Source of the DNA: Bolinopsis microptera
Taxonomy: Eukaryota; Ctenophora; Tentaculata; Lobata; Bolinopsidae
DNA: 64,000 nucleotides
Reading direction: 5' to 3'
Assembly (NCBI RefSeq): GCF_026151205.1
Contig: NC_087078.1
Location: 19,394,265-19,458,264 of the forward strand
The translations under genes were made by a program, and so were the position numbers. Below are positions 1 to 64,000 of the stretch, piece by piece. The first letter of the stretch is position 1. Every line of letters starts with the position of its first letter. The notes below the pieces were generated by a model. It did no database searches, was not told where the DNA came from, and saw only the letters and a program-made list of their open reading frames with translations.

Positions 1-1110
1 TCCTCCTCTTCAGTCCTCCTCCTCCTCCTTCTCAGTCCTCCTCCTCCTCCTCCTCCTCTTCCATCTCAGTCATCCTCCTCAGCCATCCTCCTCAGTCCTC
101 CTCAGTCCTCCTCCTCCGTCCTCCTCCTCCTCCTGGGTCCTCCTCCTCCTTTTCATCCTCCTCCTCTTCCTCCTCGGTCCTCAGTCCTCCTCCTCCTGGG
201 TCCTCCTCCTCATCCTTCTCATCAGTCCTCCTCCTCCCCAGTCCTCTCCCAGTCCCCCTCCTTCTCCTCCTCCTATTCAGTCCTCCTCCTCCTCCTCCTC
301 AGTTCTCCTCAGTCCTCCTTCTCATTTCTCCTAAGTCCTCCTCCTGAGTCCTCCTCCTCTTCCTTCTGAGTCCTCCTCCTGAGTCCTCCTCCTCCTCCCT
401 CTCAGTCATCCTCCTCAGTCATCCTCCTCAGCCATCCTCCTCAGTACTCCTCAGTCCTCCTCCTTCTCAGTCATCGTCAGTCCTCCTCCTCAGTCCTTCT
501 CCTCCTCCTGGGTCCTCCTCCTCCTCCTCCTCTTGGGTCCTCCTGGGTCTTCCTGATCCTCCCCAGTCCTCTTCCTCCTCCCCTCCTCAGTCCTCCTCCT
601 ACTCTTCCTCCTCGTCCTCAGTCCTCCTCATCAATCCTCAACAGTTCTCCTCCTTCCCAGTCCTCCTCCTCCTCCTGGGGCCTTTTCCTGGGTCCTCCTC
701 CTGGGTCCTCCTCCTCCTGGGTCCTCCTCCTCCTGGGTCCTCCTTCTCCTCCTCAGTCCTTCTCCTCCTCCTCCTCAGTCCTCTTCCTCCTCTTCCTCCT
801 CCCTCTCAGTCATCCTCCTCAGCCATCCTCCTCAGCCATTCTCCTCAGTCCTCCTCCTTCTCAGTCCTCCTCCTGAGTCCTCCTCCTGAGTCATCATCCT
901 CAGTTCTCCTCCTCCTCCTCCTAGGTCCTCCTTCTGGGTCCTCCTCCTCCTCCTCCTCCTGGGTCTTCCTGATCCTTCTCCTCCCTCTCAGTCATCCTCC
1001 TCAGTCATCCTCCTCAGTCATCCTCCTCAGCCATCCTCCTCAGCCATCCTTCTCAGCCATCCTCCTCAGTACTCTTCAGTACTCTTCAGTACTCTTCAGT
1101 ACTCTTCAGT
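1..1110. repeat. CT-rich low-complexity tract (TCC/CTCAG repeats)
   Basis: About 1.1 kb is made almost only of TCC triplets punctuated by CTCAGTCC, TCATCC and TGGGTCC variants. It lies upstream of the first visible exon of the SH3D19-like gene, so it is probably intronic. On the + strand many units have the form polypyrimidine tract followed by CAG, which is the shape of a 3' splice site. No coding sequence is seen. Confidence 0.9.
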
Positions 1111-1120
1111 CCTCAAAATG

Positions 1121-1275
1121 TTTGTCCGCTAATGTCCACCAATGTCCGCTAATGTCCACCAATGTCCATCCAAGTCCGCCAATGTCCGTCCGGGTCCGCC
1201 AATGTCCGTCCGAGTCCGCCAATGTCCGTCCGAGTCCGCCAATGTCCGTCCGTGTCCGCCAATGTCCCAAAAAAC
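1121..1275. repeat. 20-bp minisatellite
   Basis: A unit close to AATGTCCGTCCGAGTCCGCC is repeated about seven times, with shorter degenerate units on both sides. It sits in the intron before the first visible SH3D19 exon. Open frames across it are a by-product of the repeat. Confidence 0.85.
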
Positions 1276-1519
1276 ACGTCCGTTGTCTCATAGAATCCAA
1301 AAAGGACAGGACATAGGCGGACATAGACGGACATGACACCCCCCCTAAATAATTGATAGATATTCTCAAAAGCTGAAAACGTTTTTGTTGTGGTTTATTC
1401 CTATCTTTAAATAATTATTTACAAGAGATTAATTCCTAAATTCCACTGAATTTCGTATGTTGTTTTAGTCAAAGTTCTGTTTAGCTATTTATATTTTCAC
1501 GGTTTATTTATTTTCCCAG

Positions 1520-4500
1520 AGCGGTGGACCTACGTTTTATGCTGGAGACAAGAACAAAGCAGTTATTTCGTTGTTGGACTTAGACTTCAATGCCCCTGCA
1601 GTCGTAAGTTCAGGGGCACCACCCCCACAGCCACTACTCATACTGCCTACTGCTGATATTATGAGTAAGGGGGCGCCACCCTCTCGTCCTCCTCCTCCTA
1701 AATCAGGTTTTTATTTTTTAACACTTCTTTCTTTAGTAGCATCTTTTATTGTTTATACCTGCTCTATGCTCTCAATGTTCTGTGGTTTCTTTAGGTGCAA
1801 AAATAACAAGAATTTCGCCGCGGTAACACCACGCACGATTAAATTTCCCTACTGCCTACAATGTAATTGTTCTACTTTAGTGTATCCCAGAGTGGTGTTT
1901 GGCGCACGTGATAATCATTAATCGTTTATATTATATTAAGCATGCAGAACTTGAAAAATCCTGCGCGCATCTGAGGTGTCGCCGTCGATCTGTATGTGGT
2001 TTGGTTGTAGATCATTTCAGTTTTGCGCGGTTTTGTTTCGTGTTAACGATGCGTATCATGTCACGTCATATTATTGCATCATTTGCCAACTTTATTGACT
2101 AATAAAATATTCTGTATCATCTTAGTTATTATTTGTATCTAAGTCTAACATAAACTAATACATTTTGATGCTTATTCGACACATCTACAGCACCATCGAC
2201 TATCGAGCCTTTGATTTGACATAGGATTCTTTAAAAACATAGTATCGCAATCTTGATCTTAGTTGCTTCTTGGATGTAAATGTAAAGTAACATCTGTTCT
2301 CAACTATGCATTCGCTTTTTACCATTCAGTGTCGATCAACTGTTAAATAATCAGCCACGAGTTTATCAGCTGATATCATAATTTCTTTTATACACATAAT
2401 TATAGGGGAGTGGTCTATATTGCGAAGGGGCAGACTTTTGTCATCACCGTAGGACCGTCGGGCCACCTCATATATCCAAACCCGATTACATATTCCCTAC
2501 GATCTTTTTGCCTGCGGCAAGAGTAGGGAAAAACTGAAAAAGATTCAAAACGCCTGGCCAGTCTATCTAAATAGTAAATCTACCAGATGGTAAAAGGGCT
2601 TCACTTTCCAAAACACAATTGATTACAAATTCTACTTCCTCAATTTTCGCTTATCTACAGGCGATGATGTAGTTGCACTGCAGCCCACTTTTGATGGACT
2701 AGCACCACCATTACCACCAAGACCTGGTCCTGGACACATACTTTACCATCACGTACTGAAAGCTGGCCCTTATTGTGTTGCCCTGTTTGAGTTTGAGGCT
2801 GAGAGCAGTGACGAACTAAACTTCAAGGTTAGCCGGTTATTACATTTGATCTTACACTCTTACTGTTTGATTTAATCCTGTCTTTTTACTGCGACCTGGA
2901 TTGATTCCTTTTGTGCACTCCTAAGACAAACAGTCGTGGATTTTTCAGGCAGGCGATGGCATAAAATTGGACAGTGACCTCTCTGATGAATGGTTCGCTG
3001 GTAGTATCGGTAACAGACGTGGCATTTTCCCGAAGAATTGTGTCGAAGTGAAAATTCCTCTGCCTGCGCGGTGAGTAGAATTTGATTTGATATCACTGTA
3101 AATAAATTTGGTAACATCTGTGGATGTGCAGAGATTACAGTCGGAAAATCACGTCCAATCATTGCTATAAACCGATATTATGTGATTACATTAGCGGCAA
3201 ACGCGATCGCCTTTTTAATTTGTTCTGATTAAAGCCGCGCTTTCAGACCAATTATAACGCGCACTCATCTAGAAGCCAGTGCGCGCTACTCGTATTTTAT
3301 CCACCCACACAAATAAAATTTGTTACCCGTCCACTTCCTTATATTATTACGAAATGTGTCATTTGCCCGTAATGATCTAACACAATACGTAAATTAACAC
3401 GCCCGATGGTTGAAAAAATCCTACACAATGTCTCTTGACACTGTTAACGATAACCAATATATATCGTTGCCGCTGAATCACATGATATATTCTCAGATCA
3501 GATACACCTGCCGCCATCCCCTCCCCAGCTAGGACCCTTTCCCCAGCCTCCTCTCCGTCTCCAATACCAGATGCTATAGACACTGCTGCTGATGCAGGTC
3601 CTAAAGAAGACTCGGCTCCTAAAAAAGATCTGTTCAACGCTTGGGGTGATTCTCGCACACCATCCCCACCTCCTATACCATCTGAACCTGGTAAATCCCC
3701 ACCTCATATACCATCTGAACCTGGTAAATCCCCACCTCCTATACATCTAAACCTGGTAAATCCCCACCTCCTATACCATCTGAACCTGGTAAATCCCCAC
3801 CTCATATACCATCTGAACCTGGTAAATCCCCACCTCCTATACCATCTGAACCTGGTAAATCCCCACCTCATATACCATCTGAACCTGGTAAATCCCCACC
3901 TCATATACCATCTGAACCTGGTAAATCCCCACCTCATATACCATCTGAACCTGGTAAATCCCCACCTCATATACCATCTGAACCTGGTAAATCCCCACCT
4001 CATATACCATCTGAACCTGGTAAATCCCCACCTCATATACCATCTGAACCTGGTAAATCCCCACCTCATATACCATCTGAACCTGGTAAATTCCCACCTC
4101 ATATACCATCTGAACCTGGTAAATCCCCACCTCATATCACATCTGAACCTGGTAAATCCCCACCTCCTATACCATCTGAACCTGGTAAATCCCCACCTCC
4201 TATACCATCTGAACCTGGTAAATCCCCACCTCATATACCATCTAAACCTGGTAAATCCCCACCTCATACCATCTGAACCTGGTAAATCCCCACCTCCTTT
4301 ACCATCTGAACCTGGTAAATCCCCACCTCATATACTGAAATGACTTGCTCTTACCTTTGTAATAAGAGTGAGCTAAAGCTCCATGCTAAGATAAGTAACA
4401 TCGTTAGTAACAATCATAACACTCCTCATATCTCAGATTCCACGTTATCTTCCAATGTATGTTACTAGACGTCTTTCCAAATGATACTTATTTGAATCGT

Positions 4501-7500
4501 TATCTATCTGCGTATCCTTTACATCCTTCCCAATCAATAAGCTGGATATTGACATTGGGGTAAAAGTCCAACGTGATAAAATATTATTATTCATGTAAAT
4601 AATGTCCCTCATGATAATAATAGTGTCCGTTCATCACGTTATAACAAGATTCTTATCGTCAATAAAATATTATTAATCATGTAAATAACGTCCCTCATGA
4701 TTATAATAATGTCTGTTCATCACGTTATAACAAGATTCTCATTGTCAATAATATATTATTAATCATGTAAATAATGTCCCTCATGATAATAATAATGTCC
4801 GTTCCTCGCGTTATAACAAAATGACGGTCATGAATTGACTGTCATGTATAATATAATATCGTTATGTATCATATTAATCCAATAGTCATGATAAATAGTA
4901 TAACATATTTGTATCATTTCTATCATGTCCCAAATGTCCTATTACCCTCTGAAATACCCCAAATTCCATCAATCCTCATCTGCGTCTGGTTGTCCGCTGG
5001 CCTCTGCATCTTCGTACCGCTTCTTCTTCCCGTCCGCCTGCAGTAACCTCACTGGATTCCTAGTCCTCCCGGATCTCCGAACGGTTAGCGCCGCATCAGG
5101 TGGAGCTACCGGGGACTGTTCCATGACCTCCGGAACACCGTCGTTCACTTGAGGGTGTAGTTCATCTCGCTGGGGTTGTGTCATCGTAGGGCTGTCCGGC
5201 TCCGGAGCCACCTCACTGCTCACTACTCTCTTGTGCGTTTTCAAGTAGTTGAACCGTCTATCTTTACGCGTGCCTCTACTGTCCTTATCCACTGGCTCCA
5301 TCGTGTAAGTATATCCGTCACCCTTGATCACTGTTACCCTGTACGGCTCCGAGTAGCGGGGGGATGTCTTCCCGCCTTTATTGCTCCTTGCTTCGTCCGT
5401 GAGCCTATAACGCACCAAGTCGCCTACTTCGTACGGGGTTTTGCAGGGTCCTTCTTTCTCTGCTGATTCCACTCTCTCCTCTTGATATTCGACCAGGTTT
5501 GTTCGTGCTTGCTCAGTCAACAGTCTGCATTCTTCGTCCCTCTCCTCCAATACAGTTGTTCCAGGCTTCTTCACCTTATCCCTCTCCTGAGCAATCATGT
5601 CGTCTGGTCGGTTAAAATCCCTGCCAAACAAAAGCCTAGCTGGAGTAAAACCTGTTGTAGCGTTGATCGAGTTGTTGTGGCTCCCTTGTACCAGGTATAA
5701 GGCCTCCGGCCACTTCTCCCCATCGTTCTCGCAAAGGCATCTGATCTGGTTCATTAACTGGTTCTGCCTCTCTACTTGCCCCTGGCTCTGGGGGTGTCCC
5801 GGTGAACCCAACTTGTGTCTGATACCCACTCTTTTACACAGTTCCTCGAACACCTCTGCAATAAAATGTGGACCTCTATCCGATCTCATCTTTTCCGGGA
5901 TCCCGAAAAGACTTATCCATCTTTCGACCACTGCATCTGCTGCCGTTTTTGCTCTTGCATCAATGGTCGGTACAAAGATTATGAATCGACTAAACACATC
6001 TTGCATTTGGAGGACGTACCTGTATGGATGCTCCCTCGCTGTCTGGAATGGACCAAGAAAATCAAGCATCATCTCCTCCAGAGGTTTTCCGGGTATACTC
6101 GTCTTGGACACTGGCGCCTTGTTCGGGTTGTTGACGTGTTTGTTCAGACCACACTCTTCACATGCCTGAACGTATTGTTCTATGTCTTGCCTCATGTTCG
6201 GCCACCAAAAGTTATCTCGTGCCCTCTTCCAGGTGCGTGTGTTCCCCATATGAGCCGCTGTAGCACTCCTATGAACAAGATTCATAATTTTGTCCCTGTA
6301 CGTCTTAGGAACTATTATCCTGTTCTTTTCCACTGTTCCGAAGGGGTTGCTTTCCCGCTTCTTTCCCCCGTTGAACCGTAATCTTAATATCCCCTCTGAG
6401 TCGACGAAAATCCTGTCCCTATGCTTCCACATCGCTTTGACTTCCTCATCGTTGCTCCCGCTGGGCTTCCTCCACGATTCTGATTCGCTATTCCCGGGGT
6501 TCAGATCTGTTCCTTTCAAAACCGCCTTACGCATCGTTTGTACTGCTGCGTCATTGCTCTGCTCGCTCAGGATCTGTTCTCGACTGACAGTTATCGCCTC
6601 CTCGCCTCCAGCGGTCATCACGACAAACACTTCGCTACGGTCTTTCACAGCTACATTTCCGTCACATTTGACCCGTGAAAGGTAATCAGCTATTCTCATC
6701 TCTGGGCTTTTCCCTTTCTTATGAGTGACTTTCATGTCAAACTGCTGAATCAGGTCTAACCAACGTCCCCTTCTCCCCGTCTCATTCTCCGGTTCAAGTG
6801 AACGAAGCCAACTCAGTGCTTGGTGGTCCGTAATAAGGTTGAACTGCTTGCCTAGATACACTCTGAACTTCACTACCGCCTTAACCATCGCCAACAACTC
6901 CTTCTCGGTAGCTGAGTATCCCTGTTCTGCTTTGGATAACGCGTGGTGGTAGAATGCCACAGGCTTCAGGGTATCCGGTGCTTCCATGCACCTCTGTGCC
7001 AGCATGGCTCCCGCTGCCATTTGACTACAGTCTGTTACTAAGGTGAATGGCTTATCCATGTCGGGCAAACTCAACGACACTGCGTCCGCAATCAATTTCT
7101 TTATTGTTGAAAATGATTCATTCATTTCCTCCGTCCACTTTAGCCGGGCATACGGCTGGTCCGTGATCGCATTATACAATGGCCTGGCAATCTGTGACAA
7201 TCCTGGTAGCCACCTTTGCACGTAGCCAAACGCACCTAAAGCCCTTCTAAGCTCTCGTACATTATGAGGGCGCTCTATGCTCCTCAGTTGCTGCACTCTC
7301 TGTTCGTTTATCTTCACCATGCCTTCTTTGATGGTGCATCCCAAGTAACTGACTTCCCTGACTCCAAACTGGCACTTCTTCGATGCCAAGGCCAGGCCTG
7401 CATCCTTCACCTTTTCCAGCACCTTCTTGAGCCGTTTCATGAATACCTCCCAAGTTTCCCCCCAGACTAGGATGTCGTCCAAATAGCACAGTGCATCGAC

Positions 7501-10500
7501 GAAGTTTGAACTCCCCAAGATCACTGACATCATCCTTTGGAACGAATATCCCGCACCTTTCAAACCAAACGGGGTTCTTCCTGCAAACTCATAATGCCCC
7601 CATGGTACTACAAATGCCGTTGTCTCCGAATCTTCCTTTCGTAGTGGTAACTGGTGGTATCCCGACTTTGCATCAAGGACTGCAAAGTACTTAGCCTTCC
7701 CCAGCCTGTCCAAAAGATCGTCAATGAGCGGTATTGGATGTAAAGTCGCTGTATTTGACTTCTCATTGGTTATCCGATAATCAATCGCCATCCTCAGGCT
7801 CCCGTCTTTCTTGCGTGCACACACTATGGGTGATGCCCATTGGCTGTTAGATTCCCTGACTACTCCTTGTTTGAGTAGCTCATCGACGTGTTCCCGGACT
7901 TCATCGGCTAACTCTTTTGACAACCTCCTCGGCTTGCTCACTACTGGTGAGCTGTCCTCTTTCAGCCTTATGGTGTGTTCCACACCCACTCTAACAATAG
8001 GCAGCTCTCCTCCCTTATAGAACACACCTTCATATCTGTTTAGAAGTCCTATTAATTGACCCCTCTTGCTCGGCTCCAGCTCACTGCACACCAACTCGCT
8101 CAATTCCGTTGCTTTGCCTTTCTTTGTATCCCTGGTGAACGCTTTACCCGCATTGTGGTTTGATACCCATACGGTCCCGAGTTCAACTGTAGCAATGGGA
8201 TCCCCTTCTGCCAGGGTCACTTCTTCCTCTCCTAGATTTGCTACCCTGATCTGTACCTTACCGCTCTTTGTTCCCTGAACAATCCCGTAAGGTGTGCTTA
8301 CTAGCTTATCGTCAAACGTTATTGGTTGAACCATATATTCCTTACCCATCTCCATGTTGGGGATGTAACATGTCACTAACGCCTCACTCCTGGTAGGGAT
8401 CTTACGTTCGGCATCCACTACCACTTCAACTGAGTTCTCCTCCTCAATGGTCCCTGCGACGCTGCTCCTGCCTGCGGCTGGGTGGCATAGCAACTCTATC
8501 TCTTCACTGTTACCATTGATAGTCATCACACTCTTGTTGAAGTCAAATGATATGTTGGCTATCCTAGACCAGAAATCTATCCCCAATATCATCGAGCAGA
8601 TCATCTTCTCAACCACAATGAATCGCTGGTGGGCAAAAGTCAGTCCACCCACAGAGACAGTTCTTCGTATCTCTCCCGTGACAGGTATTCTTTCGCCGGA
8701 TACTCCTCTCCCACATAACGCCGATTTCTCCATTGTGGCCTTCTCCTGTTCTGTAAGTAAGTCCTCACATATTAATGACCACTGGGCCCCTGTATCGAAC
8801 AGTGCAGTTTCCTCAACTCCATTCTCCCACTTAATCCTAATATATGGTGTCGAGTTCAGACCCTCTGAAGCGATCCCCTTCATCTGTTGTAACTGCTTCC
8901 GCCGTCCTTTACCACCCTTCTCAGGAGTAATGACCCGAAACTGGGCTCTGGCACATGCCCAAGGTTTCACGTCATGCTCCTCCCCTTCTCTGCTGCTAGG
9001 TTGCTCTCCAGTATTCTCCCCGCCCCCATCACTCTGCCCGTCTATAGGGGGCTCTACCGAAAATCCGTACCCCTTCCTCTTCCAGCCTTGTCACCTCTTC
9101 TTGCCGGTCTCCACGTAGGGTCCTCCTTCTTTCGCACTGCGCAGTGAAACCATCCCCCTCGGTGTTTCTTTTTACAGTAGAAGCATTCAAGGAATTCTAG
9201 TGGTAGCCCGTCTGATGATTCACCACTTCCTCTCGAACTGCTGCTCCTGTTTGACCGGCCTGACTCGCCGGACGATTGCTTCCTCCTGTCTCCAGCATGT
9301 GACGATGACTTTTGCTCCCACGCGCTAACCGAATATTCTTGTGCTGCGTTGATGCTGCCGGTCTCCTTACCCATGGCTTTTACTGCGTCGTCCGTCTTCT
9401 TTGCTATATCCGCTACCTTCAGGAGGTCCTCCAGGGGTTTCGCCTCTTGCCGTGATTTCATCCAGCCACCCTCTAGCAGCTTCCGCTTGATCCTCTCGTC
9501 CCCCAATCCACTAACAAACTTCCATGCTACCCTTCTGTCGAGGTCTAATTGGCTATCTCCGTCGTATGCCTCTTTCACCGTCATTTGCAGTCGGGTCATG
9601 TAGTCGCTGATTGTCTCCCTGGGCTCCTGGATACTCTTCTCAAACCCAAGAATGTTCAGTTCGATTGCCTGTACATTCGTGAATTTATCCTTCAACTTAC
9701 TTACAAGTAATTCGTCGTTACTTGTCCACGGATTCAGCATGGAGCTCGCAAAACTCACGTAATCAAATGCTTCCCCTTGCAGACAAAGCGTCAGCTTCCC
9801 AGCCCTGTAGGATGGGGAGTCCCACCCTCTCAGTCGTGCCCGCATGTTCAGCTCTTTGACCACTTTATATCTCTCGATGAACCTTCTCATTGAAACTGCA
9901 GAGTAGTCCCCGTCGTGTCCGAAAGATAGGTCTATCCTCTCTTCCTTTCCCATCGCGTCGTACGGCGTCCCCAGTACTTCTTCCTCTACTGGCTCCTGTT
10001 TCACCTTGGTGCTTCCTTGGGCCATTTCTCCGCCATAACTGCCCGTCAGCATTGTACAGGCTAGTACTGTTTCTGCGCAACTCTTCTGAAAGTACTCCGC
10101 CTCGACATTGTCATTCGCCAAGTCCTCTTGGGCCAATGTCATCCGCTGGAGCAACTCTACTGCTTCCTTGTTCATTTCCTCCCACTTCGCTTTATTCTCC
10201 TGGATCCGCTCCTGAACATTGCCAGCATTCTTCTTGATCTCCCGGTTCTCTACTTCCAGGGCTGCGATCTTTTCCGACATTTCCTTGTTGTTCTTCATCA
10301 ACAAAGCCAAGCTGGCCTGGACCTCTTTCATCTGTTCATCCATAGCGTCGTTCGTATTCACTTCAGTCACCAATGAAATGACTTGCTCTTACCTTTGTAA
10401 TAAGAGTGAGCTAAAGCTCCATGCTAAGATAAGTAACATCGTTAGTAACAATCATAACAATACCATCTGAACCTGGTAAATCCCCACCTCATATACCATC

Positions 10501-13500
10501 TGAACCTGGTAAATCCCCACCTATACCATCTGAACCTGGTAAATCCCCACCTCCTATACCATCTGAACCTAGTAAATTCCTCGTTGAACAGTTTTGAGGT
10601 GACAGGTTTCTGAATTATCGTTCGGAATTGATCAACTATCCAATTAAATAAGTTAATCAGATTACTGTTACTTTTATTAAATTGTATAAATAATTATTAA
10701 TCATAATAGTACACCGCTACAAGAGATTGAAACACTATAACTCTATAACCTGCAGAACCGACCAGTACTCCCACCCCAGAACCTTCTCCAGCACCAGTTC
10801 CAGCACCAGTTCCAGAGCCTACACCTCCAGAGCTAACTCCTATTGGCACCTGCATTGCTATCTACTCCTTCGAGGCTCAGGAATCTGACGAGCTTTCTAT
10901 CATCGAGGGGGGCACTGTCGAAGTTGTAGGTAAGTCTCATACTTTAGGTACAATTAACAACTGTGTTACGTATCACATACTAGCAGTGTCATCAAAGATG
11001 AAAATCCACAATATTAATCTTGAGCCTATTTGAAGATTATTTAGTTTCATCCCCAGAGTTTGTAGACGATGATTGGATCAAGGGAAGAGTTGGTGACCAA
11101 GTTGGTATTTTCCCCCGATCATATGCCTCGTTTGGAGACGAAGAAGTAGAAGAAGAAGCGTTGGAAGAGATATTGGAGGAAGATACACATTCAATGGGCG
11201 TTTTCTATGACTTTGAAGCAGGAGCTGACGATGAGTTGAGTTTGACGGCGGGTGATATGGTTAAAGTTATTAGTACTGTTGGAGTGGAGTGGATTAAAGG
11301 TAGGTTTTGGTAAAATATCAGCTTTTTTAAACATATCAGCTGTGTTTGGGTTGCTGTTGGTCTGTTTGTTTGTTTGTTTGTTTGTTTGTTTGTTTATAGA
11401 ACCCGTCCCAATCTCGTATCGGAAACTGACGAAACTCAATTTTTAGTGTGAATACCGGTGGTACCTGCAAGAGTGTTCATTAAGCATTTGGAGTTCTGTA
11501 AAACCGCATTTACAATCGTGCTAGAGTATTTTTATTATTTACAATCGATATCAGATCGGTATCCTTGCATGCTTCCAAAATTGTCAATCTCCAACTTTCT
11601 GCACAATGTACTGGAATGGTTTAAAAGAGGAAAAGAAAAAAAGTATATACATATAGATAAAAAACAATATTAAAAAATAAAAAAATAAAATTCGGGGAAA
11701 CATAGTATGTAACGTCGATACCAAACCAATTATTGAGCGATGGTGACTGAGTTGTTGATTCCTGGGTTGCAGAGTCCTCCTGTTTCCTCATTCTTTGAAT
11801 TAGTTTGTGTTCTTCTTCAGTTCTGTCCATATGTTATGATCAAAGTTTTGGAGTGTCATGTTGTCCTCAAATTATTTGGTCTAGAAATAGCGAACTATTT
11901 TTGGCGGACAATTTATCTTCTAATAGATATTCCAAGTTTCACTGTCATAGTCAGTGCTCATAAGTCAGTAGTGGATTACAAAGTGAATATTTAATGTTTG
12001 TTAACTGTTTTTTCGCCAGGGAGATTTGGAGGCAAAGAAGGAATATTTCCCGCTTGTTTTGTTCCAGCTATTCCTGACCACTGGAATATTCCCGAAGACT
12101 CTGAAACTTTCACTGAAAACTTTGGTGAGCCAAACTACACCTTAAGTTTGTTCTCAGAGTTTAAAAACACGAATGACGAAAATTATATCCATTTTAGATT
12201 ATTTGCTTGTGTTTCACTGTCATGAAGATGTAACTAGGTGAGACCGACCTAATACTTATAGGTGTGACCAGTGCAGGGGTGGGGGGGGGGGTATACTTAC
12301 CTGTAGTTTGCAAGTAGAGCCGCGCACTGGTAACGACTATTAGCTCGGTCTCACCTAGTCACATCTTCGTGACAGTAACAATTTCATCTCAGAGACTACC
12401 GAGGAGAGTAGTAGCAGTAGCAGTAGCAGTAGCAGTGACGATCACAAGGACACAATGTCAGAGATAAGCGATTCAAGAAGTTACTCTGCAGAACCCAGCT
12501 CTGATTTGGGCAGAGTCGAGGTAATACTTATAATTTCTTTTTACAGAGCGTGAGCGGTAACTAAGTAACTTTCAAACATTTTCAGCTTTACCAGCGAACA
12601 AAACCAAAACGGAGATTTTACAATAATCGATCATGAAACATTCTGGTTTTTAGATATAATATACTGGTTTTTAGATATAATTGTAGTTACTATTCGCAGA
12701 TTATAGCTGACTTTAAAGCAGAGAATGATTTCGAAATGAGTGTAAACACGGGAGACATAGTGAAAATAACAGCGCGACTAAACGACCTGTGGTTAGAGGG
12801 GGAGTGCCACGGTAATAACGGTATTCTACCAGTTAACTTTGTGAAGTGGCTCGATACTACACCTGAGCCTGATATTATCGGAAATCCAGGTTAGTAACAA
12901 ATATTCTACTGATATTATGAACAAAGAAAATTTTTTCTATTTTTTCATTTCCATCAGAATTAGAAAGTGTTCATCTTTGGCTGAAAGTTGAATGAGTTAA
13001 ATGATTACTGGAAGGTTGGATACAATTTAACATTTGTTTTATTGTATTTGTATACCTTACAAGACATATTTATGGCGGCCTAATTTGCGACGACCGAAAT
13101 TTTGGCGGTCCGAAAATATGGCGAAATTGAACAAAAACCGTCAAATTTCGGACGTCACAGAAAATAAGGGTATTTTTCATCATTTTTTGTGACAGTAAGC
13201 AGTAAGGAAATTTCTGAAATTCGGTAAAATCTTGTAGGTTTACAACCTACCAGGACGAGTTGGACTCGTCGACGGTCCAATATATGGAACAGATATTTTA
13301 CGAGTATCACCCGTTAAGTAAAATCATGTTCAAACTTAGTCTGTATTAAGACTGTAAGACTTTCATGTTAGCACATACATGTATTTTAATGCAAATTTAA
13401 ACTGTATTGCTTGACATTCAATTCGTCATTGGTGTGGTGATAATTTGTCCCAAGATGCCAGAATTTATTTATTTATTTTGCTTGATATTACTTTTTAGAA

Positions 13501-14901
13501 ACAAAATAAAGCAGTGAAGGCACAGTCATTGAAATAAGCTAAAAGATAATGCGACGGATTCTATTACGACGACCGAAATTTTGGCGGTCCGAAAATATGG
13601 CGAAATTTTCGGAAAACCGCCACATTTCGTACGTTATAAATATGTCTTATAAGGTATTTAAAAAATATCTCTCAATTCTATTCCCTCCACCAGCTGCGAC
13701 TGATAGACTGGTTCTAGAGCGTCAGGACACTATAAAACCCATCGAAGAGCCTAAAGAAACAGAAGTTACTCCAGCACCACTTGGTATAGGGTTCAGCGAG
13801 TGCAATCCCTTCGCTCAAGAGTTTGGCATCGGAGCTACACCCCCGACTCAAGAGTTTGGCATCGGGGCTCCACCCCCGACTCAAGAGTTTGGCATCAGGG
13901 CTACACCCCCGACTCAAGAGTTTGGCATCAGGGCTACACCCCCGACTCAAGAGTTTGGCATCGGGGCTATACCCCTGACTCAAGAGTTTGGCATCAGGGC
14001 TACACCCCCGACTCAAGAGTTTGGCATCGGGGCCACACCCCCGACTCAAGAGAGCTTGACTGGCGATCTACCGCCTCCCCCCACTCAAGAGGATTTGGAT
14101 CAAACTTTAGTCCATGCTGATAACCCTTTTACTGCGGACCTGTTTGGGGATAATGTTGGGGTTGTAGAGACACCTTCCCCTTCTACTCCTACTACTGAAC
14201 CGTCCGTTAAATCAGGTAACTTACAGTTTAACATTAATTGAACTATTTTTACAGGGTATTAGAATATTCTTTAGAAAATAGGCTATTTTCGTTGCTGCTA
14301 TACTTCTGAAATTGGTCAAATTACAATATCTTTTTGATCAATGAATGTTATTGATATAAAAGGAATGATTTCTTCATTTTGAGTAAGCGATCGACAGCAG
14401 GCTCTCTGTACTTCTTAAATATAACTTTTAAAAGGAGAAGAGGGGATTTCCAAGGGTCTCAACCGCAAAAAATCGTAATTTTGTCAATTTTAAATCATCT
14501 CCCCCACCCCAGGCAATAATAGAAGAGCGTTATACGAATTTACCTCTGTCAACGATGATGAATTAGATTTCGAACTAGGAGACATAATAAAAGTAAGTTC
14601 ACTGTTTATTTAACCTTCTATTTTAAATTTTAACAGACTATCATTTTGAAGCTTAAGTCCAAATGGTGCAGATTTAATAATTTTGCTGCGACAGTCATAC
14701 CACAGAAATGTTGCATTTTTGAAATGTAGAAAACTATTTTTGAAATGTAGAAAGCTATTTTACTCGCTAGTGAAACATTTCTAAACTTTTTCCTTTTTTT
14801 AGGTTACTGAATTCTTGAATGAAGATTGGCTAAGAGGAACGTGCAAAGGAAAAGAGGGACTGTTCCCAACATCATTTACCGAGGAATTTCCTCAATCTTA
14901 A
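1520..14901 (+). CDS. SH3D19: SH3D19-like multi-SH3 adaptor (5' end outside window)
   Basis: Family role: SH3D19 (EVE-1) is a cytoplasmic adaptor that binds proline-rich partners such as ADAMs and endocytic proteins. Phase-consistent exons: 1520-1706, 2661-2827, 2949-3070, 3497 to about 3690 or a later repeat unit, 10756-10929, 11057-11299, 12020-12124, 12393-12520, 12700-12889, 13694-14215, 14513-14592, 14803-14901 (TAA). Five SH3 domains follow a proline-rich start: exons 2-3 (ALFEFEAESSDEL to GIFPKNCVEV), 5-6 (AIYSFEAQESDEL to GIFPRSY), 6-7, 9 and 11-12 (ending GLFPTSFTEEFPQS). The PPRPGPGHILY segment before SH3-1 and the total of five SH3 domains match SH3D19. Exon 4 ends inside a 30-bp array in which each unit carries a CCTG|GTAAAT donor. 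The phase-1 donor there fits exon 5, giving SEP then PTSTPTPEP. A retrotransposon lies in the same array. Exon 10 holds an 11-residue repeat. The start codon is not in the window. Confidence 0.88.
2400..2545 (-). repeat. Interspersed repeat copy (intronic)
   Basis: This segment, read on the - strand, matches 18935-19065 and 25560-25700 closely. It shares the start TCCCTACTCTTGCCG, GATCGTAGGGAAT and the end CACTCCCCTATAATTA. It is a dispersed element fragment in an SH3D19 intron. Its class is unknown to me. Confidence 0.7.
3657..4335 (+). repeat. 30-bp minisatellite in SH3D19 exon/intron junction, left part
   Basis: About 22 units of a 30-bp repeat encode SEPGKSPPHIP on the + strand. Each unit contains CCTG|GTAAAT, a plausible 5' splice site in codon phase 1. 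Two length changes occur: one base lost near 3746 and two bases lost near 4266. Together they restore the frame. The array is cut at 4335/4336 by the retrotransposon and resumes at 10460. Confidence 0.92.
4336..4421 (-). repeat. 3' LTR, 86 bp
   Basis: Identical in sequence to 10374-10459. Read on the - strand it starts TGTTATGATTG and ends CATTTCA, and carries a splice-donor-like AAGGTAAGAG. It also has a small hairpin made by CTCTTA and TAAGAG. Confidence 0.95.
4575..4825. repeat. Three tandem ~86-bp repeats in the retrotransposon 3' untranslated region
   Basis: Three diverged copies contain ATCATGTAAATAA, GTCCCTCATGAT and CGTTATAACAAGATTCT. They lie between the pol stop and the 3' LTR. Their sequence is not that of the LTR. 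They may be a 3' end or enhancer-type block of the element. Confidence 0.75.
4969..9090 (-). CDS. Retrotransposon Pol (protease-RT-RNase H-integrase)
   Basis: The frame is open from 9090, overlaps the end of gag by about 36 nt, and lies in the -1 frame relative to gag. It is therefore probably made as a Gag-Pol fusion by -1 frameshifting; a T TTT run sits immediately before the gag stop. Counting residues from 8970: aspartic protease DTGA near residue 59; RT box YLDDIL near 495; RNase H with TDCSQMAAGAML; integrase zinc finger H-X-H...C-X2-C near 895-937; catalytic triad D near 968 (LDFLGPF), D near 1030 (SDRGPHF) and E near 1066 (GQVERQ). No chromodomain is evident. No internal stop is seen, so it is likely functional. 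Confidence 0.93.
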   Translation of the reverse strand, partial: QGWKRKGYGFSVEPPIDGQSDGGGENTGEQPSSREGEEHDVKPWACARAQFRVITPEKGGKGRRKQLQQMKGIASEGLNSTPYIRIKWENGVEETALFDTGAQWSLICEDLLTEQEKATMEKSALCGRGVSGERIPVTGEIRRTVSVGGLTFAHQRFIVVEKMICSMILGIDFWSRIANISFDFNKSVMTINGNSEEIELLCHPAAGRSSVAGTIEEENSVEVVVDAERKIPTRSEALVTCYIPNMEMGKEYMVQPITFDDKLVSTPYGIVQGTKSGKVQIRVANLGEEEVTLAEGDPIATVELGTVWVSNHNAGKAFTRDTKKGKATELSELVCSELEPSKRGQLIGLLNRYEGVFYKGGELPIVRVGVEHTIRLKEDSSPVVSKPRRLSKELADEVREHVDELLKQGVVRESNSQWASPIVCARKKDGSLRMAIDYRITNEKSNTATLHPIPLIDDLLDRLGKAKYFAVLDAKSGYHQLPLRKEDSETTAFVVPWGHYEFAGRTPFGLKGAGYSFQRMMSVILGSSNFVDALCYLDDILVWGETWEVFMKRLKKVLEKVKDAGLALASKKCQFGVREVSYLGCTIKEGMVKINEQRVQQLRSIERPHNVRELRRALGAFGYVQRWLPGLSQIARPLYNAITDQPYARLKWTEEMNESFSTIKKLIADAVSLSLPDMDKPFTLVTDCSQMAAGAMLAQRCMEAPDTLKPVAFYHHALSKAEQGYSATEKELLAMVKAVVKFRVYLGKQFNLITDHQALSWLRSLEPENETGRRGRWLDLIQQFDMKVTHKKGKSPEMRIADYLSRVKCDGNVAVKDRSEVFVVMTAGGEEAITVSREQILSEQSNDAAVQTMRKAVLKGTDLNPGNSESESWRKPSGSNDEEVKAMWKHRDRIFVDSEGILRLRFNGGKKRESNPFGTVEKNRIIVPKTYRDKIMNLVHRSATAAHMGNTRTWKRARDNFWWPNMRQDIEQYVQACEECGLNKHVNNPNKAPVSKTSIPGKPLEEMMLDFLGPFQTAREHPYRYVLQMQDVFSRFIIFVPTIDARAKTAADAVVERWISLFGIPEKMRSDRGPHFIAEVFEELCKRVGIRHKLGSPGHPQSQGQVERQNQLMNQIRCLCENDGEKWPEALYLVQGSHNNSINATTGFTPARLLFGRDFNRPDDMIAQERDKVKKPGTTVLEERDEECRLLTEQARTNLVEYQEERVESAEKEGPCKTPYEVGDLVRYRLTDEARSNKGGKTSPRYSEPYRVTVIKGDGYTYTMEPVDKDSRGTRKDRRFNYLKTHKRVVSSEVAPEPDSPTMTQPQRDELHPQVNDGVPEVMEQSPVAPPDAALTVRRSGRTRNPVRLLQADGKKKRYEDAEASGQPDADED
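9054..10343 (-). CDS. Retrotransposon Gag
   Basis: The first in-frame ATG is at 10343, only 31 bases inside the 5' LTR boundary. The protein is about 429 residues. A strongly charged N-terminal helix (MDEQMKEVQASLALLMKNN and following) is likely a coiled coil. The middle resembles a retrotransposon capsid region. Near the C-terminus an atypical Cys/His cluster, CFYCKKKHRGGWFHC, replaces the usual CCHC knuckle, followed by an Arg/Gly-rich basic tail. It should form the particle and bind element RNA. The stop is TAG at 9054-9056. Confidence 0.88.
   Translation of the reverse strand: MDEQMKEVQASLALLMKNNKEMSEKIAALEVENREIKKNAGNVQERIQENKAKWEEMNKEAVELLQRMTLAQEDLANDNVEAEYFQKSCAETVLACTMLTGSYGGEMAQGSTKVKQEPVEEEVLGTPYDAMGKEERIDLSFGHDGDYSAVSMRRFIERYKVVKELNMRARLRGWDSPSYRAGKLTLCLQGEAFDYVSFASSMLNPWTSNDELLVSKLKDKFTNVQAIELNILGFEKSIQEPRETISDYMTRLQMTVKEAYDGDSQLDLDRRVAWKFVSGLGDERIKRKLLEGGWMKSRQEAKPLEDLLKVADIAKKTDDAVKAMGKETGSINAAQEYSVSAWEQKSSSHAGDRRKQSSGESGRSNRSSSSRGSGESSDGLPLEFLECFYCKKKHRGGWFHCAVRKKEDPTWRPARRGDKAGRGRGTDFR
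10374..10459 (-). repeat. 5' LTR, 86 bp
   Basis: Identical to the 3' LTR. The gag ATG begins about 30 nt downstream, so U3, R and U5 must all fit in 86 bp and the leader is almost absent. The primer-binding candidate TGGTGACTGAAG overlaps the frame leading into gag. Confidence 0.95.
10460..10580 (+). repeat. 30-bp minisatellite, right part after the retrotransposon
   Basis: About four more units of the SH3D19 30-bp repeat follow the target-site duplication. The last unit has a decayed donor (CCTAGTAAAT). Sequence then passes into ordinary intron before exon 5 at 10756. Confidence 0.9.
12219..12380. mobile_element. Short inverted-repeat element (MITE-like) in SH3D19 intron
   Basis: Imperfect terminal inverted repeats of about 35 bp (GATGTAACTAGGTGAGACCG on the left; CGGTCTCACCTAGTCACATC on the right) flank a core with a G tract. 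There is no coding capacity. It ends just before exon 12393-12520. Confidence 0.75.
13055..13654. mobile_element. Tc1/mariner-type MITE, TA target duplication
   Basis: Terminal inverted repeats CCTTAYAAGACATATTTAT (one mismatch) are flanked by TA on both sides. The 600-bp interior lacks a transposase. A segment GACGACCGAAATTTTGGCGG occurs near both ends in direct orientation. It sits in the intron just before exon 10. Confidence 0.75.
13816..14049 (+). repeat. 33-bp coding minisatellite in SH3D19 exon 10
   Basis: Seven units encode QEFGIGATPPT with small changes. The period is a multiple of three, so the frame is kept. It gives a Pro/Thr/Gly linker between SH3-4 and SH3-5. Confidence 0.9.
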
Positions 14902-16389
14902 TGTTGATTTTATGAAAATTCTCTTGACGAGATAATAATTGTCAGTTGACAATGTAAACTTTCTTTGTGTACATCATTTGATGCAGCAGCAGCTGCAGAC
15001 ACCAATATCCATCCAAGCTTTTAATTTCACAATCATCGCAAATTTATAGTTTAAAATTGTTTGATTGATTCATCCCACTACTTCCCTTCTTTTATCTCAA
15101 TTTCGTATTTTTACTTTAATTAATGTTTTGAGGCATTCTTATCAAGATTTTTAAATCGTTTTAGCCACATAATGACTCCAATATTACAATGCGATGGAAG
15201 TTACAGGGAGGGGGGGGGGCCTGAAGTTATAGTGATGACTAAAGGAGTGGCAACATGTTATGTGCGCGTCTTTCATTTCATGTCTTTTTGAATTGTAATT
15301 ACTTTTATATACAAAGATAGAACGACTTTTAGCAATAACTCAATGCTCAAACTACGTCGATGCTCGAAAGATCTTTTGAATAATTTAATAACAATGTTTT
15401 ATTTTTGTTATTTTGAAATTCATTCACGGAACTGGATAATAAGTATGGAGAGTTAACTAACCCTAACCAGTTGGTCCACTCATTTTTATATCAATGTGAT
15501 TCGAGCACAGCAAATGGCTGTAGACTATAGTTTTAGATAGAGTACTGTGTACCAATCTTGTGACTTGAATTTTAAGATAACAGGACTTTGTATTTCTTTA
15601 AATGTTTACGATTGATTGGAATGTGAATTCATGGGTTTCATTTGTTGATTTCAATACACAAATTAAGGCAGCCTACAGATATTATTCCATTAAATTGGTG
15701 ATTAAATTACTATTTGTAGTGACAACATAGTAGTAGTATTACTAGTTGAGATTCATGCACCTGATGTTATGTATTGAATCCCGACATCGAGATTAAAATT
15801 ACCCACGCTCGATAAAAATGAGGTTTTTTTGGCCCAAAGTTAAAATTTAGAAACAAAATTGACAGGAAAACAAATTAAGTACATACAGCAGTCTTGAATA
15901 AAACAGAATCAATAGAACACGTAGATTTTAAGTGATTTAATTTAATAAAAACTATCATAAATATAATCTAGCTCACTAGCCCAACATCAAGCCCATGAAT
16001 TTGTCATTGTGCTATCGCCTATCACAACATACATAGGCTGGATAGGATGTTGACTAAAATTGAACATAATTCGTAAAATAATAATTTATATAAATGTTAA
16101 ACTGTAACTTATAATCTTTATATAACAAGTATGTTATTGAAGCAGTTCAGGTATAATTTATAATTACACGGTATTTATATAATTACATACAAAATAATTC
16201 TAGATTTAAATTTAATAATCTTTCAAAAAATAAACTTTTACTTCATATCCATCGAAACATAATTCTTCATCATAAACAAAATTCAAGCACAATTGGTACA
16301 TAATTTGAGAAATTGCATTAAAGTAATGTTGTTTGTTGCCCAAAAAATAATTGTATCTTAATCCTTCAAGTATAGTATACTGTCCACAC
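14902..16389. other. 3' flank of SH3D19, no gene seen
   Basis: AT-rich sequence follows the SH3D19 stop. A candidate polyadenylation signal AATAAA is at 15897-15902 on the + strand. SH3D19 and the TRIC gene converge here. No coding exon was recognised. Confidence 0.6.
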
Positions 16390-16514
16390 TTCACATATTA
16401 CGTAATCAGCCGAGGGGGGGGGTGGGGGTGGGGTTTCCAAATAATTACGATAGTGTAAAACTGATTGCGGAGGGGGTTAAAAATTGTCCATAAAGTGATT
16501 ACGTAATATGTGAA
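16390..16514. mobile_element. 125-bp MITE with perfect 19-bp inverted repeats
   Basis: TTCACATATTACGTAATCA at the left is exactly inverted at the right. The core holds a G-rich run. It lies beyond the TRIC 3' end. Confidence 0.8.
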
Positions 16515-16843
16515 CGATCCCTAGCAGGAATACCAGCCATACCAAGTTATCATGCTGTATAATGTATAATGTATAATGTATATGATTACGATAATAAATA
16601 TATATTGTCCTCAATCTTCTTAGGCGAGCGCTTTATTCCACCTTTTGATGCTTCGAGCAAACCACTTTCCAAAACGCACCCTGAAAAAGTTGTATTTGTT
16701 TTAAAAGACAGTATACTTTCTGAAAAATATCACTGCTTATTCCTTAAACGTAAAGTTGACAATTGTTCATTGCAGCTTTGACAGAAACAACTCACATAAG
16801 TACTAAATAACACGGAATAACAAAACAATTATACGCCATCAGT

Positions 16844-18357
16844 TCAAAATACCTGAATAGGAATGAAGGGGGAAGTTCGGCCGAGGAGAATATCGTTGAG
16901 GAGAAGAGCGACCATGAACAGAGCACCAAAGAACACACCCTCAGCAGCTGTGAGAGGAATCTTTCCCGTGAGGATCAAAGCGTTGAAAACTCCCAGCACG
17001 AATGAGGCTTTGGTCACTCTGAAAAAGAAAAGTAATAAAGTACTGTGACAATAATATATATACACCAAACCGTAAATACCTTCCAGTCTTCCCGCGTCAG
17101 GCAGGATGATTACTCAACAAGTTTACCCAAATATGACTGAAAATAGGACTTACTCTGTGACTTGTTTCAGTTCGTTTTCCCCATCACTTTCACAAGCAGC
17201 TTCTCCTCTTATCTTCCTGTCCAAACTCATCATCAGACGAACAGCACTTCCTGCGAGAAGGGCTAAGTGTAAACAAACTGAGTGTAAAGGCTAAATGAAG
17301 AGGAATATTCAATAGAAAAGATCGGAATAAATGCAGGTTTGGTCAGAGTCCAGCTATATAGCTAGACAAGATCAGACAAGATGCGCGAACTTTTATATGA
17401 AATATTCGTTCGGCGGTCGCGCCCGACGACGTTTCCGTGAATTTTGTAGGGGATTTTTTATTCTCGACGAATACGCTTCAAACAAACTTCTGGAAAAACT
17501 CGATTGATCACATTAATGTTCAATCTAGATTGTAGTCTTGATTAATTACCGTCAACAACTCCACAAAGGATTATGATAGTGGTGTGTTGAGGAAAGTATT
17601 GGTTTCCTTCCTGACAAGAATGCATGACGAGCCTCGCGTGCCTAGCTTCACAGATGACGGCTATCGCTAACTGAAACGTAATTAAGATAAGGAAATTACT
17701 TAACACCGGGGAAGGTTCTCGACGAAAAGTGTTTTACACACGGATGAATAACCGGAAGTTTGATAAACTAACCTGGATTGGTTTAAGCTGAACAGCTTTG
17801 TAGAACAAATCTCCAGGGCAGAAGAACACTCCCCACCTGGGATTTGACTCGATAAAAATACATAGCTTGAAATTGAAATTCAGTTTGATGGATTATAAGT
17901 TACGACATAAGGTATTTTTCAAATAACGAAAAAAATGTTATTAAAAAATGTAAAGAATCTGACCAACAAAGAGCAGCAGTCAGAGAGTCCCAGGCGTTGT
18001 TAAGACACCCAACAAGAGGCAGACCCAGCAGGAGGTGAACACAGATAACATTAGCTTGTACGTAGAGGATGAGGATCACAAGGGATGCAATAGGGTGGTT
18101 TACTGCAAACTTTATGCTCCCTGGGATAGATTTAGTTCAGTCTTTAAATTGTTCAGTAAAAAAAGAGATTTTGTATGATGGTATTGCAAGAATGCAGATA
18201 ATAAAACTCAGAAGAGAAGATTAAAGGATTGTGATTAAAAAGTGTGCTTCAAACCTTTGTGCTCTCGAAGAAACACAGCCATGAGAATACAATATGGAAT
18301 ATCAAGCCATGGCATGTCAGGCACCCACTCAAACCAATCTACCAATACACCAAACAT
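16844..18357 (-). CDS. TMEM38B: TRIC-type trimeric intracellular cation channel (TMEM38 family)
   Basis: Family role: a monovalent-cation (K+) channel of the ER/SR membrane that balances charge during Ca2+ release. Six exons on the - strand with consistent phases: 18255-18357 (ATG, MFGVLVDWFEWVPDMPWLD), 17964-18120, 17836-17773, 17670-17550, 17250-17154, 17018-16844 (TGA). The 238-residue product is slightly shorter than vertebrate TMEM38A/B. Recognisable blocks in order: NHPIASL, the WWGVFFCPGDLFYKAVQL segment equivalent to the family FFCP..LFYK, GVVDGSAVRLMM, and VTKASFVLGVFNAL before the last helix. The conserved KEV of the pore/PIP2 site aligns with CEA here. Choosing TMEM38B rather than A is a weak preference; the invertebrate gene is probably ancestral to both. 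Confidence 0.87.
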
Positions 18358-20091
18358 ACCTGCCCTGCCCAGTATATGACGTATTATTATTATGAAGCCA
18401 GGTTACAAACCAGGTTACAAGTCATTTTAAATGAAATTATAGTACAGTCAAATACGTCCCAAAGTAAGCCTTTGTCGAACATAATTCGCAACAAAGCGAT
18501 TTCAACGGGAAATGGTCGGGAAAGGTCGCAGGAATCATTCCATAGAGTTCCCAAATTTCTGACGTCAGAAAAATCCACAATTACCAATTTTTACCACCTT
18601 TTTACCACATTGGTTTTTCGCAAATAAGTCAACTTCTGAATATCTTAGAAGATTTTAGTTTAAAGCAGTGTGTTTAGAAAACAAAGAAGAACAACTTTCT
18701 CTTAAACAACTTCTTAATAGATAAATTATTTAATTAATCAATTAAATAATTAGTAAATTTTCAGAAATTTCAAAAATACAGGGGGGCTGGGGGGGGGGGC
18801 AAAAGTCAGTACCCATACGTTGGCCTTAATAGCTCAGTCACTGAGTGCCCAATTTAAATAATTCTTTCTGGTATGATTTATTACCACCACTGGTTCGAGG
18901 AATTTGTCAAATCGAAAAATATTCGTGTTCATTTTTTCCCTACTCTTGCCGAAGGCAAAAAGATCGTAGGGAATAAGTAATCGGGTTTGGTTATATGAGG
19001 TGGCCGGATGGACCTGCGGTGACGACAAAAGTCTGCTCCTTCGCAATATAGACCACTCCCCTATAATTAAGTGTATAGGAAGTGTCTGTTATGCTGCGCG
19101 CGACGCTAGCCATGTGTTAATTAATTACAGTGAAATTCCTCCTTCGCAAAGTTATTTTCCGTAATTTTCTGGATTCATTTATTGTTGATGCGCGGCGCTG
19201 CATTGGTCAGATAAATCGTCAATTTTTACCTTGCACGAATCCCACTCATTTATAAAAAACATAGTATGTAATTATGGCCATGGTGCACTTTTTTCCAGTC
19301 ACACTTTTCACTCAAATGAATTAATGCCTTGACAGATGTTACTCGTCTAAATTTCTTCGAAGTAGCGCGCCGCTTTCTTCTCGAAAGTACTACATAGTAG
19401 GGAAAATTGATCGTGCGTGGTTTAACCGCGGCGAAATTCTTGTTCTAAAAGGGCCCCCGACAGTTGAAACCAGCTTGATTCGATGTATTTTCGGACGCTG
19501 ATTCAGAATCACTCCCCATGACATAGGGTTAAAATGCTCCCCGGCCTGCCGAGAAATTGGCGAAAAAACTGTTTTGAATTTGATCACGTGATATGACCGT
19601 ATAAGGAAGTTGGTCGAATTTCTCGTTAGGGTTAGTATAGGGTTTTAGCATATGCTTCAGCTCTGATGATAGCAATAACTCTAATCGTCGGCTTCTTAGT
19701 TGCATTGGCTGCAATGGATGTTTGATATAATATTGTCGCCGTTGAAGAAGTTGAGTATGAGTATGAAGGTTTCTCCTGGTTGGTTTTCTGGATGAATGTA
19801 ATGATTAGTTTTGTTGGTCATAATTTAGTAGATTTACTTGCTGTGATGTTCAATGTGGATATTTCGTGGGATGATCAGGTGGAAACTGAAAATTGTCTTG
19901 CAGGGTTGCTGTATCGCGATTGTTCTGATTTGCCTTTGTATCACGTTGTGACCCCCACGGTCGTTTCAGTATAGTCCTGAAGATACAGGAGGAGCCGCGA
20001 TACAGGGGGAGCCACGCACTCGTGCGCGGCAGGTCATACAACGTATGACAAATTTGCCTCGTGATCCAATTTATTGTCACACGGCAGAGTA
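18358..20091. other. Repeat-filled region upstream of TRIC, no gene
   Basis: The block 18515-19435 recurs in pieces at 25555-26070 (same strand) and 26455-26700 (inverted). A segment with GGGCCCCCGACAGTTGAAAC (19450-19550) recurs in the palindromes at 24.8-25.2 kb and 38.2-38.4 kb. A G tract is at 18781-18799. No coding exon was recognised; short open frames are inside repeats. Confidence 0.6.
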
Positions 20092-20273
20092 CACGTGCAC
20101 GTGACCCTGACAACCCTGTGCACGTGACCCCGACCACCCTGTGCACGTGACTGGTGACCCCGACCACCCTGTGCATGTGACCCCGACCACCCTGTGCACG
20201 TGACCCCGACCACCCTGTGCACGTGACTGGTGACCCCAACTACCCTGTGCACGTGACCCCGACCACCCTGTGC
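20092..20273. repeat. ~23-bp minisatellite rich in CACGTGAC
   Basis: Units of the form CACGTGACCCCGACCACCCTGTG repeat about eight times with insertions of TGACTGGTGACC. Each unit carries the CACGTG palindrome. It is intergenic. Confidence 0.85.
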
Positions 20274-20601
20274 TTGTTGATTAGTCACATGTAAAATGTA
20301 AATACCACAGTTTCGATCCTCACGACTGTCTTCGTAGTTTGTAACTCAGGAATACCACTACTGCAGATCTTCAATCAGCTTCTTGAAAATACGTTTGCCG
20401 AGTCGGTTTTCGTGTTGATGATTTGTACATGACATTGTTTCACGATGTCAATCCTTCCCAGCTCGGCGAAGCCCAGTGGTGCATCTCGCCGATCTACGGA
20501 AGGTTGCGAGAAGATGCGCGACCCAGTAGTGCATCACGCTACAATACATGACATTACCTCTACTTTACTCACTTCTAACAGTAACACCGCTCTTTATATT
20601 A

Positions 20602-21689
20602 CCTTACTCGGGATTATTACGACGGGTTTATTAACAACCGGTTGCGAAATTGCTCAAAACCCACCACATTTTTGCGGTCGCCATTTTACCGGTGTCCAAC
20701 CTTTCAATTTTAGATTCAAAAATTTTGTCTCAGATGTAAATTTCCTTATTAGAGATAAGCAAGTTTAGAAATTTTCGCATTGCTAAAACTTGTGAAACAA
20801 GTCGAATTATCAATAATTGTTGAAAGTAGACAGAAATAATGACTCGTGGTTAATCAAACTAGATGGAAAATAATTTTTAACATTAGAAGCGTAACAACCA
20901 GATCGATATTAAGATAAAGGGAGAGCTGTTTAGTCTTCCAATAAGTTGTAATCATCTTCGTTATCTTCATCTGGATCATCCCTTTCATCATCCCCCCTTT
21001 TCTGAGCCTGGAACTCGTTATCATATGCCGCTCTTAGGAGTACCTTCATTTTGTCAGCTAAAGGTGCGACAGCTTTGAACGTTGCCTATAACTTGATTTC
21101 CAACCCACCACTTGGAATATTTTTGGTAGTCTAGCACTCTAGCAAATTCGTTGTTTTGAATTAGCATTAAATGTTTACGTGTATCAAATAACCATTATGA
21201 CCCAATTTGTAGAAAATCTTCGAAAGAATGCATCGTTCACATTGTTTAGAATTATGAATAAATGACTGATGAAACTGATTCATGTTATTGACAGTTTTAA
21301 TTAATTCAAGTTTTAATTTAACTGTAACTTTTACTTCGACTCCTATTTCATTATGTAGAGATAGTCAATACCTAAGAAATTAAAAATTGGCCTATTTAAA
21401 TCAAATTTGACAATAAGGATATATGACAAGAATTGGGCAAAAAGGCGAATTTTTTGCAATTTTAGCCAAATGAAGTCGAAAAACCTACAGCAAGTGTCCC
21501 AATAGTCTTCTTTAGTGAACATAAGACAACGATTAAAATATGAGCACCCATACCCCTTGGGAACCCTAAAAGCTGAGACGGCGGGTTTATTAACGACTAA
21601 ACGACCGGTGAAAATGTGGTTCGGGAAAAATATGGCGAAATTACCCTAAACCCACCACTTTATCCCGGTCATAATAATCCCGAGTAAGG
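20602..21689. mobile_element. 1.09-kb TA-flanked DNA transposon remnant
   Basis: Left end CCTTACTCGGGATTATTACG and its inverse at the right end are both flanked by TA, as in Tc1/mariner-like elements. Near 20937-21060 the - strand reads a short open tail ending in acidic EDNEDDYNLLED and a stop, which may be the C-terminus of a decayed transposase; I do not recognise it. Inner segments resemble the MITE at 13055-13654. Confidence 0.7.
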
Positions 21690-22097
21690 TAGCTAGAAGT
21701 AGAGAGTTGAAGGGAATCAGAGGGACAGACGGATGGTATAAATAAATCTTAAATGGGATGTTCTGATCTGGTGATGTTGCATGTTGGCATTGTCAATCAT
21801 TCCCAGAAAAACTTACTGGCTGGCGGTGTTACTAGCTAGGTGATTTAATTTAAACAGACAGCTTGAGCTCGTGCGCAACATTAAGCATGATTTGCACGCG
21901 TGGCGCATTCTAATGTTCAAGCAGCTAGCACGTGACACTTTTCTGGAGATTTGAAGATAACTCAAAATCTACGTTGTCTTAAATTTTCCCCCTGGAGGGG
22001 GGGGGGGACGTTACTTTTACAAAAAGAACATGTTGCAAAAAACCGGAAGTCGCTATCTCTTTTAATTTTGAAGTTAGGCCCTGGCCAGTAAGGTTTC

Positions 22098-22560
22098 CTG
22101 GGTTTAACTTAAACAGTGACAAATTTTAATTTAATTTAAATTTATCTTAGATCATAGTAACAAACTGAAGTGTAGCACAGTTTACCTGCCATACTATAAG
22201 TTATATCTTGATGCAAGCTAGTATTAGTAAGGTATCTTGATACAAGCAAACTACAGTGAAATTCTATTTTGGACTGCCTTATTTAACTTGAACAGTGACA
22301 AATTTTAATTTAATTTAAATTTATCACAGATCATAGTAACAGACTGAAGTGTAGCACAGTTTCCCTACCATACTATAAGTTATATCTTGATGCAAGCTAG
22401 TTTTAGTAAGGTATCTTGATGCAAGCAAACTATAGTGAAATTCTTTATTTGGGTACTGCCTTATTTAACTTGAACAGTGACAAATTTTAATTTAATTTAA
22501 ATTTATCACAGATCATAGTAACAGACTGAAGTGTAGCACAGTTTACCTACCATACGAGAC
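22098..22560. repeat. Three tandem ~180-bp repeats
   Basis: Three copies share AACAGTGACAAATTTTAATT, CTGAAGTGTAGCACAGTTT and TATCTTGATGCAAGC. They are AT-rich and non-coding. Confidence 0.85.
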
Positions 22561-22742
22561 TACAGATATATCTTGATACAAGTAAGCAGACAAGGAGGAA
22601 TGTTGAGCCCAAATGAAATGAGCACAGCCGTCCTTATATAGCTGCTCCACTTCCAGTTCACTAACATTCAGTTCTCTTTAAGTTTAAGTTCTTTGTTTAA
22701 GGGGGGTGGGGGGGGGGTGGGTTCACCCTGATTTTTTTGTGA

Positions 22743-23782
22743 AACTTGGTTTCGAGATAGCAGTTGACCAACAAACTAGGACCGTTGACCAAACTTTTGA
22801 GGGGGTCCCGGACCCCAACCGCCAAACGGTGCCCGCGGGGCAGCCACGCCCATATTTGGTCCAAATTAGGCCCAATTAAGCCAAATACCCTGAATATGCC
22901 CAAAACCCAGATTTTATGTGCTCTACTTGTAGCTAGTGGTCCCTTGAACTCATATATGAATTTTCATTGAGATTGGACAAAAAATGACTGAGTTATGAGC
23001 TAAAAAGTATGTGCCCATATTTGGGCATACGCACTAAATTTGATCGATTTTGGCCCATTAATTGGTCAAATATCAATATTTTTGAATGAAACCAACTTTA
23101 TATGAAGGGTAAGCCTAAACTACACATTCTCTATGATTAATAATCATTGATTATCAGCTCAATATCTAACTGAATGTGGATTCTGTGTTCAAATAATCGC
23201 AAAAAATGAACAATATCTCAGTTCGCGATATTTGCAAAACTGACTTCGCTCAAAACAATAGGCTCAAAACAATAGGGTTTCAATATTTTTTCATGAAATT
23301 TTCAGAATTAAGGCCTAACTCAAAATTTTAATACAAAACTTAAGGTCATGAGGCGATTCTACGTTGATTCTGAAAAAATGATTATTAATCATAGAGAATG
23401 TGCAGTTTAGGCTTACCCTTCATATAAAGTTGGTTTCATTCAAAAATATTGATATTTGACCAATTTATGGACCAAAATCGATCAAATTTAGTGCGTATGC
23501 CCAAATATGGGCACATACTTTTTAGCTCATAACTCAGTCATTTTTTGTCCAATCTCAATGAAAATTCATATATGAGTTCAAGGGACCACTAGGTACAAGT
23601 AGAGCACATAAAATCTGGTTTTTGGGCATATTCAGGGTATTTGGCTTAATTGGGCCTAATTTGGACCAAATATGGGCGTGGCTGCCCCGCCGGCACCGTT
23701 TGGCGGTTGGGGTCCGGGACCCCCTCAAAAGTTCGGTCAACGGTCCTAGTTTGTTGGTCAACTGCTATCTCGAAACCAAGTT
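22743..23782. mobile_element. Foldback element with ~405-bp inverted arms
   Basis: Left arm 22743-23147 and right arm 23379-23782 are near-perfect inverted copies separated by a loop of about 230 bp. The outer ends begin at AACTTGGTTTCGAG. A G-rich tract precedes the left arm (22701-22720) and a C tract follows the right arm (23783-23806). Open frames in the arms mirror each other and are not genes. A related sequence occurs at 52060-52400. Confidence 0.9.
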
Positions 23783-24329
23783 CCCCCCCCCCCCCCCCCC
23801 CCCCCTTAAGACTCTGGGACGATATTTCAACAAATGATTATATTTTCATGACTCTCAGTCTCACCCACACTGTATCCATTTAAGGCACCCGCTCCCTTCT
23901 TTGATTTACGAGAATTATCGTGAACAAAATTAGAGTCTGGTATTTTTCATAAATACTGAGGTCTTCTTCCAAACAATTTTAGATCTCTATTGGTTTTTTA
24001 GACACCTAAATATGTCGATTTCCGGGTTTTTTCCTTCTTTCCTTTTCATCTTTAACAATAGAATAGAATATTTTGATCTACCTTTTGAACGACTTCTGAT
24101 ACGACTGATTTCTCCTTAAAACACGGTGGTATTTGCCTTAATTTTATCACTATCAGTATCAGGGCTTTAACTTTCAGTCCTGTTCCTTTTACCAGGTTTC
24201 AGTCTTTTAAAATCTTATTTTCATTTTTATCTGATATCGATTGATATTTGTAAAAAACGTTGAACTATTTAAGTATTGTCATATTCGTATCCTATTGTTT
24301 TTATCTAAAAAAACACCAGACCCGCAGCA

Positions 24330-24560
24330 ATGACGAAAGTATTCTGTTTTCTACTAGTGCTAGGACTGATCGCTCTGACTCAGTGTCAGCCGATCAGACG
24401 ATCAGCTGAACCCCAGCAGAACGGTGATCTTAACCTATTAAACATTGGAAAACGATCAGCTGAACCCCAGCAGAACGGTGATCTTAACCTATTAAACATT
24501 GGAAAACGATCAGCTGATCCCCAGAAGAAGGGTAAGCCGAAGGGTCCGAAGGGGGAATGA
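24330..24560 (+). CDS. Putative amidated neuropeptide precursor (76 aa)
   Basis: The protein starts with a clear signal peptide (MTKVFCFLLVLGLIALTQCQ). Then come two exact 18-residue cassettes, SAEPQQNGDLNLLNIGKR, bounded by RR or KR, and a third divergent SADPQKKGKPKGPKGE tail. Gly-Lys-Arg after NI is the standard signal for dibasic cleavage and C-terminal amidation, predicting a peptide ending LLNI-amide. A possible acceptor (CCGCAG) lies four bases before the ATG, so an untranslated 5' exon may exist. AATAAA is at 24732-24737. The cassette is a 54-bp tandem duplication. I recognise no named family. A short secreted peptide of another kind is possible. Confidence 0.7.
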   Translation: MTKVFCFLLVLGLIALTQCQPIRRSAEPQQNGDLNLLNIGKRSAEPQQNGDLNLLNIGKRSADPQKKGKPKGPKGE

Positions 24561-24784
24561 ACGAATAAGTACAACAGACGTTTATACTTTTTAGTAACCG
24601 AAGCTTTAAAAACCATATGTTAATGATACTTGTTTTAAAGAAATGTGTTTGTTCGTTGAATGACCATAGGTTTAAAAAGTTGCATTGAATATTGAGTTTT
24701 ATTTCTATTAGCACTTTACTTTTATATCAAAAATAAAATACACTCCTATCTATGTACCTCGACAAGAGTACAGTCAACAGTGTA

Positions 24785-25545
24785 GCGGGCGTGCTAAATC
24801 ACTCTACAGTCGATCTTCGAGATTTTTCTAAAAGGGCCCCCGACAGTTGAAACCAACTTCAATAGCTGTATTTTCGGACGCTGATTCTGAATCACCCCCC
24901 ATGACATAGGGGTAAAAAACTGTCTCGATCACGTGATATGACCGTATAAGTAAATTTGTCTTATTTCTCGTTGGGGTTAGGTTCTCAGCATATTATGCTT
25001 TTGTAAAGCAGGGGAGCATTTTAACCCTATGTCATGGGGGTGATTCTGAATCAGCGTCCGAAAATACATCACGATTCAAGCTGGTTTCAACTGTCGGGGG
25101 CCCTTTTAGAACAATCTCGAAGATCGACTGTAGAGTGATTTAGCACGCTCGAGTTCAAAACAAATTCAAAATTGGGATAGTTCTTTCATTCAAATTTCTG
25201 ATTGTTTCTGAATAGACTCAGTGAAGACAAATTCTAACGGAAATAAATAGCTGAATAACGTATCGAAATTTCTACGTCATACTGTCATACTCACATATTA
25301 TATTTTCAAATTATTTGTTATATGTTGAAAGTATTAAATATGTTGAAAGTATTAAAATATGTTGAAAGTATTAAAATATGAGCAATGAGTATGACGTAGA
25401 AATGTCGATACGTTATTCGTTCAGCTATTTATTTTTTATTAGAATCTGTCTTCACTGAGTCTATTCAGAAACAATCAGAAATTTGAATGAAAGAACTATC
25501 AAATCATAAGCGAGCGTGCTAAAGCTAAATCACTCTACAGTCGAT
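24785..25545. mobile_element. Nested palindromic (foldback) elements
   Basis: Outer palindrome: 24785-24912 inverted at 25012-25155, sharing GCTAAATCACTCTACAGTCG and GGGCCCCCGACAGTTGAAAC. It is followed by a second palindrome, 25178-25260 inverted at 25415-25500 (AATAGACTCAGTGAAGACA). At 25503-25545 the end sequence of the first element appears again. This is best read as one foldback element inserted into or next to another. No coding sequence. Confidence 0.8.
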
Positions 25546-25554
25546 CTTCGAGAT

Positions 25555-26700
25555 TTTTTTTCCCTACTCTTATCTCTTGCCGAAGGCAAAAAGATCGTAG
25601 GGAATAAGTATAGTAATCGGGTTTGGATATATGAGGTGGCCGGATGGACCTGCGGTGACGACAAAAGTCTGCTCCTTCGCAATATAGACCACTCCCCTAT
25701 AATTAAGTGTATAGGAAGCGTCTGTTATGCTGCGCGCGACGCTAGCCATGTGTTAATTAATTACAGTGAAATTCCTCCTTCGCAAAGTTATTTTCCGTAA
25801 TTTTCTGGATAAATCGTCAATTTTTACCTTGCACGAATCCCACTCATTTATAAAAAACATAGTATGTAATTATGGCCATGGTGCACTTTTTTCCAGTCAC
25901 ACTTTTCACTCAAATAAATTAATGCCAGATGTTACTCGTCTAAATTTCTTCGAAGTAGCGCGCGCCGGGCCAAAACATTAACAATGGTCAAATTAATGCC
26001 ATAATGGTACAAGTACAATTTTCCCTACCATGTACTACATGGTAGGGAAAATTGATCGTGCGTGGTTTAACCGCGGCGAAATTCTTGTTTTCAAATGAAG
26101 GTTCATTTTCGCAATTATTTGATAGTTTTGGATAGTCGTAAATAGTGGTTATTCTTTAAAAATGTCGAGAATTGTACAAATCCAAAATATTGAAAGTGAA
26201 AATGTTCAAAAATTTTATAAAAATTAGTTGAACATCATACGTTTTTAAGAACACTCTTGCACATTATTTATTTATTTATTTCTATTATGTTGATGTATAG
26301 TCAAGACATGAGTGTTAGGGCTCTCATTGACAAATTTATGTTTAATCCTGTTTAATCCTGTTTAATCCTGTTTAATCCTGTTTACGTTTTACGTAATTGT
26401 GAACATTTCTCATCAGATTATATTTTTGAACTATTTGAAAATTTACTAATATTTAATTAATTAATTAATTAATTAGATTACGTATTTATTTATTAAAAAG
26501 TTGTTAAATAAAACGTTTTTCTTCTTTGTTTTCTTAACACACTGCTACACTGCTTTAAACTAGAATCTTCTAAGGTATTCAGATGTTGACTTATTTGCGA
26601 AAAACCAATGTGGTAAAAAGTGGTAACAAATGGTAATTGTGCATTTTTCTGATGTCAGAAATTTTGGGAACTCTCTGGAATGATTCCTGGGACAATAAGA
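25555..26700. repeat. Interspersed repeat block, second copy
   Basis: 25555-26070 matches 18930-19430 on the same strand. 26455-26700 matches 18515-18770 inverted. The 26320-26395 stretch repeats TTTAATCCTG four times. No gene recognised. Confidence 0.75.
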
Positions 26701-28205
26701 TTTGTGAAGATAACGATACCACAAAGTCTATGATGCGATGGTTGCATAAGATCAATAAAAAAGTGCAATCAGAGTAATAACCAAACAGCAAAAAGAAATT
26801 CAGCAAGTTAATACGAAATGAAATACCGAAATATGTGATATTCTAAAATAAGAAGTCGCATGTTTACCGAGGTTTTTACCGAATATATTAAAATAAAATT
26901 AGATAAGTTTTTAAAAACAGAGTAGTGTCAGGCACATTCCCCCCCCCCCCCCCCTGCCAGAGTAGTGTCTGTACGAAATAATTGGATTCCGCTGAAATCA
27001 GCTAAAGTTACGTTTTCAATTAACATTTATCTGTCCTGCATCACATTTGTACACCCAGTAGAACGCTTCATGTATCACATAGAACTTGTGTTATTAATTA
27101 CACACGTTGTACACTGTACACACTGTTAATTACACACTTTGTACTTAAAGGGATCTCCGTGAGGTGAAATGTTGGAAACTAGGTGGACTAATTAATTAAT
27201 TAATTGATAAATCTTAGTGTTTATAAATATATACTAGTGTAAACCGGGCCTACGGCCGGGACTTCACTATCGCAGTTGAAATGTAAAAGTATAAACCCGC
27301 CTATTATATTTGCAAACACGCATAACATTGTCGTAGGAAAATATGAACTCTCTCTACAGTCCAAACAGACCGCAATGAGTGCCCCCTCCCCTAGTCCCCT
27401 AATAAGCTTATAGTATTACATGACAGTGAATATCGAGGCTAACCTAATTATGATTATGTACCAACGCTGCATATGCAGTAATGGGAGAGAGAGCGAGGAG
27501 GGAGAAAAAGTGATCCATTTTATGTCACATTTGTGGTACAAAAGTGTGTGATGCTCCTTTATTGCTTTCCAAAGTTTGAGGTTTACCTGTAATTATTAAA
27601 ATTCTGTGCACATAGAGATTTCGGGCCCAAGGAACACCTGTGCCAAGTCTCAGGTCCTGGGTGTGGCCAGTCTTTTCCAAAAGTTGAAGTTTACATTTTT
27701 TTGAGGTTAAGTTTAAGTTATAATTTTAATTACAGGTAAACCTCAAACTTTGGCAAGCAATATCTCAGCTCTTATCTATCACATATGTTAAAACTAGAAA
27801 ATTATTTTAACCCCCCCCCCCCCCCTCTGTAATTATATGTGTAATTCTATTCAACCTGACGGCTGACAGTCCCCTTTACAATTCTGATAAAACTTGATTA
27901 TGCCTAATCACCCCTCTCATATGAGAACTTATATCACTGTTAGATATTAGTGGGGAGGTGAAAATGGTTGAACACCACCATACAGCCTAGTGATATGTAT
28001 ACACCACCATACATGTTTAAATACTTTGACATTTCACCACACAGTAGCTGATATATGTAAAACAATAGTGTCAATGATATTAGATGGTACAATACAATCA
28101 TGTCAAGATACTGCATGCACTGTGAGTTTGTGTGTATTGATAACACAATAGTACACATGTGTACCTTTCAGTTGACTAATTCAATATAATACCACACAAT
28201 AAGAC
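26701..28205. other. Intergenic, with one small inverted repeat
   Basis: C tracts occur at 26940-26954 and 27811-27826. Arms of about 40 bp around CAAAGTTTGAGGTTTACCTG (27555-27600) are inverted at 27720-27765. No exon or RNA gene recognised. Confidence 0.6.
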
Positions 28206-28209
28206 ATGC

Positions 28210-29235
28210 ATAATTCAATACAGTGTCTACAGTGTGTATAGTGTGTACAGTGTGTATAGTGTGTACAGTGTGTATAGTGTGTATAGTGTGTATAGTGTGT
28301 ACAGTGTGTATAGTGTGTACAGTGTGTATAGTATGTATAGTGTGTACAGTGTGTATAGTGTGTACACTGTACAGTGTGTACAGTGTGTATAGTGTGTACA
28401 GTGTGTATATTGTGTACAGTGTACAGTGTGTATAGTGTGTACAGTGTGTATAGTGTGTATAGTGTCTACAGTGTGTACAGTGTGTACAGTGTGTACAGTG
28501 TGTACAGTGTGTATAGTGTGTATAGTGTACAGTGTGTATAGTGTGTATAGTATGTACAGTGTGTATAGTGTGTATAGTGTGTATAGTATGTACAGTGTGT
28601 ATAGTGTGTACAGTGTGTATAGTGTGTATAGTGTCTACAGTGTGTATAGTGTGTATAGTATGTACAGTGTGTACAGTGTGTATAGTGTGTATACTGTATA
28701 GTGTGTATAGTGTGTATAGTGTGTATAGTATGTACAGTGTGTATAGTGTGTATAGTGTGTATAGTGTGTATAGTGTGTATAGTGTGTACAGTGTGTACAG
28801 TGTGTACAGTGTGTACAGTGTGTATAGTGTGTACAGTGTGTATAGTATGTACAGTGTGTATAGTGTGTATAGTGTGTATACTGTATAGTGTGTATAGTGT
28901 GTATAGTGTGTATAGTGTGTATAGTATGCACAGTGTGTATAGTGTGTATACTGTATAGTGTGTATAGTGTGTATAGTGTGTACAGTGTGTACAGTGTGTA
29001 TATTGTGTATAGTGTGTACAGTGTGTATAGTGTGTACAGTGTGTACAGTGTGTATAGTATGTACAGTGTGTATAGTGTGTACAGTGTGTATAGTGTGTAT
29101 AGTGTGTATAGTGTGTATACTGTATAGTGTGTACAGTGTGTATAGTGTGTATAGTGTGTACAGTGTGTACAGTGTGTACAGTGTGTATAGTGTGTACAGT
29201 GTGTATAGTATGTACAGTGTGTACAGTGTGTACGG
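28210..29235. repeat. 9-bp microsatellite-like array (GTGTAYAGT)
   Basis: Over 100 units alternate GTGTATAGT and GTGTACAGT. Because the period is a multiple of three and lacks stops in several frames, long Cys/Ile/Val or Tyr/Ser open frames result. These are not genes. Confidence 0.95.
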
Positions 29236-31713
29236 AGCTAGGAAAGGTGTATCGACCAGCTAGATGCTGAAGTAAGAAGTAAAATTGACATTAAAGCTCA
29301 TCAATTATAACTAGTCAAGTTTCAACGAATTAATACGTTGAAGTAAAATAACAGACTAAAAGTTAAAGTTTGGCACTTGACAATACACGTTACTTACCCT
29401 AACATATAATACAACTAAACAGCGGAAATGCACTTAAAGCACAGAAAATAGTAAATGTACAGCGAGATCCGCCGATCAGTCTCTTATATACAACTTTACA
29501 GAGGTATCATGTCCAGTAGAGCTGTAAATTACCGTGTCGAATTATTGCTAATTGAGTTACTTGGAGCTTGCACTCTAGGCAGTCTGTGTGGCTAGTAATT
29601 GGAAACTTTATCTTACGTAATAAATTAGTTACTAGAATTAAGGCTTAGCAAGTGAATCTCGTCTGGTTATTCTAGCGAAGAGAGGAACGCAAAGGAAAAG
29701 ACAAAATGTAGTGAAGCTTAAAAACCGAGAAACTAAATCTGACATTTTAAAAATACCAAAGTTTTTAAGTTCTCGTTTTAAACCAGAAGAGGGTTTATTG
29801 TTTGATGTAAAAACAAGAAGAATAAAAGGATCCCTTACATAGTGACCACTTAACCCACTGCTCGACAGCACTGAACCGTATAGTAGCTTTACACAATAGC
29901 TCGTAAAGGTCGATATATAGCAATATATAGCAATTTAAAGGTAGATATACAATTTAAAAGGTAGATATACAGAAATATACTATAGCAATATAAAGATAGT
30001 TATAATATAGCAATAACCTTCAAGAAAGAGAATCAGCAGCTCTAATTATACAGTGTAACTGAGCACGGGCCAGGGTTTACAATATTAACTTAATCATAAG
30101 CGGGTACATTAAACTGAATATATTTTATGCTAAACTGAAGAATATTATGCTAAAGTTTATAGAATAATGCTTAATATAATTATATGATCTATTGATTTAT
30201 AATAACGTTTGCAAGGTACCTACAGGTACCCAGACTGTGGCTACAGTCTAACTTGAATAATTGTTTATGAGCCGCATAGAATATGTTTAATGTTAATCAT
30301 TCAATCTATATATATATTATATATATATATAACACTATAGACAACATTATTCTTTCAATTAAGTCATCATATTATCATATTTTTTGCAATATTCAAGCTG
30401 CTAAAAGAAATTATTCACATTCAACATCCCTACATACATTCCTAATAGTCAATCATTTGTTATGATAAACGTAAGTTTTTGGAGTGTGGAAATATTGAAA
30501 ACTGATATTAAAGTCTCTTTCAGACATGCGGTTGATCTATGACATGTGGTTGATCTATGAGATGTGGTTGATCGCCTCGTAAGAAAAGTTCACGAACATT
30601 CCGGACTAACTCAACTTGTAGCGGATAGAAAAATTGCCAGGATTAAATTGGCCTCCGAAATAAGATGTTGCCGCCACCATTCTACCAGGGAATATATTGC
30701 AGGCTACAATAAAATCAATTGTGAAATATGAGAGGGAGACGAAATGTATTATTATACTGTAACCCCCCTAGCCTGTCCCACTGTTATTATACTAGATAAT
30801 CTGCGCCCTTTTCCACTGAGCTGTCTTTTCAACTCTCCAGGGATTTGATAACAATAAAAATATGTCCTTTAACCATAGTGACCGTGTGTGTCCTGAATCT
30901 CCCCGCGCCGACTGACATCTACCTTATTTCATTTCCGGATATTGTCCAACTATCAATATCACAGTTGTGAAACTTCTCCTACTTTGCCTTAACGACTGTG
31001 TTTTATTTGTATTGTAAAGCTTTATTAACAGAAGTTTGAACACTCTGCACAACAAGTCTACAATTTACAGTTTAGATTTTAACTTATTGCTAGATACGCA
31101 TACGGCATAAGTGAAAACACCAGTTTTTATTATAGGTTGAAAAGTTGAACAAAACCAAAGACAAAATTACCCTCGACACAAGAAAAAACTCAAAAGTTAA
31201 CAACAGTGATTGCCGCGAAAAATTAAAAACGATTACAAACCATGATACACTGTTTGATACAATTTGTTATAATATCATGTAGTAATAAGTAATATAAAGT
31301 CAAAACTGTCATAACGTCATATAATTACAAATTCTAATAGTACGAATTTCATCCCTTGATAAGGTTAGGATCGTTCACACTTTTACCAAAAACATGTTTT
31401 CAATTTCTAACACCATAACATGGACAATCATAGTAATTAACCCAAAAATCAAGCAAAATCTCAAATACCAAATAGTTTGCTTTCTGAACTTAATTTAAAT
31501 CAAATCACGCCATATTTATTTAATATCAAATAATTCCAGTTTCGTTGAGAAACTTCGGAGAAAAATTGTGGACTGTAAAATATCGCACCAACACTTGGCG
31601 ACTTGGCATAATAACGCAACAAAATTCAGTTATTTAAACCGCACAATTCGAGTCTTGAAAAACACTGTAAAATGCGCCTGATAACACCACAAAATGAGGT
31701 TCATCAAACAACC
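29236..31713. other. Intergenic, no recognised gene
   Basis: AT-rich sequence. A 21-bp motif with GTGGTTGATCTATGA repeats three times near 30525-30575. One unexplained stop-free stretch (29641-29843, + strand) ends in TAG but has no Met and no clear splice signals. Confidence 0.5.
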
Positions 31714-33105
31714 CTAACATAAGCGGGAGTCCCATCTTCGTTGTGGTAGAAGAAGATGGCGCACACACTAAACAACCCTAACATAAGCTGGAGTCCCATC
31801 TTTGTTGTGGTAGATGAAGATGGCGCACACACTAAACAACCCTAACATAAGCTGGAGTCCCATCTTTGTTGTGGTAGATGAAGATGGCGCACACACTAAA
31901 CAACCCTAACATAAGCGGGAGTCCCATCTTTGTTGTGGTAGATGAAGATGGCGCACACACTAAACAACCCTAACATAAGCTGGAGTCCCATCTTTGTTGT
32001 GGTAGATGAAGATGGCGCACACACTAAACAACCCTAACATAAGCTGGAGTCCCATCTTTGTTGTGGTAGATGAAGATGGCGCACACACTAAACAACCCTA
32101 ACATAAGCTGGAGTCCCATCTTTGTTGTGGTAGATGAAGATGGCGCACACACTAAACAACCCTAACATAAGCTGGAGTCCCATCTTTGTTGTGGTAGATG
32201 AAGATGGCGCACACACTAAACAACCCTAACATAAGCTGGAGTCCCATCTTTGTTGTGGTAGATGAAGATGGCGCACACACTAAACAACCCTAACATAAGC
32301 TGGAGTCCCATCTTTGTTGTGGTAGATGAAGATGGCACACACTCTAAACAACCCTAACATAAGCTGGAGTCCCATCTTTGTTGTGGTAGATGAAGATGGT
32401 GCACACACTAAACAACCCTAACATAAGCTGGAGTCCCATCTTTGTTGTGGTAGATGAAGATGGCGCACACACTAAACAACCCTAACATAAGCTGGAGTCC
32501 CATCTTTGTTGTGGTAGATGAAGATGGCGCACACACTAAACAACCCTAACATAAGCGGGAGTCCCATCTTTGTTGTGGTAGATGAAGATGGCGCACACAC
32601 TAAACAACCCTAACATAAGCTGGAGTCCCATCTTTGTTGTGGTAGATGAAGATGGCGCACACACTAAACAACCCTAACATAAGCTGGAGTCCCATCTTTG
32701 TTGTGGTAGATGAAGATGGCGCACACACTAAACAACCCTAACATAAGCTGGAGTCCCATCTTTGTTGTGGTAGATGAAGATGGCGCACACACTAAACAAC
32801 CCTAACATAAGCTGGAGTCCCATCTTTGTTGTGGTAGATGAAGATTGCAACCCTAACATAAGCTGGAGTCCCATCTTTGTTGTGGTAGATGAAGATGGCG
32901 CACACACTAAACAACCCTAACATAAGCTGGAGTCCCATCTTTGTTGTGGTAGATGAAGATGGCGCACACACTAAACAACCCTAACATAAGCGGGAGTCCC
33001 ATCTTTGTTGTGGTAGATGAAGATGGCGCACACACTAAACAACCCTAACATAAGCGGGAGTCCCATCTTTGTTGTGGTAGATGAAGATGGCGCACACACT
33101 GAGAA
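31714..33105 (-). repeat. 64-bp array: ~22 copies of the LAMP tail-coding sequence
   Basis: Each 64-bp unit on the - strand reads VCAIFIYHNKDGTPAYVRVV followed by TAG, which is the end of the last LAMP exon. Only the highest-coordinate copy is joined to the membrane segment; the others lie downstream of the first stop, in what should be 3' UTR. One unit is truncated near 32846. The lowest-coordinate copy has changes (FFYHNED) and TGA. Confidence 0.92.
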
Positions 33106-35167
33106 CAAGTAAACTGACAACTGCACATGTCCACGCTACCCTACTCCCTGACGGACCCCTGAAAAGTTATATATAAAGTTATTTATAATTATTAATTATT
33201 GAAGTTATTCAGTTCGGCAAAACTCGAATGATATCGTTTATGATAACTGATGAGTCGATTGCGCAATCTAAGTAGGTATTGGAAATGTTATTATGTAATG
33301 TAACAATGTAATGTAATGTATATTCATAGTACATAGTCGCTAGAATGATCAATCATATAATTTTTGGTGAGTAGGCACCTTTAATTTTGATATCGATTTT
33401 CTCTTCAATAATTGTTGTTTAAGTGACAAAATATACAAGATTTTGGGACCGTTGGCTTGCACAAAATACTGCAGACAACTGTTATTAGTTGTTATATAAA
33501 TGTATCCAGTTGTTATAGCAAGCACCCTGAGCATCTTGCACTGAAAATGCGAGCAAATCTCACAAAATTCAGAAATAAGACTTTAGTACCCAATAAGTTT
33601 AAATATGCCCTTTTTCCCTTTTTTTGGACAGCCCCGACTTTCAACAATCTCAATCTCATGATCATGATCTGATATTAAAAATAGTGAGCATAAACCATTG
33701 AAAAAGTAATTAATCATTGCAAGGTATAATGTTGAAAATACGTACGGATCTGCTTTTGGAGCAGGTTGAGGTGGTTCTGTTTTAGGGTCTGTTTTAGGTT
33801 TAGGTGGGTCTGTTTTAGGTTTAGGTGGGTCTGTTTTAGACGAATCTTTAGTACACTCATATGCTTCTGATATAATAGTGAACTTTATATTTTGAAATAA
33901 CTTTTAGCTGGCACAAAATATGAAAAGATCAATCAGCAATTGCATCTGAAGATCACAGCAATCGTATTTTGATAATTTTCTGAACGAACTAAAAAACTCT
34001 ATTAATGTGTACCACAAACCTTTTAAAGATTTAAAAGGTTTGATTGTTAGATTTGAGGATGCCAGGTTCACAATGTTAGCTGTAATGTCAACTTTGTCGT
34101 CAGCGAAGAGGTAAAGGGGGTGGGTATCGGAGCTTTTGCATAAGTAGAAGTCAGTCAGCCGTGTTAGAAACAATTCTTGATTCTCAGTTGTCCGAGCTAA
34201 CGTAGCTGAAGAAAATGTCAGTTAAAATAGGTAGACTGACGATTGTAACAAACTTATAATGATGTTTGGCAACTGTTACCAATGAAGAGTTGGTGACTAA
34301 CATCACGGTAAAGTTCACGCTCAAATCAGATGTATCGTAACAATCAAACCAAGCAAACCTTCCTTGCCAGTAAATATTTTCAAATCTTCATTCATAATGT
34401 GGATTTGATATGATTACTTCATTTCGGTATAAATTGTTTTTATAAGCTTTCCTTTGATCAAAATATAAACTTACAATCTTCAGTTACAAAGGCATCAGGT
34501 AGTAAAGAGTTTGGGTAAGATAGTTGACATTTTTCAGCATACCAATGGTCTTTTTCTTCATTCTGAAAAGTCATTGGTTCAGGTGTAACGAAAATTGTAG
34601 ACGTAACGAAAATTTCAGATACTAACGCAAATTTCAGATGTATCGAAAATTGCGGCAGAATTGAAGATACTTATCTAATTAATACTTATCTAATTAATAC
34701 TTTTTAAATTTAAATGCTCCCATTACCTTCCCTTAGAAAAGAGCTGGTAAATATGATGAATTTACCTTGAAGAATACAAAGTCAGCTTGAAATCCACCAC
34801 CCCATTTCATAGTCATACTGGACTGTTTAGAGCTTACATCTTCACAAGCACCAGTAATAGTAACAGCATCTGCGCCTTTAGGAATAGTAGCAGGTACACA
34901 TCTGTTAACTGAAATTATCGAAAACAGGTTACACTGGCAGATGGAGAGTTATACAAGTACAGATGCGAGGTAAAACTGCTTGATAGTCAACTGTCATTAA
35001 TATAATATAATATAATAGTTTCATTGCTACAATATCCTTATTCTTAACAAGTATTACCTTTGCTTCACCGTTTCTCTTTTCGTAGGTTATACTGAAAGTA
35101 ATATCTCCTTCTATAGAAACACAAACTTCTTCATTCTCTTTGTACTCCCAACAACCACCACACAAAA
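33035..35167 (-). CDS. LAMP-like lysosome-associated membrane glycoprotein (5' exon missing)
   Basis: Family role: type I glycoprotein of the lysosome/endosome limiting membrane. Exons (-): 35167-35069 (tentative), 34908-34766, 34562-34475, 34205-34020, 33866-33746, 33158-33035. The luminal domain has paired cysteines spaced as in LAMP: EVCVSIEGDITFSITYEK, NRCVPATIP, ITGACEDV, MTMKWGGGFQADFVFFK, AEKCQLSYPNSLLPDAF, FYLCKSS and AYECTKD. A hinge of KTDPPKP repeats follows. The membrane helix is VAWTCAVVSLLVLSVCAIFI. The short tail ends YVRVV, a YXX-hydrophobic sorting signal as in LAMP tails. Phases agree for all joins from 34908 on; the donor at 35069 (GTGAAG) is weak. The signal-peptide exon was not found. 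Orthology to LAMP1/2 or LAMP5 is not decided. Confidence 0.72.
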
Positions 35168-38100
35168 CTATCAAATAGTTTAGTCACTTCAAGTAACAAA
35201 AGACTTTTTAGGATGCAAGCTAAAACAAAACGGCGATCATTCTCAAATCTCAACAGAAAAAAAATGTAGGTACTGAAGTTTTTTAGAAAACATAGATCGA
35301 TGCATCAATATCATATGTTTTTAATTTACTTCAATAAAATACTTACTGATTGCATTGATTATCAACAAATAAAATGCTTCATTGTTAACTCTGTCACTTG
35401 TGGACTGCAACCTCGTTTCAGTTATTTCTCCATTTATCTAAATAAGATGGTGGGTTTTTACTATGTACCCAACACCATAGGTGCAGATTTCGTTTTGAGG
35501 TGAACTTTTAAGTTCCTGAGAAATTTTCTTAAGTTTGCTTTTTTTCCCTCCTCGGGCACATTCGTAACCTACGGGCCAGGTAAACCTAAACTACATATTG
35601 ACCGTTATGTACGTCGGTATCTGTTGAGGAGCCAAATCATCTGAAAAGCCCTTAACCTATATTTTGCTCAGGCACGTAGCCAGGATTTTTCTTTGGGGGG
35701 GGGGCTGTCGGCAAGCGAAGCTGCAAGCTGTGGCAGGGGTCTGGGGGCGCGGCCCCCAGCGGGGTCCAGGTAAGGGGCGGACCACATTGGCGGGGGCTGG
35801 GGGGCGCAGCCCCCCGGAAAAATTTTGCGAAATAGGGTGTTTTAGGCTAAATTGAAAGTTTAATGAATTTACAAAAATGTATGGTTTGGCATAATCATTG
35901 CCTACAATCCTGACCTGAGTAATTTACCCCTTTGAGACTTTATTTTGGGTTGAAAATTAAGTTTATCGAGAGGAAGTGAAAAATCTCTGGTTCAAATTTG
36001 GATTTGAAGCCATGTTTAATTTTTTCTGTTGAGGTCAATTTTTTGCGCAGAAAGCGTTCGATTTTAGGGGAAAAATGTATGTTTGCTTTTAATTTTTATG
36101 GTGCCGACGGCACCTGAAATCGACGAAATCTGCAGGGGTACCCAACACCTAATTGATAATTTAGCAAATACTTAAATGTAACGAAGCACTCCTTCACTGC
36201 CCATCAGTTGTGAGCATATACTACGGATATAGTTTGTTGTAAAAGTAAAGTAAAGTAAAGTAAAGTAAAATAAAGTAAAATTTATGACATCACATCATCA
36301 CACATGTCAACAAAATATCATCGCACTATATGAAAAAATATTATAAATATTTCCCCACCAACATAAATTACTGACAGACTGTCAAAGTTTCCCTGGCTCT
36401 CTCCATGGCTCTCTCCTCGGTTCACAGTTGAATCACCCAAATAATCGGAAAACCGTTATTCAGGGTCTGCTTTCTCCAAGATCAGGGTATGTTTTCCATT
36501 CTTAATCTACTTAACAACTCAATAGTTTAAGTCACCATATGCATACCTGTTGTAAATTCTTGAGAAATGGAACAACTTTTTAAGTATTTAAAATTGTTGC
36601 TTAAATCACATTTTTCTGTTTTCTTGAAAATTTGTTATTTTCTTGAAGTGGCCCTGCCAAAAAATTCTTCTTAGGGTACCCCTTCAGTGCATCTACATTG
36701 TAGTGGACTGCAAATGTAGTACTATAATATACTATCACTGCCAAAGATGAGTTTCAAAAAATGCTGGTCCAAAAATAAACCAATGTCAAAATTTGGAGCA
36801 AGAATTTCGATCACTCACTAAAATTACTTGTACACAGCTCAATACTAATTAAATTTCTAAGTGTGGAAACACATCGGAATAGTTCAAAATCTGTGAAATC
36901 TGTGTCAATAAATAATTTTGTTTCAAAGTTCAAACATAGAACATGTTTCTGGGGCAAAATTTGTATTGATCCCGTTTCTTAGGAAGAGCCAAAATTGTAA
37001 AAATAGTTGTGATATTCTGTATTAGTAAATGGTAAAGCGAATAGTTTTCTTTTGAGCAGAGAATAAAGACTGTATGGAATTTGAAGATTAGGTACCCCAA
37101 ACAGCGCAATAATACAAGTGAGATTGAATTAAGCTATTGTATCATTCATTGTCATCACTCCTGGAGTAATGGATATTATATGTTTATTTCAATAAATATG
37201 ATAATCAATAAATTAGAATAGAATCTAGTCTTCTTTTCAGCTCACTCTTCTGAAACCTCTTCCTCTACATTCTCAGCTATTGTATAGCATTTTTTGCGCT
37301 TTATTCGGAATGGAACTTAAAAGTTTCGTCATAACGCCAGCATTTCTAGATATTTTGGTCTTAAGCTATTTAATGTGCTGGCTCCAACTGAGTAAGAGTT
37401 TAGAGTTGAGTCAATTATGACACTTAAAAATGTTCACTTTTCACTAGTCGCTGTCCTTTTATATAATAATAATAATTCTATAATAATAATTATTATATAA
37501 TAATAATAATACTTTCAACACTACTATAAAACAAATAATTTGAGGAAACGATGTAACAGAGTCGATATATTTTAATGTTGCCATGGGGTGGCAAGTCCCC
37601 ATACATCGTGGTCCGGTAGTTTCATTGCGTCCTAATATATAATAATACTGATATCTGCCTTATCGGACATAATTGTCACGGACGTCGGACAAATTTTTCA
37701 CGGACATAATTATTCACGCTCATGACCGCCCAAAAATTTCCAAAAAATTGTGAAAACTTTTGGTGATTTACTTTTTTTGTGAACTCTAGAATTTGACTAT
37801 ATTTTTCCAATTGTCCTAGTATACTAATAAACTAATATAGTAATCGACTACATTGATTGACGGTGTCAACCCATCGAGATCGTTGCTCTACTCTGCGAAG
37901 CAGAGCAACGATCGACGAAGCAAGAATACTAGTTCAAGTTGCTAGAATGCTAGTTTGTGCGGCGCGTCGAAGCGGCGCAGTTCTCCAATCGACTACACAC
38001 ATATCTAGGCATATGTAGGGACACACACTTGACCATTGTTAATGATCTGACCCGGCGCGCGCTACTTCGTAGCTCTTGCCATCGGGCCAACATTTCGAGA

Positions 38101-38394
38101 AGAAAGCGGCGCGCGCTACTTCGAAGAAATTTAGACGAGTAACATCCGTCAAGACACACACACACTAAAATTATTGGAAACGATTACCGTTTCCACCGGT
38201 CATATCACGTGATCGAGACAGTTTTTCGCCAATTAAATATCTCGTCAGGCATCAGGGGAGCATTTTAATTCTATGTCATGGGGGTGATTCGGAATCAGCG
38301 TTCGAAAAAAACATCGATTGAAGTCGGATTCAACTGTCGGGGGCCCTTTTAGAACAATCTCGAAGACTGTACAGTGATTTAGCACGCTCGAAAT
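35168..38394. other. Intergenic/5' LAMP region with repeats
   Basis: The signal-peptide exon of the LAMP-like gene should lie here or beyond, but was not found. 35660-35850 is a GC-rich repeat end (GGCACGTAGCCAGGATTTTT, a G tract and GGGGGCGCAGCCCCC). AAGTA microsatellite is at 36240-36280; AT palindromes at 37460-37515. 38200-38385 repeats the GGGCCCTTTTAGAACAATCT foldback end seen at 25.1 kb. Confidence 0.5.
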
Positions 38395-40020
38395 TTGTCA
38401 TACCTTTTTGGAATGATTACTGATTAGTCAGATCAGTATCGCCTATGTGCCATATTTGATGGTGCGCGGCTTTTGGAGCAAAAGTAAGTGTAAATGTTGC
38501 GTTCACATAGCCATGTGTATACGCGTACTTCGTGACGCAAGGGAGAGGGCTCTGGTTTGTAGCGCGATGCGTTACTGGCTAGATCGGTGAGATGCGCTAC
38601 TGTGCCGTGCCGAGCTGCCATGAATTGACATCGTCAATTAAGGCTCTGTTTAGAGCAAAATGTTGCGTAATTTGACGAAATTCGTTGATTTTTGTCGTAT
38701 TATTCTGTAATATCTTTGGTTCCTTGAATGAGATCAGATCATTCTGAAAATTTGTGAAAACCTTCCAATAGGGCTTTTTTAATTACAACTGTCCAAAACA
38801 TTTGGTGGGTATCAAAGTTGATATAGTACTAAAAATGGAGCAAAATAAGCTGCTTTTAGAAAGGAAAAATATTGGATCAAGGGAAGATTACTCAATACGC
38901 ATTTGTTCCAAGAATTTTGTGCTGGCCGAAATTAGCGCTAAAAAACATTTTAACGAACGGATGTTACTCGTTTAAATTTCTTCGAAGTAGCGCGCACCGC
39001 TTTCTTCTCGAAATGTTAGGCCCGATGGCAAGTGCTACGATCAAGTAACGCGCGCCGGGCCGCGCCAGACCATTAACAATGGTCAAATTAACGGGTGATA
39101 CTCGTAAAATTATAAAATATCTGTTCCATATACAATATAGAGTCCAACTCGGCGCGCGACTGGTAGGTTGTAAACCTACAATGGTCAAAAAACATCATAC
39201 AGTCGGCACGCGCGGCTCACTGTCGATGGCGCATTACCTACTGTAATTTCGCTGCACGCAATCCTCTTTTATAATTACAAATTATGGGGTGGGGTTTCAC
39301 CTAACCATGTGCTTTCGCGCCACTGCAATCGCAAGGGCTCTTAACGGGTGATACTCGTAAAATATTTGTTCCAACTCGGCGCGCGTCCTGGTAGGTTATA
39401 AACCTACGAAAGGGCTCTGGATAGAGCAAGGGTGGGATAGTCTTAAAAAGCTCGAGCTTTTCTGTTTTCAGGGAATACTCCTTCGTGAAGGGAATATGAG
39501 ATCAGGTTACTGGGCGGCGCTCACAGTAGGTAGTGCGCCATCGACAGTGAGCCGCGCGTGCCGACTGTAGGATGGTTTTTTAGCGCTAATTTCGGCCAGC
39601 ACAATTTTTTCAAACAAATAGATATTAAGTATCCTTCCCGACCTACGATTGCAACAAAAATTGGTAAGCTTACTCATAGACTTACAAGGAAAGTGTCCGA
39701 AAAGTTTAAAGCATATCCAACCATCAGACATTATGTTACAGCTAAAAGCAGCGTATTTTGCCCCATTTTGATCACTATATCAACTCCAATATCCACCAAA
39801 TTTTTCGGACAGTTGTGAAAGCCCTATTGGAAGGTCGTCGCCAATTTTCAGAATGATCTCATTCAAGGAACTGAAGATATATCCAAATAATACGACAAAA
39901 ATCAACGAATTTGGTCAAATTTCGCGACTTTTACAGCTAATTTTACTCCAAAAGCCGCGCACCATCAAATATGGCACCTGGGCGAAACTCACTGATCTTT
40001 CTAAAAAGGTATGACAAATT
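38395..40020. mobile_element. 1.6-kb inverted-repeat element
   Basis: Left segments 38395-38475 and 38640-38850 recur inverted at 39780-40020 (CCATATTTGATGGTGCGCGG; AATCAACGAATTTGG region). The core 38930-39600 has a second inverted pair around GGCCGAAATTAGCGCTAAAA and GTGATACTCGTAAAAT motifs that also occur in the MITE at 13.3 kb. No transposase recognised. Confidence 0.75.
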
Positions 40021-41268
40021 TGGTATTGTGAAAATTCTCACTGTCTCTAGAAAACAATGGTAAAAAAATTTTTAAAATCCGAGCAAGTTTATTTTTATGA
40101 TGCACCCCCTACTCACAGCTCAGCCTGTCATTCCGCCGAATCTCTATTCGGTGTTTATGTACATTATACTTATAGCCTGGGTTCCCCAGGCTATAAGATG
40201 TGCTTTTGCGGGAGATATAGCGCGCGCCATTATTGATTATTATTTGAAAAATCCAATTTAAGATTCTACTTAAAGTAAACTTTCGAACAGTCGTTCTCTA
40301 CCCATGAATACAAATCTGGATAGTAATTCTATTCTTTGCACTTTGCGAATTTCGACTGTGTATAGTATTTAAGTAGGCTAATCCTGACCTTATTGCGAGT
40401 AATTTACACGGTTAATAAAGTAAAAATTGCATAGTTGGAAATCAACACACGGTTAGGATTTATAAGTTATTCACATTTCACAATATCTCTTAATCATGAA
40501 ACCTAAAGTTATACTTATAGTGCATAGTGAGACTTGTATAGTCATCGGCGATAGGGCAATACATTGAAACAAAAACATCTTTTAGTAGATTTTGTAAAAA
40601 AACAATCGAGAAAAAGAATGAACAACTAATGGACTCACTGATAATTAGCTACATATATTATACTCAGTAGCTTTGCCACTCATTTATTTGAGAGTGAATC
40701 GTGTAGTGGGTCTAAATTGTAAATATCATTAAGTGATGGTTTGAATAGCCCTCTGGCGTTGTTAGGGTTTCGTGTGACCGTTGACAACCCAAACGTCCTT
40801 AATCGGTCGACCAAAAGTGGAGACCAAAAAAGATTGCATCTGATGAATGTATTACATTCATTCAACTTAAAGTTGAATGAATATTTCTCTTCCGCAGTAA
40901 TCTAAACTCATTAATAATTTAAGGAAAATCGTTAATTTGTATTAACTGAATTGAGATCTGGAATCGAATTTCAGTATCTTCTAAGATAAAAGCTCATTTT
41001 CCGATATGTAGCTCAATTCAAGCAACCGTTGCTACAAGAAGTTTATCTCAAAATTAGGTACAACTTGTCTAATTCAATCAATACCATTCTAAATTCTAAT
41101 AAATTTCTGAAACTAAATCATAATTTCAAAATTATCAAAGGTTCTAATTTCATCTAGAAACATGTCACTGTATCTGTGTGCTACAGGTAGAAAAAAAAAC
41201 AAAAAAAAACAAGAAACATCACATTCAGGTGAGGTTAAACTATGTACAATATTGGACAGAATTCCAGG
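40021..41268. other. Intergenic 3' flank of UBE3B
   Basis: AT-rich, no exon recognised. UBE3B transcription ends into this stretch. Confidence 0.5.
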
Positions 41269-44200
41269 TCAACTCAACTCGAAGCCTGCCCCGCAGTTAA
41301 TAGCATATCTGAGTTTCTCCCGAAGCGTGGCCTTACTGCGATACACGGGTAGCTTCAACAAGTTGAAACATGTCGAGGAGGTGGGGAGGCGGCAGTTACC
41401 CGAACTGGAACCTTGTTGTAGTCCCAGGAAACTCTTGAATGAGCTCCGTAACGCTTGTCCTGAAGGTTAAGACGTTATAACTAAAGGTGTTTGGTGTACC
41501 CTGTTTTCAGGGTAACTAACAGTTGTTGTCGCGGTAAATAACAGTGGTTGTCATGGTAACTAACAGTGGTTGTCATGGTAAATAACAGTGGTTGTCATGG
41601 TAACTAACAGTGGTTGTCATGGTAAATAACAGTGGTTGTCGTGGTAAATAACAGTGGTTGTCGTGGTAAATAACAGTGGTTGTCATGGTAACTGACAGTG
41701 GTTGTCGTGGTAAATAACAGTGGTTGTCATGGTAACTAACAGTGGTTGTCATGGTAAATAACAGCAGTTGTCGTGGTAACTAACAGTGGTTGTCATGGTA
41801 ACTAACAGTGGTTGTCATGGTAAATAACAGCAGTTGTCGTGGTAACTAACAGTGGTTGTCATGGTAACTTACAGTGGTTGTCATGGTAACTAACAGTGGT
41901 TGTCATGGTAACTAACAGTGGTTGTCATGGTAACTAACAGTGGTTGTCATGGTAACTAACAGTGGTTGTCATGGTAACTAACAGCAGTTGTCATGGTAAC
42001 TAACAGTGGTTGTCATGGTAACTAACAGTGGTTGTCATGGTAACTAACAGTGGTTGTCATGGTAACTAACAGTGGTTGTCATGGTAACTAACAGTGGTTG
42101 TCATGGTAAATAACAGTGGTTGTCATGGTAAATAACAGTGGTTGTCATGGTAACTAACAGTGGTTGTCATGGTAACTAACAGTTGTGGTTGTCATGGTAA
42201 ATAACAGTTGTGGTTGCCATGGTTACTGACCTGGTGTCATATCTGTAGCTTCCTCGCTCTCGTCCACAGCTCTAATAGAAAAAGGAGGAGACATAGAAGA
42301 GAAACCCATGAGAGGAGGTCTACTGCAACTTGTCACAAACTTTAACAGTGCTGATTTCTCTTCTTCTGTGAACTCGTTCAGTGTTATATCCCAGAACCAT
42401 AGGATCACTCGATGGTTTCCGTGGTAACCGCCCAAATACCGTACATTCTTTTTCAAATCTGAGGATAACAGTAATTATTGTTTTGGTAACAGTGGTATTA
42501 TATTATATATCTCTCTCGTTAATTTGTACTTCACCATCAGAGTGGAATATAAACTTGACGATATTGATGTTCATGTAAATTGTACATAACAATATGAACT
42601 TCTGAAGTGAAAATAATTTTTTCACATTGTCAAATAATTTAAGTATCCCATAGTCTCAAATAATAAATTGGAGATGAAAAAATTCAACAGCAAGAAAGAA
42701 AAACCTGTTAAATCGATAGAAGAGCAGTCGCCAGAGATTAGTTTTTGTAACTCGGGTAGTGAAAACATTCTCAACCAATCGTCATTGACAATCCCTCTGA
42801 AGCCTGAACAATCAAATATTAGATAAGTTTTATCTAATCCCAAATCTAAAAAGAACAGCCTTCGTACAAATGTTAAGTTTATCAAGAATTTCAATTTATA
42901 TTTTTAGCGACGAAATAGAAATGCAACCATACAGCAACAAAAAAGCTGACCTCAAAATGTTTGATTTTTAGTACAATTCGTTTGTGATCACGAGCTTTTT
43001 TATGACCAGCTTTTTGCGGCTGTACTAAAGTCTAACATCAAATCATATAAATAACTAACCAGCGCAGAAGGCTTTAGTCTGTTTGTGTATCTGTGTATAC
43101 ATCTTATAGTGCGCTATCTGGTGAATATAGCTGATTCTATTGGTGCTGGTAACGGGGGTGAAGCTCCCGCCGGGCATTAGTTCCTCTGTTACTATCTTCC
43201 CGAACTCTTGCTCGTCAACCGAGAACGTTAGACCTGATGGAGGGGTTTCTAGTTAAGTCTTGATTCTTTTAGACTTATATTCAATTGCAAATGTTAACTT
43301 CAGCCCTTATTTGTGATTCTATCGCGCTATAACAAAAAACTAACCAAGATCCTGAATGTCTCCCTGGTAACTCTTGATAAACATGAGATTCTTATGAAGT
43401 TCTGAGTCTAAACTAGGCAGCTCGTCCAGGTAGCTGAACAAAGCGTTCTTGTTGTGGAGCAGTTGTCGGATGAAAAATGGAGCAAAACTAAGGTCAACAA
43501 CAATACCCTCGTACACTGCTTTAGCTATGATTCTTCCTGGAAAAGGAGGGTTCAGATAGTTAGCTTTGTGCCAGAGAAAATGGTTAAGACTTTGAGTTGG
43601 CGTATAATATCTGAATACTTGAGTTTATAACAACACCAAAACCTAAATATAGTCCTATTTTTATCTGGGGATATACATTATACATTATGTGTATACATTA
43701 TACAACCCACCAACATAATGGAACAAGTCAAGGTGTTCGTAGTGAACTTTGCTGAGGGGTGAGGGGTAAAGCCACTTATTCTCCTCCGTCACACTGAAGA
43801 GACCAAATGAGGGGTTCAGGGCGTGACGTATCGTCTCCTCTAGAAACTCTTTCAGAACACCGTCCTGATCTATACCTACTTCGTCTAGTCCTGTAGATAA
43901 GTGTGTTACAAGAGTCGGATAGGGGTTATTATGGGGGGAGTCCTGATCTATAACTACTTCGTCTAGTCCTGTAGATAAGTGTGTTACAAGAGTCGGATAG
44001 GGGTTATTATGGGGGGAGTCCTGATCTATAACTACTTCGTCTAGTCCTGTAGATAAGTGTGTTAGAAGAGTCGGATAGGGGTTATTATGGGGGGAGGAGG
44101 GGGTGGGGTAGAAGGGTGGGGTAGGTGGGTGTGGGGAGGGGGCGGGGGGAGGGGGGGGGTGGGGACATTGACTTGTGCTTACCAACATTATCGGAAATCA

Positions 44201-47200
44201 GGCAACATAAATGTTGTACATCAGTTCATTAATCTATATCTCGAAACTATAGATGTTTAAACGAGAAAGGAAGGTGACTGTAAATACCTAGCTCATTAAC
44301 GAACATAATCTTGACATGGTGCGTGAGAACGTCATCAGGTATTGACTTCATGTGTTGAAAACCGTCCTCAAACAGCCGTCTCCGGTGTATTTTAATTAGG
44401 ATTGTTTTACATTCCATTCCTCGTCGGTCTTCAGAGCGTTTCAGTGCTTTTTCCTGCGGTTCATTGAGCTTTAACAGCGAAATAAATGTTATTTAAGCAA
44501 AATCTGAGTTAATACTTGTATTAAACTCAGTGCTAATACTTAAATTCCTAGATTGTCGCATATTATTTCAGTTTAACACAAATTTCGAAACAGAAAAGAC
44601 TTGTAATGTCACCTGTTTGATAAGCCCCTGTAAGTACTCTAGTTTTTTCTTGTTCGGTAAAACCCAAGGTATAAAGTCTGTAATCTTGTGAGCGCGACCT
44701 TTTCCTGAAAATAAAATTCAGTAAACAAACTCAATAGTACAGTACTTGGAGATCTATTTATACAGCATCTATTTCTTACAGCAAGTATGCGAAAATAAAT
44801 CAGTCTAGGTGTTTAGTTTAAGCAACACCAGGCGAAGCACTTAGTCAACTATTTTTTGTTGTTGATATAGAGCAGCTTGCCACTTAGGTCCATGATAATT
44901 ATAAAACATAACGCCGGACTTCTAGGCAGTGTGCTTGGTTGTGGGACACACTCAACTAGGAAAGGTTGAGAAACCTGAAAACTCCCTGAAGAACTTGATT
45001 AACTATACTCATTAATGAGAATAACCTGCTTTGAGTTCAGCAATGATGGCAGCAGGAGATGCGTCCTTGGGGGTCCAGAATTTGGTGGCGGTGTAGCGCT
45101 TACGCTCATCTCGTTCGTGTAGGAGTATCAACAAACCATGGCAGGTGGATACGCGCTCTAAAACTGCGGGACAACAGTTGATCAGTGTGTTCGTACACAA
45201 CATACTCACTTATGAATTATGATCATTGAACATGAGTGTGAATAATTATGAGGTCGCTTGATTCAACGATGATCGAAAGAAATTATAATCTGTAGATTTT
45301 CAAGATTCTATCAATCGAGACATATGTTACGATTTTACTCAAAAGAACATACCAGTAGCATTCTTGAGTTCATCATAGTGGTTCCAGATGATGTTAAACA
45401 ACATACTGTTCACGAAATCCCCAATAGTACCGAGCTGCTTGAGAGAGAACGGTTGCTCCTGTTCGTAGATCTCGCTATCTGATAAGACCACAAAATATTG
45501 CCCGAAACAGGAACAAAACAGCAGCAACAGCGGCACAAAGGGGTCGGTGGTTTGTTCGGTGGCCATGTTCCTGGCTAGCGTCCTGCTAGACTGGGAGTGT
45601 TCCGTGTAGACCAGCTTCCAGAGGGAGGAGAGGAAGTCAGGGAAACAGCAGAGTGACATTAGGATGTCTGTTTTGTAGAGATGGAATGTTTTGATGACGA
45701 CGTTGTAGAGGGAGCAGACCGCGCTAACGTGGAGGAGTAGCCGGGATTCGCACTTGCCGGAGAAGAGCTGCTTCCAGGAGACCGCCCTGGTGGTGCCGAG
45801 CAACTTACTGCTCGTAGAGAACTCTGCTTCTAGCAAATCCTGCAAGTTATTTAGATTAGAGCACCTTACTGCTCGTAGAGAACTCTGCTTCTAGCAAATC
45901 CTGCAAGTTATTTAGATTAGAGCAACTTACTGCTCGTAGAGAACTCTGCTTCTAGCAAATCCTGCAAGTTATTTAGATTAGAGCAACTTACTGCTCGTAG
46001 AGAACTCTGCTTCTAGCAAATCCTGCAAGTTATTTAGATTAGAGCAACTTACTGCTCGTAGAGAACTCTGCTTCTAGCAAATCCTGCAAGTTATTTAGAT
46101 TAGAGCAACTTACTGCTCGTAGAGAACTCTGCTTCTAGCAAATCCTGCAAGTTATTTAGATTAGAGCAACTTACTGCTCGTAGAGAACTCTGCTTCTAGC
46201 AAATCCTGCAAGTTATTTAGATTAGAGCAACTTACTGCTCGTAGAGAACTCTGCTTCTAGCAAATCCTGCAAGTTATTTAGATTAGAGCAACTTACTGCT
46301 CGTAGAGAACTCTGCTTCTAGCAAATCCTGCAAGTTATTTAGATTAGAGCAACTTACTGCTCGTAGAGAACTCTGCTTCTAGCAAATCCTGCAAGTTATT
46401 TAGATTAGAGCAACTTACTGCTCGTAGAGAACTCTGCTTCTAGCAATTCCTGTCTAGTTATTTAGATTAGAGGCAACTTACTGCTCGTAGAGAACATTGC
46501 TTTCTAGCAAATCCTGCAAGTTATCTAGATTAGAGCAACTTACTGCTCGTAGAGAACGCTGCTTCTAGCAAAATCCCTGCAAGGTATTTAGATTAGAGCA
46601 ACTTACTGCTCGTAGAGAACTCTGCTTCTAGCAAATCCCTGCAAGTTTTTTAGATAGAGCAACTTACTGCTCGTAGTAGAAACTCTGCTTCTAGCTAATC
46701 CAGCAAGTTATTTAGAATTTAGACAAGCTTACTTGCTCGTAGAGGAACTCTCTGCTTCTAGCAAATCCGGCAAGTTATGTAGATTAGAGCAACTTACTGC
46801 TCGGAAGAGATCTCTGGCTTCTAGCAAAACTCTGGGGACTGGTTCTAGCAAATCCTGCAAGTATTTAGATTAGGAGCACCTACTGCCTCGTAGAGAACTC
46901 TGCTTCTAGCAAATCCTGCAAGTTATTTAGATTAGAGCCAACTTTCCTGCTCGTAGAGAACTCTGCATCCTAGCAAATCCTGCAAGTTATTTAGATTAGA
47001 GCAACTTACTGCTCGTAGAGAACTCTGCTTCTAGCAAATCCTGCAAGTTATTTAGATTAGAGCAACTTACTGCTCGTAGAGAACTCTGCTTCTAGCAAAT
47101 CCTGCAAGTTATTTAGATTAGAGCAACTTACTGCTCGTAGTAGAGAACTCTGCTTCTAGCAATCCTGCAAGTTATTTAGATTAGAGCAACTTACTGCTCG

Positions 47201-50200
47201 TAGAGAACTCTGCTTCTAGCAAATCCTGCAAGTTATTTAGATTAGAGCAACTTACTGCTCGTAGAGAACTCTGCTTCTAGCAAATCCTGCAAGTTATTTA
47301 GATTAGAGCAACTTACTGCTCGTAGAGAACTCTGCTTCTAGCAAATCCTGCAAGTTATTTAGATTAGAGCAACTTACTGCTCGTAGAGAACTCTGCTTCT
47401 AGCAAATCCTGCAAGTTATTTAGATTAGAGCAACTTACTGCTCGTAGAGAACTCTGCTTCTAGCAAATCCTGCAAGTTATTTAGATTAGAGCAACTTACT
47501 GCTCGTAGAGAACTCTGCTTCTAGCAAATCCTGCAAGTTATTTAGATTCTTTTACCTTCTTGATTATAGTGCAAAGTGCTAAATCCTATTAACAGATTTT
47601 TAACCATGATGATGCATACGCGGTTAGAGAAATATTAAAATGACAGTTTCCAATCTAGCACTCCTCATAAAGATGATATATATACCTGGAAAAAGAACTT
47701 CTTGAAGAGCTGTGAGTGAAGCAGTCTGATTTGAATGGTAAGGAGCTGGAGTGAGTTGGTTAGTTGAGGTGACACGGCTGTGTCACACATTCCTAACAAA
47801 GGGTGCCAGTGCGCAGCTTTAGGGGACACCATCTTTCCAGCGTCCCGTAACAGCGTGAACAAAGTCCTTATTATTGTGGGATACTTTATCACCATTCCTC
47901 CTTTGAGTGCCTATTGGGAGTAGTATATAACTGTTGGGTTGTACCTTTCAAATTCACGCATTCCATTACGTTGTCAGAGCGCCTGATTAAATTTGAAATA
48001 GTATCTTATATTCGATAGAATGTCATTGGTGCCAATCATACTTATGATTAGCACCAATGACCAATCTTTTAAGAGAAAAAGACCTCAGTAAACTGTATCC
48101 TATACAAAAACACTGAAACACAATTATTAGCAGAAATAAACTTGACACATTATTCCTATATGGATTTCAGGTGGGTCAAATAATGGTGGATTTGATTTTC
48201 AGTCCTATCACTTTAAATTCAACAGAATATTTTGAAAAAATTAATAAAAATAATAAATGATAAACAATATTTCTCTCTATTTATGGGATAAATTTAAACT
48301 TCACAATTACAAAGATCGTGATACATACAAATTAGTTTTAGTTCACATAATTTTAATATCTGAAAACTACCGTGAGCACTTATACTCCAGTAGCAGGGAG
48401 GGGTTGAGTGAGCACTAAGATCTACATATACACGTGGTTCAATAAATTAGCTCTCAGTTCAACTAGTGCTCTCACTAACAGTACGAGAGAAACGTTGTGT
48501 CTCAGTACGTGCTCTCACCAACAGGGGGGGGGGGGGTCATGAGTATTTTTGAGTATTTTTGAATCTGAGAATTTGACCATTTTCGCCGGGAATACTCAAA
48601 AATGCCTCAAAAATTATTTTTGAATCTGAGAAATTCAGCATGGATTTCTCATTTTCTCAAAATCGTCCACTCAAAAATCATTTTTGAATCTGAGAAATCA
48701 GTAAAAATTGTCCATTCAAAAATAGTGATATACCAAATCATTCTTCATATCAGTGCAATGTGGTCCAAAATACTCAAAATCAATTTTTGAGAATGAGTTT
48801 TCGCCTCTCCTGGAAAATGTTCTCAAAAATAATTTTTTCCATTCACACCCTTTTGTAAAAAGACAATAGTGAAAGGTTACGAATGGTCGTTTTTGCAGAA
48901 AAAGAGGGATTTTGGAGAACGAGGTACCTAGGTGGGTTTAAATATGTCGTCAGTCCTTACTTCCTTGCTTACTTCCGTCCGTTACCATGACAACAAAATG
49001 CGCGCAGTGCGCAAGGGTTGCTTGCGGAGATGTGATGTATAGCCTGCAGTCAGTGTATGCGCAGCCGAATCATCTCCCGGCGCGGCCCGGGAGATGATTC
49101 GGCTGCATTACAATTTCTGCGTATAAACTTGTCTCCACAAGAAGGATATTGGTCAACATCACCCTTACCTGATAAAGGAGATGCACTGAGTTGAGGATAT
49201 TGGTAAACATGACCCTTACCTGATAAAGGAGATGCACTGAGTTGAGGATATTGGTAAACATGACCCTTACCTGATAAAGGAGATGCACTGAGTTGAGGAG
49301 GATATTGGTAAACATGACCCTTACCTGATAAAGGAGATGCACTGAGTTGAGGATATTGGTAAACATGACCCTTACCTGATAAAGGAGATGCACTGAGTTG
49401 AGGATATTGGTAAACATGACCCTTACCTGATAAAGGAGATGCACTGAGTTGAGGATATTGGTAAACATGACCCTTACCTGATAAAGGAGATGCACGGAGT
49501 TGAGGAGGATATTGGTAAACATGACCCTTACCTGATAAAGGAGATGCACTGAGTTGAGGAGGATATTGGTAAACATGACCCTTACCTGATAAAGGAGATG
49601 CACTGAGTTGAGGAGGATATTGGTAAACATGACCCTTACCTGATAAAGGAGATGCACTGAGTTGAGGATATTGGTAAACATGACCCTTACCTGATAAAGG
49701 AGATGCACTGAGTTGAGGAGGATATTGGTAAACATGACCCTTACCTGATAAAGGAGATGCACTGAGTTGAGGAGGATATTGGTAAACATGACCCTTACCT
49801 GATAAAGGAGATGCACTGAGTTGAGGAGGATATTGGTAAACATGACCTTTACCTGATAAAGGAGATGCACTGAGTTGAGGAGGATATTGGTAAACATGAC
49901 CCTTACCTGATAAAGGAGATGCACTGAGTTGAAGATATTGGTAAACATGACCCTTACCTGATAAAGGAGATGCACTGAGTTGAGGATATTGGTAAACATG
50001 ACCCTTACCTGATAAAGGAGATGCACTGAGTTGAGGAGGAGAATTGGTAAACATGACCCTTACCTGATAAAGGAGATGCACGGAGTTGAGGAGGATATTG
50101 GTAAACATGACCCTTACCTGATAAAGGAGATGCACTGAGTTGAGGAGGATATTGGTAAACATGACCCTTACCTGATAAAGGAGATGCACTGAGTTGAGGA

Positions 50201-53200
50201 GGATATTGGTAAACATGACCCTTACCTGATAAAGGAGATGCACTGAGTTGAGGATATTGGTAAACATGACCCTTACCTGATAAAGGAGATGCACTGAGTT
50301 GAGGAGGATATTGGTAAACATGACCCTTACCTGATAAAGGAGATGCACTGAGTTGAGGATATTGGTAAACATGACCCTTACCTGATAAAGGAGATGCACT
50401 GAGTTGAGGAGGATATTGGTAAACATGACCCTTACCTGATAAAGGAGATGCACTGAGTTGAGGAGGATATTGGTAAACATGACCCTTACCTGATAAAGGA
50501 GATGCACTGAGTTGAGGATATTGGTAAACATGACCCTTACCTGATAAAGGAGATGCACTGAGTTGAGGAGGATATTGGTAAACATGACCCTTACCTGATA
50601 AAGGAGATGCACTGAGTTGAGGATATTGGTAAACATGACCTTTACCTGATAAAGGAGATGCACTGAGTTGAGGAGGATATTGGTAAACATGACCTTTACC
50701 TGATAAAGGAGATGCACTGAGTTGAGGACGATATTGGTAAACATGACCCTTACCTGATAAAGGAGATGCACTGAGTTGAGGAGGATATTGGTAAACATGA
50801 CCCTTACCTGATAAAGGAGATGCACTGAGTTGAGGAGGATATTGGTAAACATGACCCTTACCTGATAAAGGAGATGCACTGAGTTGAGGACGATATTGGT
50901 AAACATGACCCTTACCTGATAAAGGAGATGCACTGAGTTGAGGATATTGGTAAACATGACCCTTACCTGATAAAGGAGATGCACTGAGTTGAGGAGGATA
51001 TTGGTAAACATGACCCTTACCTGATAAAGGAGATGCACTGAGTTGAGGAGGATATTGGTAAACATGACCCTTACCTGATAAAGGAGATGCACTGAGTTGA
51101 GGACGATATTGGTAAACATGACCCTTACCTGATAAAGGAGATGCACTGAGTTGAGGATATTGGTAAACATGACCCTTACCTGATAAAGGAGATGCACTGA
51201 GTTGAGGAGGAGAAATAGAATCTGCTCTTTAGAGCAGGTGTCTATGATCTTATCAGTGTTGGCTGTTAAACTCATCAGTGCAGTGAGAGTGTACTCGGTT
51301 AGTTGGGTCATGTGACCTGGCTTTAACCGGCTGAAATATTGTTCATTTGTTCATGTTATGTTGTTAGAGGGGTTAAATCTATACTCTGTTAAGGTCCAAT
51401 AGTTCGAAGGGGGAGGGAAACAACTAAATACCCTAAAATAATCAAGGTTCTGTTGTAAATTGTATGCTAAATTAGGGGATAAGTTATTAAGTTAATTAAT
51501 AAAGTTATTTTGTTATTATTTATTAAGTTATTTAGTTAACTTAATAAGTTATTTAGATAATGTCATCTGTCAGTTATTTGACAGAGATCCAGCAGGAAAC
51601 AAATAACTGTCGCTCACAAACCTTATCAAAGACGGGGTGGAGAAAACACTGAGCCACATTGCCAGCCAAATGGACTCGTCGAAGTTAGACTTCTGGAAAA
51701 CAAGCATGACGAGGTCTGACAACAGGCACATCAGGGAGGTGGGGAGCACAGGCTCTGAGCGGGACACGTTCTTCAGTAGGAGGTGTTGTAGCGCGTTCAG
51801 GATACCACCTAGCAAGCAGTATATCACACTTTAATACTAACAATTATTTACTACATTGTATTTGTACGTGTATTGGGGTAGTTCAATTTTGCCCGTATCC
51901 ATATAATTTTCTCAATCTAATTTGTAGAATGGATAGCACGGTCCTGTGTCTTCCTCATATCTTATACTTTACTGTCCCGGTCGATTAGAGAATGATAAGT
52001 CATTTCTGTGGAGGGGGGGGGGGGGGGTTAGGGTTAGGGTTTAATATACTTTAATATATCCCTATATTTTTGGAGGCCTAAATCAAAAATTGTTGCCCAC
52101 AATAAGCTTGAAATGCAATTTTTAATCGATTCCGAAAATTTCATGCAAAAATATTGAAAACTGATAGAGTTATTTTGACTAGTATCCCGAACCGAGATAT
52201 TATATGTGCAATTTTGACATCGAGGTCATTTTACTTAACTTATCCACTATTCAACAGAATATATCTTTTACATAAAGTTAGTCTCATTCAAAAATATTGA
52301 AACTTGATCGAATTTTGGGCAAAAGCTTTCAAATTTGGTGCGTATGCCCAAATATGGGCATATGGGTTGAAGCTCATAACTCAGCTATTTTTTTTACCAA
52401 ACTGGATGTAAATTTGTACTAGTCCAAAAACAGGGTTATATTGCATATCTAAACGAAGAATATAGCTCGACTAATTTTGGGTATATTAAAGTATATTAAA
52501 GTATAGGTTTTTCCCGATTTAGGGCCGGGGATATACTTTAATATACTTTAATACACTTCAATATGGTCAGCCCCCCCGCCCCCATTTCTATTTGAGATAA
52601 TGGCTGATTTAATCGCCCATCACAAGATTATGAGTACAAATTACATAACATCTGTAACATCTGTAATAATATAATGTAAGCTAAGTACTTCAGCATCAAA
52701 TTTAGGTGTACCAACAAAAAAACATTTCATTCGAATCATTTTCAATTTTGTTAACAATATTTCTATTATTTATATATTATATTATATTATTTATATATTT
52801 ACATATAATATAATTATATTATATATTATATATAAATTACATATATATTGTTAGTCAGCCACAACTGTCAGTAAAACAACGCATTGACTTCAAATGTCTG
52901 TATAATATACCTTTACAGTCATCCTCAAATTATTTGTTATAATATAGTGCTTTCAGCAATACTCATAGTAGTGTTGAAAGTATTAAAAAATATATATATT
53001 ATATATTAATCTTAGTTAAACTTAAATCAGCACTTTTTATTGTCTCCTATGACATTAATCCGGACTAAATAAATATTGCACATTTCTCCTTTAGTAATAG
53101 CCCGAAGAAGAAGATGCCAGACACTGAGACAGCAGGAGTAGAGCAGGGTGTCACCAGACTCCCCCGCCCCTGGTACTGTCCGAAACACCACCCTCTCCTC

Positions 53201-54695
53201 TACCTCCTCCTCCTCCTTGACTTCTTCCAACTACTCGTGTGGGCGGGATGTATTTGTTCTGCTTACTGGTCCCAGGGACCCTTCCCTTCCTTCCAGACAA
53301 ACCCAGCTGAGTATTGGGAATCCTCTGTCTTCTTCGGGCCTTGGTTCACATGCAGGACTCGGTATTATTACGATGTGTACGCGGTTTGGAGAGAACCAGT
53401 GATCCCCTTCCCAGACAGGGTCACTACAGTAGGCAGCTGTTGGAGCTCACTGAGATACCGGGAAGCAGGAGGCCTGAACAAGGTGATGATAGAGAGTATG
53501 GCAGTGAGTGGGGGAGGGGTGCTGATCAGTGCGAGCGTGTGCTGCGTGCTGTGGGTGTTGTGGGTAGGGTGCAATGTAGCACCGGGGATGATCAGACGGG
53601 TGCTGTTGCCGGTTGTAAAGACAGTTCAGGTAGTGTGTGGTGGTGTGGTCATGTTGTGTATGGTAATGTTGACTCCTAAAGCTACTAGGTTGTGGGGCTA
53701 TTACATTGCTGCGGGGTTGTGGGGTGTTGCGTTATTGACGGTAATGGGTCAGTTTGTCTTGGCTGGTTGTGCTAAAAGACTTAAACTTGTCAGAGTTTAT
53801 AAGTAATGTTTAAGTAATGTTTCTAGGTGCACTTTGGGATTTTGGTGTCATCCGAGGAAAAATTACTGAAGTGCTCTTTTTCACAACAAGTTGCAACATC
53901 AGACAAAGATAAAAGGATAACGAAGTTCGTTGTCTACAAAATCAATATAAAAACCACTTACGACCTATTATCTGCTAACCTGATATAAGATTAGAATAGA
54001 AATTAGTAGAGAACTTCTCGAGGAGCTGTCCGTACAGTTGATTTGATTTTACTGCTGAGTACAACTTCCAAGAAAAAGGATCACACATGGCAATGTAAAA
54101 TCTGAGGTACACTGAGAGTCGTTCACGACCTGAGATGTGCATTATATTAGAATTTCATTTTGACGGTTGAAATCATTAATCCTCAAGCCTTGCAATACAT
54201 TTATTTCATACGATTAAATTAATTGTTAAGGAATAAGCTCATAACTTCACCTGATGTAGAAGTGATATCCACATGGTTATCGAGGTCTATAAGAGTTCCC
54301 TCCAACAACCGCCCAACTTGGGACAACCACGCTTTGCAGCTCTTAGAAACGGCTAAAGACACATACCACCGCTCTTTCCTTCCCGACTCCAGACTGTCTA
54401 ACGCTCTTCGGCACATGTCACACAGCACGTGACCATCTTCATGGCTACGTGACGTGTACTGGACTTTCTGGAACGCTGCCAACATTTCAGCTGCGGTGCA
54501 AGTGGCACTGAGGTTTTTCAGCTCGGCTAGGTAACGGTTTCTGAGGTCACGATTTGAGAGGAAGCGTCGGAAGTGTTTCTGGATTATGATGACGGAGATT
54601 GTTTGCTGTTTTTCCTGTTCTCGCCGCTCTCGATCTGCTCGCGATTTGTTTAAAAGTGCTGATTTTGTGTCTGCGCTGACTTTCGTTGTGAACAT
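41269..54695 (-). CDS. UBE3B: UBE3B HECT-type E3 ubiquitin ligase, complete
   Basis: Role: accepts ubiquitin from an E2 on a HECT-domain cysteine and passes it to substrates; mammalian UBE3B is linked to mitochondria. Fifteen exons (-): 54695-54251, 54129-53980, 51808-51622, 51330-51180, 47910-47686, 45839-45353, 45163-45026, 44704-44613, 44468-44288, 43890-43711, 43536-43345, 43233-43060, 42803-42705, 42458-42231, 41459-41269. All phases agree and sum to 1039 codons plus stop, against about 1068 residues in human. The start [11 protein letters not shown] resembles the human MFT start; the IQ motif [12 protein letters not shown] follows. HECT landmarks: [57 protein letters not shown] and catalytic Cys in [14 protein letters not shown] (41370-41368), ending GFELS. 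Four splice junctions carry tandem arrays, so the intron sizes and junction choice there are unusual. Confidence 0.95.
41505..42230 (-). repeat. 22-bp array starting at the UBE3B exon 14 donor
   Basis: On the - strand the array begins at the GT of the donor (GTCAGTAACCATGGCAACCA) and continues as about 32 units of GTTAGTTACCATGACAACCA plus two bases. Each unit therefore keeps a donor-like GTTAGT or GTTATT. It fills most of the last intron. Confidence 0.92.
43858..44095 (-). repeat. 78-bp triplication of the UBE3B exon 10 acceptor
   Basis: Three copies hold intron end TTATCTACAG plus exon start GACTAGACGAAGTAG. The copy nearest the coding exon encodes [11 protein letters not shown]; the two upstream copies encode [12 protein letters not shown]-rich sequence (44090-44165) follows. 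Confidence 0.92.
45841..47550 (-). repeat. 61-bp array (~28 units) copying the UBE3B exon 6 acceptor
   Basis: Each unit on the - strand holds AATAACTTGCAG|GATTTG, the exon 6 acceptor and start ([12 protein letters not shown]), followed by GAGCA|GTAAGTTGCTC, a good donor. Each unit can thus be read as acceptor, 31-nt micro-exon and donor. Units at 46441-46980 are disrupted by many small insertions and deletions; the rest are almost identical. Confidence 0.93.
47911..49139. other. UBE3B intron 4, distal part
   Basis: Non-coding. 48540-48850 has repeated TTTTTGAATCTGAGAA in both orientations beside a G tract (48520-48535), resembling another foldback repeat. A near-palindrome GCCGAATCATCTCCCGG is at 49063-49103. 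Confidence 0.55.
49140..51225 (-). repeat. 48/51-bp array (~42 units) copying the UBE3B exon 4 donor
   Basis: On the - strand each unit reads CATCTCCTTTATCAG|GTAAGG, the exact end of exon 4 (LNSVHLLYQ) and its donor, plus GTCATGTTTACCAATATCC. Length variants differ by three bases, so the frame stays open for over 700 codons. This long open frame is not a gene of its own. Confidence 0.95.
52012..52590. mobile_element. Element related to the 22.7-kb foldback, G/C-tract ends
   Basis: Starts with a G tract followed by GGTTAGGGTTAGGG and ends near 52590 at a C tract. Inner segments (GTATGCCCAAATATGGGCAT, AGCTCATAACTCAG) match the foldback arms at 23.0 and 23.5 kb. It is in UBE3B intron 2. AT palindromes follow at 52760-52850. 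Confidence 0.65.
53114..53806 (+). CDS. Four-transmembrane protein nested in UBE3B intron 2
   Basis: A 230-residue single-exon frame on the strand opposite UBE3B. Helices: [20 protein letters not shown] (about 28-50), an extracellular loop with [20 protein letters not shown], then [19 protein letters not shown] (about 135-155), [14 protein letters not shown] (about 172-190) and [20 protein letters not shown] (about 199-220); basic C-tail. The helix count, the Trp/Cys loop between helices 1 and 2, and the size resemble the claudin/PMP22 superfamily, but the exact W-GLW-C-C motif is not present, so this is only a suggestion. An upstream untranslated exon is possible: ATG follows pyrimidine-rich sequence ending TAG. 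Confidence 0.7.
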   Translation: MPDTETAGVEQGVTRLPRPWYCPKHHPLLYLLLLLDFFQLLVWAGCICSAYWSQGPFPSFQTNPAEYWESSVFFGPWFTCRTRYYYDVYAVWREPVIPFPDRVTTVGSCWSSLRYREAGGLNKVMIESMAVSGGGVLISASVCCVLWVLWVGCNVAPGMIRRVLLPVVKTVQVVCGGVVMLCMVMLTPKATRLWGYYIAAGLWGVALLTVMGQFVLAGCAKRLKLVRVYK

Positions 54696-54884
54696 GATCA
54701 AAACTCTGAATTCGACCCCAGAAAAGATTTGATAATATGTGCCTCAAATAATTTTGTTGTGATGCGAGTTTCTCAAGTGCTCCAGCTACTGTCAAGAGCT
54801 CCAACAAAGGCCTTGTAGTGAACTGGAGACGTTCACCGAAAATCTACATCGTATTCTTAACAGCAGTCTTTTCTGTCAAATGAG

Positions 54885-55280
54885 ATGTCTAAAGTTTTGA
54901 TATTTTTACGAGGACGGATTCTTTGTTATCACTGCTTTTGTTCTATTTTCGTTGAGATTAAAACTCAGAGTTCCCAAACATTTTACCTAGATAAGATTAA
55001 AGTTAGCTTTTGGAAATTTCATAGGAATGAAATGATAAACTTTTACATTATTCGACATTCATCTTCATTCTTCATTCTCAATTCGATATTATACCAAATT
55101 TATATGCAAAGGATAGCGAATTTTTATTTTAGAGGTCAATTGAATTCGAAAATAAATACATCAACACTATACAAAACGTTAAGAGGGTTCACAAAATTGC
55201 GGGTCACGCAGCCACTGAGGCTCTCCTCACTGAATTTTGATAATCCCAAAAATGTTAACAACTTTTCTACTGTCCTTTAA
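54885..55280 (+). CDS. Unrecognised 131-aa open frame between UBE3B and SDHA
   Basis: Begins with ATG 190 bp from the UBE3B start, on the opposite strand, so a shared bidirectional promoter is possible. The product is basic and aromatic-rich, with NKINTSTLYKTLRGFTKL-like character but no motif I recognise. No splice signals or codon-bias evidence was used. It may be chance. Confidence 0.2.
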   Translation: MSKVLIFLRGRILCYHCFCSIFVEIKTQSSQTFYLDKIKVSFWKFHRNEMINFYIIRHSSSFFILNSILYQIYMQRIANFYFRGQLNSKINTSTLYKTLRGFTKLRVTQPLRLSSLNFDNPKNVNNFSTVL

Positions 55281-55578
55281 GTTTGTGTAATTGACCAGGA
55301 ATTCATGCATCATCCAAATTGGACATTTTACGCGATCCGAATCCAAATAACGGATCGTTCATGGAGGGTCACTCCAAAGTCGAAATGCGTTGCTTTATCT
55401 AGTCTGCAAAAGTCTAAAAATGGATCAATATAATATTATAATAATAATATTATGTTCGATGAAATATACAAATAACTTAGGGTGTAAACTGTAACTCTAG
55501 TGCCGCAACACTCAACAGTGCAGTGGTAACTATGGTAACAACAGTCTGTAACTACTGAGTAACAATCTCCTCTCCCTT
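55281..55578. other. SDHA 3' flank
   Basis: AT-rich, non-coding. SDHA transcription ends into this interval; no element recognised. Confidence 0.5.
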
Positions 55579-61420
<5,842 letters not shown>

Positions 61421-62325
61421 GTTTACACCTATAGATGGGAACATCAAGATTTGTGGAAATTAGTATCTGATTAAATTTCGGTTTAAATGGTAAAATAACG
61501 GATAAATGATGAAGTTTAATCTTTTGATAGCAAAAAGCGCTTGCGAGGTCAGTCTTGAAGAGTTAATCACTTTCGGTCGGTGATCTGTGTATTTTTAGTA
61601 AGAAACAACCATGATATACCTACATACTTCAAGTGACCGTAGTTAAGATAAAAATGACACGAAAGGAAATTTAAATAAGTTTCGTTCTGAATTAAATACA
61701 TGCCACCACAGAAGTTTAGAAACTAAAATAATAAGGATTTACAATTCGTTTAACAGCTCAACTGGAAACAATAAAATGTAAGTCAATGCTAATATCTGAA
61801 AGCTAATGCACATTTTTTCTTAATTACTGTAAATTGTTAAATCGTTTAGATTAAAATAACTTATTATTTTACAACATTGTAAGCTACCAATTTACAAGCA
61901 ATAAAACTTTCAAAATTCAAAAAAGTTTTTGTCATGACTAAGCTAAATTTGAAAATCTAGCAATGTGAACCCATGTTAAAATTAACATTATACCTTTACA
62001 ATTTGCGAATCTACTGAATCTTTGATGGCAAAAATAAAAAATTATCCTGTCTAACAGACGTCTGCCAAAAATCATAAATTAAGATCAACAAAATATTTTT
62101 TAAATTGTAGGTTTATACATGCTGCATGCAACATTCTCAAGCAATAAAATCAAAAGCAAAAAAAAACAAAAGAGAAAAAAATCAATATATCCTAGCTTAA
62201 AACTTACTTAAAATTTCTCACCCCATTCCATAAATTTCATCAATCATGCACTCATTACTCAACCTATATTATCAAGGGATCCATTTTTACCACAATCGAC
62301 AAAAATGTTAAACTCCAAACATTCT
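61421..62325. other. SDHA promoter/5' region and ZFPL1 3' flank
   Basis: ZFPL1 and SDHA are in tandem on the - strand. No defined promoter motif seen. The 900 bp are AT-rich and without repeats longer than a few bases. Confidence 0.5.
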
Positions 62326-63497
62326 CTATTTAGGATTTATCTGGACCTTGTTATCGTGTCCCAGATGTACGAACGGATCATTAGTAGCATGGTCATTAGT
62401 TACACGTGTCAACATCAGAATGCACGTTAGAAGGACAATTACACCGATAATAAATAAGATAATCCAGCGCCGCAAGTTTGCAGATAAGGGATCATCTCTA
62501 TCTTTGCTTATTGAGTGCAATCTGAAATGAGTCATAACGTTAAAGCTGTAGAATATTTCCCTTGTAGATGTTTTCTATCTTTACAATAATCTGGGTCATA
62601 TTGACAACTTCAAATCACAGAGGGATTTTATTTTACAAATAGTGATTATGTTTTCTATCGTTTCTACACTCTACAGTGGTCACGTGATTTAAACAAGAGG
62701 ATGGCGTGTTTAAGGGGGCCGGGGTCTTTAACTGAACCCCCGGCCCCATTTACCTAAACCCCCCGGCCCCATTAACCTAAACCCCCGGCCCCATTAACCT
62801 GAACCCCCCGGCCCCATTAACCTGAACCCCTCGGCCCCATTAACCTAAACCCCCCGGCCCCATTAACCTGAACCCCCCGGCCCCATTAACCTTAACCCCC
62901 CTTTTTAAGAAAGGGGAAAAGGTCGATTGCTGCCAACTATCGACCGGTATCTCTAACATCCATCCTCATAAAGATGTTCGAGACCAGCACGGCTTTCAAG
63001 CTGTCTTACTCAACTTCTTCACCACGTCCAAGACATCATGGATCTTCATACCGTCCCCGACACCCCTCCTACCCCTGGATATACAGGGGCTAATGGCAAT
63101 TCAATCTTGGAATGGGCTGTGAGCAAGACATGATAACGGAGACACCAGTGGTGGAGACACAATATGTCTTGGCCTGGGCGTGCTAGCCCGAAACGAACCC
63201 AAGGTAGGTAGGCCCCATTTACCTGAACCCCACCCCGGCCCCATTAACCTGAACCCCCTGGCCCCATTAACCTGAACCCCCGGCCCCCTTTACCTGAACC
63301 ACCCAGCCGCCTTTACCTGAACCCCCGGCCCCTTTACCTGACCCCCCCTCGGCCCCTTTACCTGAACCAACGAGTTAGCCACTCTCTCAAACTCCTCCGC
63401 CTGTATTTGTCTTCATCGCAATCAAACGCAGACACGCTAGGTCTCGTGGGCTCTGCGTCGCGCGTGTCTACCACCATGTTCTTACGATCGTAGGACC
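62326..63497 (-). CDS. ZFPL1: ZFPL1, last two exons (5' part outside window)
   Basis: Family role: integral membrane RING/B-box-like zinc-finger protein of the cis-Golgi that binds GM130. Penultimate exon 63497-63362: SYDRKNMVVDTRDAEPTR then FDCDEDKYRRRSLREWLTRW, matching the human VYDTRDDD and CDDDKYRRRPALGWLARL block. Last exon 62521-62326: RLHSISKDRDDPLSANLRR, the single helix WIILFIIGVIVLLTCILML, and a lumenal tail DPFVHLGHDNKVQINPK before TAG, in the place of the human DPNLDPLMNPHIRV end. The join is phase 2 (TTC AG|A) and consistent. The zinc-binding N-terminal half should lie beyond 64000. The intron between them carries a donor-derived array and a LINE fragment. Confidence 0.9.
62735..63362 (-). 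repeat. ~20-bp array starting at the ZFPL1 penultimate donor (split by an insert)
   Basis: On the - strand, units read TTCAG|GTAAAGGGGCCGG or TTCAG|GTTAATGGGGCCGG; the first is the true exon end and donor. Units occupy 63205-63362 and 62735-62900, separated by unrelated sequence 62905-63205. Confidence 0.9.
62908..63100 (+). mobile_element. Non-LTR retrotransposon (LINE) reverse-transcriptase fragment
   Basis: The + strand reads KRSIAANYRPVSLTSILIKM followed by FE, the classic NYRPVSLTS motif at the start of LINE-type RT domains (Jockey/CR1/RTE-like). The frame decays after about 60 codons. It lies inside the ZFPL1 intronic array. Confidence 0.75.
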
Positions 63498-63639
63498 CTG
63501 AATAAAATTGTAGTCATACCAGTGAATAATACCAGCGTCCTTATTTCAATATACAAAAATAAGTTTTACACTTCCCATTCTAGAGGGTTTATAATTACGT
63601 TGAGATCGTGAAACGTAATCCAGTGAATTATATACTACC

Positions 63640-64000
63640 AACAGGTATCTTGCTATCCTAAACACTGACCAGAAACAGGAGTAACAACCCCAACAGGTAT
63701 CTTGCTATCCTAAACACTGACCAGAAACAGGAGTAACAACCCCAACAGGTATCTTGCTATCCTAAACACTGACCAGAAACAGGAGTAACAACCCCAACAG
63801 GTATCTTGCTATCCTAAACACTGACCAGAAACAGGAGTAACAACCCCAACAGGTATCTTGCTATCCTAAACACTGACCAGAAACAGGAGTAACAACCCCA
63901 ACAGGTATCTTGCTATCCTAAACACTGACCAAAAAAAGGAGTAACAACCCCAACAGGTATCTTGCTATCCTAAACACTGACCAGAAACAGGAGTAACAAC
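63640..64000. repeat. 52-bp array running off the window end
   Basis: About seven near-identical units contain CAACAGGTATCTTGCTATCC and GACCAGAAACAGGAGTAACA. On the - strand each has TTTCTG|GTCAGTGTTTAG, i.e. a donor-like then an acceptor-like site. It lies in the ZFPL1 intron before exon 63497. Confidence 0.92.

What the first reader, a model, noticed from the sequence alone, without database searches (positions are those of the whole stretch)
1..64000. Tandem arrays anchored at splice junctions across four or five unrelated genes
Seven arrays of different unit length (16, 20, 22, 30, 48/51, 61, 78 bp) start at or within a few bases of an exon/intron boundary in SH3D19, UBE3B (four), SDHA and ZFPL1. 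Six of them keep a donor- or acceptor-like sequence in most units. An eighth copies the end of the last LAMP exon. The units are unrelated in sequence, so this is not one mobile family. Known background: tandem duplication of AGGT-containing exon ends is a proposed route of intron gain. Inference: this genome may have a process (replication slippage at R-loops, repair linked to splicing, or selection for tolerated expansion) that amplifies junctions. Several other arrays (20.1, 28.2, 36.2 kb) are not at junctions, so it is an enrichment at most.
Basis: partly seen in the sequence, partly recalled or inferred. Interest (0 to 1): 0.88.

Follow-up and report, generated by a model that had tools for sequence, protein, structure and literature searches.

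The report
Tandem repeats spanning splice sites
In this animal genome, very probably a comb jelly, a number of unrelated genes carry minisatellites that copy an exon edge, with up to about 120 copies of the same splice site in a row; the arrays are real, but they sit at exon edges little more often than long repeat units in short introns should, so no special junction-copying process is needed.

Summary
Seven arrays in the window sit on or against splice junctions of SH3D19-, UBE3B-, SDHA- and ZFPL1-like genes. I add an eighth (ZFPL1, 52 bp) and confirm an array copying a coding end with its stop codon. Spliced peptides across two of the junctions align without a gap to solved homologues. Similar arrays lie at splice sites of unrelated genes elsewhere; one, at a NOG2 exon, has 119 exact donor words. 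Four genome-wide searches for tandem donor or acceptor heptamers gave 4 to 36 times more matches than the words read backwards. But a heptamer with its GT destroyed gave nearly as many (3338, nine times its own reverse, partly a dispersed family), so these counts do not prove junction targeting. Against a within-intron null the excess is weak: 13 of 26 hand-picked arrays (7.6 expected, P 0.012), 7 of 14 in the window (P 0.10), 2 of 8 in HECT genes (2.0 expected). Best reading: short tandem duplications arise widely in a minisatellite-rich genome with short introns; those crossing an exon edge survive because splicing can keep using the outer original copy. Single cases are known (human IFI6, potato RdRp).

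The parts
3662..4335 (+). SH3D19-like donor array, 33-bp unit, about 20 copies; exon end CCATCTGAACCTG|GTAAAT
   Evidence: reading frame breaks inside the array; GT in 19 of 19 aligned units
10460..10577 (+). remainder of the same 33-bp array beyond an inserted retroelement
31706..33100 (-). 64-bp array copying the coding end plus stop codon of the last exon of a LAMP-like gene, so the copies fall after the stop
   Evidence: gene name not confirmed
41503..42208 (-). UBE3B-like 22-bp array filling most of its last intron, beginning at the donor with a diverged first unit
   Evidence: the flanking exons match the UBE3C HECT end
43862..44096 (-). UBE3B-like acceptor array, 78 bp x 3, about 49 intronic + 29 exonic bases per unit
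   Evidence: spliced peptide aligns without gap to UBE3C 6k2c
45798..47548 (-). UBE3B-like acceptor array, 61 bp, about 28 copies, about 19 intronic + 42 exonic bases; exon part contains a cryptic GTAAGT
   Evidence: this exon has no Pfam hit, junction by reading only
49143..51211 (-). UBE3B-like donor array, 51/54 bp x 39, about 28 exonic + 23-26 intronic bases, CAG|GTAAGG
   Evidence: junction by reading only
59483..59805 (-). C-rich array 31 bp inside the donor of an SDHA intron (near, not on, the junction)
59974..60111 (-). SDHA 16-bp array ending 3 bp before the acceptor AG
   Evidence: spliced SDHA peptide across this intron matches 1yq3 without gap
62737..62901 (-). ZFPL1-like second 23-bp array in the same intron, interior
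63211..63368 (-). ZFPL1-like donor array, 23 bp, TTCAG|GTAAAG
63638..64000 (-). ZFPL1-like donor array, 52 bp, TTTCTG|GTCAGTG, continues beyond the window to about 65634
   Evidence: donor placed by reading frame only

Best explanation
These are ordinary minisatellites that happen to be seeded across exon edges. A short segment (about 15 to 80 bp) is duplicated in tandem and then expanded. If the segment crosses a donor, the first copy still joins the exon to a donor; if it crosses an acceptor, the last copy still precedes the exon; if it crosses a stop codon, the first copy still ends the protein. The original protein can still be made, so such arrays are tolerated at any unit length. Units are long relative to the short introns, so many intronic arrays touch a junction. 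Shown: anatomy, recurrence, frame-free unit lengths. Inferred: use of the outermost copy, neutrality, and the duplication mechanism.
For: Within-intron null: HECT genes, from a Pfam search run before any array was known there, 2 of 8 touching vs 1.99 expected; window 7 of 14 vs 4.4 (P 0.10). Junction-array periods divisible by three: 10 of 27, as for random lengths. All 11 arrays I call exonic are in frame, but this is partly circular because I recognised them by open frames. The junction can fall almost anywhere in the unit, from about a tenth to nearly nine tenths exonic by my reading. Splice cores are not conserved beyond the other positions of the unit (invariant in 8 of 11 arrays, 6.9 expected, P 0.33), and L022 has lost AG in 3 of 10 copies. 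A stop-codon array and in-frame coding arrays occur in the same window.
Against: In the pooled table 13 of 26 arrays touch a junction against 7.6 expected (P 0.012); outside the window 6 of 12 vs 3.2 (P 0.049), although the four random-segment rows are limited to introns whose exons I could recognise. Core identity is above the unit mean in 9 of 11 arrays. AGGTAAG beats its reversed control at every setting tried: triples 3430 vs 96 and 3771 vs 139, pairs 4183 vs 267, exact period 32 255 vs 0. One exon, in L023, has an array at each end.
Confidence: 0.63

Rival explanations
1. A junction-biased mutational process: something linked to transcription or splicing (R-loops, nascent-RNA-linked repair, cDNA recombination ending at exon edges) duplicates DNA at exon borders.
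For: Pooled excess 13 of 26 vs 7.6 expected, P 0.012; donor and acceptor heptamers in tandem exceed reversed controls; arrays at both ends of one exon in L023; NOG2 donor array with 119 AGGTAAG sites.
Against: The HECT set shows no excess. A GT-destroyed heptamer AGATAAG gives 3338 triples vs 369 for its reverse, so tandem counts are not splice-specific. Of 26 complex arrays outside the window, 0 carry a donor-like site scoring 5 or more, vs 0.8 in shuffles. A non-splice motif, TCACGTG, gives 14865 triples vs 2286.
Confidence: 0.17
2. Exonic DNA is the preferred seed of minisatellites here, and selection leaves only in-frame, junction-crossing and stop-crossing survivors.
For: Of 13 fetched loci selected by the control heptamer GAATGGA (of about 19 loci listed), I read 5 as exonic in frame and 2 as junction-crossing.
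Against: Exonic fraction of junction units is not skewed to high values by my reading; several arrays abut the junction with little or no exon (SDHA-16, THOC2, HECT L073). GAATGGA may itself be codon-biased.
Confidence: 0.1
3. The arrays are functional: repeated splice sites, or repeated branch-point and pyrimidine tracts, are selected to strengthen or diversify splicing.
For: HECT L073 array repeats TACTAATAACCCCTCTCCCCC up to the acceptor CAG; UBE3B-54 reads open through 766 codons; core identity above unit mean in 9 of 11 arrays.
Against: Core invariance is as expected from the other positions; UBE3B-54 is also open over long stretches of the other frames; unit lengths are frame-free.
Confidence: 0.05
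4. New introns born by tandem duplication of AGGT-containing exon segments.
For: UBE3B-61 repeats an acceptor plus an exonic cryptic GTAAGT, the arrangement of the potato RdRp case (PMC4974935, first of five parts of the text read).
Against: In UBE3B-54, UBE3B-61, UBE3B-78, ZFPL1-23 and SDHA-16 the array covers one end of an intron whose other end is unrelated sequence.
Confidence: 0.02

Closest known systems
IFI6 (6-16) minisatellite providing multiple splice donor sites, human (Turri et al. 1995; seen only as a citation and one sentence in passages of PMC4526556; other details recalled)
   Same: A tandem array whose units carry splice donors; two downstream units are used as alternative donors.
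   Different: One human gene; here several genes, both donors and acceptors, unrelated units.
Internal tandem repeats at exon-intron boundaries of human segmental-duplication genes (PMC2812944, passages including part of the abstract)
   Same: Minisatellites averaging 30-bp units, some at exon-intron boundaries; 27 intron modifications after manual inspection, some making new introns.
   Different: Restricted to recent paralogues; here conserved genes such as SDHA and NOG2.
[quoted passage not shown]
   Same: Duplication crossing an intron-exon boundary with a cryptic exonic donor, as in UBE3B-61.
   Different: One duplication making a new intron, not an expanded array at an old one.

Membership tests
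Junction-spanning minisatellite (IFI6 type) | tandem array whose unit contains, or whose last copy forms, a real exon-intron junction | tested here: met
   SDHA, UBE3B-78, NOG2 and THOC2 exon ends placed by alignment to solved homologues; units read; the SDHA and THOC2 arrays abut rather than cross
Junction-spanning minisatellite (IFI6 type) | inner copies used as splice sites in RNA | not testable with these tools
   no RNA data held
Intron gain by AGGT tandem duplication | intron absent from the ancestor and made of duplicated exon | not testable with these tools
   no other ctenophore genome held
Intron gain by AGGT tandem duplication | both intron ends lie in array units | tested here: not met
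   in UBE3B-54, UBE3B-61, UBE3B-78, ZFPL1-23 and SDHA-16 one intron end is non-array
Single mobile or satellite family (introner-like) | units related between loci | tested here: not met
   junction-array units differ between loci by reading; no all-against-all comparison was run; exceptions among donor-word arrays: C1:36545 and C1:761344 share a unit, C1:17401260 and C1:17417480 share a 9-bp unit

The most novel reading that the evidence does not exclude
Exon borders in this genome are mutational hot spots: a process tied to transcription or splicing duplicates DNA across donors and acceptors, so that thousands of introns carry arrays of tens to over a hundred copies of their own splice site.
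Probability: 0.15. Interest if true: 0.82.

Novelty: new member of a known kind. Interest (0 to 1): 0.42.

Why it matters
Even if neutral, these loci are natural experiments on splice-site choice. A conserved gene such as NOG2 carries about 120 tandem copies of one donor, with a 38-bp unit that is not a multiple of three, so correct expression presumably depends on choosing the right copy. Long-read RNA would show whether the exon-nearest donor always wins, and how often inner copies leak into mRNA. If junction-biased duplication were proved, it would supply raw material for intron gain and alternative splicing.

Tried and rejected
Genome-wide heptamer counts as proof of enrichment: rejected as decisive. 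AGGTAAG triples 3430 vs 96 looked overwhelming, but GT-less AGATAAG gave 3338 vs 369. In its listing a dispersed 33-bp family makes up 54 of the 100 rows shown, and pairs minus triples (753 vs 171 for AGGTAAG; 1294 vs 365 for AGATAAG) also mixes chance pairs with broken runs. Except, listings show only 100 rows, so locus totals are unknown.

Donor-score test on arrays chosen without regard to splice motifs: 3 of 48 at score 5 or more vs 1.7 shuffled; outside the window 0 of 26 vs 0.8. No support for donor enrichment. The weights of that score are recalled consensus values, not trained here. The filter dropped low-complexity and AT-rich arrays, among them L066 and L073-21, which I count elsewhere as junction arrays.

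Core conservation: I first took the splice cores as no better conserved than the unit; in fact has the core above the unit mean in 9 of 11 arrays, so I tested it by position: 8 of 11 invariant, 6.9 expected, P 0.33.

Rows not assigned: of 10 TTTCAGG loci fetched 5 read as acceptor-crossing, 1 donor-near on the other strand, 1 exonic, 3 unassigned. Of 15 further donor-word loci 4 read as junction-crossing (one, L033, at an acceptor), 3 intronic near a junction, 8 unassigned; of the first 5 3 clear, 1 plausible, 1 no. Calls are by eye and not blind. In the random segments I inspected 13 of 39 filtered arrays.

The table is hand-made: 14 rows from the 85 TRF rows of the window, 8 of the 27 rows of the HECT loci (the rest short or low-complexity, a few of them also beside exons), and 4 random-segment arrays, taken only from introns whose exons I recognised, which favours contact. 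Intron lengths were read by eye. The HECT family was chosen because the finding named UBE3B; the window's gene is not in the set, and HECT pieces without an intron were mostly not fetched. L014 was left out because it was found by motif. The exonic list rests on open frames, so its in-frame result is partly circular; for this I lowered the main confidence from 0.66 to 0.63.

Array polarity as a clock: UBE3B-61 has noisy single-base indels in its middle, which look like assembly error, so I did not use it.
Full report
Source. The window is G000:C7:19394265-19458264 of a 264.65-Mb genome; 13 large contigs of 15.2 to 26.2 Mb make up 97.5% of it. Passages in PMC10232365 and PMC11797021 give Bolinopsis microptera 265 Mb, 13 chromosomes and 97.23% in chromosomes, so the source is very probably that ctenophore or a close relative. 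This identification is an inference; the contig number differs (232 here, 346 in that table).

Observation. TRF lists 85 overlapping rows in the window. Reading the sequence confirms the seven arrays. UBE3B-54: exon ...CTCCTTTATCAG|gtaaggg, repeated 39 times with 28 exonic and 23 to 26 intronic bases per unit. UBE3B-61: 19 intronic and 42 exonic bases around TTGCAG|GATTTG. UBE3B-78: 49 intronic and 29 exonic bases, three copies. UBE3B-22 starts at the donor and leaves about 65 bp of a 771-bp intron outside the array. SDHA-16 ends 3 bp before the acceptor. ZFPL1-23 repeats TTCAG|GTAAAG. SH3D19-33 repeats CCTG|GTAA, and its reading frame breaks inside the array, so I read it as a donor array and not a coding repeat; a retroelement (reverse-transcriptase hit in one piece) sits inside it. 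I add ZFPL1-52 and the stop-codon array of the LAMP-like gene. Two junctions are anchored by gap-free homology: the spliced SDHA peptide across the 16-bp array aligns to 1yq3 and the UBE3B-like peptide across the 78-bp array aligns to UBE3C. The last two UBE3B-like exons match the UBE3C HECT end with unaligned sequence between them, so that junction is not tested to the base. The others rest on frame and consensus.

Recurrence. Arrays found by motif elsewhere lie at exon edges of unrelated genes: a Sushi exon (L014, weak Pfam hit), a NOG2 exon aligning to human NOG2 343-379 (L018, 119 AGGTAAG sites) and an exon I read as dynein heavy chain (L015, recalled; Pfam found nothing); a ubiquitin-conjugating enzyme (L022) and a cytidine-deaminase-type protein (L024) at acceptors; L023 with an array at each end of one exon; an ARPC5-like first exon (L048, weak hits). 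In all, of 30 loci fetched by donor or acceptor words, 13 read as junction-crossing (one of them only plausible), 11 as unassigned, 6 as near, exonic or not at a junction. Without motif selection: in 13 random 10-kb segments, of 39 arrays I inspected 13 and found one crossing a Sushi acceptor (L006), two abutting acceptors (L009; L011 in THOC2) and one 7 bp after a donor (L011). In HECT genes from my first search, L066 repeats its donor and L073 repeats a branch-point-like and pyrimidine unit up to the acceptor.

Is it enriched? Tandem triples genome-wide against the word read backwards: AGGTAAG gaps 10-40, 3430 vs 96; gaps 41-70, 3771 vs 139; AGGTATG, 2469 vs 408; TTTCAGG, 1363 vs 319; AGGTAAG at exact period 32, 255 vs 0. 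Singles differ little: 35462 vs 27883. But AGATAAG, without GT, gave 3338 vs 369, inflated by a dispersed family, and TCACGTG gave 14865 vs 2286. Heptamer counts therefore vary widely for reasons unrelated to splicing. A donor score on 48 arrays chosen without regard to splice motifs shows no significant excess. The fair null places each unit uniformly within its own intron: window 7 of 14 touching, 4.4 expected, P 0.10; HECT set 2 of 8, 1.99 expected; outside the window 6 of 12, 3.2 expected, P 0.049; all 13 of 26, 7.6 expected, P 0.012. The rows were picked by hand (see Tried and rejected); the HECT set is the least selected. The excess is at most about two-fold.

How it works. Junction-array periods ignore the reading frame: 10 of 27 are divisible by three. 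That is expected if junction copies are normally not translated: the first donor or last acceptor remains in place, and extra copies fall in the intron. Arrays I call exonic have periods divisible by three (11 of 11), but I recognised them by open frames, so that contrast is partly circular. Splice cores are slightly above their unit means in identity (9 of 11 arrays), not significantly by position (8 of 11 invariant, 6.9 expected), so the copies look passive. Which copy is used was not tested. My recollection of work on duplicated donors is mixed, and the three papers listed by one search did not look like a direct test.

Known or new. Single cases are known. The listings (titles and abstract starts) showed no report of such arrays in ctenophores; passages of PMC8527503 state that TRF marks 13% of the Hormiphora genome as repeats. 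I file this as new members of a known kind, notable for number and copy count.

Noticed in passing
window 59974-60111, 20095-20273; L011:2071-3263; L077:821-1034; C1:33216, 387672, 414996, 492441, 708735: CACGTG, mostly as TCACGTG, recurs in unrelated tandem arrays: 14865 TCACGTG triples vs 2286 for the word read backwards (the palindrome TCACGTGA is counted on both strands). In 194 kb, CACGTG occurs 106 times (44 isolated), GTGCAC 36 times (30 isolated). No explanation.
   Followed up: partly
window about 4336-10459: A retroelement (RVT_1 hit in one piece) inserted inside the SH3D19 33-bp array, with an identical terminal repeat of 86 bp at both ends and an ATAC-like target duplication.
   Followed up: partly
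window 24309-24557 (+): Small ORF with a signal-peptide-like start and repeats SAEPQQNGDLNLLNIGKR ending in KR, resembling a neuropeptide precursor; no Pfam hit.
   Followed up: partly
window 46440-46980: The middle of the 61-bp array is full of single-base indels while both ends are near perfect; looks like long-read assembly error.
   Followed up: no
window 53069-53803 (+): A long opposite-strand ORF inside a UBE3B-like intron, possibly a nested intronic gene.
   Followed up: no
C1:9762275-9765281, 12264157, 13734231, 14582034: Dispersed 33-bp tandem family AGATAAGTGTACTGTATTTTCCAATAATACTGG at several places on one chromosome.
   Followed up: no
L010:2783-3031: 21-bp array ending just upstream of a possible start codon with a signal-peptide-like ORF.
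   Followed up: no
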